DNA of 64,000 nt, taken from positions 13,807,241 to 13,871,240 of the forward strand of contig CM049318.1 of assembly GCA_026874595.1 (NCBI GenBank), in the 5' to 3' direction. The notes beneath the pieces are model-generated. The model made no database searches. It saw only the letters and a program-made list of their open reading frames with translations, and was not told where the DNA came from. A program made the position numbers and the translations under genes. Below, in pieces: positions 1 through 64,000 of this stretch (positions are counted from its first letter, which is position 1; the number at the start of each line of letters is the position of its first letter). Source of the DNA: Sipunculus nudus. Lineage: Eukaryota; Annelida; Sipuncula; Golfingiida; Sipunculidae.

Positions 1-1713
1 ATCAGTAACTGCAAGTTAATTTTCTGTTACTCATCAACTAAAAAATTCCTTTTCTATTAATTTTTATTTAATTTGTTATAAAAAACCAATACAAAATTAT
101 TATTTATTGTTTATTGTTATGTTGTTTTTCAAAACAACTACTAGATGAGTTCGGCTGGACAGCTGGATAAACTGTGGCTGGGCATTAGCTGCCTGGCTGC
201 CCCAGTGTATGCTTTGCTCAAGCATGCATAATCTGATGAAAGGTCAACAAGGTCAACAAACAGGTGACTGAAGAGGGGCTGGAATGAGCCTGGGTCTGAC
301 ATGGTCTCATTAAAACATTAATAAAAGCTACAATATTTGGCCAATTTCTTTCAGCTTTCTAAACTACAAAGATGAAATCCTTATGTGTGCATGTTATGAA
401 AATTATATCAACAGTGCTCTCAGGAAACAAACGTGCCATGGTCAAAGTTGGGCAAAATTTAAGGTACTAATTTTATATTTATACTAATAACTTATAAAAT
501 TTGAAAAATTCAGAACTAATTTTTGGTTTTCAATTGAATCTTGATTAAATAATGTTACATCCCTGACTAAAAATCTCTAGCTTCAGCTATCCTCTTGTTA
601 AGGGAGTAAATATATTTCTTGATTTTTTAAAAAGTGCATTATGTTTGGGCCCATAACTTAAACAATTACGCAATACTGACATCATTTCTGGCATGTGCAT
701 AGCGAATGTATAGAAAAATATGTATATTATATATGATCAAAGTCAGATCAGTGGTTTTGATATTAGGTAGTCTTACAGTGTAACAATGGGTTTTTAATGG
801 TAAAATGAAGTTTTTCATCAATATTTCGAAGGAACTAAGTCCTAGTGATCAAATTCTTGGCATGGTAGGGGATTTTGGAGACATAGATCTAACTGTATGC
901 CAAATTTAAGGAACTTAGAGCTGAAGCTGGGGAGCTGAGCTCTAGCAAACTGCATAACACTAGCTTGATGTAAACAATATGTGACATGGTGCTTGAAAAC
1001 TTGAATAAAATCTACAGTTTTTGATCAACTGGTTTCAAATTTTTGGTGTTAACAGACAAAATGCTATCAAAAACATGCTGTGAAAATTAACTCCACAGTA
1101 CTTACAGGAAAAAAGTGCCATGGTCAAACTTGGGCAAAATTTAAGGTACCAATTTTATATTTTTGCCAATATTAAAAAAAATTTAACAGATTTTGATCTA
1201 ATTTTTGGTATACAATTAAATTTTGACCAATTAAAGTTGTATTACTGAAAAAAAGTCCCTACCTTTAACACTTCTGGTCTTAAATGACCAAATATCTTTC
1301 CTGATTTTTTTACAAAGTCCATTATTTTTGGGCCCATAACTTTTTTAAATTAAATAATACTGACTTAATTTCTGGCATGTACATAGGAACTTTATAAAGA
1401 AATAATTATGGTAAATATGAAGAAAACCAGATGAGTGGTTTTGATATTAGGCAGTCCTGAAGTGTGAAAATAGATTTCTAATAAAAAATTGAGGTTTTTC
1501 CTTAATATCTCGAAGGAACGAAGTCCTATTGACCCAATTTTCTGCATGTAGGAGATTTTGGGGACATCTAACTGTATGGCAAATTTCAGATTCGTAGGTC
1601 CAATGGTGTCGAAACGTGCCAGTCTTAGGGACAGACATCCGGACGGACGGACAGGAAACGGACAATGGACCACGACTATAGCTCAGATGACTTATAGTCA
1701 GCTGAGCTAAAAA
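1..1713 (+). repeat. Family A element, copy 1 (Helentron-like, 5' end outside the window)
   Basis: About 98% of the length can be followed by eye against 34958-36673. Two tandem units of roughly 690 bases each contain TTTGGGCCCATAACTT and AAATTTAAGGTAC. The 3' end has a GGAC-rich run (about 1630-1665) and a terminal hairpin at 1679-1709 (TAGCTCAGATGACT, loop TAT, AGTCAGCTGAGCTA; one mismatch), then AAAAA. It is non-coding in all frames and lies in the intron after the giant exon. Confidence 0.85.
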
Positions 1714-4642
1714 GACAAATCTCTCTTTGTTGCACTGTGCAAACATTGTACATATCTCTTGATGTAAATGTGACATTTTTATATGCCATAAATAATGCTC
1801 GCATAAAACTCTTTCATATTTTTTATTTGGCTTAATCAGGCAGCAATCTGTTTTTAAGCAGAATCAAACTGTAAATTAACATGCTGACCATGATAATTAA
1901 TGCACTGAAATAAAGTTCTTAATATATTCAATAATTTAAGATTTATCAATCACCCAAAACAATTTAAGTGAAAAAAAGTCATCACTTAATGCTTAACCTT
2001 GTATGACTGCATGACATATAATGTTACCTAAATAAAAAAAATGTTAAACATAAAAAAATGTGTTATCGAAATGCCTCAGCAGTATTACTAATTATGCTTT
2101 AATTAAGAGGTCAGAGTTTATAATAAGTATACAAAACCTACCACAGAGGCAGCAGAGATTGTTAGTCAAAAGTTCCATAGCGCTTATAGTAAATCACAAC
2201 GATCCTCACGGGTAGGTCAATGTTAGAGATCTGGTCTGAGAAGTATTCCTGATACTGTTATATACTCTCATCTATATACTGTGGCTACTTCCAGGCCACA
2301 CACCCAAGGTGCCCTCGGCTTACCCTGGTCTCGGCAGACCATTATCACTCAATGATTGGTTGGCCATTTCAGTTTAATTTTATTGTCCATCGACTGGTTC
2401 AGTCTGCTATTCTCCAAGGGCAGAGTTGCCACGAGTGGGATTAACCCATAAAAATATGACAAACACATCTGTGTGGGTCAGCCTAATGGATTACTTGTCC
2501 AAATGAGGGATAGCTGCCTCCTGTTTAATGTAATAAGGCCAAGCAAACAAATCTCTTTTTCATCTAGTAAAGTTAAAAAAAACAGACCCTAAGCAACTTG
2601 TGCACTGTTTATTTTTATCAAATTTACTATATTTCCCATGTGAATGCTCCAAGAAATTTTTTAGCACAAGTGCTGCAGTAAGTGTGCAAACTTGACTGCA
2701 CTGGGTCACCAGGAGCCCCTGCCAATATAGATATTATGTCTGTGCCGATGTGCAAATATATTGGAACCACCTTCATTTGGCTGCATTGTAATAAATATTT
2801 TGTGTGCATATGCAAGTTCATAGCATATACAGAATTTCAGAAAACTACCTATGGATCCATTCTTGAGAAATCTGTGATCTGTTTTATAAATTGTACTAAA
2901 ATTGACTTGCAAGGTCATGGCTAAATTTTACAAAAAGGCTTACTCTGATTGATATGCTAATTTTCAAAGAGATGTTCTTGAATTTATCCTGCCTATGCGT
3001 AGTATAGTTTCAAATTAAAACTAGACAAACAAGAATTGCAACTGATGCATGGAGTCTTGCCATATGGACACTGCTTAAAAAGATCAATGGGCACTTCATA
3101 GGGACAATCCATGAAGCCATTCCTGAGAATGAATCTAACTCAAAAAAGTTGGACATAAAGTCAAGGTTATGTTCCTAGTGTGTTGATTAAAACCCAAATT
3201 TTTGTGAACATGGAATAACCTTATAAGCAATTTCCACAATAGAGAAGGCAGTTGCTACAAATATGAAACTTGTACATCAGTGACCTGATCTTGGGATATA
3301 GCCGGAATCCTAATTTAACTGATTCACTTAAGTCACTCAGGTATTTGACAGGAAAATGCAAAAGTGATTCAGCTCAGTACTGTTTTTTGTACAACACAGT
3401 TTAAAAACACAGTTTATCTTAGTATTTAACAGTCAAGGCACTAAATTTGCAACAAATCTAAACCCTCCTTTGGCCTAAGTAGGAAGATTTACGAGTACAC
3501 TAAAGCTACAGGTAATTGGTCTGGTCTTTAATGGGACCGAGCTGGACACCCAAGTGACCACAACTGGGCCATGTTGACCACTCACTGCACCAGTGCCGGC
3601 AGATCCAATAAGGCCTGAGAACTCTCTCACTCAGCACATGCTGTGGCGCTGGTTCCAGGACACTGGGTTACCTCTGTGCACGGAAGTAGGCAATTCCTTC
3701 AGTTAGCCGTTAATGGTATGCTACTGTAATGCTGGAATGGTGTTACCTGTACGTGATTAACCCATACTGACTGACTGACCTTGTATGTATAAAGACCCAT
3801 GACACATAAACCGGAAGGTGTTTTATGACCTTCCTGTCACTGATGCTGTCAATGATTAATCTACAGGATTACTATATAAAATATTTATGGTACCTTAATA
3901 GTGTCAACTAATCATTTGAGTCTGTGCAAGAATCACCTTTGCAGGAAATGATCTATTAATATACTATTTAGCACAGGATGGCATTAAGGAAATGTGTGTA
4001 TGTAAGGGGGGGGGGGGCAAACTGGTTCATACACAAGATTTTTCAGTTCAAGTTCTGACCAAAATCTGTCACTGCTAATAAAATACCTTAACAATAATTG
4101 GATCCTGCAGTTTCTCTACATATGACTGACACTGCTTACAGATATTTTTTTATGTAAACATTAGGAATCTGCCTTTGTCTCAGACCATAAGGCAAAAATA
4201 TTAGATGTTAATTCAAATTAACAAAAGAACAAGCTTAGCATATTGGAAATACAGTATCTTCACAATGTTTTGAGATAATAACTTGAGATTTTTTCTGATC
4301 ACAGCTTTATTACCTCAACCAAGAAGATTGTGTTTCCACCACAGTCTGTTCGTTTGTTGTTTTGTTTGTTTGCAGGATTATGCAAAAATAAAACTGTGTC
4401 CCAAGCAGGGATGGGACATGGATTAGGGAGGAACCTGTTAAATGCAGGCACTGATCAAGATATAAAGAATGCAACCTTGAAGCAAGTTGTAGTCACACTC
4501 TTACTTTTACCACAGATTTAGTCTGTCTAGGACTGATCTGAATGGATGATACAAGAGACTATCAGGCACAGTTGTGAATAGTTTAAGTTGATACATTATT
4601 GTGTACAGAATATTGTATGTTAACAAAGCTCTGGAGACTCAC
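1714..4642 (-). other. Intron downstream of the giant exon (5' part in transcript sense)
   Basis: This is the rest of the intron that begins at the GTGAGT donor at 4642; its acceptor is outside the window. The region was read on the minus strand for WW-domain codons (TTTWQ, YVDH) and none were found. It holds AT-rich sequence, a short G run near 4008-4018 and no convincing gene. Stretches 2280-2560 and 3520-3780 are less AT-rich but match nothing else in the window. Confidence 0.6.
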
Positions 4643-6727
4643 CCATAATTCTGGCCCTTTCCTCGTTATCAGCAGACCCCTCCGCTGACCTCAGAGGAGC
4701 CTGAGGAGAGAGTTCAGGCACAGGCCGTGCTGCCCCCTGTCTGACAACAGGGAAATCACCGCCTTCCTCTGAGCTTGTGGAGACACTTGATAATGATTGT
4801 AACTCCATTCCTTGAGATGAACCTGATGAACTGGTAGATAACCTTTGTTGATGCCACTGCTGTAAAGTTTGCTGTATTTGTTGACGATTTTGTAACCGTT
4901 CTGATTCGCTAAGCGTCCTGCCACGTGATGCTGTCCTGCGAGGCGGAGGTGGGGGAGCGTTTGGACTGGTGACACTATCAAACACCTGATCTGATAATGA
5001 TATATCATCCTGTTGTGAAGGTATTGGTGACTGATTCATGGTGTCGGAGGTAAACGCTGATGCATCTGATAAAGACGATGGACCGTCTTCTAACACGTCA
5101 GACTCCCTGGTGGTCACGGTGGGTGGTGGCGAATTCCTCGGTGTTGACCCTTGCCCAGTACTCTCCATTTCGATTTCACCAACATTATAACTACGAGAAA
5201 GCGTGTCATCAAAGGACGCTGAACGCACCTGAACATCCGCCACCTCAGGAGGGCTGCTTGATAAATCCATTTCAGCTGAGTGGTGCCTTGTTTGAGCAAA
5301 CCTCTCCCGTGAGGTTGATACTTGAGGTACTGCATGTGCAAACTGCACTGTTTGTTGTACGGAATGTGGCATGCTTTGAGCTACACAATATTTTGGCGTC
5401 GCTTGTACCAACCGTGCGGTTGCGCCCTGTGGGCGTGAAGTCGTTGCACACTGATTAACACTAGGCGGTGTGTGAGCAGTTGTTGCGGTGGAATGCGGGA
5501 CAGCAGCACTGCACATGGGGCACTGTGCGGCATGCGTGCGAGCAATTGGAGATAATATATTATCCGAATCTTGACTGATGCTTCCCCGATGGCTTTCGTG
5601 TTGCGACACTGACATAACATTTACATCTGACACAGCACTGCTTTCTGCAAGCGATATTTCCGGAGCACTTTCAACTGAAGATGTGGGAACTGGAGTAACC
5701 ATAGTTACGGAGGTCACAGTAGATGTTACCATAGAACCAACACTTGTCGTAATAGCAACATGAATAACACTTGTCGGAGGAGCGACATTTTCTTGTTGCT
5801 GGGTAGTTACAACAATACTAGCACCTTCCGTTATTTCTGCAGTATTCATATCACTAACAGGAGTTTCATCGAGAGTTTCTGTATTCTCATTGACAGCTGT
5901 TTCCCCATGCTCCTCATTTTCATTATTCTGACTCACAACATTTATTTCTCCAGTTAAGGTCTGGATATCATCGTCAGCATTTGTGACAGTGTTAGTTGTC
6001 CCTGATACAGGCACAGAGGCGGTTGCTATATTCTCCTGGGAGCCAGAAAAAGCCTCCATACTGTCAAAACTTGACTGGTTTTCCCTTGGAGGCAGGGATG
6101 AGGAAGCATTTTGTGGGCGGATAGCTTGTGCGAGATTTCTGCTGTGGCGCTTTGTCGATGGAGCCTTGGGTGGTTTCAGAGTTGGTCTCACCATTTTATC
6201 AGTGCGTGGTGGCACTGGGGGCGGTGGGCCAGTGGGGAATGCAATTCCAAACTGTGTCTCTGCAAGAAATTCAGGACTATTAATGTTAACTAATTCATCT
6301 TTTAAATTGGATGCACTCACACTTGCTGACTCAGTTTGCAATGCACTACTGCCAGCAGTTATTTCGATAGATGATCTCGGGCGGTCACCAGCACCACCTG
6401 GTGAGAATGAGGTACACTCAATGTTTGGCACTGCATTAATATTCGGAGGGCTGTTCTGCCATATTGTCTGGTCCTCCATCTCAAAAGTGTCAGGAATTCG
6501 CCCTCGACTCAATGCATTTAAAGATATACTATTGGACACTGTGTTTCCATGACTATGACTATTTACCACATGGCCATTGGCTACTCCATTGTCACTATGG
6601 CGATGTTTCCGTCGTTGCCTTGGTGAATGGCCTGGAGAATTTGCATTTTTATCTTCATTAGATGCATGTGACCTGTGACCATGTTTCCTATGGCGATGTC
6701 GTCCAGCCATTCTGCCGGCCTCTATAT
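4643..6727 (-). CDS. HECW: HECW-like E3 ligase, giant central linker exon between C2 and the WW domains
   Basis: This single 2,085-base exon has acceptor TTTGTCTTTGTAG (ending 6728) and donor GTGAGT (from 4642). AT at its start completes the Asn left by the 25246 exon, so DRH-N-IEAGR runs on in frame. The first Met (6710) is internal. Counting from it: residues 1-40 are His/Arg rich, and 161-170 hold GPPPPVPPRT, a PxxPxR-type SH3 ligand. The middle is Ser/Thr/Val rich with a CPMC pair. Near 586-592 is PPPPPRR, and about 604-625 is a Gln-rich helix-prone stretch (RLQNRQQIQQ...). The end is acidic/Ser rich and stops at ARIM plus one base. HECW proteins have a long, poorly conserved linker between C2 and the first WW domain, so sequence here supports the family only by position and style. 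Failure to splice would add six residues and reach TAA at 4622-4620. Confidence 0.93.
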
Positions 6728-9700
6728 CTACAAAGACAAGATAACAAATGATTAATTTGTAGCATCATCATATAAATCAGTACCATCACTGAAAGTAATA
6801 TCTCATGATCTCCCATTGGATCATCAGAAACATTAACGAGGAGAGGGGAGCTATGTGAGAAAGATCTGAACTTTGTGAAGTGCAGAGGTCTATAATCCTG
6901 AAAATCGTTGAACATTCACTCATGAAGTGCAATGTATTTTTCAAAAATAAGTTATCAGCCATTAACTGAACAATAAACCATTGAAGGATGAGGATAAACC
7001 GTAATGCAGATTTGGGGAATTTCTTTCATGTTATTGAGCCCTCCAGTGGTAAGTGTATTTCATCATATGTTTTACACACATACAAACAGGTATATAAAAT
7101 GTTCACTACAAAAAAACATAAGATATGGCTTTATGATAGACAACAAACCTCTATGAGCAAGTCAATGAGGCTGTATCAGCACCTGGTTAGCATATAAATC
7201 GAATTAAACTTAACTGGTTTACTTTAGTCTTGGAGTAGTACGCTTTGTGTCCCCACTGAAGCTCACTTAATAAAAGCCTTAACCAGTTCATTCTATAAAA
7301 TATGAGTTTGCTGTCTGCCCGTGGTTGTTATTCCAGTTTACTAGGCTGCAAACAGTGATATTTTGCAGGCAGGATCGATTCAAATGGTAGGAAAACTACC
7401 TCACACAGACTAGAAATGGATTTGCCTGTACACACTAGGAACCAGTTTACTGTAAACCTGACTAAAGTAAACTGAACTAATGAAGACCATCTCTCAAGCA
7501 GACTACAACAGACCAAACTAATGTGGATTAGTGTGAACAGAGTAATCTGATTCACAATACAGATTATTTGTGGATATATAGGGCTTTAATTAGTTAAACA
7601 TCTGTTTCATGTTATGCCCAGACAGCAAGACCGATGAGAAAGTAAATCTGTTTTACTTACACAAAAATCCAAGCATTATGCACACATTATTTCACAATGT
7701 CACAATGTTATATTTTTTTGAGATAAAATGCTGAAATCATAAATTATTTTTAAAAACAATTTATCTTTTAAAACTGATACACTTACATTACACCAAGGTT
7801 TTATGATTGTTAGCAATTCATCACCCTGCTACAAACATCATCTCAAGTGAATTTTTTTTCTTTTGCAAAAAAGCTAGGGTCAAGTTATATACTACTTATA
7901 GTTCTCTTTTTCTTACAGCAGAACACTAAACAAAGCACTTCAAATGTTTGGAAACACAAAGATTTCCTATTTATTGCAAGGTAGCCATACTAAAGTTCAG
8001 CACAGCCCATAACTATCATAGCAACTAATGATCTCAGAGCTGGAAACAAAATTATGATGCATTCATTTCTTTCAGAATTCATCATTCCAACAACAGCTGC
8101 AGACAATATGTCATGTCATTTAACCCCCGAAAATGATCTGTTATGCTGAGAAAGACAGTGGTAATATGCATACCATGCAGTGCATGTGCTCATCAAATGA
8201 GGATATTAATGTGCAAATTCATGCTAAGCTCAGATCATTTATCTTTGATCCCGTCACAGGAAAGCCATCACATGGCTCCATCTACTGAGCATGTAAAATT
8301 CTGTGTGCCCACATCACTCGAACCTTGGTCGTAATACCTTAAAAAAACTAATAGAACCATGTCACATCCTGGCAGAGGGGGCGCTCCGCTGTGATAACAA
8401 CATGATGCTTGTACTGAACCTCTGAATACCAATATGGATGGGATAATAAGTGGCTCTTGTTGAAGTCATAAAGTGGTAGAGATGAACCAAGGGAACCCAC
8501 TTCTAATGCACTGGAGTTAAAAGAGGTACATTATGTAGGTGATCTGGTAGAACAGAGGACCACGACCTCTTTCCTGCATAGACCCTTGACCTCACAAAAA
8601 TCCCTTACATACACAAAAACTGTTTAAAACAAGACGTATTACACAAGAAACCAGTCCTTAAAGAGGCATTATGCAAGGTACCCATCATTTTAATAAGTTT
8701 GTGTTTTAAACTTTTTAGTGTTTACCCTGCTTATGTCAAGATACTGTATTTTATGATGAATGCTGTTTTGAATGCATGTATCTGACAACCTAAATAAAAT
8801 CAATCAACCATTCAGATGCACCAATCAACATTACCAACTGTAAGCATCCGACAGTATATCACAGAACCTCCCTAAAATTTACCAACTGCCATGAAAATCC
8901 CTTGGACTGACATTACTCACTGAAAAAAAACATAGAAAACTTGGGCTGTCAGCCTTCATTCCTCCAAACCTTACAAATTTCTTTCAAAGATCCTATTAGC
9001 AACCAACAGTGGAACAAACAGACACCCTCAGATATCTTTGAATGAAGGCGATAACGTCTTTTAATATTAGCAATATGCAGACTAACTTTCGAAATAAACA
9101 CAGACTGATAAAAAACCTGAAAATAAAACTTTGAAAGTGCTTTTGTTTTTTTTTGTGGTTGATAGGCACTTAAGCAAATGGTTCGGAAGGAAAATTTTTT
9201 TTCAAAAGCGACCACCATTGACAGCAGGACAACAGTTACAGGATGCCCACAATGGTGAATTTTATATCCAGTACAAAACATTATCAATTGTGGGTATAAA
9301 ATCTAGTGACTTGATATCATCTGGTCTAGTGGGATTCTTTTTTAACCTATTGGGATGCCTGTAGTCACGAATCTGGTTTAAAATGACATGCATGCAATCA
9401 TCAGTGTTTTCAGAAGCCAGAAATACTGCATGTCACCAGACTAATCGCAATAACCTCCGAGATGCGACAAGGAACGCTAATGCTGCCGCAGAAATCCAAT
9501 ACAAGGTCAAGCTCAAGGTTACCGTGGCCACTATGGGTGTTTAAAATCCATATTTCACATTGGTTACTATGGCAACCATCAAAATACTCATTCTTCCCTG
9601 AATCTGTGGCAATCTGAAACATAAAACTGCAGTCTCTATATAAAAGGATTGTGTGGTTTTTCTTTCTAGCTAAAAAGCATTGTGCACCGCCTTTAAAAAG

Positions 9701-11150
9701 TACCAGCATGCAGTTCAGAGATCCCAACTTAACAGGGCATTTCAAGGGTCTATCAAGTTTCAAAATGACTTTCTAAGAAAATGAGATTAAAAACCTTGGG
9801 TGTTTTAAACAAGAAAGAAACCACAGCTGATGATGGTTCAAAGTTTTATGATTATGACATTATGAATAACCCCCAATAACCAATGCATTCCTGCAATAAC
9901 CAATGTATTCCTGCAATAACATGGGAATTTATATTAATGAATTTGGAAAAAAAATTTTTCATCGCAATACTGACTCATCAACCCTTCCAGGCCAACCTTT
10001 GATTTCAGCGGAATTCGTCTTCAAAGCACTAAATCTGCATGCAATTCCCAGTTTATCTAACAATTACACCAGCAAATAAATCCTAAAATTCATTTTTGAA
10101 CAGCAGAAGCAGCAATGAAAACAAGGGACCCATGGGTCACGGCGCTCAGCTGAAGTTTGAAAATTTTGCAAATGCAAAATATGCAAAATATTCTATTGTA
10201 ATGTTTTTCATTTATACAAACATATGAGAAGCTAAGAGGAAAGGGGCCCTCCTACTTGGTTATAGATAAGTTGTAAATATATGATTGCAAAACTAATACT
10301 CTGAGAAGACTGTCATGAAGAAAAACAGTAAATGTTTTGAGATACTGTGATGCATATGAAAAATTTACGAATGGACAGGCAAGTGGACAGAATGGACTAA
10401 TACATTTATTTCACTTTCAAGGAAATAATGTATTTAAGTTTATATTTATGCCTATTTTTTTAGCATATCCACTTTTTCAATTAACAGTTTTTATCAGATT
10501 CATTTTTTATTTAATTACAAGTTTTATAAATTTGTAATAAAAAAATCTGAAAATATAAGCTAAAATATCAGAATTCTAAGTTGCAATCATTATTTATTTA
10601 TCCAGAGTGTAGCTCATATCGGGTCATATTGTGCATACACAAATATTTTATTATTTTTAAATCACAAATGTTTAAAGTGAATTTAAAAGAAAATATTGCC
10701 ACAACATGGCATCTTCAAGATTATTCCTTGAATCACTATTGAAAAGTTTTGTACATTGGAGCTTTCAGTACATGCTTAATTTTATTCACCGAAATAAAAG
10801 ATTAAGTAAATCTGATAAAATAAAACCATCTTTTCAAATAAAGTATACACACTGTTAGTTGAATGAGGGACAAACATCATCATTGTGCTTATATCTATCT
10901 CAGCTATATTATTTTACTGGAATTAATAATCAATTTCACACCTTGTGAAGTTTTTACTCTTCTGAAGTAAAGAACTACTTATCTGATGAACATCCACACT
11001 TTCATATAGCAATACACCACTTTGTGGACACAATGAAATGTGCACTTTAACCCTGGTGGTACGATACAAAAACTAAAATAAAGCACAGCCTAGAATAAGA
11101 ATGAATCAAATACAGAAAATTATAAGATTCATCTAGTTTATGCACCAACT

Positions 11151-11170
11151 GGGGGGGGGGGGGGGGGGGG
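11151..11170 (+). repeat. (G)20 homopolymer
   Basis: Twenty consecutive G residues lie inside family A copy 2, about 90 bases before the nested transposon. A run this long is likely length-polymorphic and prone to assembly error. Confidence 0.95.
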
Positions 11171-11263
11171 AGTGAAGGGCAGAGGAGAAGCCTGCTAGTA
11201 GTGGCCAAGCTGAGCCAAGGCAAGCTGCATAGAGAGGGTTACATGATACAAGTGAAGGCTGTA

Positions 11264-13177
11264 CCGTAAAATCTCCACTTAAAACCGCGGTTTAATCAAG
11301 AAATTCAAAATCTTGAAATCATGTTGTTTTCCTGAAAGCACTGTGCGGTTTATACTAGAAGGGTTTCCTATATATCTTCCTGGCAGACATCGTTTTTTGG
11401 CCGTTGACTTGGCGATAATATAGCGACTTTCCAAGGCCGCCATTAGCAGCAGTCTCCCATGCATGGGAGCCTTGTGTAAATGTATTATTTATGATTATGT
11501 TTTATTTTTTAATTAAATATTGCTGATTATCTCTGGTGTTATAAAAATCTTGGTAATTAACACCAAATTATACGTTTATAACACCCCTGCTGTTACACAC
11601 AGCGGCCCACTTCGTTGGGCATAGTCAAGCAAAACTGAAATTAATACCTGCTTTAAACCCATTTGCGGCATTATTTACCAACGATTATTTGTTAAAAACG
11701 TAAAATGAATAAAAAGCAGACATCGTAAAGAGTCACACAATGGGTGACGATCGTTTTAAAATCAAGTTTGAGTGCCACCATGTGCTGAAATGCCCCGGTA
11801 TTCTGCTAAGAATATTTTGAACGGCTTTAGGCGGTGGGTGGTAAACAGAACAGCCACCTATTCCGTCCCAGCGTGCCTTGCGCAAACGCTGCCTTGACAA
11901 GATGGCAACCCAAACGGAATCTTTCTTCAGGAAAAAAACTTGCTTCCCACGACTAGCCACTTTAATTTTACTTTAAAATCACTCGTTTTCACACTCGTGT
12001 TTCCTAGGAAAATACGTGCGTTTTTCAACAAGGTAACTTCAGTTATTTTGATATTGAGCTAAGTTGACCAGCGATGTTTTCAAACGCACCAGAAATTGTG
12101 ACAAGGAGCGATGTCAACGTATGATGTGACGATGTTAATACCGAAGTAACCGGTATGAAAATGATTCGAATCTTCCGAGTAATTCAAGAAAATGGAATTT
12201 TCATCACAGATTAAGATTTCAAAATATTACCTTTAGCATAAAAAATATACAGTGGCTTGAATCACCACGTGTAACCGCCAAATTTGCGTTTAATTTTTCG
12301 TTAAATGACCGGCCATCGTTCATTAGATCGTTCGTTTTTACTCCTGCCAGCGCCCGAGCGCAGGTTCAGGTGATAATTGACAGAACAAATACAGGTACAT
12401 ATGTACCCGAATAGGTAACCACGGTTACATGCAGTGACGAAACGTCATGTCATTGGTTCATTTCAACTCATTTGCATAGCCAAAGATGGCACTCGCTTCC
12501 GAATATTGCCGACGAGCGACCGTGCATACAAGCGTGCCATTAATGAGGCCTTACGGAAGATGCAAATTTTCGGGGCTTAGGGCAAATTTGAACGATCTCA
12601 AATCAGTTCTCAGACGGGTCACGGCTATCAGACATTTGCGGAGGAGGCCACGGTCATAGCTTGAAAGAAGCTGCTTATTTCTCCAGTGGAACACTTTTGA
12701 TATTTATCTGCTTCCTATAAATTAAAAAAAGTTGTTGCGCAGAACTACGTTCTAATTATATATAAACTGACGAACCCTCTTATGAATATGACCGTCCACA
12801 CGCCGTTTTCGCGAGGATATTTGAACTGTCAGTGACGATCTCAGAACATCGTAATTTGTATCTGTATGACAGATTAACGTTGTCGACATTAAGTCGTACT
12901 TCACCTAAAAATTCCACGCGCAAACCTCGACTTTTACTGGTTTTGCAATCAGAATCTAATTAAAAATTTAAGAGTCGCACAGTAAATCTAGGGTCGGTCG
13001 GGTAACCGGAAACAAGACCTTTTCACGCCTCATGGAGATCATTCCGTAGCGAAAGTTGGTGCGGTTTTAAAGGGGGGTTCTTAGTATTTGAGCCCCTCGC
13101 GGTGTCTCACCTGGGATTTCGGCAAAGTCTGGGTGCGGTTTTAATCGGAAGTGCGGTTTTTAGTGGAGATTTTACGG
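11264..13177. mobile_element. 1.9-kb CpG-rich DNA transposon with ~25-bp terminal inverted repeats, TA target duplication
   Basis: The left end CCGTAAAATCTCCACT continues to 11288. The right end (13153-13177) is its reverse complement with one mismatch over 25 bases. TA flanks both ends (11262-11263, 13178-13179), fitting a TA target duplication. The motif GTGCGGTTTT recurs three times near the right end. The interior is rich in CpG, unlike the surrounding intron, and has no transposase-like open frame: the longest is a 75-codon minus-strand frame at 11733-11960 with no recognisable motif. It is probably non-autonomous. The superfamily was not identified. Confidence 0.85.
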
Positions 13178-15599
13178 TACTACTAGGTGGGCCTGATGTA
13201 AACAACACTTGACATGGTGTATGGAAACTTGAATAAAAGCTTCTTTTTCAATCAATTCCTTTGAAATTTCAGATTTTAAAAGATTAAATCCTTATGTATA
13301 TATGCTGTAAAAATTAAATCATCAGTGCTTACAGGGATAAAACATGCCATAGCCAAAGTTGGTCAAAATTTAAGGTATTGATTTTTTATTTATGCTAATA
13401 ACTTTAAAATTTGCAAAATTCAGATCTCATTTTGGGTTAAAAATTGAATCTTGATTTAATAAAGTTAAATTCCTGAAAAAAAAGTCTCCAGCTTCAGCAA
13501 TTCCCATGTTAAGTGAGTAAATAAATTTCCTGATTTTTAAAAAAAATTGCATTATATTTGGACCTATAACTTCAAAACAATATTCAATACTGACCTAATT
13601 TTTGGTATGTTAATAGAAAATGTATGAAAGAATATGAATACTAAATATAATCAAAAACAGACCAGTGGTTTCGATATTAGGCAGCCTTGAAGTGTAACAA
13701 TGGCTTTTTTAATGAAAAATGGAGGTTTTTCCTTAATATTTCGAAGGAATGAAGTCCTAGTGACCCAATTTTCAGTATGCAGGAGATTTTTGAGACATCT
13801 GACTGTATGTAAAATTTTGGATTCATAGGTCCAACGGTTTCAAAACGTGCCCTGTTAACGGCCGGACGGACGACGGACAAAGGACCATGACTATAGCTCA
13901 GATGACTTATAGTCAGCTGAGCTAAAAATGTAGCAATAATAATAATTAAGAAGTAATGTGTTATCAGTTCACAATCATGTGAACTGTCCTATATCATTAA
14001 ATTGTGACTAAATACATAATAAAATTAATACCTATAAGTAAAAATTAATTTTATTTAAATTATTAGAACTCCTGATATATAATTTGCATACAAAGCAAAG
14101 ATTACACAAGCCCATAAAAGAAAAAGACACTATTTTCCTAGAAATATATATAAATGAAAAAAAATATACATTTAAAAAAAATATACTTAAGGCTTAACTA
14201 ATACTTCTGCCTCCTCAGTACCAATGTAAGAACACTCCAGAACCAACTTCAACCAAGAATCTTACTGACTGCAGGATGCTGCCTTTGTAGTGAGAAATGA
14301 CTCCAAACTGATAAAACTGTATTAAAATAGCAAGAATATTAAAAACTGTCACCTTGATAACATCCAGCATCTTCCATGATAGCCAGGTGTCGTTTTTTTA
14401 TTTTACAACAGACCACATATAAAGACCCAGATATATATGTATCATACATCCATGAATGTTTGTCTGCGGAAGAAACAAAAACAGGTCACCTTCTACGAGC
14501 GCTGAACACACAGCTCATTCTCACCTAGTACTCTCTGAGCTATTTGTAGTCATCCCACACCCTGAATGCCTTACTGTTCTGTGGCCACGAGACAATTAAC
14601 AGGAGCTGTATTTTCCAGGCGCGTTCATAACACAAACTTGAGCAGATTTTGTGTTTATGATGCATCACCTGTTATTTCCTGTCTGTTCTGAGACCCGGGT
14701 TTTGAGACCTGGGTATACAAGACCTGGGTATATGCCAACCGTGCTTGTGGAGTCCTGTACGGACCATTCATTGACCTTTATACATACACAAATATAAAAA
14801 CTCCTGGCTCAGGCAGTCCTCGTACTTTGGGGCAGCAGACAGCAAGACAGGGTATATATATTAATGGCAGCTCCCGCAACAATCAGATATGGTTCCTGTG
14901 ATATGAAAGAAATGAAAGATGCAATCTATAAGGACTCAGATCTGCTGCAGCCTGTGAACAGCCATCGATGAAATGCAGCATTCCTGTGACACCACCACTG
15001 TACAGCAGCTGAGCTGGACTCAAAGACAGTCTGACTGTTCTTAAAGAACAATGGAAAACCCGAAACCTCACAACCTTATGTCCACCACTTTTCATTGACT
15101 TAGTTTTCAGCTTTTTCATCAGCATGGTTCAAAGTCAAATTATTCTTAACGCAGTGCTAAAATGTAAAGGCAATTTTATAACTTACAGGGGACAAATAAA
15201 AGCAGAAATGCTGGCACAATGCATTCTTCAATTGTGAAATGAAATTTTACTTGGATCATTATCCTGACTTTTAAGTTAAACTCATGGCAGAATGTGGTTG
15301 GCTTTTTATTTTTTAAGGTTTAAAATTCAAAATTTTTTGCGAAAAGGAGAATTATCATGAAAATTAAACCTTTAAGCATAAGACACACAACCTGTACAGG
15401 TCAACATTCATATTGTACAGCCTCGTCAACTGACATCTTGTGTAGGTTATCTCTTCCTGCAGCATCGCAGTTTGAAGACTGATAACTAAAAATTTTGTTA
15501 CCTCTAAATCACTGACTTGTATTATTGATATTAAAATACAGCTATTTATCTACCTATAATGTCAAGAGCACCGCAATTGTGCAAAATACACCCGTCGTG

Positions 15600-16104
15600 T
15601 ATCTGGTGATCTCTGACCTCATTAAATATGCGTGCAATTTTGATCTGAAGGTAATTCTGGTGAGAAACTCTATTGGTAGATATGTTTAATGAGTTTCATG
15701 AAAATCCATAGAAATTTTGGTAAGTCACCAAAGTGCCTCCAGAGCGTGGTGACCTCTGACCTCATTAAATATGCATGGATTTTGCTGGAAATCCAACTCA
15801 GGCCAGGTATTTTATTGATCAACATCTCTGATGAATTTTATCAAAATGTTATCATATTCTTCATAAGTTATTGCAGCGATACCACAAAGTAGCCTAGTGA
15901 CCTGTATGTTACCTCATTAAATATGAGTGGATGTTGCCCATTAATGAAATTGGGCAAGATAATCTGTTGGTAAGTAGTTAATGGTGAGTTTCTATAAAAT
16001 CCATCAAAGCCCCCGTAAGTTATATTGTGGCGACATTAAAATTTGATGGACAGACCGACAGACGCCTGGTACACCATAATACTCCTGTCATATGACAGAC
16101 ATAT
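15600..16104 (+). repeat. Short element with three ~145-base tandem units and a terminal palindrome
   Basis: The phrase GACC..(T)..ACCTCATTAAATATG recurs at about 15607, 15750 and 15898, each followed by related sequence on a GAAATC..ATTTT theme. The core ends in GGACAGACCGACAGACG and then the perfect 14-base palindrome CTGTCATATGACAG (16085-16098). The left border was not located. The layout resembles families A to D, but a matching 5' box was not found. Confidence 0.6.
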
Positions 16105-19100
16105 AAAATAGAATTTTTACCTGTTACATGTTCCCTTGAGTCTTCATCAAACAATTATATACATTTATGAATATACTGTGTTGGTCACTATATTGTGAAA
16201 TACCAAAATGAAACCCTCGCAAAACACTGTGAAAGTGAAAACAAGGAAAATTTAACCTCGCAAATATGAAACCAACAAGAGTATTTCACTGCAGTGAAAG
16301 TCAATCCAAGTCATAACATACATGGATCTTGGTTTATAACTGAAACACTGAAGATATATCATAAGTCAAATTTCAAAATAAATTCCACTTTTATTTTAAT
16401 AGTCAAATTTCAAAATAAATCATGGTTATCATAAGACCTGGTTTGGTAGAAAAAGTCAGTTACAAATACACACTGTGGACTGTGCAACACTGTCAAAAAT
16501 ATTCTAGTTCATGGATGCTAAACATGATGCTTAAAAGAAAAGGATTTTTATTCAAATGAGCAACCCTAAAATGGTACTCTTTTAAGCAGCATGACATTAG
16601 CTCAAGGAGAATTAAAAATATATGAAGACCTTGCAGATACTGTCTTGTTTTGTTAATACAGCAAGATGTCCAAAGACCTCAAAGTATCCACCTGACAACT
16701 TAACAGGAGTACGTCAGATAGGTCTGAGGCAGATCTGACGACCCTATACTGATACAGCCAATACAAAATGTCAGGTTGTAAAACATCCAAATAGTAACAG
16801 ATAGTATCTTCTTTGTCAAGTCAAATCAATTTATCTTCAGGAGACAGCCCATGTAGCAACATTTAACTTCTAAGGTATTTTTTTCTGGGCTTTAAATGCT
16901 TGATCTCTTCTACTGATACTGTACATTTTGTTTAAATTCTGAATGTTTCCCTTATTGTGTTTATCTTGTGCTGTTAATTTTTTTTTTTTTTCAGTCAAAT
17001 TTTCTTTTGCTAGAACTACCCCTGTTTTAACTTATATTGACAAAATTTCATATTTTTAGCTTGAACGTACTTATTACAGAGTTAAAAAAACAAACCTGAC
17101 CAGAACCACCACTAAGCTCATTCTTAGACTGTCTACCTTTAAAAATACAACTATGCAAGTTGTTTGAAATGCACTTAATGACCTTGGTTGTGGAACCATT
17201 TCTGGGCGAATGAGTCACATAACAATTTGTTCCACCCAAACACCCGTCGTGAGAAACAGTTCCAAGAAAAAAGACTTAGTAGGCAAAATTACCTTTAAGC
17301 TGTCTGCATTCTCTGGGAAATAATCCAGCCCTGCATGCATTAAATCTTAATATCCGAAGAATCATTGGAGTTGCATTTTAACAGCCAATGTCAAAACAGA
17401 CTTTATTGTTTGGGCACAATTTAAGACTGCTCAGATTGTTAATTAGTGAATGCTTAATTAATCATATGCTGATGAAAATACCAAGGAAATGCTAATTTCC
17501 TGTCACTTTAGCATTTCAGCTGGGACTGCTGCAAGAATCTCTGGGCAAGATGTTTGATTAAATAAGCTGTTAGATTTAGGACAGTACATGAGAAAAACAG
17601 TTTCCAAATGATGCACCGCTGACTGCAACAACACTTTTAACAGATATTCATGTCTCCACTAATGGCATTCCGCTGCTAATAAATTCTGAGAGTTAAATCA
17701 TTTAGCTATCATATTAAGTAATATGAAGTCTGGCCTGAGACCATTGTAAACATCACTGGCTGGATGACTGTAACAGATTGACATTTCTCTTGGTTGAGGT
17801 AACACTATATTTCTCTGACAGACCATAAGTTAAATAATTTCTTTAAACAGATCCAGTCATGCACACATTATTAGATGATGAAGGGTGTGGGAGAAGCCTT
17901 ATAATTCCTCATCCTGCTTATCTGGTAAAAAAAACCCTCTTAAATATGAAAATGGTTTAGATTGTCCTATCTGGCATGAATTTTGTTAAAATGTTTTTTA
18001 TTATGTTTAAAACTCAGGAATGAAGATACCTACAATGATGAACTTTGATAAGGCAATAGTAATCAGGTACAATGGAAATATCATAATATACTGAGATAAT
18101 GGCCACAGGTGGATGCTGATGATCTTGACATGAGCAGATCTTAGCGGGTTCAAAATTATAAAATTCTAAGAAAATTTACATGATTACAGGATTACATGAC
18201 TTGTAAGATATATATGATAATACAGAACTTTTCTAGGAATTCAAGAAAGGAACTAAAGCAGCCCAATAAAAAAAAAGACGCATTTCACCACATGACAGTA
18301 AAATGCTAATATAAAAAATCATATTCACTTTGTACTTGTATCTCTAGTCCACACAAAATTTACAAATATTGGTGGCTAGCAGCAACCCAAGTGACAATAG
18401 TTTAAAGCCATCTGTGGACTACCCAAGAAAGAAGTCACCCTGTAGACAAAGGAATATAGTGTATTCTGTGAGTGTGTTTAGAACTGAGAGTTGTCTGTGT
18501 TCTGGTATTCAGTTTTAGATCCATTAGGATCAACTCTAGACTAAGGACAGACAGGCTAGTTAAACAATAATAGCGTGCTTTAAATCTTAAAAGGCCATGG
18601 TGTGCCTGAACTGTACATTATGTTGTTTGGAAGACAGTGACTACTTATAAATGTTGGGTACCATGTTGTATGATGGTCTTGAACATTTTCAGTCCTATCT
18701 CTAAAGTCAATCATGCATTATAATAACAAAGAAATACTAATTTGAAATAATATTTTTATCCCTTTTTTTCCAAGAGACCAATATAATTCAATATTAACAC
18801 TATAAAGAATACATTATACATTCCTAACACCTGAATTTTCCTAAACCAGGATTCTAAGAAACATTTTTTAAGATAATTTTAAAGTTTCACAGGGAAGTGT
18901 TTTTCAGCTTCTACATTTATTATAGCATATTGCAGGGCATAGCCCAAAACCAATAGTAAGTCTTAATGCCTCTCAGGCTAGAGAACAATACGAACCTTAT
19001 GCTGTGTTAACAGCTGGTCTATGATTGACAGCGAGATAAGCCAGGCATTGTCTGATGCTCTTTATTACTGAATGACTATAAATGATTATACCTGTTCCAG

Positions 19101-22100
19101 GATGTATCTATATGCAGCTGATTTTCATTATTTTTGCCAGTCCTCATGTGTAAATATATCTATACTGTGCTTGAAACCTTATGTAATATCATTTGGGCTG
19201 TAACAATGTACTGAATAGGAGCTAGTAATTTATCAATAACAGAATCAAGAACTAAACAAATTCAAGTTATAAGAACAAATTATTTACTGTATTTACCATA
19301 ATTTTATAATGTTGTTCTCTTGCTCATACTAAAGAACAAGTAAACAGTAGACATGATTTAATACTCATTATTGTTCAACAAAGAAAGTCCACCTATATCC
19401 TACATGAGATGTTTGGCTAGTAATACATGATTTATCACATGGTCAACAAAATGCTCAGGTATAACAGAGTGCGTACCATGGCTAGATCTGGAAAGAAACT
19501 TTTGTAGAGGATACTGTGGCAGTTCAGTTTGAGATAATAATAAAATTCACCTGGGCATTAAGTGACAAAATAAATCTTAAAGTGGCAAGAAACATATCTT
19601 ATAGTGGTTGAAAAACTAATATCTGATAATACATGGACTACACTTTTGTATCACATTAGTAAGCCAGTAAATCCTGCCACCTCAGAATATTGAACAAAAA
19701 AGGCTAGGAACTCTGGGTAATGTTCCCCCGAAGAACTAGAGAGTCAGCATGATGTGTCATCCACCACCACGAGAAGACGGCACTAAAACATCGCCCGAGT
19801 CAGTCCTGTGTATCACCCGGGGAAAAAGGCAAGGTACAGAACACTAAAACATCCACGAAGTCAATTCACACGCGATGCCCTACCCAACCAAACATGCTCT
19901 CCATAGACACCCAAGTGAAGGCAAACTCTGAATAATGGCACTGGTGAAGTTCTATCCTATTTTCATCATACAAACCTCAGGTCTGCAAGACAAATCTCTG
20001 TACATAAAAACAAGAGCCTTTCCCCTCTGCAGCGATCCATTTTCCTTAGCAGTAAGACTGCTTCTTAGATTGATCTTTGGAAGTCATATTTTTTCTTTCT
20101 ATTCTAAGTAAAAGTATTCCCCAGTGAACACATATAACATCCCCTGTAGGTATATGAGATAACAGAATCTATTTAACCATTAAAAAGAATTTAAGGTACT
20201 TAAGCGTTAATGGAACCTGATTAATACTGGATACATCTTATATTTATTTATATATGTCAATCTGATCACAAAAGTACTGCTTTGACTGCAATCAAAGGTG
20301 AAAGATTCAGGTCTCGGTGTCCTATGAATAGAGATTTACTAGTCTATGCAGTTAATGCTTTGGCAAGCTCTGGTTGGCTGAGTTGCAATAATCTCACTCA
20401 GTAACACAAAAAGAATGACCCAGAGTTCATTTTTACACTTTACAGCATATTTCCCAGATCAAAATGGTTGGTGTAGTCATAAAAACAACTGCCAAATTTC
20501 CTACACAGAAACATGTGTTTTTTAACTTTCATCTTGTTAAACTCAAATCTGATATTCTAAATGGTGTAAAATAAAAGCAACCATAAAAATATTACAAAAT
20601 AAATACAAAATAAAACATATTTAAATTATCTGATTCAATTTGTAGTAAATATCTAGAATTTTTCAATTTTTCCTGAACAAACACCTGACATGAATGAACA
20701 AAGTTTGTCATTAATTTATATATGTCTAATATAAACGACACATAATTATATTCAGATAACAAGGACTGTGAGAGATAATACACCAGGGAAGAAATCTGTC
20801 TTATCATCCTGGCATATGGAGAAAGGCAGAGGACTAGTTTCATTATTAACAACACAGATCTATTGTAGGTCCCATACAATACAGTGAACACTTGTCTATA
20901 TTCTAACCTGCAGGCATAAACACAGTTTCCGCTTGAAAAGAACCTGTCCCTGTGATTTTTCCCATAGAATTACATGTTTTAGCACAAGCTGGAACATGCA
21001 CAGAAATTTGTCAATTGACCTGAAAATCCTTTCTATTGATCTGTTCTGTATATATAGTACACAGGATTTTTTTGCATGGCCCTTTGTTTTTTTCCATGAA
21101 ACCGAACATTTGAGGCAATTATTCTTAAAAGAAACAAAAAAAGTTCATCTGTGGAACAGAACTGGTTTATCTAGAGCCTATTCTTGAATCGACTGCAGGA
21201 AAGGTTTTAAATACCCATGGGAAATTCGAGAGACACTTTTTTCAGTAATGCATCAGTTGCATGCATAAATTGTTATGAATCAAGGTGATGAAGCCTCTAA
21301 TCCTTTTCAAGTTATTTTATTGAATTAATACAAACTTTTTGCATTTTTTTTTACAAAATTTACTCGTCCAAACTACATAAAATAAATTTGCTGTTTTCTT
21401 AAAAAAAAACTATTTTTGGTTATGTTTGAAAAAAAAAATATATTACATAAAATCAATTTAATTTGTCAATATAATTCCATTAAAAATATTTACACACATT
21501 TCTTTAAATCCTGTTTTTCTTTGTCTGAGTTGCATTTACAATAATAAACATACTGGTCTTACCTTTAATCATATGGGGCACCTTGAATTGATTTCTGAAC
21601 TCATTTTATATTGAAGAATGTACATTGGATTTTTATCACATGAGTTATATTATAACTAAGTATAAAGAGTTAACTGTTGGTATTCCAGTGACAGGCACTG
21701 ACCCCCCTGTCAAAGAAGAAAGCCTAATCAACTCAAAGCCTATGATTTCTTTAAACAATTACCAATGTCTTTTCAACAAAGAGCCCATTTTGTTTCAAAG
21801 AAAGCTATTGTACTTTACAGCTTAAGAGTGTCAACAAATGACATAAAAGGGCTTTATATCAACGGAGAACTTTAAACTAGGAACATAAACAGAGCCTCAT
21901 GTGTTATTTTAAACAGGTTTAACAAAGAGAATGTGTCAACAAGGGACAGTCATCAGGACTTGTGCAGCTGGGCATGTAAGCTACTTACAACACACTGATT
22001 TCCCACGGGGTTCAGAGAGTGGCTGTGTAAATCCCAACACCAAACAGCCATTTCCTGAGCTTACCTTAACTGTATAACCACATGTAAGCTGATGTCAGCA

Positions 22101-22189
22101 TAACCAGGGTGGCGGCATCTCACAACAAATTCAAAGAGACTCTAGAGGTATATTTCATGATCTATGAAACGCACCATAATAAAAACACC

Positions 22190-22960
22190 GGCAATCATCA
22201 CTTCCTGGCAGTTACTGTAGCGACCCAGTGTTGACGATTGGTGTATCTTTGATTTTTTCACAACTAAGGCCACGGTTAGCTACAATGAATGCAAAGCACT
22301 GGGGACATACCTTACGAAGTGGTAAAACCTATTGCCATGGCAACAATGGGGCACCTGCCTAGCTAGATACGGCACACCTAATGATGGTAAATACCTTGTT
22401 CATTCAGCGTAGCGTAACCTTCGTCCTCCATCAACGTAGGTCAGTGAACAAGTCCAAATTGACAAGTGCGCATGTTCAAAACTCTGGCATCAACTAAAAT
22501 TTCCTGCCCACAAAGTGGTATCTTACATGTTATCCAGTGCAGAGCCCTTCGTCCATCTTGTCCTAAGGATAATACTGCACTCTCCCCGGATCTGTTTGTT
22601 AAGTGTGATTGCCCTTAAACCACATCCCCAAAGCTTGCAAAATCTATGGGGTCTCCAGCGCCGCCTGGGCACGCCCAGTAGAAAGCAGCGTTATGGAGAC
22701 CCACCTGCTCTGGCAATCGATACACACATCCACGGGAGACCCTCACGGAAATCGGCAACATCCCCCATACCCAAACATAATTATGTAATAATAGCCTATG
22801 TGAGTCACTAATTAAAGAATGCGTGGTTGTTGGAAGGGGGTCAAAGAACAATTCATCCAGTCGTGCCAATTGGTGCTTGATTATAAAAGGAATCACGCAA
22901 CACCAGATAAAACGGCACGTCCCCTTCTGGCCTGTTCACAGTGCCGATGTGAAGAGGTTT
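22190..22960. other. CpG-rich, GC-richer intronic patch with an RFX X-box-like palindrome
   Basis: Over about 770 bases CpG is visibly denser than in flanking intron (for example clusters near 22205-22270, 22395-22440 and 22655-22760). ATTGCCATGGCAAC at 22331-22344 resembles the RFX X-box. Open frames of 98 codons (+) and 93 codons (-) overlap here, but neither has a recognisable domain or sensible composition. It could be an alternative promoter, an unmethylated regulatory island or a recent insertion; I cannot decide which. Confidence 0.4.
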
Positions 22961-25245
22961 GCCCAGGGATCATGGTGCATGAACAGTGACTATTGATCAA
23001 GTGGCCATAAAACTCAATCTTACGCAATATTCTCTGACAGATTTTCAATTGATATACATGTATATTGCACATTCTATCCACAGAAAGAAGTTGTTCTCTG
23101 TGATAAAATAAACTGATTGGTAACCCAATATTGTAAATTTTTACCTGAAGTTTGTATTGCATGAACACTCTCACATCATTGACAATGTCAGAAAATCTTA
23201 AATATACTATCCTTTGATAATTATGTACTGGTGAAATTATTAAAATATTGTTTTTTCTTTTTCCTTTGTCATATTCCTAAAATGTTTAGCCAAATCTAAA
23301 CTTAAGGTAAATAGGTATGTGAGAGGATGACCATCAAAACAAGGCAAATTTCATTTTTATCAATGGGATATATAATTTAATATTTAAAAAAAAGTTATGC
23401 TATTGTTTCCTTTAAATAAATATATATTGAAAATCTGCATTTTCATATCCTGCACTTTTGTGAATGCATTTCTTTTATTTTAGAAACATGTATAATGACA
23501 TAAAACTGATCTTAATCAACCCTATGAACTGTTAAGCAAACTGGATAATAATATTCTTATTGTTATTAATATTCATACCATGTACTGTTGTGCATGAGTT
23601 CATGCTATTTTTGTTCTGTAAATGCATACAACAAAACAAAATAGAAACATGAAGCAAAATAAATGCTGTGCAAAATAAAGCAAAATAATAAAAAAATTAA
23701 TGATGATTAAAATGTTTAAGTTCATAGGAAAAATAATTTATGAATTCTTAAAAAAAAAGTATTTTTTTAGAGTTTTACAGCCAAAAAAAATAAACTTTAT
23801 TTTTCATTCCTTTACACCTGAATTAATATTTTCATATTTACTATACACAGATGTCAGGCGAAAGAAAATTCAGCTTCTCATCAATATTCTTGGCACTAAA
23901 CACATCTGTGAAAAAACCCAAAGGAGCAAAAACAAATAAACCACCCCCACTTCTTGTGCATCAGAATCCTCCATCATGAATTCACTTCATATCAAGTCAA
24001 TGTCAATATGACTATGATCACCTGAGCCCTCAACAGTCAGCTCTTGGGGTACTGACTCCTGATATATAAAATGAACAAGTCTATTATCAGCGTTGGATAA
24101 CGTTTCAACGGCAACAAAATCATTCAGAGTTTACCACTGTCAGCAATGATGACTACCTGTTTTATGCAGTTTTGGTTGTGTCCAGAAATGGTTTCAAGTC
24201 TACTGTGTGGCAATGGTTCAAATCAATACACAATTATTGCTGCTGTTAAGTGTTCCCCGCTGACAGTGAAACATGTTTTCCTACAAATAATCCCCGGTGA
24301 CTGCTGTTTTGTTGGCTCTTGCGAATCTCATCAATAAACAACTAAGCTTAATGGTGAGCACATGTTTCTATTATTTAGAGAATAATTCCTGAGAACAAGA
24401 TTATGCTCGAAAAAAAAAATGATAATGCGAGGAATCAGGTATGAAACAGATAATGCTTAAACATATGCCTGGAATTATATAAATGAAGGAAAACAAAAGA
24501 ATGGTAATAACCACACAAACCAGAATATACAGCCTGTCAGTGTTAATAAAGCGAGGTATGAGGTCTTACTTGTTAACTTAACAAAGTGCAAGGATAGAAT
24601 TTAAGATAAAATTTTAAACAGTTGGCAAGAATACAGTAAATTGAAACAAAGAAAAAAAGAAGAAACTGCTTTAGAAGTTGAAAAATCCCATGTGAACAGA
24701 ACAGCACTATTCACTCTAACACCTCACTTTTTAGGAACAAGAAATCTAAAGCTTGAGAAAAAGTTTGGTTTTGTTAGTCACAACAGTCACATCCTTTCCA
24801 GATTTAATCTTGTTCTGTTATAAAGGCTCTTATTAGGTATGACTTTTTCTGGAAATCCTTTATATACTGCATTTTCACAGTATATACAGTAATTAACACA
24901 ACAATTTTTATTTCATTGCCCAATGTTTCATTAAAATAATGATCAATTTTTTTTCTCAGCTACCTTTTACATAATACAAGTCTCCTTATTCTCAAAAACC
25001 CACAGACAGCAGCACTTTTTGTAGAAAATTCTTTGAACAAGAGGTTAGCTTTAAGATTTAATGTAATAATTATTTAATATGCAAAAGGTTTCCTAGAATT
25101 TCCTACAATTTATCATACCTAAAGAATGTTCCTGGAAATTCAGAAGAATATAATTACTGATGACAATCATACAGACCTGTAGGATAAATTGGTATGTTTT
25201 TCACAGTTCTGGACATTCTGCACAAGTATATAAGCGAGTACTTAC

Positions 25246-25337
25246 TGTGACGATCCAGATCCACTGTGAACACCAGTAGTCCACTAACATTGTCTGCAGG
25301 ATTCCTCCTCATAAGATTAAAGGTCAAGGTCGTGGAC
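25246..25337 (-). CDS. HECW: HECW-like E3 ligase, end of the C2 domain
   Basis: This is a 92-base exon with acceptor TTCATCATTCCAG and donor GTAAGT. One leading G completes the Gly left by the exon ending at 39146. Then follow 30 codons, STTLTFNLMRRNPADNVSGL and LVFTVDLDRH, and one base of a split codon. NLMRRNPADNVSGLLVF aligns with the last C2 strands of vertebrate HECW proteins (pattern LGRRLPTDHVSGQLQF), so the VSG turn and RR pair are conserved. The open frame continues into flanking intron on both sides, but the splice sites and phases set the borders. The terminal A joins AT at 6727 to give Asn. The 13.8-kb intron before it and 18.5-kb intron after it make this small exon easy to miss. 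Confidence 0.9.
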
Positions 25338-25752
25338 CTGGAATGATGAAATGATGATACTGATTTTTCATTCATATAACATACCAGTGTTTTCAGACAG
25401 TCTACAGTGAAGGAAACAAATGGTAGAGAATGTCAGCAGAACAAATCCTGAAAAGCACACAAAGCCCTGCCAAAGCAGAAGAAAGCAACAAAAGCTCTTG
25501 GGAGAATGGACAAAGGACAGACCGAGACATAATACATTATCTTGTGTCAAGCAATCATATAAATGTCACTTACAATGTCTGGGGTCACGCTGATGAAAGG
25601 CTCATCAGTTCTTTTAGTAAACGTGGTAATCAAAACAAATGGACAAAGGTTCAATAATGTCTGTCAATCAAGCAGACAGACACTCAGGGATGCATCATAT
25701 AAGTAATGCTAATAATGACCATAGCTAGGTCAGCTGTAATGACATTTATGTA

Positions 25753-26220
25753 ACTAGAATATCAGCAGAAGCTGACAAAAGCCCTCAGCCAAAAGAACAG
25801 TGTTTATAAGTTGTAGTAGTAACAAGTACAAAATATTTGTTCTCTCATGGATGTATATCTGTATATGTCTCAGTTATAAATTTAAACTGGAGAGGTATGT
25901 ACCATGTTCCATAACAATCCACCATATGCTTTTAGAAGATATTCTGCTCACACGGCCTAAGTTGAATTAAGAATTAAGCTTTTAAGGGTTTTTCTATAAT
26001 CAGCTCTTAAACGTAGAAAAATAGGTCAAGGTCACCCATCTTTGAACGAGATTTTGTCGATATACATCTTCAGCGAAGAAATAAAATTCCTACGGTGAAT
26101 CCTTTTAGAGATATCCCTCTCACAAGGTAAAAGTAAACGGACGCCGGACGGATGGACGGACGGACGGACAGCTTGGGTGACGACAATAGCCCATCAGCCT
26201 AAGGGCTGAGGGCTAAAAAG
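25753..26220 (+). mobile_element. Family D element (short Helentron-like element)
   Basis: The 5' end is ACTAGA, then hairpin TCAGC-agaa-GCTGA (25762-25775), then box AGCCCTCAGCC (25780-25790). The 3' end has a GGAC-rich run (about 26135-26170) and hairpin 26187-26215 (TAGCCC..CAGCC, loop TAAG, GGCTG..GGGCTA), then AAAA. The last arm GGCTGAGGGCT is the exact reverse complement of the 5' box. The core is unique rather than tandem and is non-coding. It starts about 415 bases from the C2-end exon. Confidence 0.7.
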
Positions 26221-29200
26221 GGACAACATTAATCTCTATAATCTTTCCTGTGACTTCTTTTCCTATTGCCATTTGTGGCTTTACCCTCACACGAGTCCTT
26301 TATGCAACTATTTTCTTCTTCTAATTATTATTCCTTTATCTGTCCTTCAGTTAATTTCCTAACATTTTGCCAAAATAAAACAAATATTTATTCGTCACTT
26401 TTCTTCCCTGAATTTTTCCTGTCATTAGAGGTAGATTATTCTGTCAATGACTTTTAAAATTCTTACAGGATGTGAGAGATTCTTTAAATTGTAGTACTTT
26501 TTCTGATGACCTTTCAGACCTTTACTATTTTTTTATTTATATCTGTCAATTTCTGTGACATCATATCTTTACCACTTCCTTTTTTCCTGTGACTTTTATA
26601 CATTAGTTTATTCCATTATTATGACTTATTTAAGGCCTTAATTGTTTATCTAATTTTGTTTATCTAATTTTGTATCAGGCAAACACATCACAGGAAAATT
26701 CCAAATCATCCAGGTCATGATCTTGAATTTCTTATTCCCGTAGTAATTCAAAATATAGTATTTTAAGTGACTGACAGATCAATTTATACTTTCAACAATG
26801 ATGTAATACATGAGATAACAATACTCTAATTGATCCAATTAATTATTAGTTACAATGAAGCATCCCCGTCAATGTTCTGTATATTTGTAACCATTCAATT
26901 TAATTATGATTTGGGCTGCACAATTATTCTTCATTCCATGGTTTAAGAATATGTTTTAAAACATATTGATAAATGGTTAAACTGATTTGATGGTACAAGT
27001 ACATGGTTAACAGCGGTTACCAATGGAAAGCTATTTTGAGTATGACCAAACTGAAGGGAGACTATATGATCCAAAGCAAAAGCCAAAAATTATGCAAATA
27101 GTAACATGATGTACACTGTACCCAGGTTGATGATTCCACATTACATATCACTGATATTTGTTCATATTTATTTGTAGATTTATCGTGAATGCATCATCAT
27201 ATATACAAATAAATATATAATATATGCATGTGTTTATATGAAAAGATTGTTATACCGATCCCTATCACACAATGCCAACACATATTGCTGTCATAAAGCC
27301 TGATGTGAGTTTTGGAATAAATCCAAGAAAATTTCTGGTATAATTCCAATTAGTAAAAATTTTTGAAATTCAGGAAACTTTAAATATGATCTGTAAGTAT
27401 GTTGTCCAAAGTATCATCATTTGACAAACCATCTCATGAAAGAAAATAATAATAAAAAAAATTAAACATACTGTCAACTGACTGATAACAGAAAATTCAT
27501 TCACATGCCTCAAATATAATTGTTGGCAACAAATGTACACCATGACAGATATGATTAAAAAGAGGTTGTAACATGCCTGCACTGGACTTTACCATCAAGG
27601 GACCCCAGATTCCCTATCACAAATAAACAATGACAACAGTTCCACCAAATGAGCAACTACTTAATTCAGCCAGAAACAATGGTCCATCAGTCTCTGATAC
27701 CAGGGAAGCAATGTATCCAATGAGTTGCATAATGAACCAATCCAATTACCGCCTCTCCCCTTGAGGTTTGTTCCTTTGTCACCCACCCTCCACTAACATC
27801 CTTTCAGTCACATTGCCATGGGGAGAGGGGGGGCTCTCCCTGTCTTTTTGACATCGCGTGACCTTTCCCTGCCCTGCACTCACAGTGAGGTCACAGTGGA
27901 TGAAGATTGCCTGGTAATTATCAAGAACAACAAAATCTTGTTAGGCATGATTCACCTCTGGTGATGGACTAAAATCCAACGAGGATAAGATCTTGTCAGG
28001 ACTAACAGTGGATGCTAGGCCCATGTCTGACGTTTCAATATCTGACCCTGAATGACAAGACTGTGAAAGAAGACAGAAGGTGATGAAACTCAGTGGAGGA
28101 TGGAGGACAACAGGATTAAACTTGACATGTAATGTTTGATGATTTTCATATTGGCTCAAAAACAGTATTCACAGGAATGATTATTAGAAAATTATTTTTT
28201 TTGTAATCAATTCCTGGTAAATGACTGGACAATGTATTCTTTGGTGTACCTCTTTTGAATTTTTACCCTTTTACTTGGCTGTACACCAAAATGCTATATT
28301 AACTTCCTGTGCTAAAGTAGGCCCGTGGCAATGCACTGAATCATACCTTAATTTAATTGAAGTTGCCCATTAATCCATAAACCAATAAGGAGTGCAATCA
28401 TTTCATTATGAAATGATGATCAGGAAATGCCTTGTTCAAGACGAATATTTAAAGCAGTATACCTTTAAAATGCATAAACATTCTCATGCTGGCAGTTCAC
28501 AATACATACCATCAAAGGCTACCACTACTCTAAGACATTAAAATTTGAAAATTCAAAAATTGGTTTATCATATTATTATTTAAAAATTTTAACATGTTAT
28601 TTGTATTAATTTTCCCTAAAGAATACTGCCTGAGGGACATTGCTGGATGCGAGTTACTGAACTTCATTAAAAAACTCTATTAGCAATGACATTTTTACAG
28701 ATAGCATCTGTTTTAGACCTTGATCCCAAATAGTTTCCACAAGACCGGAAACATCTTTTTGTTTCAAATGAAGCCAGTATTCTTTTTCACTGACAACTAA
28801 TCACTGATAAACATGCACCTGAGGATTAGTATCTTAATTAGCAAGTCACTATTAACTGACAGCAATCAGACATCTGTTTTCTCTGAAGGCCTATTGCTGC
28901 AGGCCAGAATTACAATAACCAGAATTCTTCTTTCCCAGCCAGCTGTCATGTTACATGCACAGGACACCAGCCTGTTAACGAAGAAATCCCCTAAAACACA
29001 CACAGACATGTTTTACCGCCCTGAACGTTTTCCGAATCACCTGTCTACAGGCAGATTTCAGACTCAGGTGCATTTTGAGGTGTTATTTTTATCATTCATC
29101 GTGGTTTAATGAATCCATCAATCTTCTTTACAAGTAAAAACAATTACTGCTTGTTTCTATTTCATAACTTTTCTTTTCATCCACACAATATTCTTTAACC

Positions 29201-29433
29201 TGTTACCAGGACCCTGCCAATCAAATTAGCAGCCTTTTTGGCCATGACTGACACTGTATACAAGAGCCTTTATCTTTTGAATTTTTACATGATTGTTTCA
29301 ACAAAAATAAACTATTATTCTGAAAACATGTACTATTGAAATCTATGACAAAAAATGTGAAAAACTTTTAACACTAAAACATATACTTTGAATATAAGAC
29401 CGTGTTAATGCATGTGGGCACTCTACATGATTA

Positions 29434-29610
29434 CAGTGAAACCTGTGTTATGTGACCACCCATGGGACAGGCCTAAAGTGGTCTTAATTCTCATGTGGTC
29501 TTATTAGACAGGTCAGTTATAACCAATGTGAATGCTTTGGGTTTATTCAAGGGGGTCTCAATTGACAGGTGGTCTTGTAAAACAGGTGGTCTTTCAGACA
29601 GATTCCACTG
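29434..29610. mobile_element. 177-bp Tc1/mariner-like MITE
   Basis: The left end CAGTGAAACCTGTGTTATG..GACCACC and the right end, read in reverse complement as CAGTGGAATCTGTCTG..GACCACC, form imperfect terminal inverted repeats of about 27 bases. TA flanks both ends (29432-29433 and 29611-29612). CAGT ends with TA duplications and 'GTGGTC' internal repeats are typical of Tc1/mariner-derived MITEs. There is no coding capacity. Confidence 0.8.
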
Positions 29611-29645
29611 TAATACCTGATGCAGTGTTTGGATCAAATGACATA

Positions 29646-31262
29646 ACTAGATATTTCTTGGCACCGCAGGTGCCATAGTATCGCCAGACAATTAATCCCC
29701 CCCCCCTTTAAGAATAGGCCCCCCATCTTCAGCAACAATTAATATCAGACCACACTCATAGAAAAGGTCATTCTCATAGAAAAGGTCATGATCCAAATTT
29801 CAATATACATCATCCCCTAACCCATGTCTATGTATATGCAAGAAATCTGTCCATTAGTTTTTGACTTATAATGCTCACAGTACTGTTAAGTGGCAATGAT
29901 AGGGTATTAAACGGCAGGAAAACAAGTAGAAGAATAACAGGTGGCACCACCTGTTTCCCGTACATGACAACACTATCCAAGATCTTCGTTCAAGTTGATT
30001 TTTGGACCAATCAATGCATCCCTTATTGAGAAATTAATGATTTTGTGTGATTTTCACCATATATGGCAATATTCAAGGTAAAGGCCACTCATTGGAAAGG
30101 TCATGACCCCTATTCAAATAAACATTATCCTATAACCCATATCCATGCATATGCATAATATGAAAGAAATTTGTCCATTAGTTTTTGACTTATAATGCTC
30201 ACAGTACTGATAAATGGCAATGATGGGGTATTAAACGGCACAAAACAAGTAAAAGAATAACAGGTGGCGCCACCTGTTTCCGGTACATGACAATACTTTC
30301 CAAGATCTTCGAACATGTTGATTTTTGGACCAATGCATGCATCCCTTATTGAGATATTAATGATTTTGTGTAATTTTCACCATATATGGCAATATTCAAG
30401 GTCAAGGCCACTCTAATAGGAAAGGTCATGACCCCAATTTATATATACATCATCCCATAACCCATGTCTATGTATATGCATAATATGAAAGAAATCTGTC
30501 CATTAGTTTTTGACTTATAATGCTCACAGGTTATAAATGTACTGTTAAGTGGCAATGATGGGGTATTAAACGGCACGAAAACAAGTAAAAGAATAACAGG
30601 TGGCGCCACCTGTTTCCGGTACATGACATTACTATCCAAGATCTTCGGTCAAGTTGATTTTTGGACCAATGCATGCATCCCTTATTGAGAAATTAATGAT
30701 TTTGTGTGATTTTCACCATATATGGCAATATTCAAGGTCAAGGCCACTCTCATAGGAAAGGTCATGACCCCAATTTAAATAAACATCATCCCATAACCCA
30801 TATCTATGTATTTGCATAATATGAAAGAAATCTGTCCATTAGTTTTTGACTTATAATGCTCACAGTACTGTCAAGTAGCAATTTTGGGGATATTAAACGG
30901 CATGAAAACAAGTAAAGAATAATAGGTGGCGCCACCAGTTTCTCGGACATGACAACCCTATCCATGATCTTCGATCAACTTGATTTTGGGATCAATCCAT
31001 GCAAGTTTTCTTGAGATATTCAAGAATTTGTGTGATTTTCCCCAAAATTGAACCTATTCAAGGTCAAGGTCACTCTCCTAGTTGAGGTCATGACCTCATT
31101 TTAAATAGGCGTCGTCCTCTCACCCATATCTATACATTTACCAAGTTTGGTAAAGATCCTTGATATATTTTTTGAGTTATTGTGTCCAAAAAAATCTCTG
31201 CCGCGGCGGCGCGACCGTGCCTAAACCATAGTATCTCCAGACTATGTCTGGCGATACAATTA
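29646..31262 (+). mobile_element. Family B element, copy 1 (palindrome-array, Helentron-like)
   Basis: The 5' end ACTAGA is followed by hairpin GGCACC-gca-GGTGCC (29660-29674) and box GTATCGCCAGACA (29678-29690). The core has about four tandem units of roughly 325-335 bases, each with GGTGGCGCCACC (29940 degenerate, 30263, 30599, 30925) and the phrase CCATTAGTTTTTGACTTATA. A GC-rich patch CCGCGGCGGCGCGACC (31201-31216) precedes the 3' hairpin (31231-31257), whose outer arm TGTCTGGCGATAC exactly complements the box; AATTAAT follows. Minus-strand frames of 63 and 66 codons are just two copies of the repeat. Confidence 0.85.
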
Positions 31263-32294
31263 ATATTCATAAAATGTGTTTGGGTAAAACGAGACAGCAT
31301 TGCAACAGGTTCATCAAAATATATAATAAAATAAGTAAGAAGTACTGACAGAAACCTTATTCTTAAAGAAAAAGAAGTTTTTTTTTATTTTATCAATTTA
31401 TATATAGCAAAATATGATCTCCTTTCTGTCTAAGGACCTGAACTCTCCTCGCTCCAGGACTGGTTTCCGATGCAGATGATATATGAGATGAAATCAGAGT
31501 TTCAGACATAGCAAATTACCATTTTATTTTATTTTTTAAAGCTACATATTCAGTAAAATATTATGGAAGCAAAAATGTCTAAAGTAATTTTCAAATGCAT
31601 AGCTTCTGGTGAGAAAAGACTAAATACTTCAGGGGGAAAGTTGATGAGCTGTAAGTCCCATGCCAAAGTGCCTTACATAGATAATGTAAAGGGAATATGC
31701 CATTCGTGATAACATCTTGAAAAATATGAGTTATCCATCTACTGGAGCATGTGAGGGTATATATACACTGATAGCTGCAGGTCTTTATATATAGAAATCC
31801 CAGAGCATATAAAAACCTCCTCTGGGAGACATAAAACAAGATACAGAGCTATAACATCAAAACGTAATTATCATCCATTAAAGCAGCACCTGCCTGCTGG
31901 CCCAGCCCCGCTTACAGACACACCGGGAAGCACCTGGAAGTCTAAGCCAGTGGACCAGCAGACTTCTGTATAAACACGAGAGCACTTAGAGAATCTAAAA
32001 ACCAGAGCAAGAGCAGAAAACTAAAACTAAAGTACAGCAGGCTGGCTGCCAGTTTGTCAACAATGTCACTCAAGTTGGATATCCTGTAGATATAATCAGT
32101 ACTTCTTTTTACATTGATAAAGTATTAATCACTTGAAGAATCTTTGTTTGTCTGTCAGTCAGTCTGTCAGTCAACAAGTTTTTACAGGATGAACTTGTTC
32201 TCACTGACATTAATTGGCAGCAGGTCTGGGTAAGGGTGGTTTTGGGTGGGTGGGGGGGAGGTGCCAGTAGGAAGATCCAGAATGATAATGGTTA

Positions 32295-32527
32295 TCCTGA
32301 CCCTGATCCTAGCATGTCAATCCTGACCCTGATCCTAGCATGTAAATCCTGACCCTGATGCTAGCATGTCAATCCTGACCCTGATGCTAGCATGTCAATC
32401 CTGACCCTGATCCTAGCATGTCAATCCTGACCCTGATCCTAGCATGTCAATCCTGACCCTGATCCTAGCATGTCAATCCTGACCCTGATCCTAGCATGTT
32501 TATTCTGACTCGAATCCTAGCATTTGG
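32295..32527 (+). repeat. 26-bp minisatellite, about nine copies
   Basis: The unit is TCCTGACCCTGATCCTAGC plus ATGTCAA. Copies 1 and 5-7 are identical by eye, copies 3 and 4 share a C-to-G change in GATCCT, and the last two are decayed. The GATG variant in adjacent copies suggests spread by unequal exchange. Confidence 0.95.
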
Positions 32528-33228
32528 TAACACTCACATATATCAAGATTGTTTGTTGCTGTTTCAGCAGACAAAAGTGCATGTACTTCCCGACAAAATT
32601 AACTGACCTGGCATCGTTGCTCATCTCTTTAGTGTAGGTTTGAATAATCGGGCAGGAAATTGTGCAAGTTGGGATGGTTTATCAGACACAAACGAGCCAG
32701 CTATTGCTGTGCTGAGAAAAATACAGACTCTAGAACCTAGAGGACACAACACTTGCACTGGATGAGGTGCTGGAGAACTGAACAATATTCCCAGCTCAGG
32801 AATCAAGTATGATTATACATATACTATTGGTCTAATCAAGCCTGGAGGAGCGCTCTCCCACCAAACAATGACTCCCTATTCACTGGCTTTGATATAGGTG
32901 AATGCCATATACATGCTCACTGTGTGTGACAGAAACATGATAAACATCGCTGTCTTAACTTGTTTGGTCTCTCACCCCCAAGTCTAACTACATATTTAAA
33001 TGTCAACTGTCTATTTTGTGCATGTAATCAAGCAAATTAACTATTTAAAAAATATTTTATTACTTTTTTAACTTAATGTAATTTTACTTCTTATACAATT
33101 CAAGTATTTATATCTGTAGTGCTTTTCCTTTCTGTATTTCTATCATATATTGTTAAGAATATATTTTTATTTAAATTTAGAAATTTGTATATAATGTGTA
33201 TTCTCAACAAACATTTCACACACATATA

Positions 33229-33260
33229 TACATACATACATACATACATACATACATACA
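33229..33260 (+). repeat. (CATA)n microsatellite
   Basis: About eight CATA units are preceded by a short CACACATATATA stretch. Confidence 0.9.
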
Positions 33261-34046
33261 GGGTTATATCTAGACAAATTTGAGTGCAAGCTAAATTTAC
33301 AGACATTGGCAAAGCAAGCAGAGGTAGTCACAGCAGGGGGTCCATGGGCTGGCCTTAGGGCGTTGTTTTAAATGTTATAACTATTTTTTCAATGATTATT
33401 TTGGCCTTCAACTGATTAATTTTTTGTAAATATACGTATGAGGTACACATTTCGTGCAGTTTGGGGAAATAAATAATCAAAGTTTCATTGCTGGTTGCTG
33501 TTTTTTGATGATCTTTAAGATCTTTTGTGTGATCAGTGGGTTGCAAATTTTAGCTTTGTGCAAACCAGCAGAAGCCTGTCCCAGCTACCCCTAACCAGCG
33601 CGGCTATAAACCTGCATACATATAAACATGTATATTATCTAGAATATGACCTACCAATGTTTTCATGCACAGTAACTCTTTTTGGAATACCATCAGGCAT
33701 CAGGCAAATTGTTAATAGCTTATTTTTTATCATATCCCTTTCTCTAAAGCTGGACTAACACCTTGATTTCTTTGCATCTGTGAAAGTTTGGAATTCATTT
33801 ACATTGTATCCACGGAATAAAATGTATCTGCTAAGACCTTTAACCTTGCTGTCATCCAGGCCAGCCAACCCTGGCTAAATCATAAAATCACTACTGAGTT
33901 TAGGTCCATGTTATATTTACTCTGATTGCCTCAAATTTGAAGATATTGTCACTTTTATCCCCAAAATTAAAACCATGGCCCATCTGATACCAGAAAGTCT
34001 CAAATTTATTTGCATTGGTTGAAAGTGAAAGTCCTGTATCAACAAC

Positions 34047-36673
34047 AAGGGACCTATGGGTCACGGCGCTCAGCTGTTATATATGATAAAAAAGTATGAT
34101 TTAGAAATGAGGCACATGCTGGTTTTATGTGGTAACAAAAATAAGCTGTATTATGATTTGTTGTTGTTTAGCTTATGAATGATTTTGATAGTACTTTGGA
34201 GACAGGAAAGAGGATTAATTTAATTTATTTTATTAACAAATGGAGTGCAATTGTCACACAGATTTTGACTTGGCCATATAACTTATAAGCAGAACATATA
34301 ATATAAGAGTTTAACTGTTTATTAAAAAAATTACAAATATTGTCCCAAATATAAGAGAATATTATGATTTTTTCAAATAAAATATGACTGAAATGATTAT
34401 TAAAATAATATTAAAGAATATATTCATGAATGCATTCATTAATACATTTTGAAAGTATTTGCACTGGTATTCATATACTTTCATTTTTACCTGAATTCCC
34501 ATTCTTATGAAAGAAATTTTATAATGGAGTATATATTCATATTCGTGTTTAAATACAATTGCAAAGTATTCGCACCATGTCTGGTATTTATTCAGTTTTC
34601 ACCAAACAATGATGTTGAGAATCCAGAATATACAAAATTCACACTTTTAAATAATGATCATAAGTACCTGGTTTTATGGCTTTTATTTATATTAAAAAAA
34701 AATGTAATATATTCACTTTGGACTAATTTCACATCAATGTACTAACTATAGACACAGTAGGAATCTAGATAATAATATTATCAACTGCATCATTGTCTAT
34801 CATTAATTTCCTTCATATGATCCCTAATGATTAGTAATGAATAATATGATTTACTTTTTTATCATTACAATTGAACTGAAAAATACCATAGGTGACTGCA
34901 TGGTGTTATTTGGAATATGTGACATTATATCCATCGATACAAGATTCTTATATCATCAGTAACTGCAAGTTAATTTCCTGTTATTATCAACTAACAAATT
35001 CCTTTTCTATTTTTCTTTAATTTGTTATTAAAAACCAATAAAAATTTATTAATTTATTGTTTATTGTTATGTTGTTGGTTAAAACTACTAGATGAGTTGG
35101 GTTGGACACCTGGATCAACTGTGGCTGGCCATTATATAATAAGCTGCCTGGAGCCCCAGTTTATGACTCGCCTCAAGCATGCATAATTTGCTGAAAGTTC
35201 AACAAGGTCAACATACAGGTGACTCAAGAGGTGCTACAGAGAGCCAAGGTCTGACATGGTCTCATAAAAACATTAATAAAAGCTACAATTTTTGGCCAAT
35301 TTCTTTCAGCTTTTTAAACTAAAAAGTTGAAATCTTTATGTGTGCATGATATGAAAATTATATCAACAGTGCTCACATGAAACAAACATGCCATGGTCAA
35401 AGTTGGGCAAAATTTAAGGTACTAATTTTATATTTATACTAATAACTTATAAAATTTGAAAAATTCAGAACTAATTTTGGGTATTCAATTGAATCTTGAT
35501 TAAATAATGTTACATCTCTGACAAAAAATCTCTAGCTTCAGCAATCCTCTTGTTAAGGGAGTAAATATTTTTCTTGATTTTTTACAAAGTGCATTATGTT
35601 TGGGCCCATAACTTAAAACAATTACGCAATACTGACATCATTTCTGGCATGTTCATAGAGAATGTATAGAAAAATATGTATATTATATATGATTAAAGTC
35701 AGATCAGTGGTTTTGAAATTAGGCAGTCTTGAAGTGTAACAATGGGTTTTTAACGGAAAAATGATGTTTTTCATTAATATCTTGAAGGAATTAAGTCCTA
35801 GTGACCAAATTCTTGGCATGGTAGGGGATTTTTGAGACATCTAATTGCATGCCAAATTTTAGGAACTGAGAGCTGAAGCTGGGGAGCTGAGCACTTGCAA
35901 ACTGCATGACACTAGCTTGATGTAAACAATATGTTACATGGTGCTTGAAAACTTGAATAAAATCTACAGTTTTTGATCAACTGGTTTCAAATTTTCGGTG
36001 TTAACAGACAAAATGCTAAAAAAACATGCTTAGAAAATTAAATCCACAGTACTTACAGGAAAAAAAAGTGCCATAGTCAAAGTAGGGCAAAATTTAAGGT
36101 ACCAATTTTTTATTTTTGTTAATATTTTAAAAAATTTAAAAGATTTTGATCTAAATTTGGGTATACAATTTAATTTTGATTAATTAAAGTTATATTACTG
36201 GAAAAAAAAGTTTATAGCTTTAACATATTTTGTGTTAAGTGATCAAATATCTTTCCTGATTTTTTACACAATGCATTATGTTTGGGCCCATAACTTTTTA
36301 AATTTACATAATACAGACATAATTTCTGGCATGTACATAGGAACTATATAGAGGAATAATTATGGTAAATATGATGAAAAACAGATGAGTGGTTTTGATA
36401 TTAGGCAGTCCTGAAGTGTAAAAATAGGTTTTTAATAAAAAATTGAGGTTTTTCCTTAATTTCTAAAAGGAACGAAGTCTCAAAGACCCAGTTTTCAGCT
36501 TGGTAGGAGATCTTGGGGACATCTAACATTATGCTGAATTTTGGATTCCTAGGTCTTACGGTTTCAAAACGTGCCACATCTACGGACGGACGGACGGAAG
36601 GACAGACGGACGGATGACGGACAATGGACCAGGACTATAGCTCAGATGACTTATAGTCAGCTGAGCTAAAAAC
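34047..36673 (+). mobile_element. Family A element, copy 3 (longest in the window)
   Basis: The 5' end ACAAGG, GACCTATGGGTC (34051-34062; one base off a perfect palindrome) and box GCTCAGCTG (34068-34076) match copy 2. From 34958 on it is collinear with copy 1 through two ~690-base tandem units. It then has a GACGGACGG run (about 36583-36625), hairpin 36638-36668 and AAAA. The segment 34080-34957 has no counterpart elsewhere in the window and is very AT-rich, so the 5' end could belong to a separate truncated copy. Confidence 0.7.
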
Positions 36674-37365
36674 TGTGATACAGATAGAATCAAATCCACC
36701 CCTGATAAACTGGCATGTACCTGATCAGTTTTCAGGTGCACTTGAACAAAGCATGGATTTATAATTCAAAGATGTGTAGGGCCAATTGGGGATTCAAAGG
36801 TGGATGGACAAGCAGTCTTAAGCATGACATACCACCCTGTATTATTATCAGATCAATGCTCTTCAGTTTAGGTTGGGTCAGTGACCAACTAATTTCACAT
36901 CTGAGTGCCCCCAAGGCCAGCCTGAACCTCAGCAAATCATGATTTATGCGCCAAAGTATAGGCTTTGGAGGGGGAGAAAATGCTATTTCAGTAGCACAGT
37001 AAATAGGCACATGCCCTACTGTCCAACAAATATGTATTTCACAAAACAGACTAATTTTATATTTAATATCTTTATCAATGCAATGTTCACTGTAAGGCAC
37101 TTGCAGCCTACAATAGATTTGATTGGTCAGGTAATAGTGTAACAGATTATCACACATATAGATATAGCACACCTCTGATCTGCCTTATCTTTAGAAATGA
37201 TGAAACACTATAGACCTCACAGACTGGTCCGTGACAAGATAAATGAGCTACAATATGTTTACATCACATGTAAACTGCGGAACTCCAACATCCTATTATC
37301 ATCAACAACACAGCTATGTAACATGGTCCGTCCTCTATCCTGTCCTGAAGGGGTCATACTTCCTG

Positions 37366-37367
<2 letters not shown>

Positions 37368-37453
<86 letters not shown>
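37368..37453 (+). repeat. (CA)n(TC)n compound microsatellite
   Basis: About 26 CA units run directly into about 16 TC units. The long HTHTHT...LSLSLS open frames across it are artefacts of the repeat. Confidence 0.97.
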
Positions 37454-37456
<3 letters not shown>

Positions 37457-38029
37457 CAAAAATACAAAACCAAATTTTTTCAAACAAGTCTTATTATATA
37501 TTGCTATGACAAGGCCTTTCAAAATATCATAATACTATATGTTCATAAGTTAACAGGATTAATAATCTTCTGCCAAAATCCCCACAAGACTTCACATCTG
37601 GACAGTTTCCTTTGATCTTATCTCATGTCATCAACCCTACTTTCTGGCTACCAAAAAATATCCTCCTCTGTATTACATTCACCCACTTCACTGACATCAT
37701 ATACAATATTAATCTAATCAACACTTCAACCATTACCATCTTTGAATAACTTATTATATGCTGTGTCAACTTTGTTAATTATAATCTGTCTGTATTGCAT
37801 GGGAATAGGCAAACCTAAGCCCTCAGTCTTGCAGCCAAATCCTTTTGATGCTGGTATACTTGTATTGTAATCACTGTATGTTTATTACATTCTTCTGTAT
37901 CAATAAAACATTTCAAATAAACATACTGACACATGAGACAAACTATAGATCCTTCAATGGGAAAAATAATAAATTATAAAAGACACATTTAACACTCAGT
38001 ATTTTTACAACAGAGGTATCCAGCACACC

Positions 38030-38030
<1 letters not shown>

Positions 38031-38092
<62 letters not shown>
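38031..38092 (+). repeat. (TC)n microsatellite
   Basis: About 30 uninterrupted CT/TC units. The minus-strand RERERE frame over it is an artefact. Confidence 0.97.
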
Positions 38093-38096
<4 letters not shown>

Positions 38097-38701
38097 AGTT
38101 CTACAGATATATAACATGCACCCTGTTGACAAAGAACATTATTCTTCCTGATCTTATCAACATTTATTATTTCATTCACTTTCTCTCTGATAAAAAAATA
38201 AAAATTTATTCCAGATAGTCTCAAAGCCCTACCATCTATTTTCTCTGTTATTTTATCCTTTAATATTACACACACTCAAAACACAAATAACCATTATAGC
38301 AAACCACAGAGCCAACTTAATTCCTTTTATATGCATAATGTCTTGAATTTCTAGTGACCCAGAACTTGGGGGTTTGTAAACATTGTACACCTCAAATTCC
38401 TTTCCAGTTCATCAGGCAAGTTCTGTTCAAAAGGGCTATATACCCCGGAATGAATTAACAAGCCTAAATAAACCTAATGTATAAAAGCTGAGACCATGGA
38501 CGTACAATACTGACTGTTTTGTCTGAGATTCCCAGGTGTCAAGGCCACCCGTGTGAGGTCCAGATGATCTGAAGTTTATTGCACCTGATGTACAATCAGA
38601 TTTGTTTATCATCTGGATTCTAACTTACTGGTTCTGCCAGGGAAATTCATCTAGTCAGACAAATCATGTCACTGACTGACATGTATACACCTATTCTAGG
38701 G

Positions 38702-38852
38702 AAAAAAAGTCATATGAAAAAAGTCACAATTTTGGGTGGGGAAAAAAGTCAAAAACTTGGGCAGAAAACTTTTAGGTAGGTAATTTTTTTTCCTACATAA
38801 ACATGCAACTTTATCTCCAACCAAAGGCTGTGACTTTTTTTCATGACTTTAT
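38702..38852. mobile_element. ~150-bp foldback/MITE
   Basis: The left arm AAAGTCATATGAAAAAAGTC pairs with the right arm, whose reverse complement reads AAAGTCATGAAAAAAAGTC. The middle repeats AAAAAGTC again, with a GTAGGTAATT..CCTAC pair. No target duplication was identified. It lies 294 bases downstream (in transcript sense) of the 39146 exon. Confidence 0.65.
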
Positions 38853-39112
38853 TTATGTAGTTGTCAGATCGTCTATAATATGAAATATCTTAGGATTATA
38901 TAAAACTCATATTTAAGCAAAATTAACAGGACTTGGTGAATGTTGTAAACCCAATTTGATAAGTTAACTCAGAATTCTGCACAATCAGCCTTGTAATTAA
39001 CTTGTATGATATCATAATGACTGACATGGCATCATGATAAAATGGCTCTACCACATACTATAGCTTTACCTTATTTCACCTGACCCACATGTTCAGCACT
39101 GCATTGTTCAGT

Positions 39113-39127
39113 AGCGCCCCCTGGTAG
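39113..39127 (-). promoter_or_regulatory. CTCF-like motif beside the second C2 exon
   Basis: The minus strand reads CTACCAGGGGGCGCT, 14 of 15 against the recalled bilaterian CTCF consensus CCASYAGRKGGCRSY. It is 18 bases past the splice donor. A weaker match (TCAACAGGTGGCGCT) lies at 39731-39745 in the 758-base intron on the other side of the exon. Binding is not shown by sequence. Confidence 0.4.
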
Positions 39128-39145
39128 GAACAATATGAAACTTAC

Positions 39146-39288
39146 CCCTGGCTGGCTCTGTCAATCAGCCGCTGGACTGGAACTGTCAACTTTCCTAAGA
39201 ACCTGCTGATGGTTGGTCTGCTTTTTGCAAATTTGTCCTTAACCTCAAACTCTATCACATCTGTCGGCAGGGCCTCAAAGGTAAACTC
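39146..39288 (-). CDS. HECW: HECW-like E3 ligase, C2 domain exon (second half)
   Basis: The exon has 47 complete codons plus two bases, with acceptor TCCTCCACAG and donor GTAAGT. It joins the previous exon in phase 0 to give ...[15 protein letters not shown]. The stretch [20 protein letters not shown] followed by PVQRL is almost diagnostic of HECW1/HECW2, where the equivalent is [20 protein letters not shown]. The Asp in VKD corresponds to a C2 calcium-loop position. The exon ends CAG-GG and the next exon supplies G, giving Gln-Gly. A CTCF-like motif (39113-39127) lies 18 bases past the donor. No frameshift or stop is seen. Confidence 0.96.
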
Positions 39289-40046
39289 CTGTGGAGGAGA
39301 AAAGAAATTTCTTGATGACATATATAAACATGAAATGTACTTGTTATATTATGTATACTAATTACATCATTAACAAATATATTTATACAGTAGACATATT
39401 AAACTTGGCGATAACTCAGGCAAGATACCAGCAAGATACAACACCATTATAAATATATTCTTATATCATTAAAAATAAACTTCTTTTGACTAATTCTACA
39501 TTGAAAATGATAAATTGCTACAAAGTATAAAAAGAAATATCTATAATGTTTTAAAGTGTCTCCATGAGCCCCCTCCACATTTTTTTTATTCTGTAATTTA
39601 AACATATTTAGGTACTGGTGTTTAATAAACTGAATAGGAAAGATAATTTCAAACATAAAGTAGTAAAACATGTCTCGTGGGTTTATTAAGATACAGAAAA
39701 TACTGAATGTGCACCACAATACTGACATGTAGCGCCACCTGTTGACCATCAAGGGTACTATTATCACTCTGTTACTGTTAGCCTCGCCAAGGAGAATTGA
39801 AAAATTTATCATCTAGAAGAAAGGAAACTAAATTGTTTCCCTTTTTCTGTTTAAAGCACCAATTTTTTTACTTGAAATCATAATTTTATCAAGTTACCAT
39901 ACTTACTTTAGTTTTGAATATTTCATGGAATCCAGGAAAGAAAGAATTTCTAATAAATCATAAAAGGTTTCTGCATCTGTCATTATAAGGGAAGAAGAAT
40001 GATGAAGAAATATTTATACAATAAATTATATAAAACAATGCCCTAC
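39289..40046 (-). other. 758-base intron splitting the C2 domain
   Basis: This is the only short intron in the window, with GTAGGG donor (40046) and CTCCTCCACAG acceptor (39289). It is AT-rich and without repeats I can recognise, apart from the CTCF-like site at 39731-39745. A 121-codon minus-strand frame here (39447-39812) has no domain-like sequence. Confidence 0.85.
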
Positions 40047-40216
40047 CTCACTTGACCATGATGGGTTGGTAGTATTTGGCTGTATGGTTGAGCGTTTTTC
40101 CTGGCCGTGGTGATCCAGGCGGGGGAAGCTGGTTCGTTTACCGGGCTGTACAGACATCTTGATGTATGGATCCGGGTTAAAGAACACACCTTTCTTAAGG
40201 TACTGAGCTTTCATCC
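40047..40216 (-). CDS. HECW: HECW-like E3 ligase, C2 domain exon (first half)
   Basis: The exon has 56 complete codons between acceptor ...CTTTACAG (ending 40217) and donor GTAGGG (from 40046). It starts with the last two bases of a Gly codon and ends in phase 0. The protein carries [15 protein letters not shown], then [15 protein letters not shown] and NTTNPSW, which is the HECW1/2 C2 signature in the right order. C2 domains of NEDD4-family ligases bind phospholipid, often with Ca2+, and help place the enzyme at membranes; the first conserved loop Asp (NPDPY) is present. The Met at 40214 is internal because the frame stays open into the acceptor and the family has sequence upstream. Identification as HECW rather than another NEDD4 member rests on FFNPDPY and HHGQEKRS. 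Confidence 0.95.
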
Positions 40217-40427
40217 CTGTAAAGACCAGAAATAATAATTACAGACCAACCAAAGAGACCATAAACAAAGCTAACAAATTGCTGGCTTACAAGAGAACAG
40301 GATACAATAATTAACATATATTGAACCCATACTGAACTCTTTAGGCAATCTTGCTATTTTCTTTTTTTTCCCCTCCTTGTGACCCTTTTGTAACAGTAAC
40401 AGTTTCCTGGTCTTAAATATGTTCATC

Positions 40428-40976
40428 ATGTAGCTTTTCTCAGCTCCCTGGGGAGCATACAACCAAAGCTGCCATAATCAGCAACAGAAGGTTATTCTTT
40501 CTACATTTGCCTGTTGCCTATGACCAGCATCCATTCACTGCTGGGCTGAGAGAGCACATTCTTGTGGTAAATATTTGGCTAAGCCAAAATAAATAAAAGG
40601 TATGGTTCTCAGGTACCTCCTGCATCAATTTTAACCCCTCCCCCACATCAAAAATTTTGATTTTGATTTTCATCTTTCAAGAAGATAAAATAACACAATT
40701 TTGATAAGATTTCCTTTGTTATGTAGTTATGTTTAGCAAAAAAATCTGCTATTTTCAGGCTTTTCCCTGATCATATGACATTTTTATTTGAAACATAAAA
40801 ATAAATGTAAGAGTAAAATATCGCCCTCCTGCACTGATTTCTGAAAAAAAAGTGCCAAGAACCATACCTTTTTGAGGGGCATAAGAGTCTCAGTGGGGAA
40901 GGCAATCAAACATAAACGAACCCACAACCTTGTGGTTACAAGTCAGTGACCTAACCATTATGCCATCATGCTCCAC
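40428..40976 (-). repeat. tRNA-derived SINE (family S2), copy 1, interrupted by a MITE
   Basis: Read on the minus strand, the head (40976 down to about 40880) has an A-box-like TGGCATAATGGTTAGGT and a B-box-like GGTTGTGGGTTCG, the pol III promoter pair of tRNA-derived SINEs. The body (40594-40428) matches 49036-49190, including GGGAGC(C)GAGAAAAGCTACA and GGCAAATGTAGAA. Head and body are contiguous in copy 2 but are separated here by a 278-bp insertion. Confidence 0.75.
40595..40872. mobile_element. 278-bp MITE inserted in a SINE
   Basis: The terminal inverted repeats are AAAAGGTATGGTTCT (40595-40609) and AGAACCATACCTTTT (40858-40872), a perfect 15-base match that continues imperfectly inward. 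The interior is AT-rich with repeated TTTTGAT. A target duplication is not clear: AAAATAAAT lies left and TGAGGGGCA right, so some flanking sequence may belong to the element. Confidence 0.8.
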
Positions 40977-42711
40977 TTCATTTGCATAACAATAGGAACA
41001 AAAATGATAAATGTTAAAATTTACATTTGAACTGAACACTGAGAGACAATAGCTTAGTATAGTAGCTTCTGGATTTTTCCATGGATCATGGGGTATCCTG
41101 ATAATATGAATAGATGTAAAGGTTTATAAATGATTATTTTCACTTAAGTAATAGCTCCTTCCACAGTTGATGATTTCCAGGAAGGTTTTTAATTTTTATT
41201 TCCAATACAGTGACAGCCCCTTTAACTGATTATGATTTCCAGGATTTATTCTTATTAAATAATATATCTAATTATGTGTGCACATTTTGTCTTTAGTATG
41301 TCAACAAACTTTCAATAATTTTCCACATGGTAAAATCAAAGACATCTCAGTCTGTTCATAAAGTTATTGATACTTTCTTGGATTTACTCCCGTGTGCTCA
41401 GGTTCTGAATTTTATCCTGTTAGAGTAGGAGCCGTCAGGGGCTTCATGAATAACATGGTTATATTAGAAATCTGATGAATCCTTTGCTGGTTCCTCATCA
41501 AGGTGGCACATGGTGATTTATTCCCAGAAGACCCATGTGTCAATCATCAGCAGGGAAGGCTGAGTTGTTAATGAGATTGGTCAGCCTGGCCAGTAATCTG
41601 TCCCAGCTGGACAACTGCCCCCTGTACAAAGAGGGTACTGCTTGGACTTGCTCCATTCTTGTATCCCAAGGCTTCACTCTATGTGTCCAGGGCTGGCAAT
41701 GGAAGGTCAGAAAAGCGAAGAGCGAAGAAAAGCTAAATTAGCCAAAAAAGCACTAATCCTTACAGAAAAGAACACCAGCAAAGAATCAAGTAAAAGAAAG
41801 CTAATTGATCCCTAGTCCTAGCAAGAAAAAATCCTTTGAATAAAAAGAAATATTCAATAATCATCTGATAAATGACATTAATTAACACATGGATTGAAAG
41901 GGTAATTCACCATTGGTATAAAATGTCAAATCTGTTCATTATACCGACTGTGACTGTTCAATGGATCAGTTGTCAGAGGCTAAAGTGGGTGGGTTAAAGG
42001 TCTATTTCTGGTCTTCTGCTTGAGCTAAACTGTAAATGGTACTTCCTGAAACACCTTTTGCTATTGAATGTACTCAAACACAAAGACAGACCAACCTAAT
42101 GGTGGTTTTATCAGCCAGTGGCAATAGGGTAAGTGTTAATATCAAACTCTGATGGCAATGCACCACTCCTAGCTGACCTCCTGTTGTATTGTCCATTGTT
42201 TGCGTTTCCTGGGTCATGCAGGGAGTCAGGATGTCTCTGGTCATCTCACCTGATTACAGTCCCTCAACAAAATGGTAATTTGAGTTGACTGGCCATTTCA
42301 CAAGGTAACCATGGCAACTGGGGCTGAGCACAAGGCATTTTGCTATCAACTTTCAATGACTTTGGAACATTATCAAACTTGTTTTATTCGTAATCAGTCT
42401 TGCGATGAGACAAAATATACAGTTGCTGGGAGCTTATTGGTGTCCTTTACATAATGATGCAAATAGAATTTATATAATATGATGTTATAACACTTAACAT
42501 CTGTCAGTCCAGCATCTGAAGATACGAAAAGCAACTTCTACAACAACACATGGTTTCCTCCCATCAATTATACATTTAAATTAAAATATTTTTATGAAAG
42601 CCTCTGTATTAATGCCCACAGCTTTAAACATATCCTCTGCTATAAAACTGGCCCTCAAAGTGTATGTTCAGGTCCTGGCACCTCTGTATTTAAATTTTTT
42701 TTGAGGTAATT

Positions 42712-43068
42712 GCCTAAGTATATATACTTCTGTAGAATTCAATCAGGTTTAGGACATATGACAGCACAGTATCACATGCTTCCTCTCACGTTAAATCCTA
42801 GTGTTAACCAGGCCCGGCAACTACATCTGCTGGCCCTGGGTGTGTAATCGCCTCCATAGCTTGGTCATACCACCAAGGAACCGCTGAAAAATGCACTCGT
42901 TTGTGAATTAAACATGGCCATTGGGCACAGCCTTCCCATTAAGCCTGCAACACTTTCACCCTGGTTGGGGGTGAAACATGTAAAATCTCACCACCTCGGC
43001 TGAGATTCAAACTCCCGATCTCTCAGCTTTGAGTGCTGTGCTCTACCCCTGAGCCACAGAAGCCAGTC
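42712..43068 (-). repeat. tRNA-derived SINE (family S1), copy 1
   Basis: On the minus strand from 43068, GTGGCTCAGGGGTAGAGC (A-box region) and GGGAGTTTGAATCTCAGC (B-box region) form a tRNA-like head. The body contains ACCCAGGGCCAGCAGATG and GTTAACACTAGG. The same body is at 63053-63366, which establishes it as a repeat. Confidence 0.8.
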
Positions 43069-43201
43069 TGTGTTTATTTACTAAGTTTTTTTACTAGAAG
43101 AAAGTCTGAGGACAGTGTCAAGGTGGGAATCTATCTGTGGAGATAGTTTGGCGGCTGATAGACCTGTATCATCCCAGCAGCAGCCAGAATACGCTCAAGA
43201 T

Positions 43202-44440
43202 GGGGATGACCCCGGGGTACAGACAAAAGCCCCCCCGGACAAAAGCCCCCCAGTCAAAAGCCCCCCGGACAAAAGCCCCCCCCCCCCCGGTCAAAAGCCC
43301 CCCTACCTTAATGATAAAGAGGACAAACGCCCCCCCCCCCCCCAAAAAAAAAATGTATATACCTGTTGAGATGGGAAAGAAACCCACTATCTGAGAAACC
43401 CTGTATTAATTGAAAGATACAAGCAGTCAAGGTGTTGTTTGGAGAGAGCAAGGAAGTCCACCCATGTAGTCACAGGGGACTGGCTGGAAGCTAACCTCAT
43501 TAAGCAAGTCATTGGTGAGCACAAACTTAAATTAATGAAACAATCTTACAATAAGAATAAAAAAGATGGAATATAAATTATAATAGATCAAATATATTAT
43601 ATTAATGTCATTCAAAGTACGAACAAGGGGCAGGGACCAAATCATAAACAAACAATTTATTAAGCTTGCTACATAATTCACAGTTTCTCACTTGAATTGG
43701 GAGTCAAAAATTGGGGGCTAAAATTAGTTTTATTATTTGTATCAATGATATTAATGAAATTGATCCTGTATAGTCATATATCATTATACTGTGTATAATA
43801 TAATACATATTTTAAAATATTTTATATTACTACTATATATTAATAATGCATACTTAACAGAATTATATGAGATAATACACATATTATACATATATTTACA
43901 TAGTCTATATATATAATATTATATAATATAATATAATATAATATAATATATACATATATAGAGAGAGAGAGAGAGACACATAGATCGATATAGATATTTC
44001 TATACTGGAGGGGGCTTTGGTCCTAGAGCTTTATAATGAAGCCACTCCTTCAATAATCTTCAATAATAAACAGGTCATGTGAAACTGTCCAATGGGAGTG
44101 GTTTCCTAATTAACAGATAATTGAGACCATTTATTTTGTTATTAGTCTCAGTTTTAGTACCCTAAGTCTTGAATAACAATTTACTAGTATGGGTCAGGTG
44201 ATTATGTAAAGTATAGATTGATATTTCTATTGGTAACTATAAGATATATTGTAAGTATGAATTTTGAATGTAATTAAATAATTATATGAGATAACACATT
44301 GTTTTTATTTACATTATATATTCATAGATATAGATATAAATATATTGGAGGGGGGCTTTTGTCCTCTTTATCATTAAGGTAGGGGGGCTTTTCACGGGGG
44401 GGGGGGGGGGGGGGGGCTTTTGACCTACATCCGATGACCC
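43202..44440. mobile_element. 1.2-kb foldback with GGGGCTTTT-repeat arms
   Basis: The left arm (43202-43345) is built of CAAAAGCCCCCC modules and contains CCTACCTTAATGATAAAGAG. The right arm (44346-44440) carries the reverse complement of that 20-mer and of the AAAAGCCCC modules, and ends near ATCCGATGACCCC; the left arm begins GGGGATGACCCC. Each arm has C/G homopolymers of 14 to 20 bases. The interior is strongly AT-rich with (TATAA)n near 43915-43952 and (GA)n near 43961-43976. KSPPDKSPP-like frames are artefacts of the arm. Confidence 0.75.
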
Positions 44441-47400
44441 CACCCTCCTCCGCAAATTACAGTAGGAGATAACAAATAAACTGTTGTTAAACGGATCTTT
44501 ATCAAAAGTTCCTTACCATAGCTTTGGATTAGATATATATAAGGCTGTGATGATATCTTAGTTGAGCTGTGAGATCTACATGAAGACCTAATCCTTTTCC
44601 TCTCATTTTAACTACTTATCATGTCTTATGCAGCTGGCCTCCTGTTATGGTCATTTTCAGTAACCATGGTAACAGTGATTAGTGATGTCAGCGGGGGACT
44701 CTGAGCAACCATTTGGTCAGTGACAGTGGATCCTCAGCTCACTGACTGTGATTCCTGACCGCACCTTGACCACCTGTCCCATTTTCTGTAATTACCCTGT
44801 CCCTCTGTCCATGCTGCTTCCCTGGACATCATTAATCATCGAAGGTGGACATTAAGGACAACAGTAATTATATACCCTGGAAAACCACTGGTCATTAGGG
44901 TAGTCAAGATGTAAAGGCTTTCACTTTCTGCCTTCCCTCTGTTCCGTATATTTTACCTTATTTTAACTCCTTTCCACGAGTAAAAGGCCACTTATACTAT
45001 AATCTTCTATATATACTATAATCTTCTATATATATTCTATAATTAACTATGTTCTTACTACAAACTTCTCCATATTTTCTTGTCGGATCTCTCTTTTGAA
45101 TCAGCATAAACCATCTGAAACTGCAACCGAGTTATTTTTAGATTGGCTGAAAAACATACACATAAAAGATAACATGGGAACACTTTGCTTCAGCTGTGTA
45201 TAACAAAGTGCCTTCTGCTACAAGCTCACAGAAAAAGATGACTGCTGATGCACAGTTACCTGTGATCAATTGGATAACAGTGATAAGAATTGCATATCAT
45301 TCTCTAAATGACAATATATGACAAATTAACAAGATCATAATAAAAAGCACAACATATCACATTCCAGCAATATAAGATTTTCCTACCTCACAGCTTTATG
45401 CCATCTCAGCCGTCTACTGGGCTGTGGTATCCATGTACCAGTACTAGTCCAATGTATCAATGAAGATTGGAGCATGGGCTTATTATACGATCCCTGGAGA
45501 CAGACTATGTAACTGGCTTCACTACCTATGTTGTCTAAACATGCCACATGCGACTATTAAAGACTCAGCACCGCTGGATGTTTTCCACCTGATCAGACTT
45601 GACACTGACAGTCTTGGTATAATTACCAGTCAGGCGAGAGTAAGCCTCTACAGGTAGAGTATGTGAAGACAACATGTCTGGCACCTGGCTCGGTTATAAT
45701 AACATCTTATACCTTCCCCGTGCCACCCCCACTACCCCATATCACACCGATAATGTTTAACGGCTTACAATAAACTCTTACCCCATACAGAGGGTTAAGG
45801 GTTTCTCATATGACACCTGACAACCCCCCAGGTGATATTTTACCCTACCCCCTTATTAGGACAATGGAATATGCAAATTAATGTCAATATCACAACATTT
45901 AGTGGTTGTTACTGTAGACATCTCAAACTCTCACTTGTTTTTAAACCATGATCGTTGATCAGGTCAAGTGTTTGTCTTGCTTTCATATTTCATACCTCAC
46001 TGAATGGTTAAACACAATATTCCAAATATGGAAGATGCTTGTCTCTGGCATCTGACCTGTCTTAAACAAATAGTTTTGTTGTCTTATCCAGAGACATGTC
46101 TGAGTGCCTGATGTATGTGACAGCAGGACAGGCAGTATTTATCAAAGTACTGATGTAAGAGGACTGACTGGATAACTGATGGCTCTGACAAGGGTTTATA
46201 CCAGTAATATGCAACAACTTCATCAACTGGTAAATGAGCATTACAGCATAACATTATTTTTTAACTCATTTGCAAAGAAATCATTGCACTGGAAGACATG
46301 CTTAACACAGTGTTTTTGCAGCAAATCAAACAACCTTATTGATAGTCTTTGTGTTATATTTGTAAAACTACGTATAGTGACTACACAAACTTTGCTAATT
46401 CTACTATCACTAAGCTGCAGCTTGCTCAAGGCAGACCCCATTATTAAATAATTCTGTATATTCTTTTGTCATACAAATATTCATATTTTCTTAATAACTA
46501 CTGGCAAATGCTAATCTGATATCCATTATAAACATTTCTCCTAAGAGGCAGTTGCATACTTTTATAACAGCACACATTAGCTACTTAGTGCATATTATGA
46601 GCCTGGTGTGTTTCTGTGATATCAACATTGTGCCCACAGCATCCAACAGAAGGTGTTGTCTGTGATATGATGAATTATATATTGAGTTTAAGTCTTCTGG
46701 ATTTCAGCCAGGTATAATTAAATGTTAGGTTTTGGAGGGTCAATATGTATCTGGCCAACCTGGCTTATTGTAATGAACTTCAATAATTGAATAATGAAGG
46801 TAATTTTTTTCATATTATGAGGACAAAACTGAACATTAAGACAGAGTGAGGAGTTCACACCCTTAACTGTTCTACCTTATCATATCTGAAGTATTTTTTT
46901 AGGCTGACAAGTGCTGAGAGGGCATGGTCTATTAGACAATGTAAGGTGTAATAATTAATGAAATCTTATGCTATTATGTGGCCATATGGTTTCTGTTTTT
47001 CTATACATGTTTGGTGGTAATATCAGAAAGTCATGGCAGCTCTCAGACATTATGAGAGAAAATTTCAGAGGCCATTAAACAGTCACCAGTCACCACTGAC
47101 AGTAACAAGGTATGAACCTAAAACATTCAGGTAAACTGCAAGGACTACATCACAATATTTCATCATCCCTTTTATTATCCTCCTATTTCTCTTTTTATTT
47201 TTTTCCCCAACAAGAAATTGTGCATTATGAAAAAGTTACAAATGTTTGAGGTATGAATCTAAGTGTAACTGCAATTAAATGGACATCCTGGAAGCATTAC
47301 AAAACCCACTAAAGACTTGACGCTTCATAACCTGGATAGTTCACCTGTTTGGGGGAGGCAATGCATCAGTTACTTATGTTTTACCATGATATCCTAGAAA

Positions 47401-49035
47401 AAAAACATTTTTTACCATGACTACTTCAGATTCCCAACATATTTTTCTGAATGAAACTGGTATTACTTATCCAATAATTATAAGTTTTATGGTGCATTAA
47501 CAAACTTAAAAACAATAAAAACAGCGAGAATGTGGACAGTACCAGACATGGGCTACCAGGTAATCCAAGTTAAAAAGCTTAATCAGGCAATAAAGTGAGA
47601 GGGACAGCTGCACAAATCCTTTATTAAACACCTCAGGGCCCACACTGCATTCACTAACTCACTTTACCTGGCACTTACCATGGCAGGCAACCATCACAGC
47701 AACCTAAACCTCCATAAATAATCCAATGAAAGTTCCTGGTGAAGTAAGTAGTAATTTGTCTGATCAACAAAAAAAACCTTAATAATCCACACAAGCGGGT
47801 CCCGGTGATGAGTACTAGGGCAACTTGAGGGCGCAGGCAATGAGCAGAGAGCTAAGACTCAAGGGGATCCTTGGATCTAAACAACAGTCTTGATTTCACA
47901 GCCAGAAGGTCTAGTGTGTGGAAAGGTTTTGCACAGATCTACTGTACAAACAGGAACCGGGAAGAAGCTCGGTAATTCAGTCTGCGGAGCGTGCCAGTTG
48001 GATCAACAATGGCAGACCATCCTTAATCAATTAATGATCACACATGTTATGGTTGTAGGGCAGAGTGTGAGCTGAACTCTGTACAAAGAAAATACAACAC
48101 AGCACTTGTTTTTATCAAATGCCTTTAGAAAATCATGGAGCAAGGTACAGCAAGCATATTTAGTAAGTTGCCATCAATTATTTATACAGCAAACACTTAT
48201 TTTTCAACCCTTCACTACTATACAATGTGATGAAAGCATGATCACTTATTCAATAGTTTCACTTCATATATATACAAGGATTTTATTTGCATGGACCATA
48301 TGTATTATGTTTCACAAGCAGTTAACAACTAAACATACAAATGGTTGGAATAAAAATGTCTATAAAATTTCAAAACTGTGACACATGACAAATTTTAACA
48401 CAGCAAAAAAAAAAAAATATCATAAAAAGTGGTTTTCCTGCCATCCCTTGTTGTGTCACAGTGATGAAAGCTGTGAACACTAATCAATAATTATACTAAT
48501 AGGATCTTATGCACATGCACCATATGGACTGCACGCTGGCACACACTGTCTCCTTTATCTGTTTGTTCGCCTTACTTCCTGATGATTCGTCTTTTTTTCT
48601 AGGCTCCCCACCTGCTTAAAGCTGGCACACTTGCATCTGTCAAATCAGTTTATTAATGCAGAGCCACCGCTCCAGCTTACTCTGTTGATTAACCTTTGTC
48701 AATAGTAACACCTGATGGTCTCTATGAAAATAAGAATGGTCCATTCTTTGGAATTTTGTTTCTTAATTAACCCTATAACAGATTATTCCACAAGACCGAG
48801 CTTAATAAATTATTTGGACCTGTTAACAACCAGCAGAAACTGGACTATAATTCCTGTCCCCTATATCACGCACAAACTTCTTTTTTTAAATGGCTACAGC
48901 TAAGGCCTGAACCAAACTTGCAGGTTATAAATGCAGAATAAAGGTTAAAGGTAAAGGTCGGGGTTTATAGTCTGATATCACCTAGAAATGTCACTTTACA
49001 CTTTGCCTTCCTGGTCTTTCGGGCCTGTTTATTCT

Positions 49036-49275
49036 TGTAGCTTTTCTCGGCTCCCTGGTGAGCACACTATTCAAGCAGCCACATCATGTGCTAGAAGGTT
49101 ATTAATTCTACATTTGCCTGCCGCCCATGAAGAACCCATTCACTCCTGGGTGAAGAGAGCACACCCTTGTGGTAAAGACTTTGGCTAGGAGTCTTAGCAG
49201 ACAGTGGTCAGAACTGGATGCAAACCCACAACCTTGCGATCACAAGTCCAGCACCCTATCAATTACACCTCCACA
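49036..49275 (-). repeat. tRNA-derived SINE (family S2), copy 2 (uninterrupted)
   Basis: On the minus strand from 49275, the head shows GGTGTAATTGATAGGGTGC and GGTTGTGGGTTTGCATCC (A- and B-box-like). It then runs through TTGGCTAGGAG-equivalent sequence into the same body as copy 1. It shows the pre-insertion structure of the interrupted copy at 40428-40976. Confidence 0.75.
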
Positions 49276-50272
49276 CGATATATATTGAATATATCAATAA
49301 TACTTAAGATAACAGAAACATTATCAAAGGCACTTTTAAACTAAGAACAAAACTTGGTTAAAAATCATTACTTAGAGCACAATTACTAAAATATAATAAA
49401 AAGTTTTATAAAAAAAACTGTCCTGATTTCTTAGAACTACCCAAATGTTGATATAAAAAGGGTTTTAAGATTTCTTTTATAAGTGACTAATGATGGTGAA
49501 AACCTTACTGGATATAGAAGTTCATTTCAGAGACTTGGAGCCAGAATAAACACTTCATAAACTGAGCGGTGCTATAAAGTATACTGATTTACTCTTAATT
49601 TTCAGACTGAGCCACCTGTTCCCTCAACCATGTAATAAAAGACTGAATCAAATCTGAGGCAATGATGTGCCTGAAATAGGGAACAGGAAACAGAGAAAGA
49701 GATTTTCATTTACAATGTAAAAAAAGTAACTCATGAAAGTTCAGAATTTTATTCTATAAAATTATCATAACTAAATGCAACTTACATGCATGTTTCCAAC
49801 AACATTCTTCATATGAGATTCATTTACACAGCAAGCAGGTAAAGATGTATTTGCAACAGTGATTTTTTAGCATGGCAAGTTATAAATGATACCACATATC
49901 AACACTGAGGTTTTTGTTGCTGACCAGGCAACAACAACTGAACCATTAGACTTGTAATTGGTGATCTAATCAAGACCTGACCACTTTGATGTTCATATTA
50001 CATTACCATTATCAAAGCAAAAGCCACTTGGTAGTTGTTGTATGCTTGGATTAACTCCACTCACTAATTAACCCCATGGGGTAATTACATCAACTATGCA
50101 TTCACGGCTGAAAGGTCTATTTATACTAATAAGGCTGGGCATGAAAATAACTGATTCTGAGTTCTGTGATCTCACTGGTAAAGAACTAATGTTATTAGTC
50201 TGAATGTGCCATTTCCACAGGGTTAATGTTTTCTTGGCAGATAAAAGCCACGTTTTATCTTATTTACTTTTC

Positions 50273-51635
50273 AATTAAGCCCGGGGAACAAATCACTTGC
50301 CCTGTTGCTATTTACATTACAGTGGTTGATGCAGCAGGACAACCCTTTAGTTATGTAATGACTCGGGAGACTGGATTCTTACATTGAATAGTTTGTTTCT
50401 GTAAAACTCATTGCTCTGCCACACCCTAACAACAAATCTGATGTATAACATGTCAAAACAGTTCTCTTTGTTACACTTAAATTTGAAAACAGTAACTTCT
50501 GAGTGGAAAACCATGGGTCTTGACACTTTGCAGAACTTAGGATCATAAATGAAAGTTAACCGAATATACTAGTATTCCATAAGCAGCAGTTATATTTGAT
50601 GGATCCACTGAGCCTTGATCTGATTGGTTGGGCAAGTGTGACCTTTCAAAGCGTATTTTGAAATGACTTAACAATAGCAATACAAGTTTGCGTTATTCTT
50701 ATCTGAAAATTGTGCGCTGATAGTGTCAGAAATACAAAGGTATCAATGAGATCTAGAACTTCTTGTCAAGAGGATTTCCTTGTGGCAAATGTTACTGTGT
50801 AGTTGTGACTGCTAAGGAAAATAATAAAGGCTCCTTTGCAAATGAAATGACCTTACTTTTCTGTGAGAAAAAATATAAATTGAAAAATGTTTTTCTACCA
50901 GTAAAAGGGCTCAACTTAAATCTAGTAAATTTTTGACTGCCAAAATGTTATATGGTTATTACAAGGATTTAGAACATGCGTATTTGATTTCAAATATAAA
51001 ACAAGATGTCCAACAGCACTCCATTGCTTGCAGACCTGGTATGTATACAAAACTGGCCTTTAAACACTAACTGCACTAAAAACAAATCATTTCATCAACA
51101 TCTTTTCATCATTGTAGTAGGAATCAGTTTTAAAATCATATTTGATGACTGAATGATCGAAAACGTTTGATGATCAATTATAACCGATTATTTTATGTAT
51201 CATTTACATCACCGTGAAATATGCTGTATAAAATTATAACCAAATAGTGACAGAGTAAATTAAGTTGTACATCACACTGAAAGGTCAAGGTAATGGACGG
51301 TTTGTTAACACTTATATGTAGCACAAGGTTGATTTTAATGCTGTTTTAGGTCTTCCTTACATCACTGACAGAATAAGAATATTTTATCGGGATAACATGA
51401 CTTCTTTGCATGTCCATACATAACTGATCAATATTGATTATGCAAAGTGCAATCAATTTAATTGATTATGAAAGAAAATGACCAATCATCCATTAAATGG
51501 ATTAATTGGCACACCACTAGTACATCATATACAAGAAATTTATCATGGTTTTGTTAGAGTAGCTTAACTCAAATGTCATTTACACTACAAGACATTGTAA
51601 AAATTTCTTACTTTCAAGTATATATATATATATAT
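50273..51635 (+). repeat. 1,363-bp tandem duplication, unit 1
   Basis: The unit starts AATTAAGCCCGGGGAACA and ends after a short (TA)n run at 51620-51635. Unit 2 follows head-to-tail. By eye the units differ at about 25-30 sites, near 98% identity, mostly substitutions. The content is AT-rich intron with no gene. Confidence 0.95.
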
Positions 51636-52993
51636 AATTAAGCCAGGGGAACAAATCACTTGCCCTGTTGCTATTTACATTACGGTGGTTGATGCAGCAG
51701 GACAACCCTTTAGTTATGTAATGACTCAGGAGACTGGATTCTTTCATTGAATAGTTTGTTTCTGTAAAACTCATTGCTCTGCCACACCCAAACAACAAAT
51801 CTGATGTATAACATGTCAAAACAGTTCTCTCTGTTACACTTAAATTTGAAAATAGTAAATTCTGAGTGGAAAACCATGGTTCTTGACACTTTGCAGAACT
51901 TAGGATCATAAATGAAAGTTAACCAAATGTACTAGTATTCCATAAGCAGCAGTTATATTTGATGGATCCACCGAGCATTGATCTGATTGGTTGGGCAAGT
52001 GTGACCTTTCAAAGCATATTTTGAAATGACTTAACAATAGCAATACAAGTTTGCGTTATTCTTATCTGAAAATTGTGTGCTGATAGTGTCAGAAGTACAA
52101 AGGTTTTAATGAGATCTAGAACTTGTTGTCAAGAGATTTCCTTGTGGCAAATGTTACTGTGTAGTTGTGACTGCTAAGGAAAATAATAAAGGCTCCTTTG
52201 CAAATGAAATGACCTTACTTTTCTGTGAGAAAAAATATAAATTGAAAAATGTTTTTCTACCAGTAAAAGGGCTCAACTTAAATTTAGTAAATTTTTGACT
52301 GCCAAAATGTTATATGGTTATTACAAGGATTTAGAACATGCATATTTGATTTCAAATATAAAACAAGATGTCCAACAGCACTCCATTGCTTGCAGACCTG
52401 GTATGTATACAAAACTGGCCTTTAAACACTAACTGCACTAAAAACAAATCATTTCATCAACATCTTTTCATCATTGTAGTAGGAATCAGTTTTAAAATCA
52501 TATTTGATGACTGAATGATAGAAAACGACTGATGATCAATTATAACCGATTATTTTATGTATCATTTACATCACCGTGAAATATGCTGTATAAAATTATA
52601 ACCAAATAGTGACAGAGTAAATTAAGTTGTACATCACACTGAAAGGTCAAGGTAATGGACGGTTTGTTAACACTTTTATGTAGCACAAGGTTGATTTTAA
52701 TGCTGTTTTATGTTTTATGCCTGGTCTTCCTTACATCACTGACAGAATAAGAATATTTTATCGGGATAACATGACTTCTTTGCATGTCCATACATAACTG
52801 ATCAATATTGATTATGCAAAGTGCAATCAATTTAATTGATTATGAAAGAAAATGACCAATCATCCATTAAATGGATTAATTGGCACACCACTAGTACATC
52901 ATATACAAGAAATTTATCATGGTTTTGTTAGAGTAGCTTAACTCAAATGTCATTTACACTACAAGACATTGTAAAAATTTCTTACTTTCAAGT

Positions 52994-52998
<5 letters not shown>
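51636..52998 (+). repeat. 1,363-bp tandem duplication, unit 2
   Basis: The unit starts AATTAAGCCAGGGGAACA. It has a small insertion (GTTTTATGCCTG near 52710) and a one-base loss near 52134 relative to unit 1, and ends at CTTTCAAGTATA before a (TA)n tract. A 109-codon minus-strand frame at 51580-51909 spans the unit junction and is not a gene. Confidence 0.95.

Positions 52999-53046
<48 letters not shown>
52997..53046 (+). repeat. (TA)n microsatellite
   Basis: About 23 TA units at the right edge of the tandem duplication. A shorter TA run sits at the junction of the two units, so TA tracts may have mediated the duplication. Confidence 0.95.
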
Positions 53047-53049
<3 letters not shown>

Positions 53050-54339
53050 TATCCATTTCTTCTTTTTGACATTCTAAACAATATGACTTTCTATTGGACA
53101 ATAACAGGTCATGTGGAATAATAATTGCAGCATCAGGTCCGTAAGGACCTATTGAAACTAAACATTATACTAAAACATGCTTTAAACTTTAACATAAATG
53201 ACCAAATATGCTTATATTATGATTGCTGTAATATGGCCAAAATACCATATTTCTTTCTGAGCCTGACTGCTGGAAATGCACAAAATGTGATAAATATTTA
53301 GTTTATCTGTGGAATGTCAAGTTGAATCTACCCAGAAACAGGTTGAAAGTCTGAAGTGGTAATGATTAAATAAGTAGCTCATTATGTTTGTGACACCTTG
53401 AACACATCCAGTGTTTTGAAAATGTAACAGAAATAAGAGAGCTGCAGAAAACATACTGATACCATAAAGCTCATCCATTCACAATCAGCAGCACATTAAT
53501 GGTGGGTTGCATCTCTCCTCTGACACTGCATGTGCTATTAGTGTGTGCTGTGTGGTTTTGTGGTTTTGGAAAAGGGTCCTCAGTTACATGACCTCCCTTG
53601 ATACAAGGCACCATGCCAACCCATACACAAGGGGGAGTCAGTCGATGGATGTTTCATCATACCAGGCTGATCCCAAACTGTTACAACATTACTACAATAA
53701 TTCACACATACCATTAGTGAACCACACAAACCACACAGAAGAAACATGAAAAGCAATCCCTACTGTGATATAACCAACCAAACCTACCCACATACATGTA
53801 CAAGCTATTACTGGACTAAGTCAACAAGCTGGAACTAGTTCTGTTCATGTACAACTATCCTGAATGAATATGTATTGTACTAATTGAACTTCAAAGTAAC
53901 CTAGGTGTACACCTCTGGTACATTTCACCATTAGTGACAAATACTTAGCACAAATATATATTGTTCAACTTGAATTTCAAAGTGACCTTTGTACTAGAGG
54001 TAAAAATCACCATTACTCGCAAATTTCTCAGTCTATATGTGTTCATTACAAGAACATTGGGTTCACCAGTTTTTTGCAAGAATAAGGTAATAAGTAATAA
54101 AATACCTGCTTCAACACATGATTGTTTATGAAATATAACTGTTGACTGTTAGCTGTAGAAGCCTGATATGTCATATCAGTGTGATGAAAATCACACTGAT
54201 TCCATTTCCCAGACTTTAAACACCTGTCCATTTTCAAAATGTTCCCTTATTTATACACATGTTATGTCCATGTATCACTTCAGCAAATAACACTGAGAAG
54301 TTGGGATAAATAGTGTTTATGATAAACAATATACTCATC

Positions 54340-55075
54340 TATGATATACTGAGCAGTTTAGATGAAGAGTGAGCACTTTATTGTACAAGGCTAAGTATTT
54401 AAGTTCCACACTGAACACTCCACTGCACAGTACTGAGTAGTTCAAATAAGAGTAAGCACTCCAGTATACATTGCTGAGTAGTTCAGATAAAGAATGAGCA
54501 CTCCACTATACATTGCTGAGTAGTTCAGATAAAGAATGCACACTCCACTGTACTACTGTAGAGTACTGTGTAGTTAAGTTACACACTGAGCAGTCAAGTG
54601 TATAGTCCAATGAGCACACCACTGTACAGTACTGAGCAGTTCAAATAAACACTGAGCACTCAACTGAACAGTACTAGCTGAGTAGTTCAAATAAAAGGTG
54701 AGCACTCCACTATACAGTATTGAGTAGTTTACTGTTTATTAAAACACTCGACTTAGTGCTCTACAGTTGAGTGCTCACTCTTTATCAGCTCAAATAGACA
54801 CTGAACATCCAACTGAACAGTACTGAGTGGTTCAAATAATGAGTGAGCTCTCCACCATACAGTATCAAGTAGTTAAGATACACATTGAGCACTACACTGT
54901 TCAATACTGAGTTTTAAGGTAATACACTGAGCACTATAAAGAAAAATACTGAGTAGTTAAGATAAAGAGTGAGCTCTCCACTGTACAGTACTGAGTAGTT
55001 AAGATATACACTCTGAGCACTCTACTGTGTAATACTGAGCACCTAAGTTAAGATGAGCAATATGCAATACTGAGT
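54340..55075 (+). repeat. Degenerate ~46-bp satellite, about 16 copies
   Basis: The loose unit is ACTGAGTAGTTCAGATAAAG plus AGTGAGCACTCCACTGTACAGT. Copies differ by substitutions and small indels. Around 54745-54790 the unit appears on the opposite strand (CACTCGACTTAGTGCTC, GTGCTCACTCTTTATCAGC), so the array contains an inverted block. Confidence 0.85.
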
Positions 55076-55533
55076 AATTGTGATAAATTCTATACTCAAC
55101 TTATCATATGCAACTAAAGTATACATTACTCAGATGCTCAAAACCTCTCTCTGTGGTTTTCTTGGACAAAAACCCAATCAATTACCACCTGATCAACTGA
55201 GTTTATTAATAAACCACCCATATTTCAGGTGCTATTATATGTACATGGGGTCTTCACAAATCTAGTAGTCATAACCTGCAGCTGATAAATTGGTTAAAAC
55301 CCGGTCAGGTTCTATCAAGAGGCCACCATTTGGCCTTTAGAGACAGTGGTGGGTATCATGCCATGGGACCTTGAGCTGTGATCTCCAATGCTTCGAGCAC
55401 TGTACTATGTTCCACCCCAATGGCTTGTATTTTTACCTTTTAACACCAGTAATTTATAGATTTACAAGTATAACAATTTTGAAACTGAATTCTAGTTGTT
55501 TATATTTTATTTATAGGATATTTTTTTGGCAGG

Positions 55534-55566
55534 CCTTATTTCCACTCCCCGGGAGTGGAAATAAGG
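55534..55566. repeat. Perfect 33-bp palindrome (16-bp arms)
   Basis: The arms are CCTTATTTCCACTCCC and GGGAGTGGAAATAAGG with a single C between them. Related half-sites (GTGGAAATAAG, GGGGGAGTGGAAATAAG) recur at about 56483 and 56515, so it may be one end of a decayed repeat pair. Confidence 0.95.
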
Positions 55567-58195
55567 AATGCTTATTTCCTCTCCCCCTCATAATAAAGGC
55601 TGGTGCAGTGTATAAGTATTCTGGGAAGTATAAGAAGTTTTTCTTGTTAAAAGAATTTTTGAGAATGTGCAATATAGTTTATTTATACTCTCTATAATAC
55701 TGAGTCATTATAGGTTCATCTATATAGTCTATATAGTTTTACATTTGTGCACTTAAAAAGGTTTCAGTTTTTAAATTGTAATGTATTTCTAAGTGAAATT
55801 GTTGCTGTATTATACATAAATTTAAAACATATCTATGATCTGTTAGAATAAAACTTGCAGTTAAATTACCAGGTACATTCAAATTTCTGGCCAGATTTTT
55901 CAAGACAAATAAAATGTATATTTTTCTGCAAATAGTTAAATTTGGTCAATAAGTTTGTTTCATAATTTTAAAGGTTTATATATTAGGCATGGAAACAAGT
56001 TTGCAGTATCTTAAATAGGGTGCGAACTGTTTTGACAACACTTAAATTGTTTTCTGTCTTTGTCCTTATCAGCTGATGGTTAGCACCTCATCAGTAGGGC
56101 CAGTCTAGAGTCTGTCTCTCGATATGCCCAGACTAAGTGCACAGCTAAAGCTTAGACAGGTGCACAGGACCATACACACTGGTTCGCAACTTCATGAATT
56201 TATCTGACCACTAGCTGATTTTATCCAAAACAATTTCAATGGCTGGACTCACAGTGATGTCAGAATAAGTGAACTTTGTCTGAAAGAAAAACTTGAACTA
56301 CAAAGACATATATAGGATCCAAACATATTAGAGTAATTAAAGACTATTGTCACCAGTGTTGGACATTACAGGTAGGACAAATAACCAACTACTATTACAT
56401 TCTATACATCCCACAGGGCTGATGAAAGTAAATTTCTTGATTTGTAAATATTTAACTTTTACTAGTATATTATATATAGGGTGTGGAAATAAGTATTCTT
56501 TATTTAAACTTCCAGGGGGAGTGGAAATAAGCACTTCCTATTTTTTTTAATTCATAATTAATATGTACATGTATTTTTTTAACATAACTTCTAATTCACC
56601 CTCTTCAGCTTAGTCATATATTTATCCAATTGTTCATTATTATAACAATGTTACTGTATATTACATATATACTTACATTTCTAGCTGATGCACTGAGGAT
56701 GATTTCAATTTCAGAATAATCCAGCATGCAGAACACTTGTGTGAAGTCAACACCTTATTCTTACATCAAGGCTGCAAACTCCAACCAATGACCATGTAGG
56801 AACATCAACTGATTAAATTGATAAAAGTTAAAAAAAAAATACTTCCTGAATCTCAGGTGACAAGAGCAGCTTTCTTTTAAGTCGTACAGTTGATCCTTCA
56901 GCCTGATAAGTTAAAAGCTTATAAGTCAAACCTGGACTCTGTGGCACTAAAAGTGATATAGTTCAGCACTTAGCCTGATCTGTGAACTACAACACTAACA
57001 CGAACTACTTAACAGTGACTTGTGTGAAGCATGTAAATGAGAGCCAAGTATCCCAGAATGATATGCAATATCCATTTCAATTTGCATAAAAACACTCCTG
57101 CGTGTGCTGGCGTGAAAACACAACTGATAGCAGGTATAGCGTTGGGTTGTTTGGACTACTTAACAACGGAGCTTTCATCATGTAATAAACATCCACAAAC
57201 ATGCATCCCCTACTATCTGGGCTTGTCAGCCTCTGCAGCTCCCTGTGGCATTATAATCTAAATGCAGAGGGTTCCTTTCACAAAGGCACGTGCCAAAGAC
57301 ACATCAATATGGCAGCAGATTGGCCTGGGGACAAACACAATACACACTGAATATAAAGCACACCCCACTCCAGTGAACATCCCCCACCCTGCACTAAATT
57401 AATGCACTTGTTTTGGCCTGCCTCATTTGAATGAGAATTCCCTCATTTGCATAATGACCTGCCTGCTCGGCCAATAAGTGGACAATACACAGGGGTTCTT
57501 TGACGGGAGTGTATTCATCTCCATGTACCATGTGGCTCCATTAAGGATAACTCTGCCCTCTCCATCTGTCGAGGTTCGCTCTCCGACTGCTTTATGAAAT
57601 AATCATGATTTGTAGATATAACCAGTACTGCGGCCCACACAAAAAATAACCGGAGCCCTGATAATCACAGGTTTCCATGTGCAAGCATATCAAAATTACC
57701 TGGCTTCGTGATAATGTGTAATATTACTCAACTCTTCCTGACTCACGCACTCATCATGAAATATTAACATTACATTTCACTTTGATTTTTTTGCTAAATC
57801 AGATGCAGGTGTTCATGCATTTAAAAGGTGAAAAAGTTCTGGGAATGCTCCCAAGCAGGATACTGAGAATACAATAACTTTAAACGGATTTTTCAATTAT
57901 ATACGCAAATCTCATCAGGGCTATTTTACACTCCATTTTCTCTCATATATTTTTCTCATAAGGTCTTTAATTTTTTAACACTGCTATATCCTCCATCACA
58001 CTGGATGGCAGTAATTTTTTCTTATTCATATCTTTTAAGTGCATCACCAAGCACACCGGGCATTAGTAGTTTTTGCACAAGTACATGTGTAGAGCAGTAG
58101 TCTATATAAAAATACTACCGCAAGTAATGTAAGATGAATAACAAAATATATATAATTAAAATCTCTCAATAAATAATGTATAATGTTAATGTATA

Positions 58196-60186
58196 ACTAG
58201 ACATTTCTTGGCACCGCAGGTGCCAGAGTATCCCCAGACATAGTACGCCCCCCCCCCCCTTTAAGAATAGGCCCCCATTTTTAGCAGCATATACTGACAC
58301 TTGGCAAGCAATTACTGTTTCTTCCATCTATCAATCCACAATCTTTTTGAAGAAGTTGGTCCTGTGACCTTGACCTTTGACCTCATGACCCCAAAATCAA
58401 TTGGGGTCTTGCTTTTTCAATGGGACATATATAAGTCAGGTTTGAAATCTATTCATTAATAAAAGCAGGAATTATCATCCAGAAACTAATTTTTGGACAG
58501 ATGGCTCCTGTGACCTTCACCTTGGACCTTGTGACCTCAAAATTGATAGGGGTCTTCCATTCTTGGCAGGTGAAGTATATGTGCAAGATGAAAGATCCGA
58601 GATGAAATGCTTGGCTGAAAATGCATCCACATCTTTTTAAAGATGTGTCCTGTGACCTTGACCTTGACCCCAAAATCAATTCGGGTCTGGCTTTTCCAAT
58701 GGGACATATACAAGTCAAGTTCGAAATCCATACATCAATAAAAGCAGGAATTATCATCCAGAAACATTTTTTTGGACAGATGGCTCCTGTAACCTTCACC
58801 TTGGACCTTGTGACCTCAAAATTGATAGGGGTCTTCCACCCTTGGCAGGTGAACTCTATGTGCAAGATGAAAGATCTGAGATGAATTGTTTGGCTAAAAA
58901 TGCATCCACAATCTTTTTAAAGATGTGTCCTGTGACCTTGACCTTTGACCTCATGACCCCAAAATCAAGTGAAGTCTTGCTTTTCCAATGGATCATATAC
59001 AAGTCAAGTTTGAAATCCATACACCCATAAAAGCAGGAATTATCATTCAGAAACTAATTTTTGGACAGAAGGCTCCTGTGACCTTGACCTTTGACCTTGT
59101 GACCTCAAAATTGATAGGGGTCTTCCTCTATTGGCAGGGGAACTGTATGTGCAAGATGATAGGTCTGAGATGAAATGTTTGGCTGAAAATGCAACCACAA
59201 TCTTTTTAAAGATGCAAGTCCAGTGACCTTAACCTTAGAACTCATGACCCCAAAATCATCTGGAGTCTTGCTTTTTCAATGGGACATATATAAGTCAAGT
59301 TTGAAATCAATACATCAATAAAAGCAGGAATTATCATCCAAAAACTAATTTTTTGACAGATAGCTCCTGTGGCCTTTGACCTTGTGACCCAAAACTGATA
59401 TGAATCATCCACTATTGGCAGGTGAGCTATATATTCAAGATGGAAGACCTGGGATGAAAGTTTGGCTAAAAATGCATCCACAGTATCTTTTAAGATGCGA
59501 GTCCAGTGACCTTGACCTTTGACCTCATGACCCTAGAACCTATAGGGTTCTTACTTTAGTGGTGGGCCATACATAAGTCATGTTTGAAATCCATATGGCT
59601 ATCAACACTGGAGATATCATAAGAGGTGTGTGATTTTCACCAAATATGGACACATTAAAGGTCAAGGCCACTCTCATGGTAAAGGTCATGACCCAAATGT
59701 AAATAGACCTCATCCCATAACCCATCTCTCTACATGTGCATAATATGAAAGAAATCTGTCCATTAGTTTTTGACTTATAATGCTTACAGTACTGCTAAGT
59801 GGCAATTATGGGGGTATGAAAAGGCGTAAAAACAAGAAAAGGATAACAGGTGGCGCCACCAGTTTCCGGTATGTCACAAGGCTATCCAAGATCTTCGGTC
59901 ACCTTGATTTTTGGACCAGTCTATGCAAACTTACTTGAGATATTTAAGAATTTCTGTTATTTTCAGCAAAAATGGACCTATTCAAGGTCAAGGTCACTCT
60001 CCAAGCAAAGGTCATGACCCCATTTTAAATAGGCTTCGTCCCCTTACCTATATCTATACAAGTGTAAAGTTTGAAAAAGATCAGTGAAATATTTTTTGAG
60101 TTATCCCGCTCACAATTTTTTTCTGTGGCGGCGGCGGGACCGTCGTGAAACCATAGTATCCCGACTTTGTCTGGGGATACAATAAT
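58196..60186 (+). mobile_element. Family B element, copy 2 (with nuclear-receptor-like DR1 repeats)
   Basis: The 5' end ACTAGA, hairpin GGCACC-gca-GGTGCC (58210-58224) and box GTATCCCCAGACA (58228-58240) match copy 1. The left core has about four units of roughly 290 bases with TGACCTTGACCTTTGACCT and AAAGCAGGAATTATCATCCA. From about 59600 it switches to copy 1-type sequence, with one GGTGGCGCCACC (59849). It ends with GTGGCGGCGGCGGGACC, a 3' hairpin whose arm TGTCTGGGGATAC (60168-60180) complements the box exactly, and AATAATT. Minus-strand frames up to 138 codons are repeat artefacts. Confidence 0.85.
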
Positions 60187-61038
60187 TATCACACTGTTTT
60201 ATATTTGAAGGATATACTGAATTATTTATAATCAAAGTTTACTATTTAGAAATGACATAACAGTGTTATAGCAGCACAGCAGGTCATGGTGAACACAGGT
60301 GGATGGGATGAAGAGACACCTATCTCATCCTCCTCTGCCACTGATAAGGTATTTAGTAAACATAGGTGATAACTGCACTATTGTGTTACTATAACAGCTG
60401 GCCACCATATGATGTGCATGGCCAGCTGGACAGCGTTTTTTTCTCTTTCTCTCCAAAGCCTTCTCTTCTATCAGAGATCAGGCCTTATTATCAGTAGTAG
60501 ACTTTACAGTTTGTTCTTTCCAGCAACTGGTCAGATAAGACAGCTTTAAGCTTGTCTGTCCACACTGGGTCAGGTATATTCTGTGTTGCTGTGATGTTTT
60601 TATTATACAGTAGCCTGAAAGGCTGTCATCCCTCCTTCTATGTGGATAATTTCCCATTCAATCAGCTTAAAAACCAATACAGTAAATGACTTTACATGCA
60701 GGTGTCCTTTGTTGACATATCAAAATCATGTCATGCCAGGTAATGTCAGAGATACACCTGAAGTGATTGCTCATGTGTAATAATCACCAAACTGGATAGA
60801 AGTTTCAGAACTCAACGGTGTTGTACCATACCTGTATCAAGCTTCTTGCAAAAAAGGACACAAGTGTTATTGTTCAAGGCTTTGGCAAGGATTACACTTC
60901 CATCAATAAATTCATCTTGTCCATTGATGTAAAATGTTATATGTAAACAGCTGTTCCTCAACACACCTGTAATTATTTGATGGATAATTCTTTAAATATC
61001 TAAAGCTTACTCTAGATTTCATTATCTTCTTAAGCAGA

Positions 61039-62213
61039 ACTAGAATACGGGTAGTCGACAAGCGACTACGTGTATCCGCCTAAATCAGAGTGGAACGGGT
61101 GAAGTGAGGCATGGATTGAGTGGCAAGGGGAAATAGAGTGAAGTGTTGCATATTAACATGGATGTCTGCAGCCAAATTGTGTATGTAGGTTGCCCCCCTA
61201 CCACAAAATCCAGGAAGCCGTCCAAGTTGTATACATATGCAAAATTTAAGGCAGATAAGTCAAACCACTACATGTATATGAGTGATTTTAGCCCGTGGCA
61301 GACAAACAGATGGACGCTGAGCAAAAATGGTTGCAGGTGGCGCCACCAGTTTTGTGTATGATAAAGAGCTATGTGAGAACTATACACATGCAAAACTTTG
61401 GCCCAATCGGTCAAACGGTTCCCAAGATATGAGCTTGGATGTCTGCTGCATAAAATAGAATGCAGGTGGCGCCACCTGTCATAAAACCAAGAGAGCTGTC
61501 GGGGATGTATAAACCTGCAAAATTTTAGGCAGATATGTCAAACCACTGCCGAGATATGAGTGATTTTATCCCATGGCACACAAACAGATGGGAGCGGTGC
61601 AAAAATGGCTGCAGGTGGCGCCACCAGTTTTGCGTATGATAAAGAGCTATGTGAGATCTATACACATGCAAAATTTTGGCCCAATCGGTCAAACGGTTCC
61701 CGAGATATGAGCTTGGATGTCTGCAGCATAAACGTGAATGTAGGTGGCGCCACCTGTCATATCATAGAACAGCTATCCAGGATGTATACGCGTGCCGAAT
61801 TTCAGGTGAATTAGTCAAGTCACTGCAGAGATATGAGTGATTTTAACCTAAGGCAGTCAACAGATGGACACTGTGCAAACATGGTTGTAGGTGGTGCCAC
61901 CATTTTTTGTGTATGTTATAAAGCTCTCCAAGTGCTACATTTGTGCAAAAAAAATTTCCTGATTGGTCAAACGGTTCCCGAGATATGTGGGTTTATGTGT
62001 GGAAACAGATGCACAAACGGACTCAGAGCGCAGAGGAAAGGTCAGAAGTCAAAACAAAATTGGTGCGCGACAGTTCACATGTGACCCGAACATAATCCCC
62101 GGTTTCGTAAAATTCCGCCCAGCGGTTACGGAGGAGTTCTCTGGACACCTACACGGCGGCGGGGGGCTGAAAACATAGTATCCACAAAACTCTGTTTTGG
62201 CGGATACAATTAT
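61039..62213 (+). mobile_element. Family C element (palindrome-array, Helentron-like)
   Basis: The 5' end ACTAGA is followed by hairpin GTAGTCG-acaag-CGACTAC (61051-61069) and box GTATCCGCC (61072-61080). The core alternates two half-units, giving GGTGGCGCCACC at 61336, 61465, 61614, 61743 and a degenerate one at 61890. The 3' end has CGGCGGCGGGGGG, then hairpin 62178-62207 (GTATCC..AAAAC, loop TCT, GTTTT..GGATAC). Its arm GGCGGATAC complements the box; AATTA follows. Plus-strand frames of 71 to 84 codons here repeat one another and are not genes. Confidence 0.85.
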
Positions 62214-63052
62214 AAAATATAAAGATTACAAATTTTTCCACTGGCAACCACTTGAATGTTAATACATCTGACTGCTGTGGTGTGTAAGTGGTAACTGGCA
62301 ACCAATGTTTGTATGGTTTAGCTGCTGCAAGGTACTCACTGAATTACAATAATTGTGCAAATACTAGAGGCAATTTCCTGTTGTCTCAAACACACAGAGG
62401 ACTGATGAGTATGCCAGTAGTTGGAATGCAGTGGGAAGGGAGAGGACAACTTGTGTGACAAGCACAAATTGTCTCACTAAGTTGAACCAGACCGGTCACT
62501 AGCCTGTCTATGACAATGATTGGTTCTGATAGCATGGTTGTGACTATGAATAATAATGACTGAAAATCCAAGCAATCAGGTGACAGCTGCCAGGAAATCC
62601 AGGAAATTTGTCAACAAATATACAAACCAGCTACTGAGATGCACTGGAGTGGTCCTGTGCTTTAGTTTGCAAATGTGATCACATTTGGGTTCATGCAAAA
62701 CTCAGGGCAGGGCAGTTGATTTTGATGAAGATCACTGAGACTTAATTACCAGGATTGGCCTGATTAATTTAAGGACAGCAGTAGCTCAATGGAAACCACA
62801 ACATTTTATCAACATATAGCACATTTCCTATAAACAGGCCTGCATAAACAATACCCAATTAAAAGTAATGTAAAGCAATTACCATGAGCAAACATGCTTA
62901 TATGAAAGAGACTGAATTTCTATCAATTTTAATGGGTGGCTCTCCCTCATGATTTAAACCAGCTATCTACATAACACCTCAGGTACTTGTCTTTTTAATA
63001 TTTTTTGTTGTTGTCCAGAGGCAACCACCTCCATTTTTAATGCTAGCTTAAT

Positions 63053-63366
63053 TCTAAGTGTATGTGCATCTGCAGAATGCCAATTATGTGACAGAGTATC
63101 ACACGCTTTCTCTCATTTACATCCTGGTGTTAACCAGGCCTGGTGACTACTGCATCTGCCGGCCCTGGGTGTGTAATCTTTCCCATAGGTCATAACACCG
63201 AGGAACCCCTGAAAGGCACACTAGTTTGTGAGTGAAACACAGCTGTTGGGCATGGCCTTCCCGTGGTCCTCACCCTTGGTGGGGGCTGAACATGAAAAAT
63301 CTCACTGCCTCAGTTGAGATCTCCCGGCTTTGAGTCCAGTGTTCTACCCCAGAGCCATAGAGGCCA
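63053..63366 (-). repeat. tRNA-derived SINE (family S1), copy 2
   Basis: It is collinear with 42712-43068 from CTGCAGAATGCC through GTGTTAACCAGGCCTGG and CGGCCCTGGGTGTGTAATC. The tRNA-like head (minus strand, from 63366) keeps an A-box-like TGGCTCTGGGGTAGAAC, but the B-box area has lost bases relative to copy 1, so it is probably inactive. Confidence 0.75.
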
Positions 63367-63968
63367 GTTAACAGCTTAGGTGTTGCCAGATAGTACTGAC
63401 AGCAGAGGTTGGTATGATGAGGGGATAATATATATATCACTATGTAGTATGTAGGAGGCAGCCAAAACAAGGCCCAACATAACCTCCTCCATTGTTGGCT
63501 CCATAATCCTCTGTACTGTTGTCCTCTGTGAGTGTAACCTATGGGAGAGTCTTTCGGGAGTAATATTCATATCTTTGTGAGAGCAGTGTTCATATAGGCT
63601 TTGGAAGATAGGCCAATTTAACTAGAAATGGCTGGCATGGGTGTACTAGCTTTGATATTTGGGGCTCATCAGGAACCATAGACGCAGCCAAAATGTGTGA
63701 CATGTGCCATTGAACTGGAATATTCCCTTCAATAAACCTGACAAAAATACCACACAAGAGAAACAGAAAAGATTTTGCATAATGAAAGTTTAAAGTATTT
63801 ATCACATTTAATGGATGGACTGATCACATGAATGGAGGTTTACACAGACTGACATAGATATGAAGGATCACTGCTACGACAGTCTGCCGAGCCAGAAAGT
63901 GGAAACGTACATCAGTCCACTATCCGTGGCAGGTACCTGTACGTTATTCTACCAGCTTCCTTTATTAC

Positions 63969-64000
63969 CTATGGTGGTGTAGGATACCGCTGCTGGCAGG
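63969..64000 (-). CDS. HECW: HECW-like E3 ligase, partial exon just upstream of the main C2 exon (continues past the window)
   Basis: Read on the minus strand, the last 32 bases encode LPAAVSYTTI followed by the first base of a Gly codon, then a GTAATA donor. The downstream exon (40216) begins with two bases that complete GGG, so the phases agree. The joined residues [16 protein letters not shown] align without a gap to the start of the vertebrate HECW1/HECW2 C2 domain as I recall it (pattern VSFTLSDLRAVGLKKG). This places the block at the N-terminal edge of C2. The 5' end of the exon is outside the window. The evidence is short, but phase, donor and alignment agree. The rest of the N-terminal HECW region should lie above 64000. 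Confidence 0.72.
   Translation of the reverse strand, partial: CQQRYPTPP

Follow-up and report, generated by a model that had tools for sequence, protein, structure and literature searches.

The window analysed here, a 64,000-nucleotide stretch of the Sipunculus nudus genome, holds six complete elements and one partial element (Table 1). All lie on the window's minus strand and are almost certainly HINEs, non-autonomous rolling-circle transposons of the Helitron2/Helentron group. Most have cores of tandem repeats. The family B core consists of 4.2 copies of a 336-bp unit, each with one CAGGTGGCGCCACCTG-type palindrome; in the B-related element B2 a 289-bp array is followed by a B-type repeat; and family C carries a GGTGGYGCCACC palindrome every ~130–150 bp. 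A literature search for the core palindrome GGTGGCGCCACC returned only an unrelated match. D, A0 and A2 contain a GGAC/GTCC microsatellite, which A1 has in interrupted form and the window's B and C lack. The 3′ module of A2, ACAAGGGACCTATGGGTCACGGCGCTCAGCTGT, occupies 34045–34077. The terminal inverted repeat (TIR) transposon nested in A1 is unrelated and no part of that HINE, and served as a cut-and-paste control.

Table 1 Elements in the window and their parts (subTIR, subterminal inverted repeat)
Feature	Position	Strand	Remarks
HINE family A, partial (A0)	1..1709	minus	Only 5′ part within window; subTIR arm 1698-1707
HINE family A, copy 1 (A1)	10121..13924	minus	A-run to 13928; GGAC run ~13864-13878, interrupted
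A1 3′ palindrome	10127..10138	minus	GACCCATGGGTC; 6 nt from 3′ end; originally the 'extra 5′ hairpin'
A1 3′ subTIR	10144..10153	minus	23 nt from 3′ end; originally the 'box'
A1 5′ terminal hairpin (5′ subTIR + inverted repeat)	13895..13923	minus	Originally the 3′ hairpin
TIR transposon nested in A1	11264..13177		TIR CCGTAAAATCTCCACTTAAAACCGC, TA either side; ~1.9 kb
HINE family D, complete	25753..26215	minus	A-run to 26219
D 3′ palindrome	starts 9 nt from 25753 end	minus	TCAGC-agaa-GCTGA
D box	25780-25790	minus	
D GGAC microsatellite	26146-26169	minus	
D 5′ hairpin	26188-26214	minus	
HINE family B, complete	29646..31258	minus	Box 29678-29690; 5′ hairpin just within 31258
HINE family A, copy 2 (A2)	34045..36668	minus	A-run to 36672
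B-related HINE (B2)	58196..60181	minus	3′ hairpin as in B; box GTATCCCCAGACA
HINE family C, complete	61039..62208	minus	3′ palindrome GTAGTCG-acaag-CGACTAC; box 61072-61080

Recurrence of the terminal plan

The original prediction described four unrelated families sharing one plan: a 5′ hairpin near ACTAGA or ACAAGG, a box directly after it, a core, and a 3′ hairpin whose last arm complements the box. Each of the four predicted box/arm pairs occurs exactly in the window, at 10144/13913 for A, 29678/31245 for B, 61072/62199 for C and 25780/26204 for D. We scanned both strands for the composite of ACTAGA or ACAAGG, a hairpin, a box and the box's complement within a second hairpin 0.3–4 kb away, which gave exactly five matches: A, D, B, C and the element at 58196. 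Sixty dinucleotide shuffles gave 15 matches in total under the same scan (mean 0.25, maximum 2). The sixth element of the window, at 34045–36668, was found by BLAST and has a box with one substitution; the plan thus also fits two elements, 58196 and 34045, that the prediction did not include. Hexamer and hairpin alone were uninformative, recovering 3 elements among 18 sites when four hexamers and stems of at least 6 were used, a listing that left A and D outside with stems counted as 5.

The pattern extends across the 1.43-Gb host genome. Box B, GTATCGCCAGACA, occurs 1647 times, against 8 for reversed-pattern controls. Patterns for the 3′ modules, each comprising the 3′ hairpin with the whole box or its start and some including wildcard positions, matched 4860 (A), 1345 (B), 3118 (C) and 1223 (D) times, with 0 matches for each reversed control. 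ACAAGG, considered as a mutation of the window's A copy, is instead the hexamer of the main family A subfamily among the first 100 matches listed (ACAAGG 92, ACTAGG 7, ACGAGG 1), and that explanation was dropped. The ACTAGA start common to the families is the conserved element end itself. 'Unrelated' proved an overstatement, since B resembles C in its end letters and a core palindrome, and A resembles D in its tail letters and a microsatellite.

Element ends, insertion sites and a Rep/helicase lineage

Because the 5′–3′ strand of the element is the minus strand of the window, what had been taken for the 5′ end of A1 is its 3′ end. In the correct orientation an element runs from a T through a hairpin of 5′ subTIR, loop and inverted repeat to the core, the 3′ subTIR, the 3′ palindrome and CTAGT, and lies between T and T; in most of the family A matches listed, the 3′ terminus is CTTGT rather than CTAGT. 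The 5′ subTIR lies 1–2 nt from the 5′ end in all six complete elements, with repeats of 9–13 nt that all fold, although the exact 5′ end of A and D sits within a T-run and is ambiguous by a few bases. Predicted energies of the six 5′ hairpins range from −13 to −21 kcal/mol (RNA parameters). The 3′ subTIR lies 23–33 nt inside the 3′ terminus and is followed at once by the hairpin, the A2 distance of 24 counting one flanking base, and the palindrome starts 6 nt (A), 9 nt (D), 12 nt (C) or 13 nt (B and B2) from that end. Exact subTIR lengths are 13 nt in B, 11 in D, 10 in A and 9–10 in C. Relative to B (29646), B2 has C for G in the box and G for C in the far arm, so that complementarity is kept. 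Every one of the 20 B copies fetched, chosen as plus/minus pairs by the box only, has both the hairpin and the AACTAGA edge; the fetched C and D copies do not count for hairpin presence, because they were chosen by the hairpin itself.

These ends follow a plan already on record. Helitron2 elements are described as having repeats of 8–15 bp, a 5′ repeat 0–2 bp from the end that forms a 5′ hairpin, and a 3′ repeat ~20–30 bp from the end with a hairpin directly after it (PMC3627910). The HINE plan is given as subTIR, complementary inverted repeat and microsatellite on the left and subTIR and palindrome on the right (PMC7492417), the palindrome on the 3′ side being presented as HINE-defining (PMC4067079). 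Reported subTIRs measure 12–15 nt in mite HINEs (PMC4067079) and 11–12 nt in Cg_HINE (PMC7492417). The end pattern is therefore ordinary, being the described plan of a common rolling-circle class seen on the opposite strand.

Insertion takes place at A|A (T|T on the element strand) and without target duplication. All 29 elements tested have an A just outside the ACTAG end, and 27 have one outside the opposite end as well, the set comprising 19 of 20 fetched B loci, 6 of 10 C loci and four elements of the window; left out were L010 (pattern missed), four C loci (far end beyond the 3-kb locus) and the window's A (over the length limit). At least four empty sites align ungapped at the join: L063 (120/120), L011 (98% over 108), L012 (91.7%) and L024 (92.5%), the last two over 120. 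Two more were recognized by eye, L023 and L083 against the window at 58–60 kb, and alignments of the L012 empty site to more diverged copies have gaps close to the join. Among the copies examined, none ended beyond these hairpins and none showed a target duplication, the two observations that would have counted against the original prediction.

A Rep/helicase lineage ends in the 3′ module of family A. Our 1551-base query contained the end of the Rep/helicase open reading frame (ORF) up to about base 588 and the A module at 1462–1497. We scored 40 of its 1938 candidates; at 24 places a terminal piece ends at query positions 1494–1501 (22 of them at 1494–1497), and 20 of the 24 also match part of the ORF end, 16 of them over at least 145 nt. 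The A-linked ORF, interrupted in that copy, encodes DUF6570, Helitron_like_N and PIF1 domains, and its relatives L056 and L058 carry the motif EFQQRGSPHIH, in which the serine is described as Helentron-diagnostic (PMC4067079). Across the 30 Rep loci read, the motif appears as GSPH in 24, as GLPH (Helitron type) in L030 and as GWPH in L055, a total of 26. This lineage is a likely autonomous partner of A. The link is to the 3′ end, no A-type 5′ end having been found in 11.6 kb upstream of the module, and the module may be an old A insertion minus its 5′ end. No endonuclease domain was detected among the ORFs scanned in the interrupted A-linked copy, so the lineage is a better match to Helitron2 than to Helentron sensu stricto. 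A separate Helentron lineage (L035/L036) encodes DUF6570, OTU, Rep, PIF1 and Exo_endo_phos domains; its element ends were not reached within stretches of 21.3 and 24.7 kb, and we therefore assign it to no HINE family. For B, C and D, no link to an autonomous element was found. A C-type HINE beside one Rep gene proved to be inserted within the element.

Following the published model and our own inference, the Rep/helicase of an autonomous element would nick the element strand at its 5′ T, the nicked strand would be displaced, and the 3′ palindrome with CTAGT would be recognized as terminator. Pairing of the 5′ and 3′ subTIRs may open the 5′ hairpin and fix the endpoint, as Bao and Jurka proposed. 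A single-stranded or circular intermediate would then be joined into a TT site, leaving the target unduplicated.

Other identities fare poorly against this evidence. The original prediction's proposal that the extra 5′ hairpin marks a distinctive HINE sub-type draws on its presence in all six complete window elements (mismatched in A2) and in every fetched B copy, but it read the strand backwards. Once corrected, the hairpin coincides with the HINE 3′ palindrome (PMC4067079) and the Helitron2 3′ hairpin (PMC3627910) as described; order and distances agree with the published plan, the 6 nt of A being slightly short, and folding the element ends gave only weak pairings beyond the two published hairpins. 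We consider a sub-type highly improbable. Cut-and-paste MITEs with asymmetric terminal repeats would also be non-coding, numerous and bounded by short inverted repeats, and DINE-1-like elements were, according to PMC4067079, formerly so classed; however, the repeats here are subterminal on one side only, the ungapped empty sites show no target duplication and a Rep/helicase lineage terminates in the A end. Non-autonomous elements of canonical Helitron1 type (5′ TC, 3′ CTRR, A|T target, hairpin at the 3′ end only) would account for the 3′ ends of B, C and D, where a hairpin, a few bases and CTAG then T are compatible with CTRR. Against them stand the T|T target, 5′ ends reading TGTATC or TAGC, the 5′ hairpin with its subterminal repeat pair, and the predominance of GSPH among the Rep motifs. 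We reject both on the empty sites and end letters, MITEs being extremely unlikely and Helitron1 scarcely credible. The predicted HINE/pearl identity is upheld by the published ends, T|T insertion without duplication, thousands of copies and the A-linked Rep lineage; the sub-type is not.

Orientation of neighbouring insertions

On the part of chromosome C1 covered, neighbouring copies of different families are mostly co-oriented, a less expected observation, and agreement falls to ~50% by 0.5–1 Mb. Cross-family pairs agreed in 110 of 135 cases below 50 kb, 91 of 137 at 50–100 kb and 527 of 1028 at 0.5–1 Mb, counts in which pairs are non-independent and, for nearest neighbours, some are taken twice. 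Coverage comprised the first 100 matches listed per family, reaching 14.8 Mb for A, 26.9 for C, 67.6 for B and 91.5 for D, and the rotation nulls keep own-family autocorrelation but not segmental duplication common to families, which may contribute to the agreement. One run contains 19 like-oriented insertions (0.06–1.14 Mb). Strand runs were absent within family C alone (54 versus 50.9 expected; C–C pairs below 50 kb co-oriented in 11 of 20). The TIR control was weaker, agreeing with the nearest HINE below 50 kb in 16 of 26 cases and across all pairs in 33 of 50. Broad literature searches, covered in part, returned no report of HINE or Helitron orientation domains among the titles listed.

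Gene orientation, whereby insertion or persistence of HINEs is favoured when the element strand is the coding strand, has close to an even chance of explaining this pattern. The length scale of tens of kilobases fits, and the window's longest ORF (4623–6764, 714 aa, gene-like) lies on the minus strand like the HINEs; it was one of nine ORFs compared with Pfam in total, giving no match at 0.05, and none in the PDB at 0.01. Zinc-finger motifs marked gene strand at six C1 places, one of which has a listed HINE within 50 kb: a minus-strand gene at 15236876 with two plus-strand family D modules (HINE strand minus) 9 and 37 kb off. This gene and the 714-aa ORF are the only two points within 50 kb, however; at 95–140 kb one minus-strand gene agrees (2748439) and another disagrees (30900411), and the 19-insertion run seems long for a single gene. 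Replication-fork polarity, with integration into one fork-exposed strand, is an unlikely alternative that would accommodate the decay of cross-family agreement with distance and the weaker cut-and-paste control, and such integration is reported for bacterial IS200/IS605 elements (PMC5371812). Yet the control, at 33 of 50, does not clearly sit at 50%, strand runs are missing from family C taken by itself, and B–C pairs were co-oriented in just 12 of 19. The domain pattern itself is present on part of one chromosome; that domains of ~50–100 kb common to A–D arise from joining to a TT on the one strand that a polar process makes accessible, in the boldest version the replication fork, is a speculative proposal that we think will probably prove wrong. 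If true, the strands on which thousands of HINEs lie would preserve a fossil trace of the direction of forks (or of transcription). Domains that follow forks would mean that single-stranded DNA at forks serves as the target of a rolling-circle transposon in an animal, and domains that follow genes would imply strong strand selection or transcription-coupled insertion.

Comparison with known systems

As described in PMC3627910, Helitron2 shares with the present elements a 5′ repeat at the end within a 5′ hairpin, a subterminal 3′ repeat leading into a 3′ hairpin, repeats of 8–15 bp and compensatory changes between related elements. Helitron-1N1_CRe likewise lacks target duplication, although its target is TTTT then T or C, rather than T|T; CRe-1, 2 and 3 have target duplications, unlike the elements here, and tandem cores also depart from Helitron2 and recall bivalve HINEs. 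The elements here also agree with HINE/DINE-1 elements (Thomas et al. 2014, PMC4067079) and with Cg_HINE, known from Crassostrea gigas (PMC7492417), in left subTIR and inverted repeat, right subTIR and palindrome, a T-rich TT target without duplication, a tandem core, several families per genome and a GTCC-type microsatellite. Differences from these are the shorter exact subTIRs of A and C, the A palindrome 6 nt from the 3′ end (published, 8–35), the microsatellite-free B and C and, relative to Helentron-derived HINEs, an A-linked lineage showing no endonuclease domain. Bivalve pearl elements, DTC84 and MgE are alike in architecture, a comparison made by description only (PMC7492417). The window thus offers a clean worked example, in which termini and empty sites are available for several families of HINEs from a single genome. 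The C. gigas authors report no autonomous element relatable to their HINEs (PMC7492417); the A-linked Rep/helicase lineage, with the same 3′ end, supplies such a link here.

HINE families A-D and their end plan

The original prediction held that repeat families A, B, C and D share a 5′ hairpin, a 9-13 base box directly after it and a 3′ hairpin whose far arm is the reverse complement of the box. This pattern is real and was correctly seen, all four box/arm pairs being exact in the window, and its explanation is already known: A-D are families of a known kind, the Helitron2/HINE group. A scan for the whole plan on both strands of the window returned five elements, the four described originally and one at 58196, and 60 dinucleotide shuffles gave 15 matches in all. 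Two more family A elements lie in the window, one complete and one represented by its 5′ part. We searched the window's own genome (1.43 Gb; the window lies on contig C13, 13.81-13.87 Mb) with module patterns made of the 3′ hairpin and the whole box or its start, with wildcards at some positions. Modules A, B, C and D were found 2397+2463, 644+701, 1587+1531 and 612+611 times, respectively, and the reversed-pattern control gave 0 for each.

Features of the window located in this analysis
Feature	Position	Strand	Remarks
HINE related to B (B2, the 58196 element)	58196-60181		289-bp array, then B-type 336-bp unit, one pair of ends
Family A, complete (A2)	34045-36668
Family A, 5′ part only (A0)	1-1709
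Nested TIR transposon, 1.9 kb	11264-13177		Within family A copy 1 (A1); TA on both sides
ORF, 714 aa	4623-6764	minus
42-bp tandem array	54349-55059		Outside the HINEs described here
26-bp tandem array	32294-32523		Outside the HINEs described here
GGTGGCGCCACC palindrome sites, B	29938-30936
GGTGGCGCCACC palindrome site, 58196 element	59849-59860
GGTGGCGCCACC palindrome sites, C	61336-61901

As published, a HINE begins with a 5′ subterminal inverted repeat, a complementary repeat that completes a hairpin and a microsatellite, often of GTCC type, and ends with a 3′ subterminal repeat followed by a palindrome (PMC7492417, PMC4067079). The Helitron2 account gives repeats of 8-15 bp, the 5′ copy 0-2 bp from the 5′ end, where it builds the 5′ hairpin, and the 3′ copy 20-30 bp from the 3′ end with the 3′ hairpin directly downstream; it also notes compensatory changes among related elements (PMC3627910). 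When reverse-complemented, the six complete window elements fit this plan: the 5′ repeat lies 1-2 nt from the end, the 5′ hairpins fold at -13 to -21 kcal/mol (RNA parameters), and the 3′ repeat stands 23-33 nt away from the 3′ end; between the two lies a palindrome, whose start is 6 nt from the end in A, 9 nt in D, 12 nt in C and 13 nt in B and B2. It follows that the 3′ hairpin of the original description is the 5′ hairpin, and that its box is the 3′ repeat. The proposed sub-type, marked by an extra 5′ hairpin, is unsupported, since that hairpin is the ordinary 3′ palindrome after strand reversal; the end folds contained no further strong hairpin. Between B and the 58196 element, box and far arm carry matched changes that keep the pairing.

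The families had also been called unrelated, a description that holds only in part. In its favour, A, C and D gave no same-strand BLAST match at 1e-5 to each other or to B, whereas B matched the 58196 element under the same settings. Against it stand letters, a microsatellite and a core palindrome in common between families. ACTAG at the originally described 5′ edge (mostly ACAAG in A) is common to the families, as is, on the element strand, CTAT at or just past the 5′ hairpin end. B, the 58196 element and C have GTATC repeats and TACTATG in common, and A and D have GCTAAAAA tails. A GGAC microsatellite occurs in D, A0 and A2, is interrupted in A1 and is absent from B and C. With its variants, the core palindrome GGTGGCGCCACC is present once per core repeat in B and twice in C; a single site lies in the B-type part of the 58196 element. 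B and C cores are otherwise dissimilar, and neither A nor D of the window contains the pattern. Three of the C copies fetched (L059, L064, L067) have AACTAGAAT, which resembles the element's own end, ahead of the palindrome; in the window's C it stands without AACTAGAAT.

Orientation domains

The part of these results that deserves follow-up is orientation. All seven HINEs located in the window, six complete and one partial, point in the same direction, in a scan limited to these families. On host contig C1, using the first 100 copies listed each for A, C and D, cross-family pairs less than 50 kb apart were co-oriented in 57 of 70 cases; the rotation null was 0.498 (sd 0.065), and 0 of 5000 rotations came up to the observed share. 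Merging the 164 insertions in the first 15 Mb of C1 gave 43 strand runs, with 77.6 (sd 6.0) expected. Family B served as a replicate set down before its copies were fetched. Among the copies listed, B was co-oriented with A, C and D in 53/65 pairs at less than 50 kb and 43/62 at 50-100 kb, then in 75/127 at 100-200 kb, 199/347 at 200-500 kb and 250/492 at 0.5-1 Mb. For the six family pairs together the counts were 110/135 below 50 kb (93/115 at 5-50 kb), 91/137 at 50-100 kb, 152/261 and 396/696 in the next bins and 527/1028, about 50%, at 0.5-1 Mb.

Family C counts against such domains: alone it showed no strand runs (54 versus 50.9 expected), and below 50 kb only 11/20 C-C and 12/19 B-C pairs were co-oriented. 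As a cut-and-paste control we used the nested TIR element, which has 599 genomic occurrences of its oriented end, 64 of them on C1. It agreed with the nearest HINE within 50 kb in 16/26 cases (33/50 over all pairs). For HINEs and their nearest neighbours of another family, the corresponding counts were 53/62 for A, 30/38 for B, 39/50 for C and 28/33 for D; co-orientation in the control is weaker, not cleanly absent. Gene strand, represented by two points, may bear on HINE orientation, and so may fork direction, skew and segmental duplication. Bacterial IS200/IS605 elements follow fork direction (PMC5371812), which makes replication-fork polarity behind the HINE domains an idea worth testing, and no more than that.

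Target site and Rep/helicase partner

Twenty B copies, chosen by box as +/- pairs among the first places listed, all carried the hairpin and AACTAGA edge. Across 29 elements (19 B, 6 C and 4 from the window), an A lay outside the ACTAG end in 29/29 and outside the other end in 27/29; the exceptions were L016 (T, within a TA repeat) and D, where an A-run was counted as element. Joined flanks were aligned to uninterrupted copies, and matched without gaps at the join for a C insertion (L063, 120/120), a B insertion (L011, 98% over 108) and two B insertions within family A-like cores (L012 and L024, 91.7% and 92.5% over 120), whose uninterrupted counterparts lie in the window at 13569-13688 and 36243-36362. 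When L012 was aligned to more diverged copies, gaps appeared close to the join. Inspection by eye placed two further insertions, L023 (B) and L083 (D), in the core type of window 58-60 kb, with the same A|A join. Insertion is between T and T on the element strand, without duplication or loss, as reported for HINEs; the transposase-type target duplications named originally as refuting evidence were found at none of the empty sites.

HINEs lie inside HINEs at L012, L024 and L023. D also occurs in a B2-type core (L083) and, at L079, in the A-tail of an A element; nested HINEs, this last case included, make head-to-tail composites.

Neither Pfam nor PDB gave a match to the window's 714-aa ORF at the thresholds applied. 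Genome-wide, Helitron_like_N gave at least 143 matches (150 of 195 candidates scored; some loci count twice). Motif 2 could be matched in 26 of the 30 Rep loci read, with S in 24 of the 26, L in L030 and W in L055; S here is a Helentron mark (PMC4067079). One lineage, at C7:71.18-71.20 Mb and kin to L056 and L058, encodes DUF6570, Rep and PIF1, and no endonuclease was found in it. An exact family A 3′ module lies 0.87 kb past its ORF in the same orientation. A query covering the ORF end and this module (40 of 1938 candidates scored) found terminal pieces at 24 places that stop at query 1494-1501, the module end; 20 of these matches enter the ORF end, 16 of them by 145 nt or more, and 4 begin beyond it. 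Two loci, that of the query and a 99% copy from the same contig, continue beyond the module. Because the terminal pieces stop at the module end and most reach the ORF, the family A 3′ module most likely forms the 3′ terminus of this autonomous-type Rep/helicase lineage. Less likely, though conceivable, the module stems from an old A insertion that lacks its 5′ end; no matching A-type 5′ end was found in the C7 stretch examined.

What is observed here is the structure, the ends, the target and one probable partner; the steps that may connect them come from the Helitron literature: plus-strand cleavage and circular intermediates for Helraiser (PMC5876387) and the pairing model of Bao and Jurka (PMC3627910). 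A Rep/helicase given in trans would nick at the 5′ T, the element strand would then be peeled off, the process would stop at the 3′ palindrome and CTAGT, and the product would be joined into TT. A further lineage (L035), read without its element ends, encodes DUF6570, OTU, Rep, PIF1 and an Exo_endo_phos domain, a set like that of Helentrons.
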